From assembly GCA_001003605.1 (NCBI GenBank), contig LCPL01000006.1, positions 1-58,852 of the forward strand: DNA of 58,852 bases. Direction: 5' to 3'. The notes below the pieces were generated by a model that saw only the letters and a program-made list of their open reading frames with translations, did not search any database and was not told the DNA's origin. Position 1 is the stretch's first letter; every line of letters begins with the position of its first letter. A program made the position numbers and the translations under genes. The stretch comes from Parcubacteria group bacterium GW2011_GWC2_48_17. GTDB taxonomy: Bacteria; Patescibacteriota; Minisyncoccia; Phycocordibacterales; UBA10002. Of the stretch, positions 1-58,852 are shown one piece after another.

Positions 1-86
1 AGGACGGGGGTTGTATCCCCCTTAACAAAGGGGGTGTCCGAGTCGGCGAGGACGGGGGTTGTATCCCCCTTAACAAAGGGGTTAGG
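1..86. repeat. Left inverted-repeat arm of DUF559 element (CCCCCTTAACAAAGGGGG words)
   Basis: cccccttaacaaagggggtgtc...gacgggggttgt matches the reverse complement of 441-490. Confidence 0.85.
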
Positions 87-94
87 TAATTGTT

Positions 95-544
95 ATGAAA
101 GTCTACTATAATCAACACCTCAAAGAACTGTCACGGGAACTCAGGAAAAATGGTACTCTTGCTGAAGTCTTGCTATGGAAAGAACTAAGGAACAAGAAGA
201 TGGGCTTTCAATTCATGCGGCAAAAACCGATTTTATTTTACATAGTTGATTTTTATTGTGCTCCGCTCAAACTTGCCGTCGAAGTAGACGGCGTAACGCA
301 TGATGCAAAAATGGAGAAGGATATGAAGCGACAGTGCGCATTGGAAAAGCTTGGAATTGCCTTTCTGCGGTTTTCCGAAGGAGAAGTGCGAAATAATCTT
401 GACGGCGTGTTGCTAAAAATTGCGACGTGGATAAAAGAAAGACAACCCCCGTCGTATCAGAATATGACACCCCCTTTGTTAAGGGGGACACAACCCTCCC
501 CGAATCAGAATTCGGTACTCCCTTTATTAAGGGAGATAAGATAA
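95..544 (+). CDS. DUF559 domain protein (Vsr/PD-(D/E)XK endonuclease-like)
   Basis: LRKNGTLAEVLLWKELRNKKMGFQFMRQKPILFYIVDFYCAPLKLAVEVDG pattern; C-terminus encoded by the right repeat arm. Confidence 0.8.
   Translation: MKVYYNQHLKELSRELRKNGTLAEVLLWKELRNKKMGFQFMRQKPILFYIVDFYCAPLKLAVEVDGVTHDAKMEKDMKRQCALEKLGIAFLRFSEGEVRNNLDGVLLKIATWIKERQPPSYQNMTPPLLRGTQPSPNQNSVLPLLREIR
441..541. repeat. Right inverted-repeat arm of DUF559 element
   Basis: acaacccccgtcg...gacaccccctttgttaaggggg is inverted relative to 1-60; second half-arm ccctttattaaggg. Confidence 0.85.
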
Positions 545-556
545 AGAGAAACACCA

Positions 557-1519
557 ATGACCCCACGAACAAAAATCATTAGCGGAGTAGCGGCAGTCGC
601 CATACTGGGAGGCGGGGTTTTTTTCTTGCGTACCGGGCGCACGGAAATTAAGTATAACAGCATCACTCCGGAGCAGGCCTCAAAAGCGGCGGAGGTGCTT
701 TCTAAAGACCAAGACAATGACGGCCTTAAAGACTGGGAGGAGGAACTTTGGAACACGAATCCCTTAAACAAAGATACAGATGGAGATGGAACGGTAGATG
801 GCGAAGAGATAACCTTGGGGAGGGACCCTGTTAAAGCGGGGCCGGATGATGAACTTGACCAGAAAACCATTGAAGCAAAAACGGTTCCTGGCGGAGGGGA
901 CTGGACCGAAACCGACAGGCTGTCTAGAGAATTTTTCGCGAAATATCTCACAATAAAGCAGTCGGGAGTGCCGTTTACCGCCGAGGAAGAAGAAAAACTT
1001 CTCGCGGATTTCACACAAAGATATCCTGAACCGAGGGCGAAAAAAATCTTCACGGAAAGCGACATCGTGCTTGCGAAGAATGACGACGTAGCGTCTTTGC
1101 GCGCATACGGAAATGCGATTGGGACTGTGATAAACGCGCACAAAGAAAAAGAAGATGTGGAAAACGAGCTTATTATTTTTGAGCGCGCCCTAGAAAATGA
1201 AGACGCGCTGGACCTTCAAAACCTTGACGGCCGCGTCAAGCGCTATGAGAGCATACTTGCGGGTTTCAAAACAATTCCTGCGCCGCGAAACGTCATGTTG
1301 ATACATCTAGACCTTCTAAACTCCATTGAATCGATAAAAGAAAGTGTGGATGGGATGGCGGGTGCGCTCACCGATTCGGTGCGTGCGCTATCCGCGGCAA
1401 CCGCATATCCTGCCGCCATAGAAGATCTGACTAAGGCCCTGGATGATATCGCACGCTTTTTCGAGATGAAGCAAATAACATTTGGGAAAGATGAACCAGG
1501 GGCGATTCTCACGCAGTAG
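557..1519 (+). CDS. Membrane-anchored protein with thrombospondin-type-3/EF-hand-like Ca-binding repeats
   Basis: N-terminal TM; DQDNDGLKDWEEELWNTNPLNKDTDGDGTVDGEEI. Confidence 0.6.
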   Translation: MTPRTKIISGVAAVAILGGGVFFLRTGRTEIKYNSITPEQASKAAEVLSKDQDNDGLKDWEEELWNTNPLNKDTDGDGTVDGEEITLGRDPVKAGPDDELDQKTIEAKTVPGGGDWTETDRLSREFFAKYLTIKQSGVPFTAEEEEKLLADFTQRYPEPRAKKIFTESDIVLAKNDDVASLRAYGNAIGTVINAHKEKEDVENELIIFERALENEDALDLQNLDGRVKRYESILAGFKTIPAPRNVMLIHLDLLNSIESIKESVDGMAGALTDSVRALSAATAYPAAIEDLTKALDDIARFFEMKQITFGKDEPGAILTQ

Positions 1520-1660
1520 CGTCTAGCGGATAGTAGAAAAAGAAATAGATGCATGAAAGCCGAAAACTAAACGCTAGACGCTTCTGCATATGTACATGAA
1601 GTCATAAGATACTCTTGGTTTTTATCCGAAAACTAAACGCTTTACGCTTTACGCTTCTTC
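1517..1660. repeat. GCGTYTAGCG-word inverted-repeat element; internally deleted derivative of the 9249-9724 element
   Basis: agcgtctagcggatagtagaaaaagaaatagatgc and tttttatccgaaaactaaacgc both recur at 9265-9310 and 9675-9700. Confidence 0.8.
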
Positions 1661-1704
1661 CGTGTTATCCACTTTGCGGGCACTGTTTATCCACAAGTCT
1701 CTGC

Positions 1705-1710
1705 TATAAT
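1705..1710 (+). promoter_or_regulatory. Putative -10 box (TATAAT)
   Basis: ctgcTATAATaaagagg about 20 nt upstream of GTG start at 1729; -35 weak. Confidence 0.35.
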
Positions 1711-1728
1711 AAAGAGGATGTGAGAGGA

Positions 1729-3807
1729 GTGAGTACAAAAATTCTTCTCGGCTTTTTGATTGTAGCGCTAATCGCGCCTACTGTGTTTTTTGCGTACCCG
1801 CAAAAAGCGGAAGCGGTGGTGCCACTGTCGCTTGCGCAGTGCGGTATCGCCAAAATAACCGCGAAAATCGGAGCAGCGATATCGTCAATAACTTCCTTTG
1901 GGCAAAAGGTGCCGACAGTCGCTAGCAAAACTGATTCTGCCGTGGCAACTAGCGCGGCTGGAATGGACTGGGTGCAATGTTTTATGAAGGGACTGGTCAA
2001 AATTTTAGCGAAAACACTGCTTCATACCTTTGTTCAGTCCATAGTGAACTGGATTAACACGGGATTCCAGGGTTCGCCATCGTTTGTCACGAATCCCGAA
2101 GGATTTCTTAATGATGTTGCCGACCAGACGATTGGACGGATTATTGAGGATATTGACCCGCTCCTGTGTTCTCCTTTTCGGCTTGACATACGATTCGCGC
2201 TGGGACTCAATCTTTCGCTACGGAATAGACAGGAAATCCACTGCAGACTTTCTGATGTAATAGCCAATGTGCGCGGAGCTTATGATGGCTTTGTAACCGG
2301 GACTGTGGGGTCAGGGAATCTATCACGGTGGATTCATATAGCGGGGACGCAACAAAATAATCCGTATGGGGCCTACATGGCGGCTTCCTACGACATTGGC
2401 GCTGGCATCACCTCGGCCACGGGACAGCAAATTAAGCTCTTGGATTGGGGTAAAGGATTCAAATCATGGAGAAGCTGTAAGAGGTGGGGACCCAAGGTCA
2501 AAGACGAGAGCGAGAGAGTAATACGCAATGGCCCGTGTCTTGAAGAAGGTGAAATCAAAACCCCCGGCTCGGTCATTGTGGATCAAGCGAATGAATCGCT
2601 CAAAAAAACCCTTACCGAGCTTGAAGTTGCGCAGGAACTTGATGAGGTCTTCGGCGCGCTTGTCAACCAGCTTCTTTACCAAGTTATGCGGGCTGGAGGG
2701 GGACTTCTTGGTGCAAGCAAGGGAAGTACTTCGGGAGACTACGGAGGCAGAAGCGTCGCGGACTTGCTCGAAACCAACCCCGAAGAGGTGATGAGAGTTT
2801 CTACAGTGAAAGTTCCGGATGGCATAAATTGTAGACTGCGATATTATCCTGCGACAAAAGAAACCGCTCTGGGTAGCGGAATTTATGTTCCGGATGAGAG
2901 TAATACCGAAGTAGGCACTCAAGTTTGGACCGACAACCTCGGAGCGGGTAAGACGGTAGGTGTAGCTACTGGTGATGATCGTTCGCTCGTGCCGGCAAAG
3001 TATCTAAAAGAGGGTGATGAAGAAGAGATATCGGTGAAAAGGGCGGGAGGTGATACGTGGGCGAAGTATTTCGCCGGAGTTAGAACGGGCTGTAAAAACG
3101 CATTTAGCGCACTCGTAGACAAAACTTCGACTGACGGCCGTACAACATATATAGCAGACGCGAAAGGAAAAGAATGTATGGGTGATGAAGTGGGAGAGGC
3201 CAAGAAGACCTGTATACCACCGGAACCGCAAGAGCCGCCACAAGAAACGCCAGAAATGAGAGAAATACCTCTGGCGGGAATGGCGGGTTTGAATCAGTCA
3301 CATATTAATTACGATAGTGGTGGAAATATTGTGCATGGTCCGCTTAATGCCGCGGGTGGGTCCAGCCTTTCCGACACGGAAGACGGCATTGTGCCACATT
3401 GGTGGACAGCTTCATTCGCGAAAAAAGAAGAAATTGAAATTATACAGATTAGGTTCATGCCTGGATATTTGGTAGAGTCGCTCATAGTGGCCAATATTCC
3501 CCCTGTAAACGGGGTAAATACAATGGCAGGGATACCAATAACACGCGATGATGTCGCGGGTTCTGCAATTTATACTTATCCCGGCGCTACATCTAGCACA
3601 GGAGCAAGCGCCGCTTCTTCCGGTACGCCCGAAAGCTTGACCATTACTTTCACGCCGCCTGTAACAGGTAACGCCATAGCAATAATTTCAGACCCTGGAG
3701 AGCTTAAACTTTCGTCAGTAAAACTGTACCGCCCGGCTAAAGCTGCAGACGCCGTAACACCGACTACAGCTCCTCCGCCGGTTACAATAGAGCTACCTAC
3801 ATTATGA
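1729..3807 (+). CDS. Secreted/membrane protein of the T4SS-like cluster
   Basis: GTG start gives signal peptide VSTKILLGFLIVALIAPTVFFAYPQKAEA; the longer ORF start at 1615 lies in repeat DNA. Confidence 0.6.
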   Translation: MSTKILLGFLIVALIAPTVFFAYPQKAEAVVPLSLAQCGIAKITAKIGAAISSITSFGQKVPTVASKTDSAVATSAAGMDWVQCFMKGLVKILAKTLLHTFVQSIVNWINTGFQGSPSFVTNPEGFLNDVADQTIGRIIEDIDPLLCSPFRLDIRFALGLNLSLRNRQEIHCRLSDVIANVRGAYDGFVTGTVGSGNLSRWIHIAGTQQNNPYGAYMAASYDIGAGITSATGQQIKLLDWGKGFKSWRSCKRWGPKVKDESERVIRNGPCLEEGEIKTPGSVIVDQANESLKKTLTELEVAQELDEVFGALVNQLLYQVMRAGGGLLGASKGSTSGDYGGRSVADLLETNPEEVMRVSTVKVPDGINCRLRYYPATKETALGSGIYVPDESNTEVGTQVWTDNLGAGKTVGVATGDDRSLVPAKYLKEGDEEEISVKRAGGDTWAKYFAGVRTGCKNAFSALVDKTSTDGRTTYIADAKGKECMGDEVGEAKKTCIPPEPQEPPQETPEMREIPLAGMAGLNQSHINYDSGGNIVHGPLNAAGGSSLSDTEDGIVPHWWTASFAKKEEIEIIQIRFMPGYLVESLIVANIPPVNGVNTMAGIPITRDDVAGSAIYTYPGATSSTGASAASSGTPESLTITFTPPVTGNAIAIISDPGELKLSSVKLYRPAKAADAVTPTTAPPPVTIELPTL

Positions 3808-3880
3808 AGTATGAAGTACCCGCCAAACTTCGTCAGAACGAAGTTTAGTCGGGCAGGTGAATTATGAATTATGACAATAG
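3802..3880. repeat. GAATTATGAAGT-word repeat with central AAACTTCGT/ACGAAGTTT hairpin
   Basis: attatgaagtatgaagtacccgccAAACTTCGTcagAACGAAGTTTagtcgggcaggtgaattatgaattatg. Confidence 0.7.
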
Positions 3881-3926
3881 GAACTGCGAATGAAGTAAAA
3901 ATTGCGAAAACAACAAAAAACCAATT

Positions 3927-6900
3927 ATGCCTTTCCAGAAAAACAAAAAACCTCATATCGTTATAGGAGTGGCTGCAATGGTCCTAAGCGGAATTTTTGC
4001 GGGAATCATAGTTGGCCCGATTTTTCTCTTTGCTCAAGAGCCTGTGACGGAAGGTACGACACTCCCTGCCGACCCTAATACTGAGTCCGGAGTTCCCCCA
4101 GAAGAAGCGCGTGGATACAACCAATCTGGCGTATGGGGCGTACCAACCCCTGAAGAGCAAAGAGCGGCGCAGACAGGAGAATTCGGAACTCCTGAAGAGG
4201 AGGCGCGGAGAAACGAGGCGGCAGCGATAGCTGCAGCGGCGGACAAGAAAAGAGCGGCGGAAGAACTGGCGGAGAAATTCAAGTGTTGGGGTCCAATTGG
4301 CGGATTCAATATCACCGGATGCATGGCGATGCTCATGGACAAGGTTATGTGGCTTGCGGCGCGGACGCTTTGGATTGCCGGCGTACTCCTCAACATTACG
4401 CTCCATTACACCCTGAACCTCAATACGCTTCTGGAGAAACTCCCGATTGTGGACATCGGTTGGAAAGTGCTACGCGACCTTGCCAACATCGTCTTTATCT
4501 TCATCACGCTCTGGTGCGGCATTTCCATTACGCTCGGCATAGGCGACGGCGGCAAAAAGGCGTGGGGTTATCTCGCGCAGATGGTACTCGTGGCGCTGTT
4601 TATCAACTTCTCGCTTTTCATCACCAAGGCGGTTGTGGATGCTTCAAATATAGCCGCGCTACATTTCTATTCGCTGATTGTGGAGCCGGGAAAAGAAAGC
4701 AATTACGACAGCGGATTATCCGAAGCGTTTATGTACGGACTCAAGCTCGGAACGCTCTATAACAGTAAACAACTCGGAGCCGGCGGGAACATTGACGCGG
4801 ACAAACTTTTCATTGGAGGCGCGCTCGCCAGTGCCGGACAGGGGCCTACCTTTACCAACATCATCTTGATTGGCTTTTTCGGCTCTCTTTTCATCATTGT
4901 CACGGCGTGGGTGTTTTTCGCCGCGGCCATTATGTTTATCTACCGCGCCGTCACCCTCATCATGCTCATGATACTTTCGCCTCTCGCTTTTGTCGGGCTA
5001 ATTCTCCCCGGCGCATCGGGTATGGCGCACGCTTGGTGGAGTAAGCTCTGGAGTCAGGCGTTCTTCGCGCCGCTTTACCTCGCGCTCGCCTACGTCGTGG
5101 TGAAAACCCTCAACTCGGATGCGTTTCAGGAGGCGTATGCAAATACCAATACGGCCGGCGCTGGTTTTGCCGCCGCCCTTACCGGCACGGGGCCAGACAC
5201 CGTATACATCATCTTCAACTTCGTGATTTTGATTGGCCTCATGGTGGCATGCCTTATGGTCGCCCAGTCCTTGGGCGCCAAAGGCAGCGACATGGCCATG
5301 GCGGGGTGGCAGAAGATTAAGGGGGTCGCGGTGGGGGGTGTTGTGGGTGTGACCGGCGCTGCGGCCCGAGGAATCATCAAAGTGCCTTCTGCGGGAATAC
5401 AGGCTATGGGGAATGTCGGTAAATTGGCTCAACGGATAGGCAATATAGGATTCATGAAAGACACAAAATTTGGTAAAAAAATGAATGACTTTGGAACGCG
5501 TTTCCAAAGCACGGAAGGCATCGGGGCGAAAATGCGTAAAATCACCGGAAAGGCCGAATGGCTCGACCCGCGCTACATTGAAGAGCGCGCCGGCCAATCG
5601 AAGCTAGGAAATACTATGATAGGAAGAGCTATTCGCGGCGTGACGACGAGCGCTTTGGCCAACGTGAAAATTGGCGACAAATCCCTCCAAGAAGCGCACG
5701 AGGAGGGAGAGGAGATGGCGTCACGACGGCGGGAAATTGAATACGGCCACAAGGCACGGCAAAACGCCAACCAACTGGAACCCCTGCATGAAAAAGAAAA
5801 GAAGCTCCTTGACGAAAAACTCACAAAGGAAACACAGCAGAAAATAGCGGAAGAGAAACTTAAAGAGGGGCAGGCAAGTAAAGACCCGGCAAAAATCGCC
5901 AAGGCGGAAGAGGCGCTCGGCGCAGGATTCCTCAAGACGTCAGAAGCGTTGGCCGCCGCGGAGGAAAATCTTGAAAAAGCGAAAAAGAGCGGCGGCCCGA
6001 CAACCGCGGAGGAAGCGGCGGTTAAGACGGCCCAGCAGGCGGTGGAGGCAGAACGGGTAAAGGGAGGAGCTGCCGTGGAAACGGCAAAAGCAGAGAAGGA
6101 CATTGAGGAATTTGAAGCGAAAAGCCGAAAGATTATGGAACAGCATGCCGACGCCGTTCGGGTCGCGCTCGCGAGGATGTCCACCGAGGCCTTTCTTGAA
6201 CTTCCGAAGACATTCTTTGAGAATCCCGCGTTTATGGACAACACCGTGCTTGGAGAAGACAAGTACCTCGCGCTCATGAAAAGCGAGCACTTCACACGCG
6301 AGGAGAAGGAAGGATACACGAAAGCTCGCTGGAAGCGCGCCAAAGACACCGCGGCGCGCAGAAAGACGCGCAGTGAGAGCTTTCTCGCGGAAATGCCGGA
6401 GTACCAGAAAAAGGTAAAGGAGCGGGAGGCGGCTGAAAAAAGAGTAGCTGAGGGTTTAGAAAAATTTGTTGAAGGTTTGCAGGACGAACTTGCTGAGGCG
6501 GATCATGTTGTGGCAGACGCAAAAAGAGATTTGGAAACCGCCGAGCAAGATTTGGCATCGGCACGAGGTACAGCCAATATACAAGCCGCGCGCGACCTTG
6601 TACAAGATCAGAAAGATATCCTTAAACCAAAAGAAGATGCGCGCGCAAAATTTGACAAGGATATAGCGACTAAAAGGATGAATCTGGAGAAAAAAGAAAC
6701 GGGCATTCTCCGCGATGCATCTGGTGAAGAAATAAAGCTGAAAGCGCCGAAACAACCCGGCTGGGATGAGGCGCCGGACATCAGAAAGGCGCTCCGCAAC
6801 ATCTTGCGACCGGACGAGGTCATTAATCTCTATCGCTACGACCGCGAAGCGTTTGGCAATCCATTTATCGCCGACACCATCAAGCAAGGCACATGGAATG

Positions 6901-7691
6901 AAGTACGGCGGTCAGGACAGGTGGACTCAAACTCCATTGAGCAGGTGGCTCGCGTGCAGAAGCGCCATTACCTCAAAGACTCCTTGTACTTCGGAAGCGG
7001 CTTAGACCCCGTGGAAATGCATACACTTGAAGAGGAGAATCTGTCAGAGGCGTACGGAGTGCTCAATGAGCTCGGCGATGAAATGAAAAAGCTTGGTATA
7101 GAAGGGTATCGGAAGTGGATCGAAAACGGAGGGTTGCAGAAATTCCTCCAGGACAAGGGGCTGGAGAAACGCCTATCCGCCGATATCAAGGTTCAACTCG
7201 AGCGACACGACGCGGGTCTCGGTATGTACAAGATGACGGCGCCAAACCTCGCAAGCAACGAGTTCGAGATGATGCCAGGGATGCTTCGCGAACATCCAAT
7301 TTCGCTTAACTACTACGACCAAGCGAGCATCGCTCCGTTTACACATCGCGATATTGAAAATACTCTGCCTATTGCTGAATTCTACATTGAACAATTTAAG
7401 CGTGATGTTGAGGAGGGTGGCGGTGTCATAAGCGAAGGGAACCTCCGCATTCTGAAATGGTTCGTAAACGAAAACCAGGGACAAAGCTTTACCCAGTTTG
7501 AGATGGTTCGGGAAGACCTTAAGGACTGGTTTGAAATGATAAAGCGGCTTATCGGAAAATCTGGCCGCGCCATGACCACCAACAAATACGCGACATCGAA
7601 TGATGTTTACGCAGATATGGAGAGAAGAACGGGCAAGCCGGCGCACGACCCGTTTGAGAAGATTCGTTCAAAAACGGATAAACCAAGCTAA
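3927..7691 (+). CDS. VirB6/TrbL-like polytopic membrane protein with long coiled-coil C-terminal region
   Basis: Multiple TM segments in N-terminal ~450 aa, then Ala/Glu/Lys-rich coiled coil; operon context with PrgI and VirB4. Confidence 0.5.
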   Translation: MPFQKNKKPHIVIGVAAMVLSGIFAGIIVGPIFLFAQEPVTEGTTLPADPNTESGVPPEEARGYNQSGVWGVPTPEEQRAAQTGEFGTPEEEARRNEAAAIAAAADKKRAAEELAEKFKCWGPIGGFNITGCMAMLMDKVMWLAARTLWIAGVLLNITLHYTLNLNTLLEKLPIVDIGWKVLRDLANIVFIFITLWCGISITLGIGDGGKKAWGYLAQMVLVALFINFSLFITKAVVDASNIAALHFYSLIVEPGKESNYDSGLSEAFMYGLKLGTLYNSKQLGAGGNIDADKLFIGGALASAGQGPTFTNIILIGFFGSLFIIVTAWVFFAAAIMFIYRAVTLIMLMILSPLAFVGLILPGASGMAHAWWSKLWSQAFFAPLYLALAYVVVKTLNSDAFQEAYANTNTAGAGFAAALTGTGPDTVYIIFNFVILIGLMVACLMVAQSLGAKGSDMAMAGWQKIKGVAVGGVVGVTGAAARGIIKVPSAGIQAMGNVGKLAQRIGNIGFMKDTKFGKKMNDFGTRFQSTEGIGAKMRKITGKAEWLDPRYIEERAGQSKLGNTMIGRAIRGVTTSALANVKIGDKSLQEAHEEGEEMASRRREIEYGHKARQNANQLEPLHEKEKKLLDEKLTKETQQKIAEEKLKEGQASKDPAKIAKAEEALGAGFLKTSEALAAAEENLEKAKKSGGPTTAEEAAVKTAQQAVEAERVKGGAAVETAKAEKDIEEFEAKSRKIMEQHADAVRVALARMSTEAFLELPKTFFENPAFMDNTVLGEDKYLALMKSEHFTREEKEGYTKARWKRAKDTAARRKTRSESFLAEMPEYQKKVKEREAAEKRVAEGLEKFVEGLQDELAEADHVVADAKRDLETAEQDLASARGTANIQAARDLVQDQKDILKPKEDARAKFDKDIATKRMNLEKKETGILRDASGEEIKLKAPKQPGWDEAPDIRKALRNILRPDEVINLYRYDREAFGNPFIADTIKQGTWNEVRRSGQVDSNSIEQVARVQKRHYLKDSLYFGSGLDPVEMHTLEEENLSEAYGVLNELGDEMKKLGIEGYRKWIENGGLQKFLQDKGLEKRLSADIKVQLERHDAGLGMYKMTAPNLASNEFEMMPGMLREHPISLNYYDQASIAPFTHRDIENTLPIAEFYIEQFKRDVEEGGGVISEGNLRILKWFVNENQGQSFTQFEMVREDLKDWFEMIKRLIGKSGRAMTTNKYATSNDVYADMERRTGKPAHDPFEKIRSKTDKPS

Positions 7692-7712
7692 CATCTTAAA
7701 GACTAGATTCGT

Positions 7713-9251
7713 ATGAACCCACAGCAACAACGAGAAAACTTTTTCCGCTTCATAGACGCCCTGCCGCAGGCAGTGGTGGATTCACTGTCGCAAAAAAATC
7801 TTGATATTATTGCCGTCTTGCACGAAGTTTGCGTGGCGCGCGAGTTTGTTCTCTATGAAATGGGAAACATTTGCGAAGGCGTAGTGCGGGTGCTTGCGGG
7901 GAAAGACTCGCCGAGCAATCTCTTGGCGTTCATCCAGCAAGATCAGAACATAGAGGAAGACAACAGAGCGAAAATTCCCGCACTTGCCTATGAAATCCAG
8001 CAGAAGATTTTTGACCCGGTGCTCCCGATTTTGAAGCAGGCGGGGTTTCCGATTAAAGAAGGAAAGGTGGCGGAGCCAGCTTCTAGCTTTCAGGTTCAAG
8101 GTTCTAGTCAGACAAAACTAGAAGCTAGAAGCCACCTGCCCGCCAAAGGCTTGGCGCAGGCGGGAAACCTAGCAGCTTCTTCTGTTGGACTAGAAGCTAG
8201 CAGCTTGAAGCTAGAACCTAATCATATGCGGGCATTGATGCGCATCGCCGCCGGAACGGCCTATAGCGAATTGCAACTTCGCGACGCTTTCGAGGACTTG
8301 CCTCCGGGCCTTCGCCAATCGCTCTCTTCGGTGGATACGGCAAACTCCATACAGGGAATCGCCAAGAAATATCTTCTCCATGTGGACCAGATGGCTTCTC
8401 TTGCGAGCGAAACCGGGCTTGTGCTTCTCGGACTTACGCACCCGGCGGACTTTATAGGAAATCTTGGAAAGCGCCTTCGTCTTAAAGAAGAGGAGGCGAG
8501 GGAAATCGCGCGCGAAATAAGCGCGGAGATTTTCGTCAAAGTCCGTGATTCGCTACGCGGACTGCACGAACCAAAACCAGCTTCTAGCTTTCAGGTGCTA
8601 GGTTCTAGCCAGAAACCAACCGAGTCCCCAAAGGTAGCGCCTGTATCTTCTTCTCAATCTTCTGCCACACTAAACGCTAAACGCTCAACGCTAACCGCTT
8701 CTTCCCGCTATCCGCTAAACGCTTCCCTTGAAACTCCGTATTCCCCACAAGCCAAGTGGAACACGGGAGAAAATATACTTTCAAAGCAAGCCCCGCAGAA
8801 GCAGGGCGACTTTGCGGGGCAAGCTCCCCAAAAAGAGGCGCCATTAAGCAGGGAAGGAGTATTGCGCGGCGTTGAAAACCCCAAATCAATTAAGAGAGAT
8901 TCTCCCCTAGAAGCTAACAGCTATCAGCTAAAAGCTAATCAGGTGGGGCCGACGGGGTGGAAACCGTCGCAGAATGAAGTAGGAAGTATGAATTATGAAT
9001 TAAGGAAGCCCTCGATTCCAACAGACTTACCAAGACCTCCAGCGCCGAAGCCACCAATCGCGCCGAAGCCATTCCAGCCGTCTGCTCCGGGAGAAAAACG
9101 GAGACCGAGTGATATTGGCCCATTATCTGTGCCGGAAAAACCGACGGACGAACCGAATGACTTTCTTGAAGAGAAATTGCAGCGGCCAGTAACCATGCCG
9201 AAAGAGGAGAAGCATTACTCAAGCGACCCCTATCGGGAACCGCTTGAGTAA
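7713..9251 (+). CDS. Hypothetical protein with several in-frame repeat-derived segments
   Basis: Two PASSFQV(Q/L)GSSQ segments plus LNAKRSTLTASSRYPLNAS, LEANSYQLKANQ and MNYEL encoded by repeat words. Confidence 0.6.
   Translation: MNPQQQRENFFRFIDALPQAVVDSLSQKNLDIIAVLHEVCVAREFVLYEMGNICEGVVRVLAGKDSPSNLLAFIQQDQNIEEDNRAKIPALAYEIQQKIFDPVLPILKQAGFPIKEGKVAEPASSFQVQGSSQTKLEARSHLPAKGLAQAGNLAASSVGLEASSLKLEPNHMRALMRIAAGTAYSELQLRDAFEDLPPGLRQSLSSVDTANSIQGIAKKYLLHVDQMASLASETGLVLLGLTHPADFIGNLGKRLRLKEEEAREIAREISAEIFVKVRDSLRGLHEPKPASSFQVLGSSQKPTESPKVAPVSSSQSSATLNAKRSTLTASSRYPLNASLETPYSPQAKWNTGENILSKQAPQKQGDFAGQAPQKEAPLSREGVLRGVENPKSIKRDSPLEANSYQLKANQVGPTGWKPSQNEVGSMNYELRKPSIPTDLPRPPAPKPPIAPKPFQPSAPGEKRRPSDIGPLSVPEKPTDEPNDFLEEKLQRPVTMPKEEKHYSSDPYREPLE
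8077..8221. repeat. TAGCTTCTAG-word inverted repeat inside a CDS with nested GCCCGCC/GGCGGGC hairpin
   Basis: agcttctagctttcaggttcaaggttctag ... ctagaagctagcagcttgaagctagaacct; cctgcccgccaaaggcttggcgcaggcggg in the middle. Confidence 0.8.
8578..8613. repeat. TAGCTTCTAG-word repeat inside a CDS (single arm)
   Basis: cagcttctagctttcaggtgctaggttctagcc nearly identical to 8077-8111. Confidence 0.75.
8670..8727. repeat. CGCTAAACGC-word repeat inside a CDS
   Basis: ctaaacgctaaacgctcaacgctaaccgcttcttcccgctatccgctaaacgcttc. Confidence 0.8.
8907..8940. repeat. TAGAAGCTAACAGC-word repeat inside a CDS
   Basis: ctagaagctaacagctatcagctaaaagctaatc. Confidence 0.7.
8974..9002. repeat. GAAGTATGAATTATG-word repeat inside a CDS
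   Basis: atgaagtaggaagtatgaattatgaatta. Confidence 0.6.
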
Positions 9252-9340
9252 GCGTTTAGCGATTAGCGTCTAGCGGTTAGTAGAAAAAGAGAAGAAATAG
9301 ATGCCTAATCATTATAACTAAACGTTAGCCGCTAACCACT
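9249..9340. repeat. Left arm of IVP-A element (GCGTTTAGCG words, with internal partial inverse copy)
   Basis: taagcgtttagcgattagcgtctagcggttagtag...ctaaacgttagccgctaacc; overlaps the TAA stop of the upstream CDS. Confidence 0.85.
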
Positions 9341-9348
9341 TTTGTTAT

Positions 9349-9708
9349 ATGTATGCCAAATCATACAAAGAACTCATTGTCTGGCAAAAATCCATTCAAT
9401 TGGTGAAAGCTGTCTATGCCGTTTCTGAAGGATTTCCTAAAGCGGAAATGTATGGGTTAACTAGCCAGATGCGAAGAGCGGCCGTTTCCATTCCATCAAA
9501 CATCGCGGAGGGATATAAGCGCAAAAGCAGACTTGAATTTCTTCAATTTCTTTCTATTGCCGAAGCTTCTGCCGCAGAACTAGAAACTCAAGTAATAATT
9601 GCGAAAGATTTGTACTCGGAAATAGACTATAGACCAACCGAGCAGTTACTAGAAGAAGTCCAGAAGATATTGGTGATTTTTATCCGAAAACTAAACGCTA
9701 AACGCTAA
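9349..9708 (+). CDS. Four-helix-bundle protein, 23S rRNA intervening-sequence (IVP/S23) family
   Basis: YKELIVWQKSIQLVKAVYAVSEGFPKAEMYGLTSQMRRAAVSIPSNIAEGYKRKS. Confidence 0.9.
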   Translation: MYAKSYKELIVWQKSIQLVKAVYAVSEGFPKAEMYGLTSQMRRAAVSIPSNIAEGYKRKSRLEFLQFLSIAEASAAELETQVIIAKDLYSEIDYRPTEQLLEEVQKILVIFIRKLNAKR

Positions 9709-9724
9709 ACGCTGTACGCTTCCC
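9688..9724. repeat. Right arm of IVP-A element
   Basis: aaactaaacgctaaacgctaaacgctgtacgcttccc, inverse of the 9249 arm; encodes the IVP C-terminus and ends at the PrgI ATG. Confidence 0.85.
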
Positions 9725-10138
9725 ATGCGATTCCAGGTTCCACAATTCATAAACATCGAGGATAAGATTTTCGGCCCACTCACTATACGGCAGTTCGTAT
9801 ATACGGTGGGAGGCGCCGGCATGGTCTATGTAGTCTACAATTTCCTTCCTTTCTACCTTGCCATCTTTATCATCTTGCCGGTCGCGCTTCTCACTCTGGC
9901 GCTGGCTTTCTTCAAACCGAACGGCAAGCCGTTTGTTTTCATGTTACAGTCGGCCATCACTTACGCGTTTTCTAACAGGCTATATATTTGGCGGCGAATG
10001 CCCAAGCAGATGACGCCTAGCGACGCGGTCAAGGAATTTTCCAAGGCGGAAAGCGTTGTGCCTTCTCTTTCGGAGAGCAAGCTAAAGGATTTAACATGGG
10101 CGCTTGATATCAATCAAAACGTCAAGACACGAAAATAA
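9725..10138 (+). CDS. PrgI family protein
   Basis: MRFQVPQFINIEDKIFGPLTIRQFVYTVGGAG...LPFYLAIFIILPVALLTLALAFFKPNGKP. Confidence 0.8.
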   Translation: MRFQVPQFINIEDKIFGPLTIRQFVYTVGGAGMVYVVYNFLPFYLAIFIILPVALLTLALAFFKPNGKPFVFMLQSAITYAFSNRLYIWRRMPKQMTPSDAVKEFSKAESVVPSLSESKLKDLTWALDINQNVKTRK

Positions 10139-10183
10139 ATATACGAAAATACGAATTAAAACCTACGAATTGCTACGAATAAA
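10136..10183. repeat. Left arm of GxxExxY-1 element (TACGAATT words)
   Basis: aaatatacgaaaatacgaattaaaacctacgaattgctacgaataaag. Confidence 0.85.
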
Positions 10184-10186
10184 GCG

Positions 10187-10597
10187 ATGACAAAAAATAA
10201 CAGGACGAGTCTTAAAGTCATTCATCCAGAACTTTCATATACTATTACTGGTATCTGTTTCGCGGTACATAAGGAGCTCGGCCAATACGCGAGAGAAAAA
10301 CAGTACTGCGACCTGCTTGAGGATAAACTTAAGGAGGCAGATATGCCTTTTCAGAGAGAACTGCGTATTGGGGAGAGTGGGAATATCCTTGATTTCTTGA
10401 TTGATAACAAGATTGCTTTTGAGGCAAAAGCGAAAAAAATCCTGTTGCCGGAGGATTATCGACAGATTCAAAATTATCTTCAGATTGCTAACGTACAACT
10501 TGGTCTGTTAGTAAACTTCCGTGCCGAGCATATACTGCCGAAAAGAATTGTGCGCATTGATAGCGAATCGAACAGAAAATCACAAGTTGAGGTATAA
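10187..10597 (+). CDS. GxxExxY protein (PD-(D/E)XK superfamily-like)
   Basis: YTITGICFAVHKELGQYAREKQYCDLLEDKLKEADMPFQRELRI...DFLIDNKIAFEAKAKK. Confidence 0.75.
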   Translation: MTKNNRTSLKVIHPELSYTITGICFAVHKELGQYAREKQYCDLLEDKLKEADMPFQRELRIGESGNILDFLIDNKIAFEAKAKKILLPEDYRQIQNYLQIANVQLGLLVNFRAEHILPKRIVRIDSESNRKSQVEV

Positions 10598-10605
10598 TCT
10601 TAATG

Positions 10606-10652
10606 CCTTATTCGTAGCAATTCGTATATTCGCATAATTCGTATTTTCGTAT
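10606..10652. repeat. Right arm of GxxExxY-1 element
   Basis: cttattcgtagcaattcgtatattcgcataattcgtattttcgtat, near-exact inverse of the 10141 arm. Confidence 0.85.
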
Positions 10653-11301
10653 GCCTGTAGCAGCTAAAGCTTCACAAGACTTCGTAAAGATAAAGGAAAT
10701 CCGTGATGGAATCGTAATCCTCAAGGATGGCGGGCTTCGCGCGATACTTATGACCTCGTCTATTAACTTTGCTTTGAAATCGGAAGAAAATCAGCAAGCG
10801 ATTATTTCTCAATTCCAAAATTTTCTGAATTCCCTCACTTTTTCCGTGGAGATAGTCGTGCAATCCAGGCGTTTTGACATCAAGCCGTATATAACGCTTC
10901 TTGAGGAAAGGGAGCAAAAACAAAAAAACGAGCTTCTACGATTGCAGACGCGCGAGTATATCGGCTTCGTCAAGAAATTTACCGAGAGTACGAATGTCAT
11001 GAATAAAACATTTTTTCTTGTTGTTCCATATTCGCCCGCGATTGTGGAGGTGCGCGCTGTCGGGGAAGGTATTGTTATGAAGGTCAAAGAAGGGTTCGGC
11101 AAAGCGAAACACACGGAAACGGAAAAAACGCATGGGTTTGAAGAGAGCCGCACTCAACTGGAACAGCGCGTGTCTATCGTTGAACAGGGCCTTATAAGGA
11201 CCGGGATACGAGTCGCGCAACTTGGCACTGAAGAGGTGGTGGATGTGTTTTATCAGTTGTTCAATCCGGGTGTGACGGAGAAAACGGTTCAGGAGGTCTA
11301 A
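10651..11301 (+). CDS. T4SS-cluster protein resembling a VirB4/TraC N-terminal region
   Basis: Position directly before VirB4; FVKIKEIRDGIVILKDGGLRAILMTSSINF. Confidence 0.5.
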   Translation: MPVAAKASQDFVKIKEIRDGIVILKDGGLRAILMTSSINFALKSEENQQAIISQFQNFLNSLTFSVEIVVQSRRFDIKPYITLLEEREQKQKNELLRLQTREYIGFVKKFTESTNVMNKTFFLVVPYSPAIVEVRAVGEGIVMKVKEGFGKAKHTETEKTHGFEESRTQLEQRVSIVEQGLIRTGIRVAQLGTEEVVDVFYQLFNPGVTEKTVQEV

Positions 11302-11351
11302 CAGATACCAATCTGCAAATGAATACCAATCTACTAATACCTGCAAATAAG
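11299..11351. repeat. Left arm of GxxExxY-2 element (ACCAATCTG words)
   Basis: taacagataccaatctgcaaatgaataccaatctactaatacctgcaaataag. Confidence 0.85.
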
Positions 11352-11735
11352 AAGCAAGAAACTGAACTCTTATATCCAGAGCTTTCATTTGATGTCGTCG
11401 GCCTCTGTTACACGGTACACAATGAACTTGACCGATTCGCCAAAGAAAAACAATATGGGGATTGTCTGGAAGAAAGATTGAAGGAAAAAGGCATGTCTTA
11501 TATTCGAGAGCTTAGAATTGGAAATACAAACAATATCGCTGACTTCTTAGTAGACAACAAAATCATTCTGGAACTTAAGTCGAAAAGATTTCTTTTGCGG
11601 GAAGACTACCTTCAAACACAGCGCTACCTTCAGGCAACTAGCATGAAATTAGGTATTCTAGTCAACTTCTCTGGGAAATACGCGCGTACCCACAGGATAG
11701 TGAGAATTGAATACTCCAGTAGAAAGCCCGACTAG
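11319..11735 (+). CDS. GxxExxY protein (second copy)
   Basis: LSFDVVGLCYTVHNELDRFAKEKQYGDCLEERLKEKGMSYIRELRI...DFLVDNKIILELKSKR. Confidence 0.75.
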   Translation: MNTNLLIPANKKQETELLYPELSFDVVGLCYTVHNELDRFAKEKQYGDCLEERLKEKGMSYIRELRIGNTNNIADFLVDNKIILELKSKRFLLREDYLQTQRYLQATSMKLGILVNFSGKYARTHRIVRIEYSSRKPD

Positions 11736-11788
11736 AGGATTAGTAGGTATTTGTAGATTGGAATAGATTAGTATTATTGGTATCTGTT
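11735..11788. repeat. Right arm of GxxExxY-2 element
   Basis: gaggattagtaggtatttgtagattggaatagattagtattattggtatctgtt, inverse of 11299-11351; ends at the VirB4 ATG. Confidence 0.85.
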
Positions 11789-14700
11789 ATGAGTTTTCTA
11801 GACCTATTCAAAAAAAAGCGGGGGGGGAAGGACATCACGGAGTTTTTGCCGGAGGAGATATACCAATCCGGCACGCTTGAACTCCAAGATGTGATAGCGC
11901 CATCCGCGCTCAAGGTACTGCCGAACTCCCTCAATGTGAGCGGCAAGCTCACAAGAACTTTTTTTGTGATTTCATATCCGCGGTTTCTCTCCGAGGGCTG
12001 GTTCGCCCCAATTATCAACCTGGACAAAGTCTTTGACATCAGTATTTTTGTGCATCCGGTCGACACCGGGAAGATTCTCCGTCAATTTGAGAAAAAAGTG
12101 GCGGAGGTGCAGAGTCAGATAGCTGACCGGGAGAAAAAAGGCATGGTGCGCGACCCGGTTCTTGAAACGGCGCATCAGGACCTCGAGAAACTTAGAGATG
12201 ATTTGATTCAGGCGCAGGAAAAGCTTTTTGACGTGGGGATTTATATCACAATCTACGCGTCGACGGAAGATGAGATGGACAAGACAGAAAGCGAGGTGAA
12301 ATCGATTTTGGAAAGTAAACTCGTTATTGTTAAACCAGCACTCTTCCAGCAGGAACAAGGGTTTAGGAGCACGACACCGCTCGGAAACGATGAACTTTTG
12401 GCGCACACAAAGCTCAATTCCTCGCCTCTCTCGAGCGTGTTCCCGTTTCTGTCATTCGACCTTACTTCAAACAAAGGAATCCTGTATGGGGTAAACAGGC
12501 ATAACGCCTCGCTCGTTTTATTTGATAGGTTTAGTCTTGAGAACTACAACTCAATTACGCTCGCTAAGTCAGGTTCGGGCAAATCCCTTTTGGGACATGA
12601 GCCTGTGCTGGTACGAAAAAGCGGGAGTGTTTCGCTTCGACCGATTGGCGACATCGTCGAAGAGACAATTCAGGAGAGGGGTGCTATGCATATCGACCAT
12701 GAATTGGAGGGCGTCATTGACCCTGGACTCGAAGTCTGGAGCTTTAACAAAGCAATGCGGGGGGAGTGGAGCAGAGTGACAGTTGCGGCAAGAAAGGACG
12801 CCCCGAAAGAATTGTACCGATTCAAAACTCGAAGCGGGCGTGTTGTGGAAACTACCGGCGACCATAACATGCTCCTCCTGCGTAATGGTGAAATCGTCGC
12901 GGCAAAAAGTGCAAACGTGTCTTTGGGAGAATATGTACCTATGCCACGAGAGGTGAAACAAGATGCCGCCCCCATGCTCACGCTCAATCTCTTTGAGCTT
13001 ATGGCGGATTCTGGCGTCTATGTTTCCGGAGCCGGAGAACTTATCGCTAAACATCGGCATATACTGGAAACGAAGGAACTTGACGCACGCTTTGACAAAT
13101 ATCTCTACAAATACGCGGCGGGACGGCGTATACCCATTTCTTATTTTCTGAAGATACTTGCCCGACTCGTTATCAAAACGACGGACGCGAGAGTGTCGAA
13201 ATGCCTCATCACGTCGGCAAGCGGAACTGAAAGATTGCTGGCGTTCTATATCGTAGAGTCTGCACTCGCAAAGACTCTTGGTTATTTGGCCTCAGAGGGA
13301 ACGATAGGACAAAAAGTCGCGAGCATAAGCAACACTGATCCCGTTGTAATACAAGATATCTGCAATGCGCTCTTATCTTTAAAAGTACAGTATTTCAAAA
13401 CGCTGAAAAGCGTAGTCATAAGTGATGTTGTATTCGTGAAATTTCTCGCGGTTATCGACATGAGGGAAAAATCTGCCACCAAACGAATTCCAGCCATTAT
13501 TTTTGAGAGTAGCAAAGACGCACAGGCATCATTTCTCGCCGCGTATTTCGAAGGAGATGGTGGCGTTGACGGACCTGTGGTTACGACCGTTTCAAAATCC
13601 AAGATGCTTATTTCCGATATAAGTTATCTGCTGTACTTTTTTGGTATTAGAAGCAGAGTAGCAGTGCGCCAAAAAATGATTCCCGGAAAATCGAAGGCCG
13701 ATTATCATTTGCTCACTATATCGGGGCAGGCTAATCTGGAACGATTTAAAAGCAGGATCGGCTTTGTATCGAAAAGAAAAAACAAGCTTTTATCGGGGCT
13801 CAAGCGTGCGGAAAATACGAATGTTGACGTTATTCCTGGATTGGCCACCTTATTCCGGGAAGTTGACGCGCTTCTTGGCAAGGCTATGCGTGGGCGGCGA
13901 AACTGGAGTCCTTTAAAGCGTGGTGTATTTAACCCGTCACCTCGGGAGTTGCGGCGAGTGGTCTTTGAAATCCGCGAGGTACTACGGGAGATTGAATCCA
14001 AACGATGCTTGTTTGAAACGCTCGCGAGACTACCGCGCGTAGAGGACATAGTCAGGACGGCAGAGCAGAGTAAGGCGGTCAATTCAGCGCTTTGGAAGGA
14101 ACTCGGTTCAAGTTGGGCGACGATGAAAAACGGAATGATTCCGGGAATAGTCAATGCGCGTCGCGCTCTTCAATGCATGGGTGTTCTCTTGCCAGAAACA
14201 GCAGAGGTCAGGTCAACGATTAGCGCGGGGTTTGCATTTTTAGGCGAGCCGATGAAGCATTATAATCCTTCTCTTCGCTCGGCGCTCTATGTCAGTCAGG
14301 AGGCTGATACTTCTTATGAAATGTTGGCGCAAGCCGCAGGCTTCATTGCCGCGCGTTATCGTTCGCTTTGCGGAAACATCCCTAGAGTACAAGAAATACT
14401 CGCGCGACTTGAACGGCTTGCAGAGGCTGACCTTGCCTGGGACGAAATCGTGGTGATTGAACCGTTCCAAAACGAGCGCGAGCGCTATGTCTATGATTTG
14501 ACGGTTGACAATGAAGTGTTTCTTGCGGGATATGGCGGCATGTTCGTGCATAATTCATATATGTCAAAGCTTGAGATTCTGCGGTCACTCATGTTTGGAA
14601 CGGATGTGCTTGTCATTGACCCTGAAAGGGAATACGAATACCTAGCGGAAGCGGCGGGAGGAAAATATTTCAATATCTCTCTCAATTCACCCCACCATAT

Positions 14701-15580
14701 CAATCCATTTGAGCTCGCGGCTCCGCGAGAAGACGAGTCAGCGGATGATGTTTTGCGGTCAAATATCGTCAATCTTGTCGGACTTTTTAGGATACTTCTT
14801 GGCGGCCTAACGCCGGAAGAAGACGGAATTGTTGACCTTGCTATAACGGAAACATACGCTCTCAAAGACATAACTCCCGAATCTGACTTCTCAAAAATAG
14901 ATTCTCCGCTGCTCTCTGATTTTGAACTTGTGCTAGCGGGGATAGAAGGCGGGGAGTCTCTCGTACAGCGCCTCTCCAAATACACGCGCGGCACATGGGC
15001 GGGGTTCATCAATCAACCGTCAAATATTGATATAAACTCGAACTTCATTGTCTTTTCGCTTCGAGATATGGAAGATGAGCTGAAGCCGGCGGCAATGTAT
15101 ATAATCATGCACTTCATATGGAACGCCATTAGAAAGGAACTCAAAAAGCGCATAATGCTCATTGACGAGGCCTGGTGGATGATGAAGTCCGAGGACACGG
15201 CTTCTTTCCTCCTAGGACTCGCGAAGCGGGGGCGCAAATATTTCTTGGGGCTGTCAACCATAACGCAAGATGTCGACGATTTTTTAAAGTCGCCATACGG
15301 ACTCCCTATTCTGACCAACTCCTCCATGCAGGTGCTCCTCAAGCAGTCTCAAACCGTCATTGACAAGCTTCAGCAAATTTTTGACCTTACCGACGAGGAG
15401 AAGTATCTGCTTCTGGAATCGGATGTCGGCGAGGGACTCTTTTTCGTCGGGATAAAGCATGTCGCCATCAAGGTTATCGCTTCGTATACCGAAGACCAGA
15501 TTATCACCTCCGACCCGTCGCAGTTGCTTTCTATCAAAGCGGCGAAAGAGGAGCTGAAGGCGGCCGAAGGCACTAGCTAG
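11777..15580 (+). CDS. virB4: VirB4-family T4SS ATPase containing an intein; CDS start probably ATG at 11789
   Basis: Extein LAKSGSGK/SYMSKLEILRSLMFGTDVLVIDPEREYEYLAEAAGG; LIDEAWWMMKSE; TQDVDDFLKSPYG. Confidence 0.85.
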   Translation: MVSVMSFLDLFKKKRGGKDITEFLPEEIYQSGTLELQDVIAPSALKVLPNSLNVSGKLTRTFFVISYPRFLSEGWFAPIINLDKVFDISIFVHPVDTGKILRQFEKKVAEVQSQIADREKKGMVRDPVLETAHQDLEKLRDDLIQAQEKLFDVGIYITIYASTEDEMDKTESEVKSILESKLVIVKPALFQQEQGFRSTTPLGNDELLAHTKLNSSPLSSVFPFLSFDLTSNKGILYGVNRHNASLVLFDRFSLENYNSITLAKSGSGKSLLGHEPVLVRKSGSVSLRPIGDIVEETIQERGAMHIDHELEGVIDPGLEVWSFNKAMRGEWSRVTVAARKDAPKELYRFKTRSGRVVETTGDHNMLLLRNGEIVAAKSANVSLGEYVPMPREVKQDAAPMLTLNLFELMADSGVYVSGAGELIAKHRHILETKELDARFDKYLYKYAAGRRIPISYFLKILARLVIKTTDARVSKCLITSASGTERLLAFYIVESALAKTLGYLASEGTIGQKVASISNTDPVVIQDICNALLSLKVQYFKTLKSVVISDVVFVKFLAVIDMREKSATKRIPAIIFESSKDAQASFLAAYFEGDGGVDGPVVTTVSKSKMLISDISYLLYFFGIRSRVAVRQKMIPGKSKADYHLLTISGQANLERFKSRIGFVSKRKNKLLSGLKRAENTNVDVIPGLATLFREVDALLGKAMRGRRNWSPLKRGVFNPSPRELRRVVFEIREVLREIESKRCLFETLARLPRVEDIVRTAEQSKAVNSALWKELGSSWATMKNGMIPGIVNARRALQCMGVLLPETAEVRSTISAGFAFLGEPMKHYNPSLRSALYVSQEADTSYEMLAQAAGFIAARYRSLCGNIPRVQEILARLERLAEADLAWDEIVVIEPFQNERERYVYDLTVDNEVFLAGYGGMFVHNSYMSKLEILRSLMFGTDVLVIDPEREYEYLAEAAGGKYFNISLNSPHHINPFELAAPREDESADDVLRSNIVNLVGLFRILLGGLTPEEDGIVDLAITETYALKDITPESDFSKIDSPLLSDFELVLAGIEGGESLVQRLSKYTRGTWAGFINQPSNIDINSNFIVFSLRDMEDELKPAAMYIIMHFIWNAIRKELKKRIMLIDEAWWMMKSEDTASFLLGLAKRGRKYFLGLSTITQDVDDFLKSPYGLPILTNSSMQVLLKQSQTVIDKLQQIFDLTDEEKYLLLESDVGEGLFFVGIKHVAIKVIASYTEDQIITSDPSQLLSIKAAKEELKAAEGTS
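12584..14554 (+). mobile_element. Intein (~657 aa) with LAGLIDADG-type endonuclease region, inserted between K and S of Walker A
   Basis: N-terminus SLLGHEPVLVRKSGS; endonuclease-like LGYLASEGTI and AAYFEGDGGVD; C-terminus NEVFLAGYGGMFVHN|S. Confidence 0.88.
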
Positions 15581-15674
15581 CGTTTAGCGTGTAGCGTGTA
15601 GCGGTTAGTTCAGATGAGGATTTCTTGGGCTTTCTTTTCATACTAAACGCTATACGCTAATCGCTAAACGCTTC
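15578..15674. repeat. GCGTTTAGCG/CGCTAAACGC inverted-repeat element without passenger gene
   Basis: tagcgtttagcgtgtagcgtgtagcggttag ... ctaaacgctatacgctaatcgctaaacgcttc; left arm starts at the VirB4 TAG stop. Confidence 0.85.
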
Positions 15675-15684
15675 TTCAACTATC

Positions 15685-16155
15685 GTGCCTTCCCAACAAC
15701 AACCCAAAAAGCATGTCGTACCGACGGTTACTGCCGCGCTTATGCTCGCAACCGCACTCCTTTTTGACAGCCTACAGTTCGGAACAGACATAATGCACGT
15801 CATTCCTATCATCGGTACAATAGCGCAGTCTGTCGCGGATATACTTATAAGTGTGTGGGCTTGGCTTACTTTTTACTTGTGGTTTAAGATTCACGGAGTT
15901 TCTTTTATGCAGCCGAAACGATTTGCGCTGCTGAACGGCGGGGCGCTACTTGAAATGATTCCAATAGTCAACAGTTTACCGGCATGGACGCTTGCAGTCT
16001 TACTACTTATCGCAACCACACGCGCTGAAGAACTTATCAAAAAAATCCCTGGGGGGAGCAAAATCGCGGCTGTCGTTCAAAGAGCAGGAGGTGGCGTCCG
16101 CCGCCAGCCGGCGACGTCAGTATTGAAATCTACTTCGGAGATAACAGGAAAATAA
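15685..16155 (+). CDS. Small multi-TM membrane protein
   Basis: GTG start; hydrophobic segments LATALLFDSLQF, ILISVWAWLTFYLWF, AWTLAVLLLIATT. Confidence 0.5.
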   Translation: MPSQQQPKKHVVPTVTAALMLATALLFDSLQFGTDIMHVIPIIGTIAQSVADILISVWAWLTFYLWFKIHGVSFMQPKRFALLNGGALLEMIPIVNSLPAWTLAVLLLIATTRAEELIKKIPGGSKIAAVVQRAGGGVRRQPATSVLKSTSEITGK

Positions 16156-16227
16156 GTTTGTTAAGCTGCTTCTCGATGGCGCCGAACAAATCGGCAAAGC
16201 GTACAAAGGCGGGAAACTCAAGATGAA

Positions 16228-16299
16228 GTAGTTCTTACAAGGTCGGACCTTGTAACGACTTCGAGGAAGTCCCGAGCATCAGATGCTCGAGACTTCCGA
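16228..16299. repeat. Palindrome cluster (ACAAGGTCGGACCTTGT and GGAAGTC..GAGCATCagatGCTC..GACTTCC)
   Basis: Two adjacent strong hairpins in an intergenic region. Confidence 0.75.
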
Positions 16300-16501
16300 A
16301 TCGCATCTATATGGAAACAAGGCCGCTTCGGCAATATCGTGATGAGTATTTGAACCGCTTTTTGCCAAAACATGCCTGACAAAGATGTGGTCACAAGTAA
16401 AGAGTTCTTGGAGAAGTAGCGGCGGCCAGTCCATCTCTCGTGGACGCGGAGAGTTGGCACTCTGTGCATAGCCACTTCTGTGGTTTTGCTATACTATAGC
16501 C

Positions 16502-17506
16502 GTGCATTATAAACTTGCTGCGTTTGCGTTTCTCGCACTCATCTCGCTCGGAGCGCAGAGTCTTTTCGCGCAAACCGGAACAGCAGGAACCGAACTTTCC
16601 ATGATGGTATTTCCAGAGCATCCTCGGCCTGGAGACGCGATAGTCGTGTCCGTGGAGAGTTACAATATAGACCTCAACCGCGCGGATATGCGTTGGTTTA
16701 TAAACAACAAGCTCGTGAAGGCCGGGGTCGGTGAAAAAAGTCTTGAAACTGTCGCCTCGCGTGCGGGAGAGTTTATGGAAATCCGCGTCGCGGCGCTTGG
16801 AGAAAATGGCAGTGTTTATTCAGCGAGCATCTCATTCCGCCCGGCGGAGGTCAACCTCTTGTGGCAAACGGAAAGCTACACTCCGCCGTTCTACAAAGGA
16901 AAGGCGCTCATGCCGTATCAGGGCACGGTGCTTGTCGCGGCCGTTCCGTCCTTTACGAGAGGAGGGAGAGTTATGTCTTCAGAATCTCTTATCTACACAT
17001 GGAAAGAAGGGGATGATGTGATAGGCGATTCTTCAGGAAAAGGAAAGAGCTTGTTCGTCTTCCGCGGCAGTGTGCCGATTAGAGCCAAGACTATTTCGGT
17101 CCTCGTAGAGAGTCCTGACCGCACTATGGCCGCGGAGGCTTCAGTGGATATTGTGCCTGTCGCTCCACGCCTGCTTTTCTACGAGGAACATCCGCTCTAT
17201 GGCCTCCTTCTCTCGAAGGCGCTTATAGGAAACTTTCTCCTGAAAGGAGACGAGACTCGCATTAGCGCACTTCCGTTTTATTTTGAAACCGACACAAAGT
17301 CGAATAAAGACATCCTGTATGACTGGCAGTTGAATTATCAGGAGCTCCCGAATGAAAGAGGCCCGGCCTTGACGCTTCGCCGTATCGTAGAGACCGCTGG
17401 AAAGTCAAATCTTTTTCTTGAAGCGAGGAGCGCTGATGAGAACAAATTATTCCAGACCGCGGAGGAAAGACTTACAATTGAGTTTCCAGAGAAGAGTAGC
17501 TTCTAG
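16502..17506 (+). CDS. Secreted Ig-like/adhesion-type protein of the T4SS-like cluster
   Basis: GTG start with signal peptide MHYKLAAFAFLALISLGAQSLFAQ; TATACTATA promoter-like sequence just upstream. Confidence 0.55.
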   Translation: MHYKLAAFAFLALISLGAQSLFAQTGTAGTELSMMVFPEHPRPGDAIVVSVESYNIDLNRADMRWFINNKLVKAGVGEKSLETVASRAGEFMEIRVAALGENGSVYSASISFRPAEVNLLWQTESYTPPFYKGKALMPYQGTVLVAAVPSFTRGGRVMSSESLIYTWKEGDDVIGDSSGKGKSLFVFRGSVPIRAKTISVLVESPDRTMAAEASVDIVPVAPRLLFYEEHPLYGLLLSKALIGNFLLKGDETRISALPFYFETDTKSNKDILYDWQLNYQELPNERGPALTLRRIVETAGKSNLFLEARSADENKLFQTAEERLTIEFPEKSSF

Positions 17507-17715
17507 CTTTTAGGTTCTAGCTTCTAGCAATAAATCCAGCTTTTAGCTTCTAGGTTTTAGCTTCTAGTAAGAAGAAAATAACTATGAGCGCGCCAATCGC
17601 CAAATCATACAAAGACTTCCATGTTCTCGTACGGAGAGGTGGAAGATCTCTTCACCGAAGTTATGAAGATGCTCCATGTCCTTATCTCCAAACTAGAAGC
17701 TAAAAGCTAGAACCT
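17504..17715. repeat. TAGCTTCTAG-word inverted-repeat element containing a decayed IVP gene
   Basis: tagcttctagcttttaggttctag...ctagaagctaaaagctagaacct; interior ccaaatcatacaaagactt matches the IVP-A start. Confidence 0.8.
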
Positions 17716-19077
17716 ATGAAGCACGCATTTATCATCTACACTCTAGCCATTGTGGCCGTCCTCTCGGCAATGTGGGTAACTCCGCCGCCTGTTTACGCTG
17801 CCAATGTGAATTATGTTCCGCTCGCGCCGATTGATGTACCGGGCTCCGAGTTTACCTCAAAAGCATTCGACGAGCGGACTCCTGGGGCAGGGACTTCCGA
17901 ATGCCAAGCCCCAACCTGTTTCCCAAAGTACCTTCGCACAATTTACAACATTGGAATAGTTTTGGCGGGGCTTTTTGCCGTAGTTTCTATTGTGCGCGGC
18001 GGTTTTACGCTTATGTTCACCGATTCAATACTCGGGCACAGCGAAGGTAAAGGTATCATATTGCGCGCGCTCGGCGGACTTGTCATCGTTTATTCCTCCT
18101 ACATCTTAATGAACATGATTAACCCCGCGCTCGGCCGCGACCTTGACCTCGCGCTCCAGTTCCCGCGCGTTACCATCAGAACATGTAGCCAGCTGACGTC
18201 GCAAGAAGCGAGAGATAGGCCCGACTGTGGGGAGCTTAGTGTAATAGCAATGTCGCAGTATCAACATGATCTTTTAAGGAAGGCAGAGGTTGCAAACGGC
18301 GAATGGCGAGATAGAGAACTGGCAAGACTTGACAAGGAAATAGAAGATTTGCAGACAGAACTTGGAAGAATACCAAACGATGACGAGCACCTTGAAGAGC
18401 GCAACATTGTTAGCGGACTGCTAGCAATAAAACGAGCTGATCGCGCGGCACTACTGCGTGAAGGGACTGTGCGAGGCGCTGAAAACAAGACTGCCAAACT
18501 TTCTGAATTAGCGATTACGGAGGAAGAGTTTAACCGCCGCATCAGAGAAATCACACAAGGCACACAAGGCGGTGAGCCATCCGAGATAGCCAAGGCCCGC
18601 GCTGCATTTCAAACAATGATTGACACTGCACCGCTTTCGCCGTCGCAAATTGCTCAACTCAGAACTATGGAAGCTGACAGAATTACATCAATACAGAGAG
18701 GGGTGGCGCAGGCAGTTCTAGATAGGCCGCCAAAAAGTAGTGCTCTTGGCTTTGAAGTTGAAGACTGGATTGCAGTTGAAAAACAAGTCAGCGAGCAAAT
18801 CAAAGCAATTAGCGCAGAGCAAGGACGAATAATCCAGGAGTTGACCACTATAAAAAATAGTGCGGCCGATGCTGCTAACTCGTTGCTCGTAGCCGAGATA
18901 ACTAGCCGGGAGAAGACGGTGTGGGCCCAGACCTGTAACAACATTGCGCTGATTGCCAACCATTGCAAAGCGTTAAAATCTGAAGTTTTTAGAAAAACTC
19001 AGCATCCTCTAACGTGCGATGCTGTCCCTGCGGACATTAAAACACCGTGCATTGCTAATGGCGGCACAAAATTCTAA
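17716..19077 (+). CDS. Pilin-like/TrbC-VirB2-type membrane protein with coiled-coil extension
   Basis: Signal peptide, two TM segments (IGIVLAGLFAVVSIVRGGFTLMF; ALGGLVIVYSSYILMNMI). Confidence 0.45.
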   Translation: MKHAFIIYTLAIVAVLSAMWVTPPPVYAANVNYVPLAPIDVPGSEFTSKAFDERTPGAGTSECQAPTCFPKYLRTIYNIGIVLAGLFAVVSIVRGGFTLMFTDSILGHSEGKGIILRALGGLVIVYSSYILMNMINPALGRDLDLALQFPRVTIRTCSQLTSQEARDRPDCGELSVIAMSQYQHDLLRKAEVANGEWRDRELARLDKEIEDLQTELGRIPNDDEHLEERNIVSGLLAIKRADRAALLREGTVRGAENKTAKLSELAITEEEFNRRIREITQGTQGGEPSEIAKARAAFQTMIDTAPLSPSQIAQLRTMEADRITSIQRGVAQAVLDRPPKSSALGFEVEDWIAVEKQVSEQIKAISAEQGRIIQELTTIKNSAADAANSLLVAEITSREKTVWAQTCNNIALIANHCKALKSEVFRKTQHPLTCDAVPADIKTPCIANGGTKF

Positions 19078-19086
19078 TCTAGTTTC

Positions 19087-19155
19087 ATGCCCCGCCGAAC
19101 CAAAACCAGCATAGCGGTCGTTGTCGTAATCAGCAATGAAAAAGGACTTTGGTAG
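19087..19155 (+). pseudogene. Truncated second copy of the 21106 gene start
   Basis: atgccccgccgaaccaaaaccagcatagcggtcgttgtcgtaatc resembles atgtcccgcaaaaccaaaaccatcatagctgtcgccgtagttctc at 21106. Confidence 0.6.
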
Positions 19156-19381
19156 ATAGGGAGGAAAACTAGTGAAGATTAAGAGCGGCACCGCAGGGGC
19201 GCCTGCCTGCCGCGTCGTCCGTGGCGCAGGTAGGTCAGGCCCGTGCCTGGCCGCACCGAATAACCCTGCGCAGGAGCGCAGGGTGTTCCCATTCGTAGGT
19301 ATTCGCAGATTCGTATCATGGACGGATTGGTATCTATGAACTGCGTTTTGCCGCCTGCTCTCTTCGTGATACAATAGCAAC

Positions 19382-19573
19382 ATGAAAACAACGCGAGGGT
19401 ATATCGCAGTGGACCCGAACATTTGCCACGGCCAGCCGCACTTTTCGGGGACGCGGGTTTTGGTGCATACCGTACTGGAACTCCTTGAAGCCGGAATCTC
19501 GACTGAAGAAATTACCGGACCGGAGTATTACCCGGGACTTACCGAAAAACACATCTCGGCAGCGTTCAGGTAA
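19382..19573 (+). CDS. DUF433 antitoxin-like protein (possibly truncated)
   Basis: GYIAVDPNICHGQPHFSGTRVLVHTVLELLEAGISTEEI. Confidence 0.75.
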   Translation: MKTTRGYIAVDPNICHGQPHFSGTRVLVHTVLELLEAGISTEEITGPEYYPGLTEKHISAAFR

Positions 19574-19967
19574 ACATTGCGAGACCCAAACTGATTTCGA
19601 TAGCTTGATTTACTTTTGTCATCGTCCTAGGTAACACCGAGCCAAGCTTGGTAAGTAAGCGTACTTTGTCTACGGTACGGATATGGCCAAGTAGCACCAC
19701 CGAGCGTTTCTCCAACCCTCCTTCAGGCGGCTCAATTAGCACTTCGGTTGGATACACAGGCTCATCAAATTGGGAGGTCAGAGCGGCAACAATAGTTACC
19801 GGACTGTATCGGTTTCCGATATCGTTTTGAAGAATAAGCGCCGGGCGCGTCTTCTTGACTTCCGAGCCGATGGTAGGATCAAAATTCACAATATACACTT
19901 CTCCGCGTTTCGGAGTTGTTTTTGCGTTCCTTTTCATATCCGGTAGCCCTATTCGAGATTGAACCAT
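19566..19967 (-). CDS. MazF/PemK family toxin
   Basis: KRGEVYIVNFDPTIGSEVKKTRPALILQNDIGNRYSPVTIVAALTSQ. Confidence 0.85.
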   Translation of the reverse strand: MVQSRIGLPDMKRNAKTTPKRGEVYIVNFDPTIGSEVKKTRPALILQNDIGNRYSPVTIVAALTSQFDEPVYPTEVLIEPPEGGLEKRSVVLLGHIRTVDKVRLLTKLGSVLPRTMTKVNQAIEISLGLAMFT

Positions 19968-20191
19968 TCCTCTGCGAGAAAGAGGTCCCGCTTGGTGTGT
20001 TTCTCGGCCCCTTTGCGAAGCAATTTTCTAAGATTGCCGTGGCTTGTTTTTTGTACATAGAAGCGCACCGCACGGTCAACGAAACCGCTCCGGTTCCCCC
20101 GAGGAGAGAGGCGCTCTAGTAAACGCACTGTCTCTTGGGGTAGCGTAATATCGATTCTCTTATATGTTTCTCTTACAAGGTGACCACTCAT
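19949..20191 (-). CDS. Ribbon-helix-helix antitoxin, partner of MazF
   Basis: MSGHLVRETYKRIDITLPQETVRLLERLSPRGNRSGFVDRAVRFYV; overlaps the toxin start. Confidence 0.7.
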   Translation of the reverse strand: MSGHLVRETYKRIDITLPQETVRLLERLSPRGNRSGFVDRAVRFYVQKTSHGNLRKLLRKGAEKHTKRDLFLAEEWFNLE

Positions 20192-20300
20192 TAACGAATT
20201 ATACACACTGCACCTGTGTAGTGTCAATTTCGCGCAAGTAATTGTCACCTGGGGATGCAAAACATTGTTTTTGCGCTAATTTTTTGCTACACTGCGCTAT

Positions 20301-20480
20301 ATGAATCAAGCAACAAAAACCAAAACTGACAATCGCGCTATGCGTCTTTTGGATAGACTGGCAAGCGCGCAAAAAATACTTCCTGACAGTTGGATAAAAG
20401 CCGCAGGTATTATTCGCGACGCTAAACAGCGCCGTGATTTAGAACGCCATGTCAAAAAGATTCGTTCGGAATGGAGATAA
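20301..20480 (+). CDS. Small antitoxin-like protein paired with PIN toxin
   Basis: MNQATKTKTDNRAMRLLDRLASAQKILPDSWIKAAGIIRDAKQRRDLERHVKKIRSEWR; 12 nt upstream of PIN ORF; absent from ORF track. Confidence 0.6.
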   Translation: MNQATKTKTDNRAMRLLDRLASAQKILPDSWIKAAGIIRDAKQRRDLERHVKKIRSEWR

Positions 20481-20492
20481 TGTGTCCTACCT

Positions 20493-20864
20493 ATGACGCT
20501 GGATACCAACATCATTATTCTCTACTTGAATCGTGAGACGGCCATCGTTCGCGCGCTTGATGAAATACGGAAGCAAGGCGTATCGTTTATTCTCCCCGCC
20601 GCCGTTGAGGCGGAGTTTTTGTCCTTCTCGTCGTGGACGCCTGACCAACGTAGGACAATGGAAGAATTTCTGGAAGAAAATTTTGTCTTTGTTTCGCTTG
20701 ACCGACCGCTCGCACGTCTCGCCGCTCGTATTCGTGTTAACACAAGGATAAAATTTGCTGATGCATCAATCGCCGCAACGGCGCTTTTTACTAACACACC
20801 TCTTGTTACTCGAAATGTCCGTGATTTCAAAAAAGTTCCAGGATTACAGGTGATGACTCTATAA
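20493..20864 (+). CDS. PIN-domain (VapC-like) toxin
   Basis: MTLDTNIIILYLNRE...VEAEFLSFS...IKFADASIAATALFTNTPLVTRNVRDFKKVPGLQV. Confidence 0.85.
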   Translation: MTLDTNIIILYLNRETAIVRALDEIRKQGVSFILPAAVEAEFLSFSSWTPDQRRTMEEFLEENFVFVSLDRPLARLAARIRVNTRIKFADASIAATALFTNTPLVTRNVRDFKKVPGLQVMTL

Positions 20865-21105
20865 ATCACACGGGATCATGCGACCCACTTTTCATCCGCC
20901 CGCCGGAACGAACAAAAAGAGATTTTTGAGCGCATAAGAAAAACCGCCAAAGCATTGCTTTAACGGCTTTCCTTGTTTGCCCCTTGCGGAGCGAGCCCGA
21001 AGGCACTTGTGATACAATACTAGCAACAGGAAAAAGAAAGCTAAGAGGTGTCTTGTGATTCAGTTATTCAGTCACATGTTATAAGTTATTCAGTTTCTTC
21101 TTCAA

Positions 21106-22308
21106 ATGTCCCGCAAAACCAAAACCATCATAGCTGTCGCCGTAGTTCTCTTGCTTATAGCGCTTGGTGTTTTCTTGTATTTTCTGTGGAATAAGAAGCC
21201 GGTTTCGCCCGACTTGGGTGGCACATTCCCTCCACCGACAGATGAAATCGCTCCGGAGGAAAAACCTCCGGTAACGCTCCCAGAAGAAGTCGCGGGGCCA
21301 TTTGAGCCGATACTGCGCCAGCTTTCCAAAGTGCCGATAGCAGGAGCCGTGCTCGGAGTAAAAAGCGGCGAGGCCGTCGTGCGCTATCAGGAACGCGCCA
21401 CGGGAAATATATATGAAATCGGGGCGGCGGGAGAGGGAGAGAAACGGCTTACGAATACTACGATTCCGAAAGTTTATGAAGCGCTTTGGAGCAAAACAGG
21501 CACCGAGCTTGTTTCCCGCTACGTTCGCGAGAATAGCGAGATAATCGAGTCCTTTTCGGCACGAGTCATTCCTGAATCGTCAGGAAAAGAAGGCGAGCTT
21601 CAGGGTGTATTTTTGCCTCGAGATATTTCAAGCGCCGCGATAGCGCCGGATGGAAAGAAGGTTTTCTATTTGCAAGGGGAGAACGGCGGAGCATCCGGCA
21701 TACAGAGCGACCTTTCCGGCAACGGAAAAACGAAGATTTGGGCATCTCCCGTCCGTGAATGGCTGGTGTCATGGCCGGCGGCAAACAAAATCGCGATTTT
21801 ATCAAAGCCCTCCGGTTTTGCTTCAGGAATGCTCATTTCGCTTGACCCTCTAAGCGGAGCGAGAACGCTTGTTCTACGGAATATCCCCGGACTCACGGCT
21901 CTTATGAACCCAGCTAAATCGCTGACGCTGTATTCGGCGAGCAGTGAATCGAACATTTCGCTCCACATGCTAGACACAGCAACTGGAAGAAATAGCACCG
22001 TTCGCACTACAACATTTCCGGAAAAATGCGTATGGAGCAAAAATGGGGAAAGCTTTTACTGCGGCGTTCCAAAGATAATTCCGCCGGGAACATACCCTGA
22101 CGTGTGGTACCAAGGAGTTATCGCGTTTGAAGACGAAGTATGGGGCATCACTCCTTCGTCTGGAGTAACGGATCGCGTGCTTGACATAAGCGGGAAGCGC
22201 GGAATCCCGATTGACCTTATAAACCCGGAGGTAAGTCCTGATGAAAAATTCCTCATCTTTACGGACAAAGAAAGCGGCACGCTGTGGAGTTTGCAGATGA
22301 AGCCGTAA
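21106..22308 (+). CDS. Membrane-anchored beta-propeller-like protein
   Basis: N-terminal TM; WD40-like strands (SPDEKFLIFTDKESGTLWSLQ). Confidence 0.5.
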   Translation: MSRKTKTIIAVAVVLLLIALGVFLYFLWNKKPVSPDLGGTFPPPTDEIAPEEKPPVTLPEEVAGPFEPILRQLSKVPIAGAVLGVKSGEAVVRYQERATGNIYEIGAAGEGEKRLTNTTIPKVYEALWSKTGTELVSRYVRENSEIIESFSARVIPESSGKEGELQGVFLPRDISSAAIAPDGKKVFYLQGENGGASGIQSDLSGNGKTKIWASPVREWLVSWPAANKIAILSKPSGFASGMLISLDPLSGARTLVLRNIPGLTALMNPAKSLTLYSASSESNISLHMLDTATGRNSTVRTTTFPEKCVWSKNGESFYCGVPKIIPPGTYPDVWYQGVIAFEDEVWGITPSSGVTDRVLDISGKRGIPIDLINPEVSPDEKFLIFTDKESGTLWSLQMKP

Positions 22309-22374
22309 GGCGTATAACGCAAAACGTGTAGCGTTAGCGGAAGAAAAGACTTGGCGTATAACGGGTAACGCACA
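22306..22374. repeat. Left arm of IVP-B1 element (GCGTRTAACG words)
   Basis: taaggcgtataacgcaaaacgtgtagcgttagcgg...ggcgtataacgggtaacgc; TAA stop of upstream CDS lies in the repeat. Confidence 0.8.
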
Positions 22375-22734
22375 ATGGAAAACAAAACCTACCACGAGGA
22401 GTTAAAACAATTGATGAATGAGTACGTACAGAAAGTATATATATGCACTAAGAAGTTCCCGATGGAAGAGATATTCGGTGTAACCTCACAACTGCGGCGA
22501 GCCGCATTATCGGTTGTCTTAAACTACATTGAAGGATACGCGAGACAGCGAAAAGAAGTGTTGCGAAATTTTATCGAAATATCATACGGCTCTCTCAAGG
22601 AAAGCGGTTATTTAATTTGGTTCTCAAAAACTCAACAATACTTAAGCGAATCAGACTGCAAAGACCTTACCGCGCTCGGAGACAGAATTGGAAAAATGCT
22701 TTGGGGGATTCTGATGGGACTTAAGAAGAAATAG
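22375..22734 (+). CDS. Four-helix-bundle (IVP/S23) protein B1
   Basis: FPMEEIFGVTSQLRRAALSVVLNYIEGYARQRKEVLRNFIEISYGSLKES. Confidence 0.88.
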   Translation: MENKTYHEELKQLMNEYVQKVYICTKKFPMEEIFGVTSQLRRAALSVVLNYIEGYARQRKEVLRNFIEISYGSLKESGYLIWFSKTQQYLSESDCKDLTALGDRIGKMLWGILMGLKKK

Positions 22735-22737
22735 TTT

Positions 22738-22772
22738 TTCGTTACACGCTTCACGATACACGTTACACGCTG
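22738..22772. repeat. Right arm of IVP-B1 element
   Basis: ttcgttacacgcttcacgatacacgttacacgctg; contains the stop codon of the convergent jag-like gene. Confidence 0.8.
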
Positions 22773-23278
22773 TCCCCGATGTACTTAATCACCACTCTTC
22801 GTCGTTCTCCTTCGCCTATTGATTCGGTTTTGAGGTCGGTGGATTCCTGAAGGTAAGAGTGTATTACCATGCGGTCATAGCTCGACATTGGTTCAAGTTC
22901 AACACTTGTTTTGAAAGAGCGCGCCCTATCGCCCATGACTTTGGCCAAATTCTTGATGTTCTCGGCAGCCGTTTCCTGATAGCCGTTCACGTCAATGAAA
23001 AACGACATTTCTTTTTCGCCCGCGCTTTGAGAAACCGTTTCAGCAGAACTTCCGGCCGTTGCTTTCTTCGCGGCGTTTTTGGATGACACAATCTTCTTAA
23101 CTATGTGATTCAGCGCGAAGAGATTTGCTCCTTTTGTCCCTATGAGCATGTGCGAATCCGGCGTCTTCACGGAAAAACATTCCCGCCCGTCGGAGTGTTT
23201 GGTTTCTATGCTATCAACGCCCACATTCATGTGTTTTAGCAGGCCGATTATAAGCTCTTTTATGTCGTTTGAATCCAT
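22763..23278 (-). CDS. jag: Jag/KhpB-like R3H-domain RNA-binding protein
   Basis: HMLIGTKGANLFALNHIVKKI (KH-like) and MSSYDRMVIHSYLQ...TESIGEGERRRVVI (R3H); downstream of yidC. Confidence 0.8.
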   Translation of the reverse strand: MDSNDIKELIIGLLKHMNVGVDSIETKHSDGRECFSVKTPDSHMLIGTKGANLFALNHIVKKIVSSKNAAKKATAGSSAETVSQSAGEKEMSFFIDVNGYQETAAENIKNLAKVMGDRARSFKTSVELEPMSSYDRMVIHSYLQESTDLKTESIGEGERRRVVIKYIGDSV

Positions 23279-23289
23279 AGTTTTATAAA

Positions 23290-23472
23290 ATCCTAAATCC
23301 GAATATCGAAATCCGAAACAATATCTTGCGAAACTTCCAAAACACAAACCGACAAAAACCCAAACAAAACACAAATATTCCAAACCTATCAAACATCCCG
23401 TCTATACTTTGCCTTGTTTGTGAACTGTGTTTTGTTTGGCATTTTGGATACTGTGCTTTGTGTTTTAAGAAG
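23290..23472. repeat. CAAAACACAAA-word inverted-repeat element
   Basis: aaaacacaaaccgacaaaaacccaaacaaaacacaaat...gtttgtgaactgtgttttgtttggcattttggatactgtgctttgtgtttt. Confidence 0.8.
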
Positions 23473-23494
23473 ATGCTTCGTGCTTCGAATTTTG

Positions 23495-24229
23495 TCACGA
23501 CTGCGGAACATTCTGCTGCGTTTTCGCTAATGACCTCCGCACAATAATCTCCTGCGCGATGGTAAACAGACTACTGGTTATAAAATAAAGCGCAACTGCG
23601 CCGGAGACGGCATAGGCAACGAAGGCCATAAATATCGGCAAAATATATTTCATTTGCAAATGCATGCCGCGCGCGAGGTCGTTTCCTAGCGACGGCGTGT
23701 CGGTTTTTGCGGGAGCGGGAGGCATGGCGAAATGGCCCTGCAAAAGCTGGGCGACACCGGCGAGAACCGCGAGGAGCAGGCTTTTTTCAAGGATATTGAT
23801 GCCGAAGAAGTGCATGTCGGGAGAGGGCGACGGCACGAACGAGTACAGGAGTGAAGCGTCCACGGAAGGTAACCCGCCCTTGTAAAATACATAATATAAC
23901 GCGATGACAATCGGAATTTGGATGAAGAGGGGAATAATCGCGGCAAACGGGTTGACTTTCTTCTCGCGATAGAACTCCAGAATCGCCTTTCCTTGCGCCT
24001 GTTTGTCGTTTTTGTACTTTTCCTTGATGCGGTTAAGGTCTCCTTCGTGCGCTTTCATCTCAAGCTGAAACTTAGCCGCTTTGTGGGAAAGAGGGGAGAG
24101 GAGGAGCTTCACAATGCAGGTAAGCAGGATAACCGCCGCCCCCACGGAGTGTCCGGGCAGAAGGCTAATCAAAAAAATAAGCCCGTTGTAGAGCGGGACA
24201 TAGAAAACGGTTTTAAGAAGCGCGAGCAT
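23495..24229 (-). CDS. yidC: YidC/Oxa1 membrane protein insertase
   Basis: LVFYVP-type start, LLTCIVKLLLSPLSHKAAKFQLEMKAHEGDLNRIKEKYKNDKQAQGKAILEFYREKKVNPFAAIIPLFIQIPIVIALY. Confidence 0.93.
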   Translation of the reverse strand: MLALLKTVFYVPLYNGLIFLISLLPGHSVGAAVILLTCIVKLLLSPLSHKAAKFQLEMKAHEGDLNRIKEKYKNDKQAQGKAILEFYREKKVNPFAAIIPLFIQIPIVIALYYVFYKGGLPSVDASLLYSFVPSPSPDMHFFGINILEKSLLLAVLAGVAQLLQGHFAMPPAPAKTDTPSLGNDLARGMHLQMKYILPIFMAFVAYAVSGAVALYFITSSLFTIAQEIIVRRSLAKTQQNVPQS

Positions 24230-24243
24230 GCCCTCATTCTAGC

Positions 24244-24420
24244 CCAAAATGAGGAAAGCACAAAGTTCAGACAGACATACCAAAGCACAGTATCCAAAGG
24301 CCAAACAAAAACACCAAAACACAGTTCACAAAAATCCAAACGGACTGCATATTTGGTTTGTGCTTTGAAAAAGTCTGTGCCTTGTTTGGTTTTTTGTGCG
24401 GTTTGTGTTTTGGGCCTTCG
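24244..24420. repeat. CAAAACACAAA-word inverted-repeat element (second copy, between yidC and rnpA)
   Basis: gaaagcacaaagttcagacagacataccaaagcacagtatccaaaggccaaacaaaaacacc...tttggtttgtgctttgaaaaagtctgtgccttgtttggttttttgtgcggtttgtgttttggg. Confidence 0.8.
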
Positions 24421-24423
24421 CAA

Positions 24424-24753
24424 CTACAAACGGCGAACGGCTTGTTTTACCGCCATGAGAAACTCTTGTTCTAATTCTTTGAATGTAATGTCGAGGGCTC
24501 CTTTTTTAAGGGTTACGGTAAGCGTCTTTTGAGGTTGGAAAGGATGTTTTGCGATAATATGATACATCCTTCGCCGAAGAAGATTTCGGTCAACCGCTTT
24601 TTTGTAGGTGGATGCAGACACAATGACGGCAAATTTTTCTTTGCCGACAGGAACTCGTATGCAGCGGAGTGTGAGCCTTGGGGTGTGCACGAAAAACGTG
24701 CGCTGAAACTGTTTGAAGTCCTTGGTTGTTAGCCGTTTGGCTTTTGGCAACAT
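24424..24753 (-). CDS. rnpA: Ribonuclease P protein component
   Basis: LPKAKRLTTKDFKQF...FAVIVSASTYKKAVDRNLLRRRMYHII. Confidence 0.9.
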   Translation of the reverse strand: MLPKAKRLTTKDFKQFQRTFFVHTPRLTLRCIRVPVGKEKFAVIVSASTYKKAVDRNLLRRRMYHIIAKHPFQPQKTLTVTLKKGALDITFKELEQEFLMAVKQAVRRL

Positions 24754-24764
24754 GGGAACAACTG

Positions 24765-24873
24765 ATTAACTATTTAGCTTGCTAGCTTTTTAGGAAAGTA
24801 AAGAGAAAGATACCCAGTACAGAAGGTAGGACTTTTCTTACTAACAAGCTAATTAGCTAGAAAGCTAAGAAGC
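24765..24873. repeat. TTAGCTTGCTAGC-word inverted-repeat element between rnpA and rpmH
   Basis: tatttagcttgctagctttttagg...aacaagctaattagctagaaagctaagaagct; supplies the rpmH stop. Confidence 0.75.
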
Positions 24874-25017
24874 TCTTTGTCGGCTTACTGTAAGTTTTTT
24901 TCTGCCCTTTCCCCGCCTGCGGGAGAGCGCTCTCCGCCCCCCAGGTGTGGCCATGCGAGAGAGAAATCCATGCGTTCTCGCTCGTTTTTTTCTTTTTGGT
25001 TTGTAAGTGAAGCTCAT
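24865..25017 (-). CDS. rpmH: 50S ribosomal protein L34
   Basis: [50 protein letters not shown]; hand-translated, absent from ORF track. Confidence 0.93.
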
Positions 25018-25019
25018 AG

Positions 25020-25092
25020 ACGTGTAGCGTGTAGCGTGTAGCGAAGAATCTCCTAATTCTGAAAACTCTTGCGTTACACGTTACACGATTCG
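25020..25092. repeat. GTGTAGCG/CGTTACAC-word inverted-repeat element
   Basis: cgtgtagcgtgtagcgtgtagcgaagaatctcc...cttgcgttacacgttacacgattcgcg. Confidence 0.8.
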
Positions 25093-25186
25093 CGATTGTC
25101 CCCAATCTGTCCCCACATTATTAACATAAGGTCGTGTTTTTTACAAGTTTTGTATTTTCGTTATCAGTATATACTAGTATCGACTC

Positions 25187-25289
25187 AATTAGCTTGCTAG
25201 CTTTTTAGCTAGTTAGCTTTCTAGGAAGGAGACGGTACGCTAATAAGCTAGTAACCTGTAGTCGCAGACTAGCTAAACAGCTAATTCCC
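25187..25289. repeat. TTAGCTTGCTAGC-word inverted-repeat element upstream of dnaA
   Basis: aattagcttgctagctttttagctagttagctttctagg...ctaataagctagtaacc...gactagctaaacagctaatt. Confidence 0.75.
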
Positions 25290-25295
25290 TAACCA

Positions 25296-26645
25296 ATGAA
25301 TGATATTAAAAAACTGTGGGAGGGCGCCCTCTTGGAAATAGAACTCTCGGTTTCCAAGGCTAATTTTACGACATGGTTTAAGGATACCTCTATAGCCCGT
25401 ATTGAGGAGGGGATAGTTTATCTTTCGGTGCCGAATACTTTCGTAAAGGATTGGCTTCTAAACAAATATCATAAGTTTATACTGCGTTCTCTCCGCAATA
25501 TTTCTGAACAAATCAGAGCGCTCGAATATACAGTTACCAAAGAAGATGTGCGTAAAAGGGAGCCGTTAGCCGTCCAAGTGGATTCTTCTTCGCTTACTTC
25601 CGAACTTCCAATTCAAGATTATTACGTGGATAAGGAAACCAACCTTAACCCGCGCTATACTTTCGACTCTTTTATTGTCGGGCCGTTTAACGAACTGGCG
25701 CACGCAGCCGCTTTGGCAATAATCAAAAGCCCTGGGATTACATATAACCCTCTTTTTGTGTATGGGTCAACTGGACACGGCAAAACGCACCTTATTCAGG
25801 CGATAGGAAATAAAATTAGAACTCTATTCCCAAACTACCGTATTTTTTACATGACGTCTGAAAAATTCTCGCAGGAATTCTTGAGTGCCATGCAAAATAA
25901 CCGCATCACTCAATTTAAGGAGAAATACCGCCAGTACGACTGTGTCATCATGGACGACATACAATTTTTCTCGGAAAAGGAGAGAAGCCAGGAGGAACTA
26001 TTCCATTTGTTCAATGAACTGTACGCGCACAATAAGCAAATTATCTTTTCTTCGGACCGGCACCCAAATTACATCCAAGGACTCGAGGAGCGCCTCAAAT
26101 CTAGATTCGCCGCGGGTATGACGGTGGATATTCCTCCTCCAGACAGAGAGTCGCGCGTATCAATTTTGAAGGCTAAGGCTCGCCTTATGAAGCTTAAGCT
26201 TGCTGACGACGCGGCCGAATACATATCAGCGGCTCTTGAGGGAAACATACGCGAACTTGAAGGAATGCTAAATTCAATTATGATGAAGACGGAGGTGAAG
26301 GGGGGGGAACTTGGCCTTTTAGAGATTAAGGAGATTCTAAAAAATACCAGCAAGCCCAAAAAAGCCTTATCCGCAAAGGAAATTACGAAAGTCATAGCGG
26401 ACTTTTACAGCATTGACGAAAACCACATCTACGAAAAGACTCGCAGGAAGGAGGTGGTAAAGCCAAGACAGCTTGTGATGTATATTCTTCGAGAAGACTG
26501 CCGCTTTTCATTTCCGCTTATCGGGCAGAAACTCGGGGGGAGGGACCACACGACTGTCATACACTCGTGCGAAAAAATCAGAAACGAGATTTTGGAAGAC
26601 CCGAATCTTCTTCAGGAAATAAACCAGATTCGCGCGTTGCTGTAA
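25296..26645 (+). CDS. dnaA: Chromosomal replication initiator DnaA
   Basis: YGSTGHGKTHLIQAIGN, IMDDIQFFSEKERSQEELFHLFN, LGGRDHTTVIHSCEKI. Confidence 0.97.
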   Translation: MNDIKKLWEGALLEIELSVSKANFTTWFKDTSIARIEEGIVYLSVPNTFVKDWLLNKYHKFILRSLRNISEQIRALEYTVTKEDVRKREPLAVQVDSSSLTSELPIQDYYVDKETNLNPRYTFDSFIVGPFNELAHAAALAIIKSPGITYNPLFVYGSTGHGKTHLIQAIGNKIRTLFPNYRIFYMTSEKFSQEFLSAMQNNRITQFKEKYRQYDCVIMDDIQFFSEKERSQEELFHLFNELYAHNKQIIFSSDRHPNYIQGLEERLKSRFAAGMTVDIPPPDRESRVSILKAKARLMKLKLADDAAEYISAALEGNIRELEGMLNSIMMKTEVKGGELGLLEIKEILKNTSKPKKALSAKEITKVIADFYSIDENHIYEKTRRKEVVKPRQLVMYILREDCRFSFPLIGQKLGGRDHTTVIHSCEKIRNEILEDPNLLQEINQIRALL

Positions 26646-26940
26646 AAACACGTCGCCTTATATCCTGTGAATAACGCGGGCGCAAGACGGTGAATAAATT
26701 GTGGGAAACTAAATCAAAAAAGAACAAGGTGAAATCTTCTGCGTCGCCATAAACATTACAACCAATGTCTATTCCGCCAAAAAATCACTACACGACAAAG
26801 GAAAATCACTTTATCAACTTATCCACACTCATCATCATCAATATTCAATATTATAAAAATAAAAACAAAGAATACTTTGCAAAACAACAATTTATAGATA
26901 AACACAACCACTTGATTTACTCATAAACACCCACAATCTA
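26646..26940. other. Candidate oriC region between dnaA and dnaN
   Basis: AT-rich 295-bp spacer; DnaA boxes TTATCCACA (26819-26827) and TTATTCACA (complement, 26666-26674). Confidence 0.6.
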
Positions 26941-28041
26941 ATGAAAATAGAAGTTATTAAAGATAAACTTCAAATAGTGGTGGGAAAAGCGCAAAGATTG
27001 TCTTCTAAACATCTTTCACTTCCAATTCTTTCGCATGTTCTTCTTACGGCCAAGCACGGGTCTCTTGTTGTGCGTGCCACCAACCTTGATATGGGGGGGG
27101 AATATACTATTCCCGCAAAAGTAGACAAAGAGGGGTCTGTGGCTGTCCCGGCTGTGGTTTTCTCTTCCTTTATTTCAAACTTGGGTGGCGCGCGGAGTGT
27201 GATTTTGGACGCCTCAGACAACAAACTTACTATTTCAACAGAAGGGAATAAAGCCATTATTAACGGTGCAAGCAGTGATGATTTCCCAACTATCCCAAAA
27301 GCCGAGGGTTCATTTTTCTCCATAGACCCGCAGATGCTCCTTAAGGGATTTAAGTCTGTATATTACGCGGGAGCGCTCGGAAATCTGAAGCCAGAGCTCT
27401 CCAGTGTGTTTCTCTATCACGATAACGAAGAGTTTGTATTCGCCGCAACCGACTCTTTCAGACTTGCGGAAAAAAGAATCCAGTTTAAAAAAACAGCCAC
27501 AGCATTCCAGCCAGTTCTCGTACCAATTAAGAACGTGGCGGAAATTATCCGCATGCTAGAGGAGGAGAAAGACGAAATACGGGTCTTCGTGGCCAAGGGG
27601 CAGCTTTCAATCGAGGGGAACAACCTACTCTTCACCTCAAGACTCATAGAGGGTTCTTTTCCCGACTATAAACAGATTATTCCAAAAGACTCTGTGGCTG
27701 AGGCGGTGGTTCTCAAAGAAGACCTTTTAGGGGCGCTCAAGCTTACAGCGCTATTCTCGGACCGATTCAATCAGCTACATATCCATTTAGACCAGAAAAA
27801 AAAGCTTTTTGAGCTTTCGGCTCGAAGTGGCGAGCTTGGGGAAAGTAAATCATCAGTTCACGCGGCTTTGTCAGGAGAAACAGTCCAGAGTAATTTTAAT
27901 TATCGCTATATAGCGGACTGCCTGCCAGCAATTTCGGCGGACAGCATGGCTTTTAGGTGGAGCGGCGACAACCGCCCGCTTCTCATTGGTGGAGTAGGAG
28001 ATAAATCATTCCGGTACATGGTGATGCCGATGAACCGCTAA
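26941..28041 (+). CDS. dnaN: DNA polymerase III beta subunit
   Basis: MKIEVIKDKLQIVVGKAQRLSSKHLSLPILSHVLL...YRYIADCLPAI...MVMPMNR. Confidence 0.95.
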   Translation: MKIEVIKDKLQIVVGKAQRLSSKHLSLPILSHVLLTAKHGSLVVRATNLDMGGEYTIPAKVDKEGSVAVPAVVFSSFISNLGGARSVILDASDNKLTISTEGNKAIINGASSDDFPTIPKAEGSFFSIDPQMLLKGFKSVYYAGALGNLKPELSSVFLYHDNEEFVFAATDSFRLAEKRIQFKKTATAFQPVLVPIKNVAEIIRMLEEEKDEIRVFVAKGQLSIEGNNLLFTSRLIEGSFPDYKQIIPKDSVAEAVVLKEDLLGALKLTALFSDRFNQLHIHLDQKKKLFELSARSGELGESKSSVHAALSGETVQSNFNYRYIADCLPAISADSMAFRWSGDNRPLLIGGVGDKSFRYMVMPMNR

Positions 28042-28045
28042 ATTA

Positions 28046-28193
28046 AAATATCGAATATCTAATTTCGAATATCGAAAAAATACTTAAAACGCAACAAATA
28101 CCAAAGTAAATGAAAAAGCAATTTTCTTTTCACTTTCTTTTTTGGTATTCGACATTTTTCGAGATTAGGTATTCGAAATTCGAAATTAATCTT
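28046..28193. repeat. AATATCGAATATC-word inverted-repeat element
   Basis: aatatcgaatatctaatttcgaatatcg...tattcgacatttttcgagattaggtattcgaaattcgaaatt. Confidence 0.8.
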
Positions 28194-28204
28194 CTGTGAA
28201 GATG

Positions 28205-30817
28205 TTAGTCGGTAACACCAAACTTCACCGAAGCCCGCCCCTTGTTTTGAAAAATATCGTACGCAACAACCGTAAGCTCGTTTTCCGGAATAAGCGCAGA
28301 CGCAATCTCCGCAGGCAAAAAAGAAAGCTGCCACGGTTCGCGTGAACTTGAACCGATAAAGAGGTTGTTTACAAAAAAGTGGACTCGCGACACGGGGAAA
28401 CGAGACGACACGGCAATTTGCACTATCTTTTTGTCGTTTTTCCCCAGAATAGAACCCGATACAGGGTTAGTTATAGAAATTTGAGGGGCGAATTCAGGTC
28501 GGTGCAGGTCGTCGGCTTCAACCGGAACAGAAGCTTCTGCTTCATCCTGAAACCCTTGTTCGCCTGCCCATTTGCGCACCGCGTATTCCCAACGTTCGAA
28601 CTGGGGGTCTTCTTGCGGAGGTGTAGTTCTAAAAGCGGTGGGATTAGCTTTATCTATCCAATAAAGGGTTGAATGGACCTCTCGAATCGCGCGCTCCTCG
28701 CGTAATTCTGGAGGAGTGAACTCCGTGGCTCGTTTCTCCGACAGCTTATCCACGAAATATGTTTTTCCTCCCCGCCAAATACCGCGGAGTATCGGCGGAA
28801 GCGAAGCGTTATTTTTTTCCGCGGGCTTTTGGAAAACCCCGGGCTTTATACGCTGGAGCGCTTTATTCATAAAGGCGTTCCACATTGGCGCGACAATATA
28901 AGCCGCCACCTTATGCATCGCCCTATTGTCATTGTTGCCCGCCCAAGCCCCAACCACAAGATTGGTAGTATAGCCCACTATCCACGCGTCGCGAAAATCA
29001 TTGGTAGTGCCGGTTTTTGCGGCCACATCGCGCCCCGGGAAGTAGAGTGGAGAGTTCTCTCCAAACGCGGGCGTCCTCGCTTTATTGTCAGAAAGGATAT
29101 CTGTGATTGTGAGAGCCGTTTCCTTTTGGAGCACTTGCTCTTCCTTGCCCCGCCATTCCTCAATCAAATTACCATTCTTATCCTCAATACGAAGAATGCC
29201 GCTTTGCTCACGGAAAACCCCCCCGGAGGCGAATACCCCGTAAGCTCCGATTAGCTCGAGCAGTTTTACCTCTCCGCCGCCAAGAACTAAAGTAAGGCCA
29301 TATCTGTCGGTATTTTCTAGCGTGGAGAGTCCCATGTTCTTGGCAAGGCGAAGAGAATCTTTGAGGCCAGCAAGATACAGGACTTGGATAGCAGGCACAT
29401 TCACCGATTGAGCAAGAGCGTCGCGGAAAGTTATAGGACCTCGGTATTTGCCGTCATAATTCTCCGGCTTGTAACATTTATCGGCATTTTCCGGCTTTTT
29501 AGGAGTGCCGTCAGGATTGCACTCAGTTGAAAATTCTATTGGCAGGTCAAAAACTATGGTGTCTGGGGTAAATCCCTTTTCAAACGCAGTCGCGTACACA
29601 AACGGCTTGAACGCCGACCCTGGCTGGCGATGCGCTATCGCGACGTTAAAGTTACCGTCAATCCCCTTGTCGAAATAGTCGCGGGAGCCAACCATAACCA
29701 GTATTTGACCGGTCGTAGGGTCAATTGCGGTAAGGGCGGCGTTTTCAGCGTCGAATTTTTCCTTGTTCTCCAGCGCGTATTTTTTTACTATTTCCTCCGC
29801 GATTTTTTGAAGCTCATAATCAAGCGTCGTAATCACCCTAAAACCGTTTTCTTCAAGCGCTTCGCGCCCGTATTTTTCTTCAAGATACTGTCGGATGAAT
29901 ACGACAAAATGAGGGGCAAGAATGCCAACTTCGTTGTTTGGCTTAAAGAAAGAGGCGCATGCCGGCTTTCCATCGTCCTTCGGCGTTTTTGCCGTTGGAG
30001 GCTTTAAGGCGGAATTTTCGGCGTCTACAGAGGCAGTGGCGCAGATAATTTCCTTTTTTGCCGTTTCGTATTCTTCTTTTGTAATGAAGGCAAGCTCTTC
30101 CATGCGGCGGAGGACCAGATTTTTGCGCTCCTCGAGTTCGTCCCTATGATTGCCGTACGGCGAGAAATAAGTAGGAGCGTTTGGGAGAGCCGCCATGTAA
30201 GCCGCCTCGACAATCGTAAGCTCGCTCGAGCTCTTTCCCAAAAAAGCCTGTGATGCTTCCTCAATACCGTAGAGCGTTCCGCCGTACGGAATCTCATTTA
30301 GATACAGCGACAAAATAGTTTCCTTATCAAAAACCTTTTCAAGGCGGAGAGCCAGCGCCCACTCTTTTAGCTTGCGAGAAACTTTCTTCTCGTTCGTGAG
30401 CAGTGAATTCTTTACAACCTGTTGCGTAATCGTGGAACCACCCTGTCCGCCCAAAAGATTCCCCTCGAACAGATTAGTGAGTACGGCGCGGAGAATCGCC
30501 TTCACTCTGATGCCGTTGTGTTGCCAAAATTCGCTGTCCTCAATCGCCACAGTCGCGTTTTTGACGTTGCTGGATATTTCGCCATACGGAACTATGGTGC
30601 GTTGCGCACTACGGTGCAGGTCGTAGAGAACCACTTCACCGGTGCGGTCGTAAATCTTTGTTGATTCGCTCACCTTTCGAGTTTCAAATTCAGATAAACT
30701 TGGAAGCTCCCACGATGATACCCATAGAACAAAAAATCCCGCTCCAAGAAGCCCGAGGGAGAGCGTGAGCAGAAAAACGATACGAATAATGTGGTGATGT
30801 TTTTTCTGGTGTGGCAT
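28205..30817 (-). CDS. PBP1A-type penicillin-binding protein (transglycosylase/transpeptidase)
   Basis: VAIEDSEFWQHNGIRVKAILRAVL, GQGGSTITQQVVKN, RQPGSAFKPFVYATAFEKG, KTGTTNDFRDAWIVGY. Confidence 0.93.
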   Translation of the reverse strand: MPHQKKHHHIIRIVFLLTLSLGLLGAGFFVLWVSSWELPSLSEFETRKVSESTKIYDRTGEVVLYDLHRSAQRTIVPYGEISSNVKNATVAIEDSEFWQHNGIRVKAILRAVLTNLFEGNLLGGQGGSTITQQVVKNSLLTNEKKVSRKLKEWALALRLEKVFDKETILSLYLNEIPYGGTLYGIEEASQAFLGKSSSELTIVEAAYMAALPNAPTYFSPYGNHRDELEERKNLVLRRMEELAFITKEEYETAKKEIICATASVDAENSALKPPTAKTPKDDGKPACASFFKPNNEVGILAPHFVVFIRQYLEEKYGREALEENGFRVITTLDYELQKIAEEIVKKYALENKEKFDAENAALTAIDPTTGQILVMVGSRDYFDKGIDGNFNVAIAHRQPGSAFKPFVYATAFEKGFTPDTIVFDLPIEFSTECNPDGTPKKPENADKCYKPENYDGKYRGPITFRDALAQSVNVPAIQVLYLAGLKDSLRLAKNMGLSTLENTDRYGLTLVLGGGEVKLLELIGAYGVFASGGVFREQSGILRIEDKNGNLIEEWRGKEEQVLQKETALTITDILSDNKARTPAFGENSPLYFPGRDVAAKTGTTNDFRDAWIVGYTTNLVVGAWAGNNDNRAMHKVAAYIVAPMWNAFMNKALQRIKPGVFQKPAEKNNASLPPILRGIWRGGKTYFVDKLSEKRATEFTPPELREERAIREVHSTLYWIDKANPTAFRTTPPQEDPQFERWEYAVRKWAGEQGFQDEAEASVPVEADDLHRPEFAPQISITNPVSGSILGKNDKKIVQIAVSSRFPVSRVHFFVNNLFIGSSSREPWQLSFLPAEIASALIPENELTVVAYDIFQNKGRASVKFGVTD

Positions 30818-30840
30818 GGGAAGATAGTAGCATAACTAAA

Positions 30841-30935
30841 CTGGAATTATGAAGTATGAATCTTGAATTATGGAAAGGCCAATTTTGGTTTCCCAACCCT
30901 AATTCATAATTCCCAATTCATTATTCACCCGAGGT
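30841..30935. repeat. GAATTATGAAGT-word inverted-repeat element (copy 1)
   Basis: gaattatgaagtatgaatcttgaattatgg...ccctaattcataattcccaattcattattcacccgaggta. Confidence 0.85.
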
Positions 30936-30951
30936 ATGCTACCGTATACCC

Positions 30952-32175
30952 ATGTCCTTTTTTAGGAAAACTCAAAAAGTGCTTGTTGATGACGCAAAAA
31001 TACGCGAACTTCTTATACGCGGAGTGGGGCGTATATATCCGTCTAAAGAGGCACTTGAGGCAAAACTCAAAGCAGGGGAACGGCTCTCGATATACTACGG
31101 CATCGACCCGACGGGAGACACGCTCCATCTCGGACATGCGCTCAATCTTCTCAAGCTACGAATGTTTCAGGACCTCGGTCACGAAGTTATCATTTTGTAT
31201 GGCGGCTTTACTGCGCAAATCGGAGACCCGACAGACAAATTGGCCGCGCGACAGCCGCTCACCCCAGAACGAATTAAAAAAAACGCCGTCAATTATAAAA
31301 AACTGGTCGGTAAGATTTTGGATTTAAAAAAGGACAACATTCGTTTTTTGGATAACCAAGTATGGAGCAACAAACTTAAACCTGTCGACATGCTCAACAT
31401 AGCCTCGTACTTCACCACCTCGCAACTCCTTGAGCGCGATATGTTTCAGGAGCGGCTTAAGCGCGGCAAAGAAGTGCACGCGAATGAACTTCTCTACCCC
31501 GTGTTTCAAGCCTATGACGCAGTAACTATGGGTGTTGATATCCAAATCGGGGGCAATGATCAAACATTCAATATGCTAGCGGGACGGACGCTTATGCGTA
31601 AAATGAAGAACAAAGAAAAGTTTGTCATTGCGATGAGGCTTCTCGTAGATCCGTCAGGGAAGAAGATGGGGAAGACCGAAGACAACATGGTAACACTTGA
31701 AGACACTCCGGCGGATATCTACGGCAAAGTTATGAGTTGGTCTGATGCCATGATACTCCCGGGTTTTGAGCTGTGCACCGCTATTTCCCTGACGGAGATT
31801 ACTTTGGTAAAGCAAAGACTTGAGGATGGAGAGAATCCCAAAGAGCTCAAGATGCGTTTAGCGCGTGAAATTGTCGCACTCTGTCATGGAGGGGAGAAAT
31901 CAAAAGAGGCCGAAGAAAGTTTTGTGAAGACTTTTCAGGAAAAAAAACCGCAAGAGTTTGTGGACATACATTTGGCGGGGCAGACTATTTCAGACGTACT
32001 TGTAGCAAAAGAGGTGGTGAGCTCCAAGGGAGAACTTCGCCGGCTCATAGGCGAAGGAGCAATCACAAATCTTGATACCAATCAAAAAGTAGTGGAAACA
32101 TTCTTGACCAATCCACAAGCGGGCAAGTACCGCATCGGCAAGCACCGGTTTATAGAAATAAAACACTGTGAATAA
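30952..32175 (+). CDS. tyrS: Tyrosyl-tRNA synthetase
   Basis: YYGIDPTGDTLHLGHALNLLKL; KMGKTEDNMV; S4-like C-terminus. Confidence 0.93.
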   Translation: MSFFRKTQKVLVDDAKIRELLIRGVGRIYPSKEALEAKLKAGERLSIYYGIDPTGDTLHLGHALNLLKLRMFQDLGHEVIILYGGFTAQIGDPTDKLAARQPLTPERIKKNAVNYKKLVGKILDLKKDNIRFLDNQVWSNKLKPVDMLNIASYFTTSQLLERDMFQERLKRGKEVHANELLYPVFQAYDAVTMGVDIQIGGNDQTFNMLAGRTLMRKMKNKEKFVIAMRLLVDPSGKKMGKTEDNMVTLEDTPADIYGKVMSWSDAMILPGFELCTAISLTEITLVKQRLEDGENPKELKMRLAREIVALCHGGEKSKEAEESFVKTFQEKKPQEFVDIHLAGQTISDVLVAKEVVSSKGELRRLIGEGAITNLDTNQKVVETFLTNPQAGKYRIGKHRFIEIKHCE

Positions 32176-32209
32176 CGAAATGCACCAGACCACGATTAGG
32201 TGATACACT

Positions 32210-32239
32210 ACAAGCGGCTCCCTAACGGGAGCCGCTTGT
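32210..32239 (+). promoter_or_regulatory. Perfect hairpin ending at the transposase start codon
   Basis: acaagcggctccctaacgggagccgcttgtATG. Confidence 0.75.
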
Positions 32240-33046
32240 ATGTTACTCACTGGAATAACAATCTATCACAACCTCAACACTATCGTAACACAGTTCTTCA
32301 GCGCACTCCAATTCAAGGAACGCGAACACTCCAAAGGTCGGAAACCAATCCTCACTAACTCCGAAGCCGTCACCTGCGCCGTCTTCAAGCAGAGACAGAA
32401 CATTGCCACAATAAAATCCCTCTATGACATCTTGGAACCCCCGCTCTCGTATCAGAAGTTCGTGGATGCCGTGAACCGCGCGGAGAAATATCTAGCCGCC
32501 CTGATTGGGGCAATCATGCGGATACTTGGAAAGGAGGCGCATGTCATCAAGTTCACCGACTCGACCGAGCTTCCCGTCTGTCTCCCGAAAAACGCGAGGT
32601 ATCATCGCACTATGCGAGGGTGTGCTGAATGGTCGAAAAGCTCCAAAGGCTGGTTCTATGGCCTCAAGCTTCACCTTTCTGCTGATGCGGAGGGGCGGGT
32701 GCTGGCGCTTCGCCTCACCCCAGGTAACGCTGACGACCGCGCCATATTCCGCAGGATGAATGAGAAACTGCGTGGCCTCTTTGTCGCCGATGCGGGGTAT
32801 GTCTCAAAGGAGCTTGCGCAGGACTTCTGCATCGAAGGTGAGCGCCTCCTCATTACCGCCGTTCGTGCGAACATGAAAAAGCTCGCCACCTTTGTGCAGG
32901 TTGCGCTCCTCAATCTGCGTATGCGGGTGGAGATACACTTCCGCATGCTCAAAGTCTGTTATGGCCTCGTCACGTCGTTTCCTCGTTCCGTTGACGGTTA
33001 CCTCACGCATTACCTTGCCGCGATTGCGGCGCATCTGCTCGCGTAA
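32240..33046 (+). CDS. IS982-family-like transposase
   Basis: IKFTDSTELPVC...GWFYGLKLHLSADAEGRVLALRLTPGNADDRAIFRRM...FVADAGYVSKELA. Confidence 0.8.
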   Translation: MLLTGITIYHNLNTIVTQFFSALQFKEREHSKGRKPILTNSEAVTCAVFKQRQNIATIKSLYDILEPPLSYQKFVDAVNRAEKYLAALIGAIMRILGKEAHVIKFTDSTELPVCLPKNARYHRTMRGCAEWSKSSKGWFYGLKLHLSADAEGRVLALRLTPGNADDRAIFRRMNEKLRGLFVADAGYVSKELAQDFCIEGERLLITAVRANMKKLATFVQVALLNLRMRVEIHFRMLKVCYGLVTSFPRSVDGYLTHYLAAIAAHLLA

Positions 33047-33212
33047 TCAATTATCAAAAAGGTTTCTTCGTTGTTTCGTTCTTGAATCGTTAGTGTTGAG
33101 TGTTGTTTTCACAAAAGCCACAGACATCTGTGATTGTTCGTTTTACCTTTCAAATTGCATTTCGTTATTCAAAGTAAAACAGAATCCTTAATCTTTCATC
33201 CTTAATCTTTAA

Positions 33213-33240
33213 CAAAAACCGCCCCAAGGGGCGGTTTTTG
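33213..33240. terminator. Bidirectional intrinsic terminator
   Basis: caaaaaccgccccaaggggcggtttttg. Confidence 0.85.
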
Positions 33241-33241
33241 T

Positions 33242-33358
33242 TTAGAGTGGGTCTATGTCATCGAATGTGTCCTCAAGCACATCTGGGTCAAGCTCTTTTT
33301 CTTCTTCGCCCTCCACGCCATCGGCAGCCGGCCCAGGAATTACTACGTCTTCATCCAT
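33242..33358 (-). CDS. Small acidic protein (38 aa)
   Basis: MDEDVVIPGPAADGVEGEEEKELDPDVLEDTFDDIDPL; absent from ORF track. Confidence 0.5.
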   Translation of the reverse strand: MDEDVVIPGPAADGVEGEEEKELDPDVLEDTFDDIDPL

Positions 33359-33457
33359 ATTTTTACTTAAAAATGCTAATACATAACGCTAGCGTCTCCG
33401 AATGTACCAATACTGTAAAACTTTTGCAAGCAACCAAAGCTGTGGATAGCCAAATTA

Positions 33458-33538
33458 ACCCACAACCGACTACCGGCAACCTACAACGGAGAAAAGACTT
33501 AATCGGTCTCGTGGTTGGTGGTAGGTTGTCGGTGATGA
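33458..33538. repeat. ACAACCTACYACC-word inverted-repeat element overlapping ruvC 3' end
   Basis: cccacaaccgactaccggcaacctacaac ... gtggttggtggtaggttgtcggtgatg. Confidence 0.75.
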
Positions 33539-34005
33539 ACTGACGCAAGACACGTCAGCCCCACCGCTATCGCGTCATATTCGTCATCAAGACGCTTTGA
33601 TAGGGGAAGCGCGACGAGCTTTTTCACCATCTCGGCAACCTGTCGCTTGTCGCTTCGCCCGTAGCCAGTGACCGCAATCTTTATCTGGAGCGGCGTGTAT
33701 TCATAAACAGGTAGTTTTGCTCTGGCAATTTCAACCAAAATCGCGCCTCGAGCCTCGGCCACGGACATAACAGTTTTCTGGTTTGTTGTGAAGAACAATG
33801 TTTCAATCGCGGCCGCTTCCGGGTTGAATTCATCTATTACTTTTCGCAGTTCGCTGGCGATTTTCAAAAGACGCCGCGCGTGCGAAAGCCCCTTCATCGT
33901 TTGGACGCAGGCGGAGTAGAGAAGCATTTCCTTTTGTTTTGGCAGCTTCTCAAGAACGGCGATGCCGAGTCGTTCGTAGCCAGGATCTATCGCGAGGATG
34001 CGCAT
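33499..34005 (-). CDS. ruvC: Crossover junction endodeoxyribonuclease RuvC
   Basis: MRILAIDPGYERLGIAVLE...AAIETLFFTTNQKTVMSVAEARGAIL. Confidence 0.93.
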   Translation of the reverse strand: MRILAIDPGYERLGIAVLEKLPKQKEMLLYSACVQTMKGLSHARRLLKIASELRKVIDEFNPEAAAIETLFFTTNQKTVMSVAEARGAILVEIARAKLPVYEYTPLQIKIAVTGYGRSDKRQVAEMVKKLVALPLSKRLDDEYDAIAVGLTCLASVHHRQPTTNHETD

Positions 34006-34035
34006 AACGTGTAACGTGAAGCGTATAACGGCAAA
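34006..34035. repeat. Arm of IVP-B2 element (GCGTRTAACG words)
   Basis: aacgtgtaacgtgaagcgtataacggcaaa. Confidence 0.8.
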
Positions 34036-34038
34036 AGA

Positions 34039-34398
34039 TTACTTCTGTTTTAACCCCGCTAAAATTCCCCAGAGCATTTTGCCGATTCGGTCACCAAGTA
34101 CGGAAAGTTCCTTATGCTCCGCTTCATTCAAATACTGCTGAGTACGCGAGAAGTAGATTAAGTAGTTACTTTCTTTAAGAGAGCCATATGAAATCTCAAT
34201 AAAGTTGCGAAGCACCTCCTTTCGCTGTCGGGCGTATCCTTCTATATAATTGAGAACCACCGACAAAGCCGCTCGTCGTAACTGTGAAGTTACACCGAAT
34301 ATCTCTTCTCTCGGGAATTTTTTGGTGCGTGTGTATACTTTCTGGACATATTCATCCAGTAATTCCTTGAGCTGTCCATGAAAATCCTTTTCTCCCAT
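34039..34398 (-). CDS. Four-helix-bundle (IVP/S23) protein B2
   Basis: Strongly similar to 22375-22734 (EEIFGVTSQLRRAALSVVLNYIEGYARQRKEVLRNFIEISYGSLKES identical). Confidence 0.88.
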   Translation of the reverse strand: MGEKDFHGQLKELLDEYVQKVYTRTKKFPREEIFGVTSQLRRAALSVVLNYIEGYARQRKEVLRNFIEISYGSLKESNYLIYFSRTQQYLNEAEHKELSVLGDRIGKMLWGILAGLKQK

Positions 34399-34423
34399 AT
34401 TTGTTTTGGGTTATCTTTTTATT

Positions 34424-34497
34424 CCGCTACATGTTATACGGTTTGCGTTACACCCCGTATTCTCCTGTTACGCGCTGCACGTTTTGCGTTATACCAC
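34424..34497. repeat. Arm of IVP-B2 element
   Basis: ttccgctacatgttatacggtttgcgttacaccccgtattctcctgttacgcgctgcacgttttgcgttatacc. Confidence 0.8.
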
Positions 34498-35064
34498 TTA
34501 CTCTGCATTTGTAAAAACTTCCTGCACATCTTCATTCGCTTCCAGCACTTCTACGAGTTTGTCTAACTTTTCAATGTCGGCATCTTCAATGGACACAGTT
34601 GTAGTCGCTCTCCATCTTTCATTATTCGTGGCATTCGCGTCTTTTATTTGTAGATTCGCATCGAGTCTCTCAAAAGCCCATGCCGCCGCGCCGGGAGAGG
34701 CAAGATTGCCCCCGTTCTCGGCAAGGAGATGCTTTATCTCCCCCGCGGAGCGATTCCGACTGTCGGTAAGCACCTCAATAAGCAAAGCAGTGCCTCCGGG
34801 ACCGTAACCTTCATACATAATCGCTTCCAGCGCGCCTCCTCCTTCCGTCGCTTTCTTAATCGCGCGCTCTATGTTGTCGTTTGGCATGTTCTCCTTCCGT
34901 GCCCGCTCAATCGCGGCACGAAGCGCCGGCGCGTCTTTATTTCCTTTGGCCACACGTGCTTCGTTCGTGATGAGTTTGGCATACTTTGAAAAAATCCCAC
35001 CTTTTACGGCATCAGTCCTTTCCTTCTGTCTTTTTATTTGGGTCCAACGATTATGCCCGGACAT
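34498..35064 (-). CDS. yebC: YebC/PmpR family protein
   Basis: MSGHNRWTQIKRQKERTDAVKGGIFSKYAKLITNEARVAKGNKDAPALRAAIERARKENMPNDNIERAIKKA. Confidence 0.95.
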   Translation of the reverse strand: MSGHNRWTQIKRQKERTDAVKGGIFSKYAKLITNEARVAKGNKDAPALRAAIERARKENMPNDNIERAIKKATEGGGALEAIMYEGYGPGGTALLIEVLTDSRNRSAGEIKHLLAENGGNLASPGAAAWAFERLDANLQIKDANATNNERWRATTTVSIEDADIEKLDKLVEVLEANEDVQEVFTNAE

Positions 35065-35068
35065 AGCG

Positions 35069-35102
35069 AGAAGGCGTTTAGCGATTAGCGTATAGCGTTT
35101 AG
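35069..35102. repeat. Solo GCGTTTAGCG-word arm
   Basis: aaggcgtttagcgattagcgtatagcgtttagtg. Confidence 0.75.
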
Positions 35103-35224
35103 TGAAAAATATAAGTGTAGCTTACAGCTTCTTGGAGCAAAGACAATTGGATTTTCAGGCATACATAAATAATGACTCAAAATAAGGGTATTTCGCGACT
35201 AGACAAAAGATAATTAAGATGTGC

Positions 35225-35253
35225 TTGACAGGATATATTGGGCATGCTATCAT
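35225..35253 (+). promoter_or_regulatory. Strong sigma70-like promoter (TTGACA-N17-TATCAT)
   Basis: TTGACAggatatattgggcatgcTATCAT. Confidence 0.65.
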
Positions 35254-35257
35254 TTTG

Positions 35258-35433
35258 GCGTAAGCTTCAGCCTCCAGCAGTAACGGAATAGCACCTTCAA
35301 ATAAAATATAAAGACAATCTTTAGAGGAGAGAGTCTGCCACACTATACATAGAGCATTTTCGTCTATGTAGTAGCAAGTAGAAAGGCAACTCACGCACCT
35401 CTTTGGATTAAAGGGATTCGTAAGTTGCCTTTT
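35258..35433 (+). ncRNA. Candidate ~175-nt non-coding RNA with terminator
   Basis: Downstream of the promoter; hairpin tacataga/tctatgta; ends AAGGCAACTCACG...CGTAAGTTGCCTTTTT. Confidence 0.5.
35383..35433 (+). terminator. Intrinsic terminator-like hairpin
   Basis: aaggcaactcacg ... cgtaagttgccttttt. Confidence 0.55.
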
Positions 35434-36077
35434 TCGTTGGAAGAAGCCAGCCGCGCGCTTTACGCAGCGGGAGAACGCGAGCCGAATTTTATGGTTTGGT
35501 TCGGCATGCTCTTCGCGGGCGACCGCGGGAATTGCTGTGACGAGGCGGTGGTGGTTTTTGAAGACAACGCACTCGTCGCAATCGCAAGCATTGCTCCCGA
35601 GGGCGAAGCAGGCTCTGGCGAGCCGACGATTGTCGGCCTGTAACTGTCCACACCCTCTGTCATTCCCGCGCAGGCGGGAATCCAGTGTTACAGCCATTTC
35701 TTCTGGATTCCTGCTTTCGCAGGAATGACAACCATGGTCAGATTTCACAATGTGAATCAAGGGTTTTTCGTGAGGTGTGGAGAGTTACGTCGGCCTTTAC
35801 ACCTTGCCGCAGTTTCGTGGACAAGGTTTTGGCCGGGCGGCGATGGAAGCGGCTATCCGCCGAATGGTGGTACCAAAATCCGCGTGGACGCGCTGACGCC
35901 ATGAGCGCTCAAGATCATTGAGTCACTTCCGGATGAGATTCGCGCCGCTCTGGTCGTCCATGACCAGTCGGCGTTCGGCGGCTTTTTGCCGCAGTGATAC
36001 ATCCGCCGCAACGGATTCACTTTCAAACCGGATGAGCTTGTGCGGGAGCTCGTCCACCTTGTTGAGTCCATAATGTT
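35425..36077 (+). pseudogene. GNAT-like acetyltransferase gene disrupted by a MITE-like insertion and later mutations
   Basis: GEPTIVGL | YTLPQFRGQGFGRAAMEAAIRRM restored in frame on removal of 35640-35796; later frameshift and TGA codons. Confidence 0.7.
35640..35788. mobile_element. 149-bp MITE-like element with 8-bp target site duplication
   Basis: TIRs GTAACTGTCCACACCCTC / GAGGTGTGGAGAGTTAC; TSD GTCGGCCT at 35632-35639 and 35789-35796; core GTCATTCCCGCGCAGGCGGGAATCCAG. Confidence 0.85.
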
Positions 36078-36111
36078 AGAGATTACGGATTCATAGAGTT
36101 AACCTTCTGAA

Positions 36112-36230
36112 AACCTAGAAGTCTCCACAGGGCTACGGATCATTTGACGGAGTCCCAGTGCCAGAACTTTGTTCGGTACTGGATAGGCCGGGCAAGGAAG
36201 CAGTGTGAGTTAGATCGTTTCTGACCGCGC
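36112..36230 (+). ncRNA. Candidate structured RNA with weak SRP-RNA-like motif
   Basis: AGGCCGGGCAAGGAAGCAG preceded by hairpin CCAGTGCCaGAACtttGTTCGGTACTGG; motif-level only. Confidence 0.3.
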
Positions 36231-36407
36231 AAGCGAGAAGAAGCGCAAATCTCTCTCCTCTAAACACCGCTTTCTAGCCCGCATAATTTCAGTCAAGGCG
36301 GTCCGTAGCTTTGTGGCGGTTTTTTTAGGCCAAGATCTCTACACAAAAGATTTTCATCAAAAGCCCAGAGCAACTCTTGGCTTTTTCGTTTTTGTTTTTA
36401 AGAATTA

Positions 36408-36629
36408 TTACTTGAGCAGTTGCAGAAATCCTTCAGGCGGAAGTTTTGCGTCACGAATGATTTTTCGCAAAAGCCCGCGGCCAACAACAGGATAGTTTGG
36501 CACAGTGATTGGAGGTCGGTTTCCGTGATGTAATCGCATATGACTTCCTCGCTGATGCGAAAAAGTGTATCCTATTTTCTCAAAAGCACGCCTAATTTCT
36601 TTACCCGACAGAAGCGGTAATTGAGGCAT
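36408..36629 (-). CDS. hicA: HicA-type toxin
   Basis: LSGKEIRRAFEKIGYTFSHQRGSHMRLHH...ITVPNYPVVGRGLLRKIIRDAKL. Confidence 0.9.
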   Translation of the reverse strand: MPQLPLLSGKEIRRAFEKIGYTFSHQRGSHMRLHHGNRPPITVPNYPVVGRGLLRKIIRDAKLPPEGFLQLLK

Positions 36630-36631
36630 GT

Positions 36632-36886
36632 CTAAATTGATACCGTATGTAACCCTATTTCAACCGGACGATACCAACGTAGCGCCTGCTGGTTATTTTT
36701 TTCTTCAAGGCAGAGCTCAATTACTTCGCGAATGTTTTTTAATGCCTCATCAATAGTTTTTCCTTGCGTTACACAGCCACTGAACACCGGACATTCAACA
36801 ACATAAAAACCATCCTCATCTTTCTCAATGAGAACAGGGAGCTTTCTTTTTAAATCAAGGCTAATTTTCCCTTTTGTCCTTTTCAT
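36632..36886 (-). CDS. hicB: HicB-type antitoxin
   Basis: LPVLIEKDEDGFYVVECPVFSGCVTQGKTIDEALKNIREVIEL; adjacent to hicA. Confidence 0.88.
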   Translation of the reverse strand: MKRTKGKISLDLKRKLPVLIEKDEDGFYVVECPVFSGCVTQGKTIDEALKNIREVIELCLEEKNNQQALRWYRPVEIGLHTVSI

Positions 36887-36952
36887 AAAAATACAATATC
36901 ACAAAAAAGTCGATTACAAAAGTTTTTCTTGGGCAGTGGAGGACACCTTCTG

Positions 36953-37975
36953 TTATATCAACGTCTGGCGGAAGCCTTTGAGATGCTCGTATGCTTCCGG
37001 CGTAACACGGCGGCCGCGAGGCGTACGCTCCAAAAGACCGAGCTGGATGAGGTATGGCTCGTGTACTTCCTCAATGGTCGCCTCCTCTTCGGAGAGCGCG
37101 GCGCCGAGCGTGTTAAGGCCCACCGGCCCCCCTCCGAATTTTTCAATAAGTACGGTAAGAAGAGAACGGTCAGATGGGTGAAGACCGAGCTCGTCAACAC
37201 CGAGGAGCTTCAGCGCGTCAACCACCGATTCTTTCGAGAGCGCGCTCTTTTTGACCTGAGCAAAATCTCGCGCGCGTTTCAAAAGATAGTTCGCGGTGCG
37301 GGGAGTGAAGCGGCTACGGATCGAGATTTCCTTAAGCGCCCCGTCTTTCGAATCTATGCCGAGGATTTTTGCCGAACGCTTAAGGATTTTCTCGATTTCA
37401 GCCTCTGTGTAGTATTCCAAACGAAACGTTCCGCCGGAAAATCGCGAGCGCAAAGGGGAAGAAAGCATCGCGATGCGCGTCGTCGCGGCAATAAGCGTAA
37501 ACGGCGGAAGGTCTAGCTGTACTGTGCGCGCACTTGGTCCCTTGCCGATAATGATATCAAGACGCCCCGATTCCATGGCAGGATAAAGAATCTCTTCAAT
37601 CTGTTTCGATAGGCGATGCACCTCGTCTATAAAGAGTATATCCCCGGATGAAAGGTTGGTTAGAATAGACGCAAGGTCGCCAACGCGTTCAATAGCGGGG
37701 CCAGAGGTAATTTTAATCTGCGCGTTCATCTCTTTGGCTATAAGATGCGCTAACGTGGTCTTTCCGAGCCCGGGAGGTCCGTAAAATAGGAGATGCTCTG
37801 GAGCGTGTTCACGCTCCTTCGCCGCCAATAGAAGGATTCGCAGGTTTTCTTTGATGTTTTCCTGTCCAATGTAATCGTCCCACCTTGAAGGTCGCAGAGC
37901 TTGGTCCAAAAACACGTCTTTTCCTTCAGAAACAACGGACGACTCCGGTTTTTTCTTTGCTGTTTTCTGTTGCAT
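36953..37975 (-). CDS. ruvB: Holliday junction helicase RuvB
   Basis: ALRPSRWDDYIGQENIKENL...LLFYGPPGLGKTTLAHLIA...TPRGRRVTPEAYEHL. Confidence 0.97.
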   Translation of the reverse strand: MQQKTAKKKPESSVVSEGKDVFLDQALRPSRWDDYIGQENIKENLRILLLAAKEREHAPEHLLFYGPPGLGKTTLAHLIAKEMNAQIKITSGPAIERVGDLASILTNLSSGDILFIDEVHRLSKQIEEILYPAMESGRLDIIIGKGPSARTVQLDLPPFTLIAATTRIAMLSSPLRSRFSGGTFRLEYYTEAEIEKILKRSAKILGIDSKDGALKEISIRSRFTPRTANYLLKRARDFAQVKKSALSKESVVDALKLLGVDELGLHPSDRSLLTVLIEKFGGGPVGLNTLGAALSEEEATIEEVHEPYLIQLGLLERTPRGRRVTPEAYEHLKGFRQTLI

Positions 37976-37976
37976 A

Positions 37977-38031
37977 TCGAAGATAGTCGTAGATCGTAGA
38001 TAGTCGTAGACTACTACTACCTACTACTGTC
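37977..38031. repeat. GTAGATAGTCGTAG-word inverted-repeat element
   Basis: cgaagatagtcgtagatcgtagatagtcgtagactactactacctactactg. Confidence 0.7.
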
Positions 38032-38181
38032 GCCCAATTGTACGGCTTAAGAGCCGGAATGTACAACGCGGAGCAAAACACAATAAAAAGCCTCTACAGA
38101 GGCATTTTTTGAGGACACGAGAAACCAAGCAAGCCCATCAGTCCAGATTCCCACTAGTGTAGGACAGTCAAGGAAAGTCGG

Positions 38182-38210
38182 TTGACATGAAATTATTTAT
38201 GTGCTAGACT
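38182..38210 (+). promoter_or_regulatory. Strong sigma70-like promoter (TTGACA-N17-TAGACT)
   Basis: TTGACAtgaaattatttatgtgcTAGACT. Confidence 0.65.
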
Positions 38211-38214
38211 GCTG

Positions 38215-38545
38215 ACACCGTAGGAACAAGAAACCTATGGTGTTTTGTATAAAGAAAGGAAGCACCTCGTCACCGTTTTGGTCCGTAGAGTTCGGTTCCG
38301 GACAGAAATCTCTAAGCGATCAGCCCGTTTCGGCGGGTTTCAAACATTTTACCGAGGACGCTTTGGAACTTCGTTTCGACGATTCCCTCTGCAGCATTCC
38401 TTAGGTTCCATGTTAACTTTTAGTACACGTATTAAAAGTTTGATTGCTTAGAGATTCCTTTCTAGAACGATGACATCCGCCAAAAGCGGATTGCGACACT
38501 ACGAACCAGTCCGAATGGATGTATTCGTCCTGGCGGATGTCGCTT
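38215..38545 (+). ncRNA. Candidate structured non-coding RNA
   Basis: caccgtagg/cctatggtg; 38307-38322 pairs with 38441-38456 (15/16); AACTTTTA/TAAAAGTT; gacatccgcca/tggcggatgtc. Confidence 0.5.
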
Positions 38546-38739
38546 ATTCGAATTTAAAAAGATTCTAAACTCATCCTACGCTCCTTATCGAAGCGCGCAA
38601 CCGCAGAATCACAGCGCGTCATTCAAACTAAAAAGAGTCAACAGGAACCAGTGACCGGTAACTGGAACGGGACAGCATGAAACGAAAAACAAATCTCTCT
38701 TTGTCACAGTTATTCAGTTACAAGTTACCATTACGGTGA

Positions 38740-40413
38740 TTATTCGAGATTAATCACGCGCTCTAGCTCTTGGAGTGAAGTTACTCCGGTTAGCACTTTC
38801 AGGATTCCATCCTGTTGCATATTCGGGATGCCTTGCATAGCCGCGACTGCCGCAATTTCGCGTTCGCTCGGGTTTTCTCGGACGATTTTTTCAATAAAGC
38901 TGTCAGCAAGAATAGCCTCATACACGCCAGTTCGGCCTACATAGCCGATATTATTGCACTTATCGCACCCTTTAGCGGTCCAATACTTTTCTTTTTGGGG
39001 AATAGGAATGATTTTCGGCATTGTTTTAAGAACCGCTTCTATGCGTTTTTCGTCTATTTCCGGAATCGGCTTCTCCTCCCGGCATATTTTGCAAAGTTTC
39101 CGGACGAGGCGCTGAGCCATTGCTATTGTAATCGCGGAAACAATAATTTTCGGGTTTACACCAAGATCAACAAGGCGAGGAAATGTGCCGGCGGCGTTAT
39201 TTGTGTGGAGAGTCGAGAAAACTAAGTGTCCCGTAAGCGATGCGTTTATGGCGATACTGGCAGTTTCCGCGTCTCTAATTTCACCGACCATTATCACATC
39301 CGGGTCTTGCCTCAAAGCGGAGCGGAGTCCATTCGCGAAGGTGTATTTTTTCTCAACCTCTACCTGTGTTTGAGTAATTCCTTCAAGATGGTATTCAACA
39401 GGGTCTTCAATGGTAATAATCTTTACGCCAGGCACGTGCACTTTACGCAGGAACGCGTAGAGCGTCGTTGTCTTACCAGAGCCGGTCGGACCGGTCGTAA
39501 GAATCATGCCATTGGGTTTTAGTATCTCTCTTTCCACTACATCAAGTAGCACTTCGTGCATACCCAGATCCTCAAGAGGAACCGAAATGGATTTCGGGTC
39601 AAGCAAGCGAAGCACAATTGATTCGCCGTACGACCCGGGAAGTATGGATGTACGCACTTCAATCTTCGTGTCTCCTAAGTCAACGCTGAAACGTCCGTCC
39701 TGCGCCTCATTCTTAAGGTTAAGCTTAAGTCCCGATAGTATTTTAATGCGAGAATTCATCATGCCGTATGTTACCCTGTCGAACAAAGTAACAGGATGAA
39801 GGATGCCGTCCAAACGAAAGCGCAACTTAGCGTGTTTTTCCTCGGGCTCAATGTGGATATCCGACGCGTCGAGAGCGATTGCCGCTCCGAGAATGACTTC
39901 AACGAGGCGCGTAATCCTATTTTGCGTCTTAGAAATCACGACTGCGTCTATTTCCGGGACGACATCCAGTAAATGCTTTATATTCTTGGCGGCTTCCTTT
40001 ATTGCGTTAATGCTCATGTCTACTGTGCCAGCGTAGCTTTCTTGCGCGTGCGAAAGCTCTTTATAGTGTCCCCACACTTTTTCAAGACTCCTGGTTGAAG
40101 CCATATAAAGCTCTACTTGATATTCCGCTGTTTCGAGTTTTTTAAGCGCGGCCTGCACCTCAAGCGTGTTTGGAGTAAAAATAGCGGCACTCACTTTTCT
40201 GCCGTTGATGGCAAACAAAGCGATTTTCGCGGTCCGCGCTTCGGCTTCCGGGAGAAGTTGTAAGGCGTCATTTTCTACAGCAATTGTCGCAAGGTTCGCA
40301 TACGGCAACCCATGTTTTTCCGCGAGGAACTTGATAAGCTCTTCCTCCTCGCGCTGTTTTATTTCCACAAATTCTTTCTCCTTTCTTTCATCGTCAAATA
40401 CCACCATAGACAT
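38740..40413 (-). CDS. GspE/PulE/PilB family ATPase (type IV pilus/type II secretion)
   Basis: ILTTGPTGSGKTTTLYAFLRKV, ITIEDPVEYHLEGITQTQV, ALRQDPDVIMVGEIRDAETA, GCDKCNNIGYVGRTGVYE. Confidence 0.95.
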   Translation of the reverse strand: MSMVVFDDERKEKEFVEIKQREEEELIKFLAEKHGLPYANLATIAVENDALQLLPEAEARTAKIALFAINGRKVSAAIFTPNTLEVQAALKKLETAEYQVELYMASTRSLEKVWGHYKELSHAQESYAGTVDMSINAIKEAAKNIKHLLDVVPEIDAVVISKTQNRITRLVEVILGAAIALDASDIHIEPEEKHAKLRFRLDGILHPVTLFDRVTYGMMNSRIKILSGLKLNLKNEAQDGRFSVDLGDTKIEVRTSILPGSYGESIVLRLLDPKSISVPLEDLGMHEVLLDVVEREILKPNGMILTTGPTGSGKTTTLYAFLRKVHVPGVKIITIEDPVEYHLEGITQTQVEVEKKYTFANGLRSALRQDPDVIMVGEIRDAETASIAINASLTGHLVFSTLHTNNAAGTFPRLVDLGVNPKIIVSAITIAMAQRLVRKLCKICREEKPIPEIDEKRIEAVLKTMPKIIPIPQKEKYWTAKGCDKCNNIGYVGRTGVYEAILADSFIEKIVRENPSEREIAAVAAMQGIPNMQQDGILKVLTGVTSLQELERVINLE

Positions 40414-40433
40414 TCATTGTAACACCCTTTCCG

Positions 40434-40534
40434 ATGAATTATGAAGTATGAATACTGAATTATGGTACAAGAATATGGATTCTCCCTTCCTCCCATAATT
40501 CATAATTCCTTATTCATTATTCAAGTGGGTATGG
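40434..40534. repeat. GAATTATGAAGT-word inverted-repeat element (copy 2)
   Basis: gaattatgaagtatgaatactgaattatgg...cccataattcataattccttattcattattcaagtgggta. Confidence 0.85.
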
Positions 40535-40540
40535 TAACCT

Positions 40541-40990
40541 ATGCCAATGCGTAGAGATGTCCACACACTAGAACAGTTCCAAGCCACCGCTCAAGATTTT
40601 GTACTTAGACTCAAACCATTACCCGACCGAGCGACAGTGGTTGGTCTTTACGGCGACCTTGGAGCGGGCAAAACAACTTTTGTGCAGGCAGTCGCCAAAG
40701 CCCTCGGCGTGGCGGAGACGGTTACCAGTCCGACCTTTCTTATTTTCAGACGCTACACGCTTCATGATTCGTGTTACACGAACCTAATACATGTAGACGC
40801 GTATCGGCTAAAGAACAGCGAGGAACTCCGCAAACTCCGCTTTGATGAACTTCTCGCCGACCCCCGCAATCTCATTCTTGTCGAATGGGCCGACAGAGTG
40901 GTTGACTTGCTCCCAAAGGACCACCATAAACTCCAGTTTGAATTCGTGGATGACATAACGCGAAAGATTTCACTTCGGAAAAAGTTCTAA
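40541..40990 (+). CDS. tsaE: tRNA threonylcarbamoyladenosine biosynthesis ATPase TsaE
   Basis: VVGLYGDLGAGKTTFVQAVAKALGVAETVTSPTFLIFRRYT...LIHVDAYRL...LILVEWADRV. Confidence 0.93.
   Translation: MPMRRDVHTLEQFQATAQDFVLRLKPLPDRATVVGLYGDLGAGKTTFVQAVAKALGVAETVTSPTFLIFRRYTLHDSCYTNLIHVDAYRLKNSEELRKLRFDELLADPRNLILVEWADRVVDLLPKDHHKLQFEFVDDITRKISLRKKF
40750..40782. repeat. CGTTACACG-word insertion inside tsaE
   Basis: cgctacacgcttcatgattcgtgttacacgaac encodes RYTLHDSCYTN. Confidence 0.65.
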
Positions 40991-41086
40991 ACTCTAATTT
41001 CTAAATTCTAATCAAGTTCAAAACTCAAAACTCAAATTTCAAATACTTTTTTGAGCTCGGAATCTTGAATCTTGATGTGGAATTAT
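40991..41086. repeat. AAACTCAAATTTC / GAATCTTGAATCTTG word repeat
   Basis: ctctaatttctaaattctaatcaagttcaaaactcaaaactcaaatttcaaat...tcggaatcttgaatcttgatg. Confidence 0.55.
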
Positions 41087-41694
41087 TCAAACCTGATGTG
41101 TTGCCGAAAGTACGAGCGGTTTCCTTACTTGGTCTCCTCGAAATGGAGAGTAGAAACTACAAAGATATCACTTTCGCGATTGCGGCAGGGTTTGTCTGTG
41201 ACAAGAATCTTACCGTCGTTCTTACCGACAAGCTCTCTCATGAAAATCAAGAAAATCGTTACTTCCTCATCAACAACAGGTCTACAAATTCGCGTTTCGA
41301 CATCGGGCGTTTTCTTGGTGTATTGAAGGGGTGTGCCTTGTTGCGTGAACAGAGTTTTGGTTTGCTTCTGTCTGGAGAAGATTGTGTGGAGATAGAAGAT
41401 GACCTACTGCCAGCCCTTGATAGTTTTTTGTTTGGAACGCAAGGAGAGTTGAGGTTTTCTGGCGGAGCCGAAGGCTTGTTGTCGGACATAGTGGCGGAAC
41501 TGGTGGAGAAAAATCCGACGTTTGCCAGAGTGTTTCTCACACACATGTGGAAAAATGGGAAGACCGATGCATGGTCCCCACTTGCGGTGCAGGTGGTGGA
41601 CGAGTTTGCCTACAAGGCATTTGGTAAACTGCTCTCGGTGCCAGAGCGGGCGCGAGCGGTTTCTGAATTCCTCGACAAAAGGGCAACCGCCTAG
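41065..41694 (+). CDS. Hypothetical protein
   Basis: Long ORF with normal codon pattern; start uncertain. Confidence 0.6.
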   Translation: MNLDVELFKPDVLPKVRAVSLLGLLEMESRNYKDITFAIAAGFVCDKNLTVVLTDKLSHENQENRYFLINNRSTNSRFDIGRFLGVLKGCALLREQSFGLLLSGEDCVEIEDDLLPALDSFLFGTQGELRFSGGAEGLLSDIVAELVEKNPTFARVFLTHMWKNGKTDAWSPLAVQVVDEFAYKAFGKLLSVPERARAVSEFLDKRATA

Positions 41695-41705
41695 TTTAGT
41701 CAGTC

Positions 41706-41737
41706 AGCCGATTCCATGACGGAGTCGGCTTTTTTAT
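41706..41737 (+). terminator. Intrinsic terminator
   Basis: agccgattccatgacggagtcggcttttttat. Confidence 0.75.
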
Positions 41738-41764
41738 TTGCCAGTGAATGCTAGAATGACCTCT

Positions 41765-42394
41765 ATGCGAACATTCGCTTTCATAGACGCCTCCAATCTA
41801 TTCTACGGCGGCGAAAAAAGCCTCGGCTGGAAGATTGACTACGCAAAATTACTTGAATACTTGAGGAAAAAGTATGGCGTGAGCCAAGCGTTCTATTTTG
41901 GCGGCGTTGAGCTACACGATTTTCAGTTTAATTATTTGAAGGAAGACACGGTCCCCATTGCTTTGCTTACAAGGCATCTTTCCAGCCTACTCGAAAAAGG
42001 AATGGACACATTAACTGAAGCTGACATTATTCTTATCGGGCGGCATCTCCAGCGCGCGCGTTTCTACCGCAAACTTGCGTCATTCGGCTATACGCTCTTT
42101 CTTAAACCCGTAAAGCGGTATGAACAGGAAGATGGGACGCTTCGCCGTAAAGCCAATTGTGATGTTGAAATGACCTTTCGATTGATGAGAGAAGAAAGTA
42201 ACCTTGACCGAGCGGTTATTCTTTCAGGAGACGGAGATTTTTTGCCGGTACTCCGACACTTAAAGAAAAACGGAAAAGAAGTTATCATTCTTTCGCGCGG
42301 TTCGAGAACCGCAAAAGAGGTTCGCACATTTGCAGGAAGCAATTTTAGAGATTTTGAATATCTGCGGGAACTTCTTAAGATGGTAGGGAAATAA
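41765..42394 (+). CDS. NYN/DUF88 (LabA-like, PIN-related) domain protein
   Basis: MRTFAFIDASNLFYG...ANCDVEMTFRLMREES...AVILSGDGDFLPVLRHLKKNGKEVIILS. Confidence 0.85.
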   Translation: MRTFAFIDASNLFYGGEKSLGWKIDYAKLLEYLRKKYGVSQAFYFGGVELHDFQFNYLKEDTVPIALLTRHLSSLLEKGMDTLTEADIILIGRHLQRARFYRKLASFGYTLFLKPVKRYEQEDGTLRRKANCDVEMTFRLMREESNLDRAVILSGDGDFLPVLRHLKKNGKEVIILSRGSRTAKEVRTFAGSNFRDFEYLRELLKMVGK

Positions 42395-42485
42395 ACAAAC
42401 GGCACCCATATAGGATGCCGTTCACGTCTAGTGTCGCCACTATATACCTATCTAAATAAAAGTCAAGCATCCTGAATCTTAAATC

Positions 42486-44960
42486 ATGAATCCCAAATTT
42501 TCTCCCAAACGCCTTGTTTTGATTGACGCGCACGCGGTTCTGCATCGCGCGTATCATGCTCTGCCGCAATTCAGCAATTCAAGGGGCGAACCCACTGGAG
42601 GGCTTTACGGCCTCGCGGCCATGCTTATAAAGCTCATCACGACCTTTCGGCCAGACTATATCGCTGCGGCCTATGACCTTCCCAAACCGACATTTCGTCA
42701 TGAGGCGTACAAAGATTACAAAGCCGGCAGGGCAAAAGCGGATGACGCGCTTATCTCTCAAATGAAGCGGTCGCGCGAGATTTTTAGCGCCTTTAACATT
42801 CCCATTTATGACAAAGAAGGATTTGAAGCGGACGATATTTTGGGTACGATTGTCGAGCAACTAAACGCTAAACGCTATCCGCCGGCTGGCGGACTAAACG
42901 CTGATATCATCATCGCATCGGGCGATATGGACACACTCCAACTCGTGGACGACAAGCGCGTACAAGTTTTTACTCTCAAAAAAGGCATAAACGATACAGT
43001 GTTGTACGATGAAGAAGCAGTAAAAAAAAGATACGGCTTTGGACCGGAACTTCTTCCAGATTTCAAAGGACTTTCCGGCGACCCATCTGATAACATCAAA
43101 GGCGTCGTTGGCATCGGAGAGAAAACCGCGACGGCGCTTATTACTGCCTTCGGTTCCATAGAGGAAATTTACAAAAAACTTAAAAGAGACGAGGCGGCCT
43201 TCAAGAAAGCGGGGATTAAAGAGCGGGTGGTGGAACTATTGAAAAAAGGCGAGGAGGAGGCGGAGTTCAGCAAGATGCTTGCGACCATTCACCGCGATGT
43301 GCCGATTAGTTTTCAATTACCGGAGAAAGAATGGCGCGAGGCGGTTCAATTGGAGAAAATTTTGAAATTGTTTCAGGAGCTTGAGTTTAGAACGCTGGGA
43401 GCGAGGGTTAGGGAGCTTTTGGAGAAAAATGGGACACGGACAGAAGGGGAGGGTGAAGCGGAAAGCGGGGCAGGAGGAAAGGAAGCCCCGCCGTCCGCCA
43501 CGACGGACGGTGAGGCGAGGGAGTTTTTATTCGCAACCCATAATCCGCGAGAAGTGAAAGAGCTCGGCATCATGCTCTCGCTTGTTGATTCCAATATCGC
43601 AAACCCCACTGCCGATGAAATCTTTCGGTTCACCGAGGCAAAAACGCCTGCCGAAGCGCGAGAGAAACTTCTGACCGAACTTAAAAAAAGAAATCTTGAG
43701 AAAGTCTGGGGCGACATTGAAAAACCGCTTATTCCGGTAACGGAAAAAATGATGACGCGCGGCATCTTGGTTGACATTCCATACCTTCACTCGCTCTCAA
43801 AAAAACATCACAAAACCCTTAATGAGCTTGAAAAGAAAATCTGGAAGCTCACTGGCGCGGAGTTTAATGTCGCTTCGCCGAAACAGCTTGGCGAAGTGCT
43901 GTTCAAGAAGTTGGGGCTGTCGGCGAAGAACCAAAAGAAAACTGCCAAAACAGGCGCTCTCTCTACCCGCGAGTCCGAACTTGAGAAACTCCGCGACGCG
44001 CACCCCATTATCCCGCTTGTTCTAGAACACCGCGAACTTTCCAAACTCCTCGGCACCTACATTGACGCACTGCCCTCTCTTGCCGACGGCGCGGGGCGGC
44101 TTCACACCACCTTTTTTCAAATCGGCGCGGCGACTGGCAGGATGTCCTCGCGCGACCCGAATCTCCAGAACATCCCGAATAAAACCGAACTGGGGCGGGA
44201 AATCAGGAAGGCCTTTATCACGGAGAGGCGGATGAAGCTCGTTTCTCTGGATTACTCCCAAATTGAGCTTCGGGTGGCGGCGTTTTTGTCGGGCGACAAA
44301 AAACTCATTGAAATTTTCAAACGGAGTGAGGATGTGCACACCAGCGTTGCGGCCGAGGTGTTTGGTGTCGCCGGTAACAAAGTGCACCCCGACATGCGTC
44401 GGAAAGCGAAGGTCATCAATTTTGGCATCATGTACGGAATGGGAGTAAATGCTTTGCGAGCGAGTCTTGGCGGTTCCCGTGAGGAAGCGCAAAAATTCCT
44501 CACCGACTACTTCACAAAGTTTAGCGGTCTTGCCTCTTACCTTCAAAAAACGAAAGAAGCGGCGGCGGGACAGGGCTACACCGAGACTTTTTTCGGAAGG
44601 CGCCGCTACTTTGACGGTTTTAACTCACCCCTGCCTTTTATCCGCGCTGGAGCCGAACGAATGGCAATTAACGCACCCATTCAAGGGACGCAATCGGACA
44701 TTATAAAAATAGCAATGATTCGGGCGGACGAGTTTTTACAAAAAGAAAAATTATCCGACCAAGTTTATCTTCTCCTGCAGGTCCACGACGAACTTCTGTA
44801 TGAAATGAAAGAGGAGCTTATCCAAACAGTCGCGCCGAAAATAAAAGAAATTATGGAGACTGTTCTTTCTCCCAAAGACACCAAAGGTGTTCCCCTCATC
44901 GCCGATATTGCGGTGGGGAAGAATTGGGGGGAGATGACAAAAATCGCGGATGAACGCTGA
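42486..44960 (+). CDS. polA: DNA polymerase I
   Basis: 5'-3' exonuclease EADDILGTIVEQ, polymerase GRMSSRDPNLQNIPNKTELGREIRKAF, DYSQIELRVAAFLSGD, LLQVHDELLYEM. Confidence 0.96.
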   Translation: MNPKFSPKRLVLIDAHAVLHRAYHALPQFSNSRGEPTGGLYGLAAMLIKLITTFRPDYIAAAYDLPKPTFRHEAYKDYKAGRAKADDALISQMKRSREIFSAFNIPIYDKEGFEADDILGTIVEQLNAKRYPPAGGLNADIIIASGDMDTLQLVDDKRVQVFTLKKGINDTVLYDEEAVKKRYGFGPELLPDFKGLSGDPSDNIKGVVGIGEKTATALITAFGSIEEIYKKLKRDEAAFKKAGIKERVVELLKKGEEEAEFSKMLATIHRDVPISFQLPEKEWREAVQLEKILKLFQELEFRTLGARVRELLEKNGTRTEGEGEAESGAGGKEAPPSATTDGEAREFLFATHNPREVKELGIMLSLVDSNIANPTADEIFRFTEAKTPAEAREKLLTELKKRNLEKVWGDIEKPLIPVTEKMMTRGILVDIPYLHSLSKKHHKTLNELEKKIWKLTGAEFNVASPKQLGEVLFKKLGLSAKNQKKTAKTGALSTRESELEKLRDAHPIIPLVLEHRELSKLLGTYIDALPSLADGAGRLHTTFFQIGAATGRMSSRDPNLQNIPNKTELGREIRKAFITERRMKLVSLDYSQIELRVAAFLSGDKKLIEIFKRSEDVHTSVAAEVFGVAGNKVHPDMRRKAKVINFGIMYGMGVNALRASLGGSREEAQKFLTDYFTKFSGLASYLQKTKEAAAGQGYTETFFGRRRYFDGFNSPLPFIRAGAERMAINAPIQGTQSDIIKIAMIRADEFLQKEKLSDQVYLLLQVHDELLYEMKEELIQTVAPKIKEIMETVLSPKDTKGVPLIADIAVGKNWGEMTKIADER
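42861..42902. repeat. CGCTAAACGC-word insertion inside polA with nested CCGCCggctGGCGG hairpin
   Basis: ctaaacgctaaacgctatccgccggctggcggactaaacgctg encodes LNAKRYPPAGGLNA. Confidence 0.8.
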
Positions 44961-45010
44961 TGAAAACGCAGATTCACGCGGATGAGAAAGCGCAAAAATA
45001 ATGCTGTGTA

Positions 45011-45174
45011 GGACTTACGCAATTGGTGTCATTCCCGTGAAGCTTGTCCTCGCGAAGGCGGGGAACGGGAATCTAGGGCGTTAAGAAACGGCCAAATACT
45101 GGATTCCCGCCCCCGCCTCCGCTGGGGGCAGGCCCTACGCGGGAATGACAGAAAAGGACGAAATGCGTAAGTCC
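45011..45174. mobile_element. 164-bp MITE-like element with ~9-bp imperfect target duplication
   Basis: TIR GGACTTACGCA / TGCGTAAGTCC; flanks TGCTGTGTA and TGCTGTGGA; core gtcattcccg...cgggaatgac. Confidence 0.75.
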
Positions 45175-45215
45175 TGCTGTGGATAACAAATTTCCCAAAT
45201 CCTATCAACTGTAAC

Positions 45216-46265
45216 TTGTCTCCAAAAATGAAAAAACAAACAAAATGGTTAGCATTGGGATTCGGAATTGTCGCGATAATTGTTGTCGCGACGACTCTGC
45301 AAAGTTTAAATTCCTACAAATTATCGCGAGTCCCGAGTAAAAATTTACTCGCGGAGTCGTCGGCCAGCGCAAGTTCGCAAAAAGCTCAAGGTGACGTCAG
45401 GGACTTCAAAATTGACCTCTATGTATTAGGAGAAAAAAGTACGCTGGCGACGCCAGCATCCTGTGTCAGCGCCGACTATCTTAAAAAATATCCCCAGATG
45501 CCGAAAAAGTGGGCGGAGCGGACCAAGTGCGGACAAGTGTACATGAAAAACACAATTTACCAACACCAGCGCAATGTGGCTCAAGCCAGCGCTGATTGGC
45601 TTACTGACAACATCATAATGGTTAGAAAAAGCCTGAAAGAAATAATGTCGATTACGGACATTGAGGACCTGCCACCAGGCGGCATGATACCAACCGGCGA
45701 GATTGAAAATATGCCTGTCGAAGGAGCGAATCTCTCGGTGCAGTGCATAAAAAACGCGTGGGGCGACATAATCTGGGCTACAGCGCTGGCGGGGGAATAT
45801 CGGGAAGATTTTACCAAAGCGGCGGTGTATGTTCCTTTCTCCGAGGCCACCTTGGAAAAATTGGCGAAAAGCCGTGCTGACGGTGAGATGTCTTTGATAG
45901 AAGGTCTGGCGTTATCTCCAATATTCACTCTTATATCAGACAATTCCTTCGCCAACCGATCAAAACCAGGTCTGTTCCAATCGGCAAGCATCAGTCGCAA
46001 TGAAGGCGCTGATATTAAAATACGCATAATGGGAGGAACGCTGTGCAAGGGGTATGACATTAGCACTCCTCTGGGGGACGGCACAGTATGCCTTCCATTT
46101 GACCCATTGAATACAATAAAAGCGCGAACTAAAGACCGCCTGGGAACAATGACATCAATGCAAAGTAATTTCCAACGGCTGGTTACCAGCTACAAAAGCG
46201 CGATAACAAAATTGGAAAAATCAAACCCGACTTGTTTTGGGTCTACTCCAGATTTAGAGAAATAG
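45216..46265 (+). CDS. Hypothetical secreted/membrane-anchored protein
   Basis: N-terminal TM LALGFGIVAIIVVATTLQ. Confidence 0.55.
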   Translation: MSPKMKKQTKWLALGFGIVAIIVVATTLQSLNSYKLSRVPSKNLLAESSASASSQKAQGDVRDFKIDLYVLGEKSTLATPASCVSADYLKKYPQMPKKWAERTKCGQVYMKNTIYQHQRNVAQASADWLTDNIIMVRKSLKEIMSITDIEDLPPGGMIPTGEIENMPVEGANLSVQCIKNAWGDIIWATALAGEYREDFTKAAVYVPFSEATLEKLAKSRADGEMSLIEGLALSPIFTLISDNSFANRSKPGLFQSASISRNEGADIKIRIMGGTLCKGYDISTPLGDGTVCLPFDPLNTIKARTKDRLGTMTSMQSNFQRLVTSYKSAITKLEKSNPTCFGSTPDLEK

Positions 46266-46354
46266 CTGACTTGGAAGCCGAACTCCAAGCTGGGTTTAAG
46301 TGATTCGGCGGCTGTGTTTTTTGAGCCAAGAGGCAATTTTTTCGCCATGCTACA

Positions 46355-47374
46355 ATGGGCGGCATGAAAAGAGAGAGGGTGCAACAAGAATTGGTTATCT
46401 ACCGTGATGCGAAGGGTGATGTAAAACTCCGTGCTGACGCAGATAAAGAAACGATTTGGGCGACACAGGCGCAAATTGCCGAGGTTTTTGGCGTTTTTTC
46501 GCAGGCAATCACCAGACATTTGCAAAATATCTATAAAGCAGGTGAACTTTCTAAGGTAGCAACTTGTTCCAAAATGGAACAAGTTCAAATTGAGGGTGGC
46601 AGGCGGGTGGTGCGGTCAGTTGAGTATTACAATTTGGACGCCATTCTTTCTGTTGGATACCGAGTTAATTCAAAACAAGCCACGGCATTTCGTAAATGGG
46701 CCACCAAAACGCTCCGTGACTATATCATCAAGGGTTACGCGATCAACTCCAAGCGTTTGCAAGAAGCACGGCAGACTGGCGTTAAAGAACTGACAAAAAC
46801 ACTTCAATTTATCCAAAGCGCCATTCGCAGACGGAAACTCGACCAAACGGAAGTGGACAGTCTGCTTTCAGTTATTGGCGACTATGCCAATGCGTGGCTC
46901 TTGCTTCAGAAATATGACAAAGACAAGCTCATTCTGCAAAGAGGGAAGGGAAAAGAGCGAGTGCGTTTTGAATATGTGTACGCGCACCCCGCGATTCATG
47001 CTCTCAAAAGGAACCTTGTTTTAAAAGGGGAGGCTACGGAATTATTCGCGAGCGAGCGAGACCAATCGTTTCAGGGCATCCTTGGGAACATCTACCAAAC
47101 CTTTGGCGGAAAGGAACTATACGAAAGTTTGGAAGAGAAGGCGGCTCATTTGCTGTACTTTATCATCAAAGACCATCCGTTTTCCGACGGCAATAAACGA
47201 GTCGGCTCGTTTCTCTTTATTTTATTCTTGGAGCGCAACGGAATATTATTTCGGAAAAGCGGGGAACGAAAGATAAATGACAACGCGCTTGTGGCTCTCG
47301 CGCTTCTTATGGCCGAAAGCAATCCCGATGAAAAGGATGCTTTGATTAAACTGGTTACAAACCTGCTTGCATAA
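46355..47374 (+). CDS. RhuM/Fic fusion protein
   Basis: RhuM-like TIWATQAQIAEVFGVFSQAITRHLQNIY...YNLDAILSVGYRVNSKQATAFRKWATKTLRDYIIKGYAIN; Fic motif HPFSDGNKRVGSFLF. Confidence 0.88.
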   Translation: MGGMKRERVQQELVIYRDAKGDVKLRADADKETIWATQAQIAEVFGVFSQAITRHLQNIYKAGELSKVATCSKMEQVQIEGGRRVVRSVEYYNLDAILSVGYRVNSKQATAFRKWATKTLRDYIIKGYAINSKRLQEARQTGVKELTKTLQFIQSAIRRRKLDQTEVDSLLSVIGDYANAWLLLQKYDKDKLILQRGKGKERVRFEYVYAHPAIHALKRNLVLKGEATELFASERDQSFQGILGNIYQTFGGKELYESLEEKAAHLLYFIIKDHPFSDGNKRVGSFLFILFLERNGILFRKSGERKINDNALVALALLMAESNPDEKDALIKLVTNLLA

Positions 47375-47399
47375 TTCTTATGCTTTATCTTTCTTTTTT

Positions 47400-47432
47400 C
47401 TACTTGCTACTAACTACTAGCTACTAACTTCT
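47400..47432. repeat. CTACTAACTACTAG-word arm upstream of holA
   Basis: ctacttgctactaactactagctactaac. Confidence 0.55.
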
Positions 47433-47437
47433 TTTTC

Positions 47438-48154
47438 ATGCTTTATTTCTTTCACGGCTCGGACAAAGACACAGCGCGCGAAAAGGCGGGCAAGCTCATC
47501 GAGAGCCTGCGCAAGAAAAAACCTGACGCGGAGCTTTTTCGCATTGACGCCGAAAACTGGAGCGAAGCCAAATTGCAGGAACTGACCGCCGGCCAAGGAC
47601 TCTTTAACAATTCCTTTATTGTCCAAATTGTTCAATTGCTCGAGAGCCCCGAGGCGAAAGAAATCTTTATAGACCGGCTGGAAGAAATAGCGCAGTCTCC
47701 TAATGTGTTTATATCGCTTGAAGGGGAGGTAGACAAGAAAACACTTCTCGCAATAGCCGAAGTTGCCGAAAAGGCGCAGTTATTTGAGAGTAAAAAAGAA
47801 AAGCAAAAACCTGACTTCAATATTTTTTCGCTCACTGATGCTTTCGGAAAACGGGATAAAAAAAATCTATGGGTGCTTTTTCAAAAAGCTGTGGCGAGTG
47901 GGGCAGTCCCGGAAGAAATACACGGCATCCTGTTTTGGCAGTTAAAATCCATGCTTCTTGCTTTCGGTTCTAAGTCAGCAAGTGAGGCCGGCATAGCTCC
48001 ATTCGTTTTCACTAAATCAAAGGGCTTCCTCAAAAACTATTCCGAGGAAGAGCTCAAAAGACTTTCTTCGAGATTCGTATCGCTGTATCACGACTCCCAC
48101 CGAGGCATTCATGATTTCGAAGTCGCACTGGAGCGGTTTATTCTCACATTGTAA
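47438..48154 (+). CDS. holA: DNA polymerase III delta subunit-like protein
   Basis: MLYFFHGSDKDTAREKAGKLIESLRKKKPDAELFRIDAENW...LFWQLKSML...YHDSHRGIHDFEVALERFIL. Confidence 0.75.
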   Translation: MLYFFHGSDKDTAREKAGKLIESLRKKKPDAELFRIDAENWSEAKLQELTAGQGLFNNSFIVQIVQLLESPEAKEIFIDRLEEIAQSPNVFISLEGEVDKKTLLAIAEVAEKAQLFESKKEKQKPDFNIFSLTDAFGKRDKKNLWVLFQKAVASGAVPEEIHGILFWQLKSMLLAFGSKSASEAGIAPFVFTKSKGFLKNYSEEELKRLSSRFVSLYHDSHRGIHDFEVALERFILTL

Positions 48155-48355
48155 TCGCCATCGAATGAAATAAAAAAGAAGACCGGCCAAACTGGCGGGT
48201 CTTCGCGACGAAAGAACGAGGTTCAAATTATGAATGAAGCTTACTCAGCGATACTCCAGTTGAGAGTCTGTTCAGCCCAGAAAGGTTCCACCGTCCACGG
48301 TCCAACTGCGTAGCTGGGAGGTATACGGAACGGTTTTCGCGCCAACTTGATTTTT

Positions 48356-49324
48356 CTAGATGCCGGCGGCAAGTAATGGATTCTTCTGGCATTCCTTTAT
48401 GTTGATGAAGGTTTCAATCCCTGCGGCCGTCACGAACAGATGTTCAAGAGCATGCGCATAGAGGGACAGCAAAAACGGGGAAGTGTATGCTCCGCAGGAA
48501 CACTGTCCCAAATGGACATGCTTGGCATGCTCGGGATGCGGAGCGTCATCAGCACCAGCCATCACCCACGGAAGGTTTTCTGATACTAGTTGTACAAGCG
48601 ACGCTCGATCGGGCTCCGTTTTGATGGTTGGCTTACATTCCGCTCGGATGTCTCTGCGGGCTTTGTCCTCATTGGTTGCGAGGTGGTGAGCGGTTAGACC
48701 AAGAAAAAACCGTTCGCTCTTCGCGAAATATTTCCAATACGGCACACAGCGCCCGTCACTTCCGTGTTCCCAGAAAATTTGGGCCTCGGTTTCCTGCAGA
48801 AACATCTCGACGAACGGGAGGCATATTAATTCAGCGTCCCGGTCGCTGTACATGAGATTTGGATGCTCAAAATGCCCATGCACTTTCATTCCGTACTTAT
48901 CGCACCACTTCACCACGGGAAGCATTCTTCCCCACTGCTTGATTCCCTTCGTGGATTTCGTCGTACGCATGAAAGGGTACATTTTCCCGTCCACGATCCC
49001 ACGCTCTACACATTTCGCAATTTGCCCCTCGGTCGTTTTCTCTGTGAGCATAACGAAGGGAATAAAACTCATCGTGGCTTCTCCACGGACGAGCTCCTCG
49101 GCATTACCAATGTACTCGACAACTTGTTCAGCCGTCGCGAGGCCATCATTCGTGTTTGGTTGTGGGCCTATAACGTCGAAGCCTCCCTTGGCATTGTTTA
49201 GGACGAGCGCTTTGACGATTTCGTCTCCCTCTCGTTCGTGCGAATGAGTGTTTACTCCGGCCTCGACCTCGACTTCGTGAGGCATGTTTTGGTCGACCTG
49301 TGGTTTGGTATGTTCTGTATTCAT
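48356..49324 (-). CDS. pyrC: Dihydroorotase-like protein
   Basis: GKMYPFMRTTKSTKGI, KVHGHFEHP, FWEHGSDGRCVPY, LGLTAHHL, VMAGADDAPHPEHAK. Confidence 0.75.
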   Translation of the reverse strand: MNTEHTKPQVDQNMPHEVEVEAGVNTHSHEREGDEIVKALVLNNAKGGFDVIGPQPNTNDGLATAEQVVEYIGNAEELVRGEATMSFIPFVMLTEKTTEGQIAKCVERGIVDGKMYPFMRTTKSTKGIKQWGRMLPVVKWCDKYGMKVHGHFEHPNLMYSDRDAELICLPFVEMFLQETEAQIFWEHGSDGRCVPYWKYFAKSERFFLGLTAHHLATNEDKARRDIRAECKPTIKTEPDRASLVQLVSENLPWVMAGADDAPHPEHAKHVHLGQCSCGAYTSPFLLSLYAHALEHLFVTAAGIETFINIKECQKNPLLAAGI

Positions 49325-49369
49325 AATTCTTTGTCAAAACTTCCCCAATCCTCCTTGCACGTGGACAAA

Positions 49370-49402
49370 AAGCAACCCCACTCCGACGTTGTCGGGTGGG
49401 GT
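49370..49402 (-). terminator. Terminator-like hairpin between pyrD-like and pyrC
   Basis: minus strand ccccacccgacaacgtcggagtggggttgctttttg. Confidence 0.6.
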
Positions 49403-49423
49403 AAAGTACTTGAGTCCGGTACA

Positions 49424-50518
49424 CTAGCGCGATACCGTACTCAAGCGGCGAAAGCTCGACAGATACCCCGTTGTTCGTTGGCGGGCATACTTATGCGCTC
49501 CGCGGATCATCGGTCGCACCTGCGTCGGCGCAAGCATGGCAATCGAACCTGGAGAGATTGCATCAGCACCTGCGTCAAAGGCAAGGCGCGCGTCGTTTGC
49601 AGAGAGCAGTCCTCCTCCAGCGATAATTGGCTTATGGATTCCAAGTTGCCGTACTGCTCGTAGCCACTCCAATAGAAATGGTTTGAGCGGAGCACCCGAG
49701 AGACCTCCAGCAAAACCAGGAAATCGTTTCGCCATCGGTGACTCCTCTGGGTCATCTGTGCCAAAGAGCGCTTTCCAGTCAACCGGAGGAGTTTTTTCGG
49801 CCCAGCGAGGCTGTTTGCCAAACGGTAGCGTATTGCAGAAACAGACAGCGTCGCATCGGGGATGATTAGCGACGCGAAGCATAGAGCGCGGGTGTACTTC
49901 AGGGCCGAATTTCAATACAAGCGAGATTGACTCGGGGAGTACTCTTTCCGCCATTTCAAGTATCGGCACCGCCTCACTGATAAGGTCATTTGGGTCGAGT
50001 CCTCCGTTCGGACACGATAGATTTACTTGAATTCCCCAGTCAGCACAGAAATGCTCGTATTTTTTCGCGGCCGCAAGCCGGCGAAAAATGCCATCAAGCT
50101 CGGCTTGCCGTCCTGCAGACGTCGGCTGTAGTGACATCACTGAAATCTGAAAGGATTCAGTAAACTTTTGCCACCAACCGGCCTGAATCAGGAATTCTAA
50201 GCCAGGACCGCTTAAGCTAACCGCGTTTAGCCCGTACTGCTTACGCAGGTTCACGATGATGCATCTCGGGAACCACTTTTTTGGAGTAACGCCATCTTTC
50301 TTGAGCGGCATATTGCCCGGTCGCCCGAGGAATGTCGTGGTCTTAGTTACCTTTGTGGAGCCACGAAAGTCGAGACCAATGAAACAAAACGGCCAATGAT
50401 ACCAATATCCTCTTCCGTGAAAGTTGGTTACGCCCGATGCCTGTAGCACAGGTCCAAAATTAATTCCGCGTAGAATCATAGAATGAGCTTTTTGTTGAGG
50501 GTTGTGGTTGTTCCACAC
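49424..50518 (-). CDS. Dihydroorotate dehydrogenase-like FMN TIM-barrel protein
   Basis: GIQVNLSCPNGGLD...SLVLKFGPEV...GFAGGLSGAPLKPFLLEWLRAVRQLGIHKPIIAGGGLLSANDARLAFDAGADAI. Confidence 0.75.
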   Translation of the reverse strand: MWNNHNPQQKAHSMILRGINFGPVLQASGVTNFHGRGYWYHWPFCFIGLDFRGSTKVTKTTTFLGRPGNMPLKKDGVTPKKWFPRCIIVNLRKQYGLNAVSLSGPGLEFLIQAGWWQKFTESFQISVMSLQPTSAGRQAELDGIFRRLAAAKKYEHFCADWGIQVNLSCPNGGLDPNDLISEAVPILEMAERVLPESISLVLKFGPEVHPRSMLRVANHPRCDAVCFCNTLPFGKQPRWAEKTPPVDWKALFGTDDPEESPMAKRFPGFAGGLSGAPLKPFLLEWLRAVRQLGIHKPIIAGGGLLSANDARLAFDAGADAISPGSIAMLAPTQVRPMIRGAHKYARQRTTGYLSSFRRLSTVSR

Positions 50519-50551
50519 CTATCCTAGCTCTTGAAGCAAGAAACGCAAGAG

Positions 50552-51418
50552 TTATAGGTAAGAAGCCAGCGCTCGTCGCAGAAGTTCACGCTTTTCAATC
50601 GATTCTTTCCAAATACTGTTCGAACGATTGCCGTTTATCCGGAGTCCTTTGGAAAAGTTTATCTCTCGTGCAAAGCGTTCAATGTGTTCTCTCCGACTTA
50701 TGGTAATTTCACCATATTTTCTATCCACTCTACCTTCAATACTGAATTTTCTTAGCAGTTGCTGAATGAGATGTAAGATTTTGTTATTATGCTGATAACC
50801 GCGTATGGCTCGTCGATTGCCTATGAAATACACTGAACCCTCATCATCAAAAAAGGAACGCAAAAAAGCCCGTTGGAGTTCTCTTTCCATAGACAAGATT
50901 CCCCCGATTAATGTCTGAGCCCTCGCTTTAAAGAAATTTCCCAGTTCCACATTGTGATAGCCGAGTTTAAATACACCTGGGAGAGATTCGTATTTCTTCG
51001 GAGGAAATGGATACACTGTTTTCATGCACCTGCTCACATGGTTAAGCAATGCTGAACTTCTATTTGTGTATATGCATCCACTATATTTTATTTCTCCATC
51101 AAACATCAAATGCCCCACTAATGACACAAGAGCCGCATCCCACCGGGAAAAAGGAACTGGATGACGATTCATCCTACTTTTACCTCTCCTGCTCTTACTA
51201 TATTCAATGAATCTTTGTGTAGCCGCGTGGCGTATTTTCTGTTTTTGTTGGTTGGTCAAAAGAATATGTCGGATATGAAAATACACCGATGTTTTCGGCC
51301 GGTTAGTTCGAATCATTATTTGACTAAGCGAGCAACCTTGCTTTCTTAGTGCAATGCACTGATTTCTGAAAGATACCAAGGTACGATAATTGTACCTCCT
51401 TATTGCGTATCCGCCCAC
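50552..51418 (-). CDS. LAGLIDADG homing-endonuclease-like protein adjacent to tRNA-Lys (start uncertain)
   Basis: LVSLVGHLMFDGEIKYSG and FLRSFFDDEGSVYFIG motifs; AGGAGG just downstream of the tRNA. Confidence 0.7.
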   Translation of the reverse strand: MGGYAIRRYNYRTLVSFRNQCIALRKQGCSLSQIMIRTNRPKTSVYFHIRHILLTNQQKQKIRHAATQRFIEYSKSRRGKSRMNRHPVPFSRWDAALVSLVGHLMFDGEIKYSGCIYTNRSSALLNHVSRCMKTVYPFPPKKYESLPGVFKLGYHNVELGNFFKARAQTLIGGILSMERELQRAFLRSFFDDEGSVYFIGNRRAIRGYQHNNKILHLIQQLLRKFSIEGRVDRKYGEITISRREHIERFAREINFSKGLRINGNRSNSIWKESIEKRELLRRALASYL

Positions 51419-51480
51419 TAGGAATCGAACCTAGATCAATTGGTTAAAAGCCAACTGCTCTACCACTGAGCTATGGGCGG
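51410..51480 (-). tRNA. tRNA-Lys(TTT)
   Basis: CCGCCCATAGCTCAGTGGTAGAGCAGTTGGCTTTTAACCAATTGATCTAGGTTCGATTCCTAGTGGGCGGA; complete cloverleaf, CCA not encoded. Confidence 0.96.
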
Positions 51481-51485
51481 GTCAA

Positions 51486-51522
51486 ATAGCTGTTAGCTTC
51501 TAGCTTTCAGCTGCTAGGTTAT
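51486..51522. repeat. TAGCTTCTAG-word arm
   Basis: agctgttagcttctagctttcagctgctaggttataa. Confidence 0.65.
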
Positions 51523-51556
51523 AACACAAAATACCCAAGAATAAAACTTTCCTGGT

Positions 51557-51961
51557 CTACAACGGCGCATCAAAAGCGACAGCGCCGGCGCCAGAGAGAA
51601 GAAGCGAAAGCGAGATAACGGCTGTGAGGAAAAACAAATGCCGGCGGTGTTCGATATGCGCCCCGTGCTTGCCTTTTAGATAATACGCCGCTAGAGAAAG
51701 CGCAAACGCGATTAGCGCGGCAATCTGTGTGTAAATACCCGCGATAAGCATGATGGCAATGACAATCTCCAGCGTGCCAAGATGGAGCGCGTAGCGAGTA
51801 CCAGGCCTAAGACCAAGAGCTTCAAATAGCGCCCCATGCTGGGCTTTTCCTTTTGTGAGCGTGTGGCGGCCAAAGTCAAAAAAGACGACTCCAAGGGCAA
51901 GACGCAGTAGAAACGGCGCGAAAAAGCTAAAGGTAAGAAGGTCTGGGAAAGGATTGAGCAT
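51557..51961 (-). CDS. DoxX family membrane protein
   Basis: FFAPFLLRLALGVVFFDFGRHTLTKGKAQH; four TM segments. Confidence 0.75.
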   Translation of the reverse strand: MLNPFPDLLTFSFFAPFLLRLALGVVFFDFGRHTLTKGKAQHGALFEALGLRPGTRYALHLGTLEIVIAIMLIAGIYTQIAALIAFALSLAAYYLKGKHGAHIEHRRHLFFLTAVISLSLLLSGAGAVAFDAPL

Positions 51962-51979
51962 ATCCTTATGATACCATAA

Positions 51980-52150
51980 AGAGGAAAACACAAAACACAA
52001 ACTGCACAAAAATCCAAACAAAACACAAACTATCCAAAACACAAACTAGTCCTTGATATTTCTGACTTTTGCCGTATGTCCGTTTGGCTTTTTGTGTACT
52101 GTGCTTTGGTACATTTGTTTGGACACCGGATACTGTGCTTTGTCTTTAAC
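51980..52150. repeat. CAAAACACAAA-word inverted-repeat element (third copy)
   Basis: aaaacacaaaacacaaactgcacaaaaatccaaacaaaacacaaactatccaaaacacaaac...ccgtttggctttttgtgtactgtgctttggtacatttgtttggacaccggatactgtgctttgt. Confidence 0.8.
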
Positions 52151-52172
52151 AATAGGGGTAACCATTTCAAAC

Positions 52173-52733
52173 ATGCCATATGACAAAAAAAGGGTTTACA
52201 TCATACTTCACAACATTCGTAGCATTCACAATGTCGGCTCCATATTTCGCACGGCCGACGCGATAGGGGTAACAAGAATTTATCTTACTGGCTACACACC
52301 AGCGCCAATTGACCGATTCGGCAGAGCTCGAAAAGATTTTTCCAAGGCTTCTTTAGGAGCGGAAAAGAGCATGCAATGGGAAAAGCGAAAGAATATCTCC
52401 GCGCTTCTTTTGGAGCTTAAAAAGGGAGGAACTCAAATCATCGCTGTAGAGCAAAGCGCTCATTCCATCGACTATAAAAAGGTGCGGGCGAAGGCGTCCG
52501 CGGCCGTTGTCTTAGGGAATGAAGTTACAGGAATCCCACTAAAAGTGCTTGAGTTATGCGATTGCATTGCAGAAATACCAATGAGAGGACGCAAAGAATC
52601 TTTAAATGTTTCCGTATCGGCTGGAGTAGCGCTATTTCGCTTCTTTGACTGTATCATCCCCCACTTTTCCGAAAAAGTGGGGGACTGCGGCGTTGCGAAT
52701 GCCGCTCATGCGAATATCCCTCGGTATCGCTAA
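52173..52733 (+). CDS. SpoU/TrmH-family RNA methyltransferase
   Basis: LHNIRSIHNVGSIFRTADAIGVTRIYLTG...VVLGNEVTGIPLKVLELCD...IPMRGRKESLNVSVSAGVALF. Confidence 0.93.
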   Translation: MPYDKKRVYIILHNIRSIHNVGSIFRTADAIGVTRIYLTGYTPAPIDRFGRARKDFSKASLGAEKSMQWEKRKNISALLLELKKGGTQIIAVEQSAHSIDYKKVRAKASAAVVLGNEVTGIPLKVLELCDCIAEIPMRGRKESLNVSVSAGVALFRFFDCIIPHFSEKVGDCGVANAAHANIPRYR

Positions 52734-52742
52734 CTTACAAGA

Positions 52743-53669
52743 CTAAAAACTTTTCCGGTCGATAGTTCTCCCGTTCTCATCCAAAAGTTCTATAATCTCC
52801 CGCTTGTCTTTCCAAAGTCGCGTATTTCTGCCTAAGTAGATACGCCATTCACCCTGAAAGAAGCCACGGTCATTTTTGTAGTATGTTACGCACTGATTGT
52901 AACTAATCTTGCTAAAAATATGAGCCTGGCAACTTCCATCCGCTCGGAGCTTAGTCGGGACCGAAGAAGGGGGAACTTTGCATCGCCCCAGTGTCTTTAG
53001 GTAATCATAGCAAGCATCGCTAAGCGTGTTTGGCGGAAGCGGAAGCGGGTCGTCTACAGGGCGAGGGCATCGGAGGGGAAGCGATGGCACGAAATTCATT
53101 CCCTGCTCAAAATACCCCGTGCATTTATTTAGCTGGAACGATTGTCCGTTTGGGGAATGTCCAGATATGATGTACGCTTTTTCTCCAGGCCGTAGGGTCA
53201 CAATTTCGCCGCTCCCTTCATTAGCTGGGAAAGGGAGCTTCCATGCTTTAGGAATTTCCTCGCCCAAAAATGTCACCTTACTTTTAAGCGTGAGTCCGGT
53301 AATCGCGACATCATATTTATTTTTCGGAGAAGCTTGCAAAACCACATATTCTTGGCTTGGCCTAGTGTTTTTCCGCACGGAAACAATCTGGAGTCTCCCG
53401 CGGAGAAAAGATATATTCGGGTCAAGCGGCTGTGGCAGTATGGTTTCCGAGATGATATATCCACGAGGCAACCCCTGCATGGTTTCTCCCGCAGTTCTTT
53501 TTTCAGATACATTTTGTTTTACCGTGCTCTTTGAAGGAGAAGAAAGAGTGCGTGTTTGCGGCGTAGTTGTGGCAGTCCTAGTTCCGCGCTCCGGGCTCTT
53601 ATTCGCGCCAAATACCCACATGGCGCCCATAATCACGAGGAATCCGATAAACCACTTTATGTCATCCAT
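52743..53669 (-). CDS. Hypothetical membrane-anchored protein
   Basis: N-terminal TM WFIGFLVIMGAMWVFGA; Cys-containing C-terminal region. Confidence 0.55.
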   Translation of the reverse strand: MDDIKWFIGFLVIMGAMWVFGANKSPERGTRTATTTPQTRTLSSPSKSTVKQNVSEKRTAGETMQGLPRGYIISETILPQPLDPNISFLRGRLQIVSVRKNTRPSQEYVVLQASPKNKYDVAITGLTLKSKVTFLGEEIPKAWKLPFPANEGSGEIVTLRPGEKAYIISGHSPNGQSFQLNKCTGYFEQGMNFVPSLPLRCPRPVDDPLPLPPNTLSDACYDYLKTLGRCKVPPSSVPTKLRADGSCQAHIFSKISYNQCVTYYKNDRGFFQGEWRIYLGRNTRLWKDKREIIELLDENGRTIDRKSF

Positions 53670-53821
53670 CCCGTTAGAAGTAGGACGCGGACAAAGCCAG
53701 TTCTGCGTTTCCCACTGTATTAATTAGTAAATCAGTAAACATTGTTTTGCGCTGTGTATCTATGAGCGTTCGCGACTTCTAATGGGATCCATTCAAATAG
53801 TGTAACGCGAATCCTCCTTTG

Positions 53822-53853
53822 CTAAAAGCTAGACGCTATCAGCTATAAGCTTC
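53822..53853. repeat. AGACGCTATCAGC-word arm at Mur ligase 3' end
   Basis: ctaaaagctagacgctatcagctataagcttc; encodes C-terminal LIADSV*. Confidence 0.6.
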
Positions 53854-55139
53854 CTAAGCTCTTCTTTCACAACGGTCGCATCATCCCACGGCTCTCGCTG
53901 GCCCATCGGACCCATAATATACGGGTCAGTTCCTTTTCCGGTTATCAGAACCACATCTCCAATGCTTGAACGCCGGAGCGCTTCGCGTATTGCCGCGCGG
54001 CGGTCAAGAATAAAGAGCGGCGCTTTGTTCTGCATGCCGGCGGCCATTTCCCTCACAATCTTTTCCGGGTTCTCATCGTAGGGGTCTTCGTTTGTGAGAA
54101 TAATCTCATCACAATATCTTTCCGCGATGTCTCCCATTACAGGACGCTTCCATGCGTCCCGCCCGCCGCCCGTGTTTCCAAGAACGCACCTTCGGTATTT
54201 CCCGGCATACGTTTGGTAGAGCTTTTCGAGTGAGTCCGGCGTATGCGCGTAATCTACAATGACGTCAAAGTTCTGTCCGGCATTGATTTTTTCCGCGCGT
54301 CCCGGAATTCCCACTACCTTTCTGATGCCGGATGCTGCCTTCTCTACTGGAATGCCGGCGGCCTTCGCGTACGCAAGCGCCGCAAGAATGTTATACATAT
54401 TGAACTCTCCGGGAAGCGCCGACTGAACGCGCGCCCCGTTCCAATCAAACGAAACGCCATCAGATGTAATTTGTGCGCCTCTCACGTCATTTTTGGAGAA
54501 GGAAATCTTTGTGCCGCCAAACACCTCCAAAAAACGCCGCGCCTCCTTGTCGTCACCATTCACCACGAGCAATTTGTTTGGTTTCTTTGACGTTTCAAGC
54601 GCCCGCGCGATTGATACTTTCGCGTCAACATAATTTTCATACGAGCCGTGCGATTCTATATGTTCCGGCGCGAGATTAGTGAAGATAAGCGCGTCAAGTG
54701 CGATAAACTTGTGGCGAAACTGCCGCGCTCCTTCCGAGGTCATCTCAATGACCGCATGCGTGCATCCTGCCTTGACCGCTTTTTTTAGAAAACGATGGAG
54801 GAAAAATCGCCCCGGCATCGTCATCTTGTGCAGATTCCGTTCCTTTTTATCGCCAATCTTAAAATGAATAGTGGAAACATGTGCTGTTTTGTAGCCCACC
54901 TCTTCCAGAATGGAGCTTACAAGTTCCACGACCGAGCTTTTGCCTTTCGTACCCGTCACCGCAATCACAGTGAGTCTTTGCGATGGAAATCCAAAAAGCA
55001 CCGCACCGAGCCAAGCGAGAAGGTAGTGGTAGGGAAGCTGGAGCTTTCTAAAAAGCGATTCAGGGAGGATTTTTCTGAGCCAAGAGAGGAATGATTCCAT
55101 GGCGGTAATCATAGCTTTTTCTTCTGCACTGCTATACAT
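53829..55139 (-). CDS. Mur ligase family protein (MurE-like)
   Basis: AVTGTKGKSSVVELVSSILEEVGYKTA...MPGRFFLHRFL...EMTSEG...VVDYAHTPDSLEKL...LTNEDPYDENPEKI. Confidence 0.9.
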   Translation of the reverse strand: MYSSAEEKAMITAMESFLSWLRKILPESLFRKLQLPYHYLLAWLGAVLFGFPSQRLTVIAVTGTKGKSSVVELVSSILEEVGYKTAHVSTIHFKIGDKKERNLHKMTMPGRFFLHRFLKKAVKAGCTHAVIEMTSEGARQFRHKFIALDALIFTNLAPEHIESHGSYENYVDAKVSIARALETSKKPNKLLVVNGDDKEARRFLEVFGGTKISFSKNDVRGAQITSDGVSFDWNGARVQSALPGEFNMYNILAALAYAKAAGIPVEKAASGIRKVVGIPGRAEKINAGQNFDVIVDYAHTPDSLEKLYQTYAGKYRRCVLGNTGGGRDAWKRPVMGDIAERYCDEIILTNEDPYDENPEKIVREMAAGMQNKAPLFILDRRAAIREALRRSSIGDVVLITGKGTDPYIMGPMGQREPWDDATVVKEELRKLIADSV

Positions 55140-55210
55140 TGACTAATTCAGTGAGATATGGTATCCTTTTGCGAGCATTCCTGTTTGAGGGGCTTCCCGT
55201 AAGCAGGTCG

Positions 55211-55236
55211 TTTCAAAGCACTCAAATGCTTTGAAA
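55211..55236. repeat. Palindrome TTTCAAAGCActcaaaTGCTTTGAAA
   Basis: Perfect 10-bp stem. Confidence 0.7.
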
Positions 55237-55301
55237 TAAGAGGTACAACGATTGTGGACCTACTCATAAACACGCAATCAGTTCGTTGCCAGTTAATTAT
55301 G

Positions 55302-56033
55302 AAAAAACTGCTGTTCGTCGGTTTACTCGCACTCGTGTCCCTCTTCGGGCCTTATGCCCGGAGCCAGGACATTCCCAAATGCTCATGGCAAGTCGAGCCT
55401 TCTTACCCCGAATTCAAGGAAGATATCGGAAGGGGACATTGGGAGGTCCGTGACATCCAAATTGTCTGGGATGACGACTCAAATCTGTTCGCTCACTCAA
55501 GTGAGGATGGGGGAATCACGAACATAGTGTTCCATACCATCGTAGGCGGACAGGCCAGCGTATTTGCCTTCCCTGCCAAGGACGAGAAGGAAAGGTTCTC
55601 CGCTCTCGAGCAGTGGAGAAAATTTGCGGAACGGGCGAGAACCCGCTGCCGTTTCCTGACGGAGGGCATGTACGTTGACACTGTGGCGTACGAATGCGTA
55701 GGGAAATCCCGAGTACTTCGGGATTGGGAATTCGGACGCGGTACAGAACACTTGGTTTTCAAGGACGGAAACCGATTAGTTGTCGTTTCCTTGGACGACT
55801 GGGAGGGAACGGAACCCAAAAAGGGAGAGAAGATATTCTTAGGGCGACATAAGGGCCACGACACATTCTTCCCCGTGGAGAAGGTTGGGGAGAAATACCT
55901 CATTGAGCCACGGACGGCCGAGGTCCTCGCCGAACTGGTTCGGCGGAAGGAGGAAGCACTCGCCGAGCCCAAAGAGGCACCGGTACCAACACTTCCAAAA
56001 ATCGTGGTGGAAGGCAGACTGCCGGAAAAGTAG
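55302..56033 (+). CDS. Hypothetical secreted protein
   Basis: Signal peptide MKKLLFVGLLALVSLFGPYARSQD. Confidence 0.6.
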   Translation, partial: KKLLFVGLLALVSLFGPYARSQDIPKCSWQVEPSYPEFKEDIGRGHWEVRDIQIVWDDDSNLFAHSSEDGGITNIVFHTIVGGQASVFAFPAKDEKERFSALEQWRKFAERARTRCRFLTEGMYVDTVAYECVGKSRVLRDWEFGRGTEHLVFKDGNRLVVVSLDDWEGTEPKKGEKIFLGRHKGHDTFFPVEKVGEKYLIEPRTAEVLAELVRRKEEALAEPKEAPVPTLPKIVVEGRLPEK

Positions 56034-56057
56034 GCAGCAAAGCAGTCAGGATTTCAC

Positions 56058-56092
56058 AGCGCAGGGTTCACGACGAACCCTGCGCTTTTGTT
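56058..56092 (+). terminator. Intrinsic terminator
   Basis: agcgcagggttcacgacgaaccctgcgcttttgtt. Confidence 0.85.
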
Positions 56093-56126
56093 TGTGTCAG
56101 TTGGCGTTTAGTGGTACTTTTTCTGC

Positions 56127-57299
56127 ATGCCGATTAAGCTCACTGCGTTTGAACACAAAATTGCGAAACAGCTCGCCGCGTTAAAAAGGAAATCCGGCTC
56201 GCATTCACCGAGCCCCGCGATGCTTCGCGATGTTTCTGGCATAACAGTGAAGCATGATTTTTGCTTTCTCTCTAACCCGTATGCCACCGACTTGTTTTTG
56301 AAATACTGGAAGCGGGATTTTGGAAACAAAAACACGAGGAACCTGCACAAACTAGTGGAACAATATCCTTCTCAAAATCGCGTGCTTGCTGGGAAGCTTG
56401 AAAAAATAGTTGGAGTGCCAGCCCAACATATTTTCGTAGGGAACGGTGCAACCGAAATAATCCAAGCAATGCTTCAGAATTTTGCCAAAAGAAAAATACT
56501 CGTGCCGGTTCCCACGTTTTCGCCCTACCTTGAATTTGCCCCAAAGGGTGTGAAAACTGTCATACACCAACTTAGAAAAGAAGCCGGTTTCAAGCTTGAA
56601 GCCAAAAGATTTCTCAAAGATATTCAGCGAGAGAAACCAGATTCCGTAGTCATTATCAATCCCAGTAATCCTGATGGGGGATATGTGAGTGCATCCACGT
56701 TGAGGCAGCTTTTAGAAAAATTGCGTCATATAGGAATCGTTATCATAGACGAGAGCTTTATTCACTTTGCGGATAAAAATAAACGAACACCCCAAGACGC
56801 CGCAAGACTGGTGAATACATTCCCCAACCTTGTGGTTATCAAGAGTCTTTCAAAAGACTTTGGTATCGCGGGGCTTCGCTTGGGATACGGAGTGATGAGC
56901 AAACAACGAATATCAACTCTTCTTGCGAGAGGTTATTTGTGGAACATCTCCGGTTTTGGCGAATATTTTCTTAACCTTTTGAATAATCGTGGATTTATGA
57001 AGGAATACGAAAAAGCCAGACTTTTGGCGATACGGGAACGAGATGATTTCTTTACGCAACTTTCAACACTCAAGGGTCTTAAGGTCTATCCGAGCAGGGC
57101 AAATATGTTTTTGATTGAACTTCTCGGCGGCTCACGCGCGGAAGACTTTATGGTTACGCTTCTCGCGCGGTATGGTATCTATGTCCGGCTCTGTAAAGAT
57201 AAAATCGGACTTAATGGAGAGTTTATACGAATTGCTTCGTGCAAAGCGAAAGAAAATTTGAAACTTGTTCGGGCGTTAAAAAATATCCTATCCGAATAG
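56127..57299 (+). CDS. Class I/II (HisC-like) PLP-dependent aminotransferase
   Basis: FVGNGATEIIQAML...VIINPSNPDGGYVS...VVIKSLSKDFGIAGLRLGYGV. Confidence 0.9.
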   Translation: MPIKLTAFEHKIAKQLAALKRKSGSHSPSPAMLRDVSGITVKHDFCFLSNPYATDLFLKYWKRDFGNKNTRNLHKLVEQYPSQNRVLAGKLEKIVGVPAQHIFVGNGATEIIQAMLQNFAKRKILVPVPTFSPYLEFAPKGVKTVIHQLRKEAGFKLEAKRFLKDIQREKPDSVVIINPSNPDGGYVSASTLRQLLEKLRHIGIVIIDESFIHFADKNKRTPQDAARLVNTFPNLVVIKSLSKDFGIAGLRLGYGVMSKQRISTLLARGYLWNISGFGEYFLNLLNNRGFMKEYEKARLLAIRERDDFFTQLSTLKGLKVYPSRANMFLIELLGGSRAEDFMVTLLARYGIYVRLCKDKIGLNGEFIRIASCKAKENLKLVRALKNILSE

Positions 57300-57517
57300 G
57301 TCAGAGTGGACACTGATATTCACAAGGGCTATTTTCCGCGCCTCTTCAAAATGTCTATGAACGCTTCTTCAGCCGTTTTGTATCCCTTGCTGTGTTTGAG
57401 CGTCCACTCGATTTCCTTTCGATAAAGGCGCCGATGTCGCAATTTCTATCCTTCTCGGCAGAGCGGACAACTTTTTCTTCCACTTTCAATTTTTCGGCTC
57501 TCATTCATATTTTTGCT

Positions 57518-58081
57518 TTATTTACCAAGCATTTTTAAGGCGTGTTTGACCTTATCGCTAGTGCTTGCAATTTCTTTGGGAACATCACGAAGTGCTTCAC
57601 GCGCTTCGGCGTGCGAATAGCCGAGCGACTTCAGCGCCTCGAGCGCGTCAACCTCTTCTTTGAGCGTCGTGCTTTCCTGTCCTTTTCCAAGTTTTTCCTT
57701 TAATTCCAAAACAATCTTCTCCGCGGTCTTTCGGCCGATACCGGAGATTTTAGTTAAGTACGCAGTCTCGCCGGAAGTAATTGAGCGACGCAAGGTTTCT
57801 GGAGTTGCCACATTCAAGATATTGAGCGCTGTTTTCGGGCCAATGCCAGGGACTCCTAAGAGAAGCTCAAAAAGCTTCAAATCCTCTTCATCGAGAAAAC
57901 CGAACAACTCCTCGGTGTCTTCGCGCACCGCGTGATGAGTTTTTAACGTGGCGGACATGCCGGTTTTCAAACGTCGGAGCGTGTCTTCAGTAACGAATAC
58001 CCTATACCCAACCCCGCCCACGTCGACTATGATGAAGCGAACATTTTTTTCCACCACAGTTCCTGAAACATAACTTATCAT
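57518..58081 (-). CDS. ruvA: Holliday junction DNA helicase RuvA
   Basis: MISYVSGTVVEKNVRFIIVDVGGVGYRVFV...LLGVPGIGPKTALNIL...ISGIGRKTAEKIVLELKEKL. Confidence 0.95.
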   Translation of the reverse strand: MISYVSGTVVEKNVRFIIVDVGGVGYRVFVTEDTLRRLKTGMSATLKTHHAVREDTEELFGFLDEEDLKLFELLLGVPGIGPKTALNILNVATPETLRRSITSGETAYLTKISGIGRKTAEKIVLELKEKLGKGQESTTLKEEVDALEALKSLGYSHAEAREALRDVPKEIASTSDKVKHALKMLGK

Positions 58082-58115
58082 AGCTGTTAGTTGCTAGGTT
58101 CTAGCTTCTAGGAAT
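58082..58115. repeat. TAGCTTCTAG-word arm upstream of ruvA
   Basis: agctgttagttgctaggttctagcttctagg. Confidence 0.7.
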
Positions 58116-58192
58116 AACAGAACCATTATACCTCATTTTCTTGCGTTATTTTTGCTTTCTTGTTATGGTGTTTGGGTCTTCAAGCTGACACG

Positions 58193-58229
58193 TTACTAAA
58201 CGCTATACGCTAATCGCTATACGCTTCTT
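58193..58229. repeat. CGCTAAACGC-word arm ending at rpsT ATG
   Basis: ctaaacgctatacgctaatcgctatacgcttcttac. Confidence 0.75.
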
Positions 58230-58232
58230 ACA

Positions 58233-58496
58233 ATGGCCATCACATCTTCAGCAAAAAAAGCTCACCGAAGCTCCGAGAGGAAGCGAGTGTTTAATCAGCG
58301 CCGAAAGCAGGCCGTTGAACAGATAGTAAAGAAAATCAAGAAACTTCTCGTAGAGAAAAAGGTGAAGGAGGCGCAGAAACTTATTCCGGAGGCCTATAAG
58401 GCTTTCGATAAAGCGTCCAAAGAGCATACAATACGGAAAGGCGCCGCTGACCGAAAAAAATCACGGCTTACTCTGCTCATTGCGCGAACCAAATAA
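58233..58496 (+). CDS. rpsT: 30S ribosomal protein S20
   Basis: MAITSSAKKAHRSSERKRVFNQRRKQAV...KAFDKASKEHTIRKGAADRKKSRLTLLI. Confidence 0.93.
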   Translation: MAITSSAKKAHRSSERKRVFNQRRKQAVEQIVKKIKKLLVEKKVKEAQKLIPEAYKAFDKASKEHTIRKGAADRKKSRLTLLIARTK

Positions 58497-58510
58497 TCAA
58501 CTGACAAATT

Positions 58511-58543
58511 GCACAAAAATCACCCCATGGGGTGTTTTTTGTT
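58511..58543 (+). terminator. Intrinsic terminator after rpsT
   Basis: gcacaaaaatcaccccatggggtgttttttgt. Confidence 0.8.
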
Positions 58544-58597
58544 TCTTATGTGTTTATTAAACCATATCAGAACCTATTTTCAAAACAAATAGTCGGT

Positions 58598-58825
58598 ACA
58601 TTCCGCAGGGCTTGCAAAGCAAGAGGGCGGAAATGTGCTACATCAAGCGAACGGCTCAAATGGGAAGAAATGAGCCGTTCAAGAAAAATGGACTCGGTTT
58701 TGCGAAACTATTTTGCGGGAGGGAGGATTCGCAAAACCGAGACTAATGTTTTTGAAATTCGGCAGGGTTTGGGTTTCCGCCCCGCAGGAGGGCGCGGGAG
58801 GAATGTGGGGCGGATTCTTTTTGGG
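58598..58825. repeat. Four consecutive strong hairpins
   Basis: ACATTCCGC..GCGGAAATGT; GAACGGCTCA..TGAGCCGTTC; CTCGGTTTTGCGAA..TTCGCAAAACCGAG; TCCGCCCC..GGGGCGGA. Confidence 0.8.
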
Positions 58826-58852
58826 AAAGGTTGGGAAGATTAGAAATTTCTA

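Follow-up and report, generated by a model that had tools for sequence, protein, structure and literature searches.

How should one account for a stretch of DNA in which spacer after spacer carries a short degenerate word repeated in tandem and then again in inverse orientation, here and there with a single small gene in between? The question is raised by the window analysed here, by which we mean the whole stretch of 58,852 nucleotides from Parcubacteria group bacterium GW2011_GWC2_48_17. The first-pass annotation, made from the letters alone, had counted at least 25 spacers with arms built of 7-10 nt words, six of the arm pairs enclosing one gene each, and had seen in them selfish elements with interchangeable passengers. 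We consider it probable, at roughly three chances in four, that these are small selfish elements residing at gene junctions, each encoding a protein by which its own word arrays are recognised, and that the gene-less copies are derivatives of the complete form.

The six enclosed genes proved to be what had been proposed (three IVP/S23, two GxxExxY and one DUF559), all six lie between inverted arms, and a profile search assigned them to PF05635, PF13366 and PF04480. The DUF559 element opens the window (arms are given without strand): its left arm at 8-62 consists of CCCCCTTAACAAAGGGGG units and is 85% complementary to the right arm at 442-496, which is overlapped by the 3' end of the passenger gene (95-544, plus strand; PD-(D/E)XK-type nuclease family, PF04480 E=8.8e-31). 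As the CCCCCTTAACAAAGGGGG unit is palindromic and about 18 nt long, the word length of 7-10 nt does not hold for this arm. The left arm of IVP-A, made of TAGCGNN words (9236-9281), overlaps the stop codon of the gene at 7713-9251 and is followed by an IVP/S23 four-helix-bundle passenger (9349-9708, plus strand; TIGR02436 E=3.4e-36) and by a right arm of CTAAACG words (9690-9734). Two GxxExxY (PDDEXK_3) elements come next. The first has TACGAAT words in its left arm (10141-10185), 2 nt past the stop codon of a PrgI-like gene, a passenger identified by its profile match (10187-10597, plus strand) and a right arm (10605-10652) ending within the ATG of the gene at 10651-11301. The left arm of the second (TAACAGATACCAAT..., 11299-11348) starts with the TAA stop of that same gene and includes the ATG of its own passenger (11319-11735, plus strand, again a profile match), and its right arm (11739-11789) adjoins the start codon of a VirB4-like gene. 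IVP-B1 has a left arm of GTATAACG words (22304-22325), a profile-matched IVP/S23 passenger (22375-22734, plus strand) and a right arm found by the arm analysis (22734-22755); IVP-B2 has a GTGTAACG arm (34009-34029), a profile-matched IVP/S23 passenger on the minus strand (34039-34398) and another arm from the same analysis (34433-34453). The IVP-B arm scores of 14-15 are weak alone, yet they exceed the 95th percentile of the genome (13). The two IVP-B elements are 70% identical in DNA and do share a GTGTAACG-type word, as had been claimed.

Copies without a gene are present as well. Hairpins of TAGCGNN words lie at 1513-1587, at the stop codon of the gene at 557-1519, and at 15579-15672, where the VirB4-like gene stops; a hairpin of TAGCTTC words lies at 17497-17716. 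Gene-less CAAAACACAAA elements occupy 23306-23488, 24281-24423 and 51989-52143; the first of these is a member of a 68-segment group in this genome and has IVP-bearing relatives in the sister species G008 and G012. An ACACG/GTAACG element at 24978-25098 belongs to a 15-segment family, an AATATCG element is found at 28047-28194, and GAATTATGAAGT hairpins at 30815-30954 and 40435-40523. Word arrays occur in coding sequence as well, since five of them (two of TAGCTTC, and one each of CTAAACG, AGCTAAC and GAAGTATGAATT) stand in frame at 8078-9004 on the plus strand, in a low-complexity linker of the ORF at 7713-9251; the tolerance inside coding regions suggested earlier is thus borne out. Taken over all noncoding segments of the window, a hairpin (score of at least 15) or a period-7/8 array is present in 20 of 44, while shuffled segments give a mean of 0.4. 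The earlier count of 25 or more spacers is roughly correct once passenger-split arms and arrays in coding sequence are counted.

Genome-wide, 136 islands show periodicity at a lag of 7, with harmonics at 14 (46 islands) and 21 (20 islands), while each of the lags 4-6, 8-13 and 15-20 gives 3-9. Under looser settings there are 226 lag-7 islands and 19 at lag 8; 158 of the 226 are intergenic in a genome that is 77% coding. Some 65 kb, or about 6% of the genome, consists of dispersed repeats, among them word-array families that reach 68 segments. Such a picture might be produced by expansion of 7-nt simple sequences through replication slippage, the products being non-mobile and the passengers there by accident, a view that has been discussed for long simple sequence repeats and for cyanobacterial heptanucleotide repeats. 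Among simple repeats, units of 7 nt are in many genomes the most frequent, an origin by polymerase slippage has been proposed (PMC4679880), and the words are degenerate and fast-evolving. Slippage, on the other hand, does not predict inverted matching words flanking one gene family across 20 phyla, nor the inward AG polarity and family-specific vocabularies described below, nor gene-less copies that match a neighbouring passenger element. It is already disfavoured, and we regard it as very improbable.

The flanks of IVP/S23 genes carry most of this argument. The genomes sampled are metagenome-assembled. Within the genus, matching inverted word arms were found at 34 of 36 IVP/S23 genes, as against 4.2% when mismatched arms of other loci were used (Fisher p=7e-41) and about 3% for random intervals; one IVP gene of genome G000 (C21:6999) had no clear arms. 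Within the order, 23 of 29 IVP loci have matching arms (10% for mismatched ones), and across about 20 phyla the count is 69 of 80 (5.2% for mismatched ones), with only 1-3% of random same-length intervals at the same loci reaching the arm threshold. Armless passenger genes are therefore rare, contrary to what would be expected if passengers occurred equally often without matching arms. The IVP type of element is bacteria-wide, and the Patescibacteria to which the search was originally directed are too narrow a frame for it. Strict period 7 is a property of this class: it is seen in 28-41% of IVP flanks against 1-3% of control windows, with other lags near zero. Chance and low complexity are rejected as the cause of the word arrays by the lag comparison, the shuffles, the mismatched arms and the random intervals. 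The arms hold a median of 4.4 words and are asymmetric by strand (AG 1096 times against CT 373; 101 loci against 15), with AG spaced at 7/14/21/28. A stop codon lies within the left arm or no more than 10 nt before it at about 80% of IVP loci, and in 11 cases of 11 the passenger has the same orientation as its host operon. Gene-less hairpins show no bias relative to host-gene orientation (39:36), a bias that their inverted structure could not have revealed.

GxxExxY and DUF559 genes share the layout and have word classes of their own. At least two ACGAAT occur in 14 of 25 GxxExxY flanks compared to 2 of 29 IVP flanks (p=9e-5), and the spacing of GxxExxY words is mostly 6, 8 and 10, not 7; the CCCCTT..AAGGGG class is present at 9 of 13 DUF559 genes. 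No arms were seen around GxxExxY sequences fused within larger proteins (L192, L194 and L195). Residues E, Y, D, K and Q are invariant in 40 of 40 GxxExxY proteins, and D, E and D in 13 of 13 DUF559 proteins, so that both passengers have the intact nuclease active-site residues by which a homing endonuclease might be recognised; the IVP type has none, its invariant residues being Q, N, E and E (137 of 137). To our knowledge, no catalytic activity has been ascribed to IVP, and its solved relatives have five chains per entry.

That related passengers share a vocabulary, as the first-pass annotation held, is upheld at non-syntenic loci, where IVP identity tracks word similarity (Mantel rho 0.36, 0 of 500 permutations); no such correlation was found in the opposite orientation. 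IVP count and array density are moderately correlated (rho 0.47, n=34 genomes). Vocabularies are lineage-specific: the TAGCG word has 82 copies in this genome and 0-6 in each of 379 other genomes of the phylum, and for this near-absence it was dropped as a general marker. A cognate relation between protein and words, the location at operon junctions, the codirectional genes and a pentamer that might bind spaced AG repeats as a ring, in the way TRAP does, could all be read differently, namely that the arms are operators or attenuators through which the small protein controls the operon it belongs to, forming a regulatory network and not mobile DNA. We find this quite improbable, as dozens of copies lie near unrelated genes and as orthologous junctions are differently occupied. 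Word binding and mobility are in any case not exclusive of each other.

The junctions between rpsQ and rplN and between rplN and rplX are short in G006 and in the order outgroups, and hold hairpins of differing vocabularies in G000, G004, G005, G008 and G012; the vocabulary of one junction thus differs between sister species even among ribosomal-protein genes. Within the type IV secretion operon, the occupant of junction E-F is GxxExxY in G000, G003 and G006 and IVP in G001 and G005, and at junction D-E one finds two unrelated IVPs or hairpins without a gene. Passengers are interchangeable in just this sense, and the same arms are not always found at the same loci; both the empty sites and the differing passengers at one junction speak against operators. 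The type IV secretion operon and an ABC-transporter gene junction are recurrent sites, and many others are also used. In G003, G005 and G006, gene-less hairpins have their counterpart, with a match of 80-93%, in the passenger element at an adjacent junction of their own genome, while most comparisons of an orthologous junction across species are lower (about 65-80%). Of 183 spacer hairpins in G000, 89 match words of a passenger of the genus, 23 match IVPs known only from sister species, and about half match no known passenger. These matches and shared words lend support to passenger-free copies being derivatives, and dispersed short palindromes sharing their ends with a gene-bearing copy are what one sees in REPIN-like systems. 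No consistent target-site duplication or excision footprint was found at the stop/start junctions compared, where the relatives are too diverged for exact boundaries.

Derivatives need not be moved by the small proteins themselves. An unrelated transposase, RAYT-like or of an insertion sequence, may mobilise arms and gene-less hairpins with the small genes as cargo; IVP is without a catalytic motif, and the mobilisation of REP/REPIN hairpins in trans has been attributed to TnpA-REP/RAYT (PMC3116915, PMC8266576). A DDE transposase does lie in the window, but the 20-bp ends that belong to it are unrelated to the arms. About ten vocabularies would hardly be served by one transposase, and cargo would not be expected to show family-specific word classes and a correlation of protein with words, which makes this alternative unlikely.

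It is also conceivable that the base-paired RNA is the functional unit: the spacers would be transcribed and RNase III would cleave their stems, as it does in the intervening sequences (IVS) of 23S rRNA. The hairpins fold strongly, the stem draws the stop codon close to the start codon, and RNase III cuts the Coxiella IVS, which has S23p and heptamers (PMC4990558). In this scenario one would look for arms paired better within a copy than between copies, and this holds for the TACGAAT group only (21.5 vs 14.9); own arms are no more complementary than those of other copies for TAGCG (17.2 vs 16.1) or CAAAACACAAA (22.6 vs 26.5). Base pairing thus appears mostly not to be kept beyond word identity, so the words look more like arrays for protein recognition, which this comparison of arm sequences favours over an RNA stem; we hold the latter to be rather doubtful. 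The generalised IVS-like family envisaged earlier is supported in its link to the IVS, as tandem heptamers of variable number adjoin the S23p gene in the Coxiella 23S IVS (PMC4990558); an RNA basis for it is unsupported.

If the selfish-element reading is correct, a complete element would consist of two inverted arms and one gene of about 120 aa (IVP/S23, GxxExxY or DUF559), each arm repeating one short word, with some degeneracy, about 4-5 times: the 7-nt NAGNNNN for IVP, read from outside inwards, TACGAAT for GxxExxY, and CCCCTT..AAGGGG units for DUF559. The encoded protein would recognise the arrays of its own element. The comparisons show that the element spreads to other stop/start junctions, both within a genome and between species, and copies that have lost the gene would persist as hairpins, mobilised or homogenised in trans. 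Insertion would be tolerated because the element fills the space between the stop codon of one gene and the start codon of the next, frequently brings a stop codon of its own and has its gene oriented like the operon around it; when a word containing TAG recurs every 7 nt, all frames are stopped. More tentatively, and at somewhat less than an even chance, this may be a new class of bacterial mobile element in which the IVP/S23 pentamer, a ring-forming protein that is not a transposase, binds a tandem array of some five 7-nt words at either end in the manner of TRAP and moves or copies the element, as well as derivatives without the gene, into stop/start junctions in most bacterial phyla, with the two nuclease families acting in parallel on their own words and the ribosomal IVS being a by-product.

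The classical 23S rRNA IVS with its S23 protein, present in Coxiella, Leptospira and others, would then be one special case. It resembles the present elements in its scattered presence and in terminal inverted repeats able to form a stem around one S23-family gene, although an S23/IVP ORF is found in the IVP type only, and GxxExxY and DUF559 types differ. Its sites are helix 9, 25 or 45, whereas the elements described here lie between protein genes: none of the 79 IVP loci scanned is located in rRNA, and the window has no rRNA either. Elements here also have gene-less copies, many vocabularies and sister types with nuclease-family passengers. Many short intergenic palindromes and few gene-bearing copies with the same flanks recall REPIN/RAYT (TnpA-REP) systems, but the passengers are not Y1 (HUH) transposases, and the arms are 7-nt word arrays with several independent vocabularies per genome. 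Unlike insertion sequences and MITEs, they have no fixed terminal inverted repeat. Rickettsia palindromic elements are tolerated within coding sequence, as are the arrays in ORF 7713-9251, but form sequence families without word arrays or passenger gene. Cyanobacterial short tandemly repeated heptanucleotides (STRR) and the heptamer hairpins of the Nostoc tRNA-Leu intron are degenerate or exact intergenic 7-nt repeats, some in hairpins, for which we know of no described passenger gene or cognate protein. The intergenic 7-nt TAACTGA repeats of Beggiatoaceae are direct and of a single word (PMC4679880). They, too, are not known to have a passenger gene or cognate protein. Avd, a protein of diversity-generating retroelements, is a distant IVP homologue (NCBIfam DivGenRetAVD, E about 1e-4 to 2e-6). 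Reverse transcriptase (RT) genes occur in 10 of 13 genomes of the genus, but a link to RT was rejected, since G002, G005 and G009 have several IVPs and no RT match.

In the open-access literature we found no earlier mention of such arrays flanking IVP, GxxExxY or DUF559 genes, and how the 23S intervening sequences arose is acknowledged to be an open question (PMC4990558). The layout and the gene-less copies point to a widespread and largely undescribed kind of small selfish element that includes the inserts of rRNA genes. S23/IVP and GxxExxY appear often in annotations, as families whose function is unknown. The family-specific arrays flanking their genes provide a candidate ligand and role for each, in a protein-word relation open to direct in vitro test. 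Matching word arms may be sought around S23/IVP and GxxExxY genes as a rule of annotation, and many unexplained intergenic hairpins of compact genomes would be accounted for.

A complete element consists of a small passenger gene (IVP/S23, GxxExxY or DUF559) enclosed by inverted arms, which are degenerate runs of one short DNA word; the words are cognate with the passenger, and the occupancy of gene junctions changes between species. Thirteen passenger genes lie in the genome holding the window (G000): ten IVP, two GxxExxY and one DUF559. Matching inverted arms at a score of at least 14 (median in this genome 9, 95th percentile 13) flank 12 of them. Matching arms were found at 34 of 36 IVP genes in the genus, compared to 4.2% of pairs combining arms of different loci (p=7e-41), and at 23 of 29 in other families of the order (10% of mismatched pairs). 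Of 80 IVP loci from about twenty phyla, including Bacteroidota, Acidobacteria, Planctomycetes, Clostridia, Geobacter, Omnitrophota and several candidate phyla, 69 have matching arms (5.2% of mismatched pairs), and equal-length random intervals within those loci reach the threshold in 1-3%. Of the IVP flanks, 28-41% show period 7, compared to 1-3% of control windows; every other period is close to zero. Arms also match at 9/13 DUF559 genes (random 1.7%) and at 14/17 stand-alone GxxExxY genes of the genus (random 5.5%). The sole G000 IVP gene without clear arms (L007, contig C21:6999-7301, score 12) is possibly decayed or domesticated. An IVP gene of Nostoc paludosum (L283) has TTCAAACT-like words on its flanks, below threshold, which suggests that cyanobacterial heptanucleotide repeats are worth testing for linkage to IVP genes.

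Of the known systems, the closest is the S23-encoding intervening sequence of 23S rRNA, two defining features of which are found in these elements, but not its location in rRNA; no rRNA was detected in the 79 loci of the twenty-phylum sample that were scanned. In Coxiella, the 23S intervening sequence carries, by the S23p gene, tandem heptamers (GACAGAT) that vary among strains, and the origin of such sequences has been described as unclear (PMC4990558). REPIN/RAYT systems are alike in population structure but differ in the enzyme. A search of an open-access library turned up no previous account of such arrays flanking IVP, GxxExxY or DUF559 genes.

IVP words vary by locus but have a common form when followed from outside inwards, with AG occurring once every seven bases (AG 1096 vs CT 373; 101 loci vs 15; spacing 7, 14, 21, 28). 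TACGAAT-type words, irregularly spaced, occur in 14/25 GxxExxY loci vs 2/29 IVP loci (p=9e-5), and DUF559 arms across the order are built of CCCCTT..AAGGGG units. Among loci in different neighbourhoods, IVP protein similarity rises with word similarity (Mantel rho 0.36, 0/500 permutations), in the same orientation only. The passenger alignments retain invariant residues, and in GxxExxY these include D and K, as predicted for PD-(D/E)XK nucleases; thus the proteins are under selection.

We infer that the passenger protein binds the words of its element. TRAP binds spaced words on RNA as a ring, and by analogy an IVP ring would bind about five spaced words, an attractive but unproven idea. Structure entries for IVP relatives (2gsc, 2rld) each contain five chains, the Xanthomonas protein has been described as a pentamer (PMC4990558), and the median arm has 4.4 detectable words. 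One comparison speaks against a purely RNA-stem model, with base-paired arms as the functional unit: the two arms of a copy pair no better with each other than with those of other family members, the TACGAAT group being the exception. GxxExxY and DUF559 could provide a nuclease for DNA cutting; IVP is probably not a nuclease source.

The G000 genome, that of a patescibacterium (1.03 Mb, 29 contigs, the window being contig C6), was covered almost entirely by the array counts. It contains 136 lag-7 tandem islands, vs 3-9 at unrelated lags; a looser definition gives 226, of which 158 are intergenic. Many are hairpins filling the gap that separates two genes within an operon, those between ribosomal-protein genes included. 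Hairpin scores of at least 15 occur in 137/371 codirectional spacers of 45-330 nt and in none of the shuffled copies; within the window, an array or hairpin is present in 20 of 44 noncoding segments (chance 0.4). Dispersed repeats make up about 6% of the genome. The contig ends (1-99 and 58513-58611) coincide with repeats that recur exactly at the ends of contigs C9 and C14; the assembly is thus broken at repeats, and the elements may be more numerous than counted. The window also holds a conventional insertion sequence (32165-33175; DDE transposase 32240-33046), whose 20-bp inverted ends (32165-32184/33156-33175) are unrelated to the word arrays, and a separate palindromic family (TGTCATTCCCGCG..., 35639-35788 and 45018-45175) without heptamer make-up, having 8 genome copies, some ending in AGGACTTACGC.

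In G006 and order outgroups, rpsQ-rplN and rplN-rplX are short junctions; in G000 and its sister species G004, G005, G008 and G012 they hold hairpins of differing vocabularies. We compared three successive junctions of the window's type IV secretion operon across five species. Junction D-E holds an IVP gene in G000, an unrelated one in G001 and gene-less hairpins in G003, G005 and G006; E-F holds GxxExxY in G000, G003 and G006 and IVP in G001 and G005; F-VirB4 holds GxxExxY in four species and a gene-less hairpin in G006. Compared with the passenger element at a neighbouring junction of their own genome, these gene-less hairpins match at 80-93%; orthologous junctions compared between species mostly fall below that. 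Genome-wide, 89 of 183 G000 spacer hairpins share the words of some passenger known from the genus, where about 2 would be expected; 23 match passengers seen in sister species only. Autonomous and non-autonomous copies would give such a picture; local gene conversion between copies may also account for it. In four families of the order, GxxExxY elements (L203, L211, L217, L218) lie at apparently one ABC-transporter gene junction, which appears to be a recurrent insertion site or to hold very old residents. The VirB4/TraG-like ATPase (11789-15580) is split by a LAGLIDADG-domain intein; this segment is present in G001 and missing from the G003, G005 and G006 orthologues, so the intein is mobile, and it sits in an operon itself crowded with selfish elements.

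The elements fit closely between stop and start codons. At about 80% of IVP loci the left arm contains the stop codon of the upstream gene or starts at most 10 nt after it; the distance from the end of the right arm to the next start codon is no more than 10 nt in roughly half to two thirds. A typical GxxExxY element reads TAA-CATACGAAT...ATTCGTATG, the final ATG being the start of the next gene, and 11/11 passengers in codirectional spacers are codirectional with the host operon. Arrays are also found within coding sequence: ORF 7713-9251 carries five in frame (8078-9004), of four vocabularies, in a low-complexity linker of the 512-aa protein. Such arrays may give rise to new disordered stretches in proteins.
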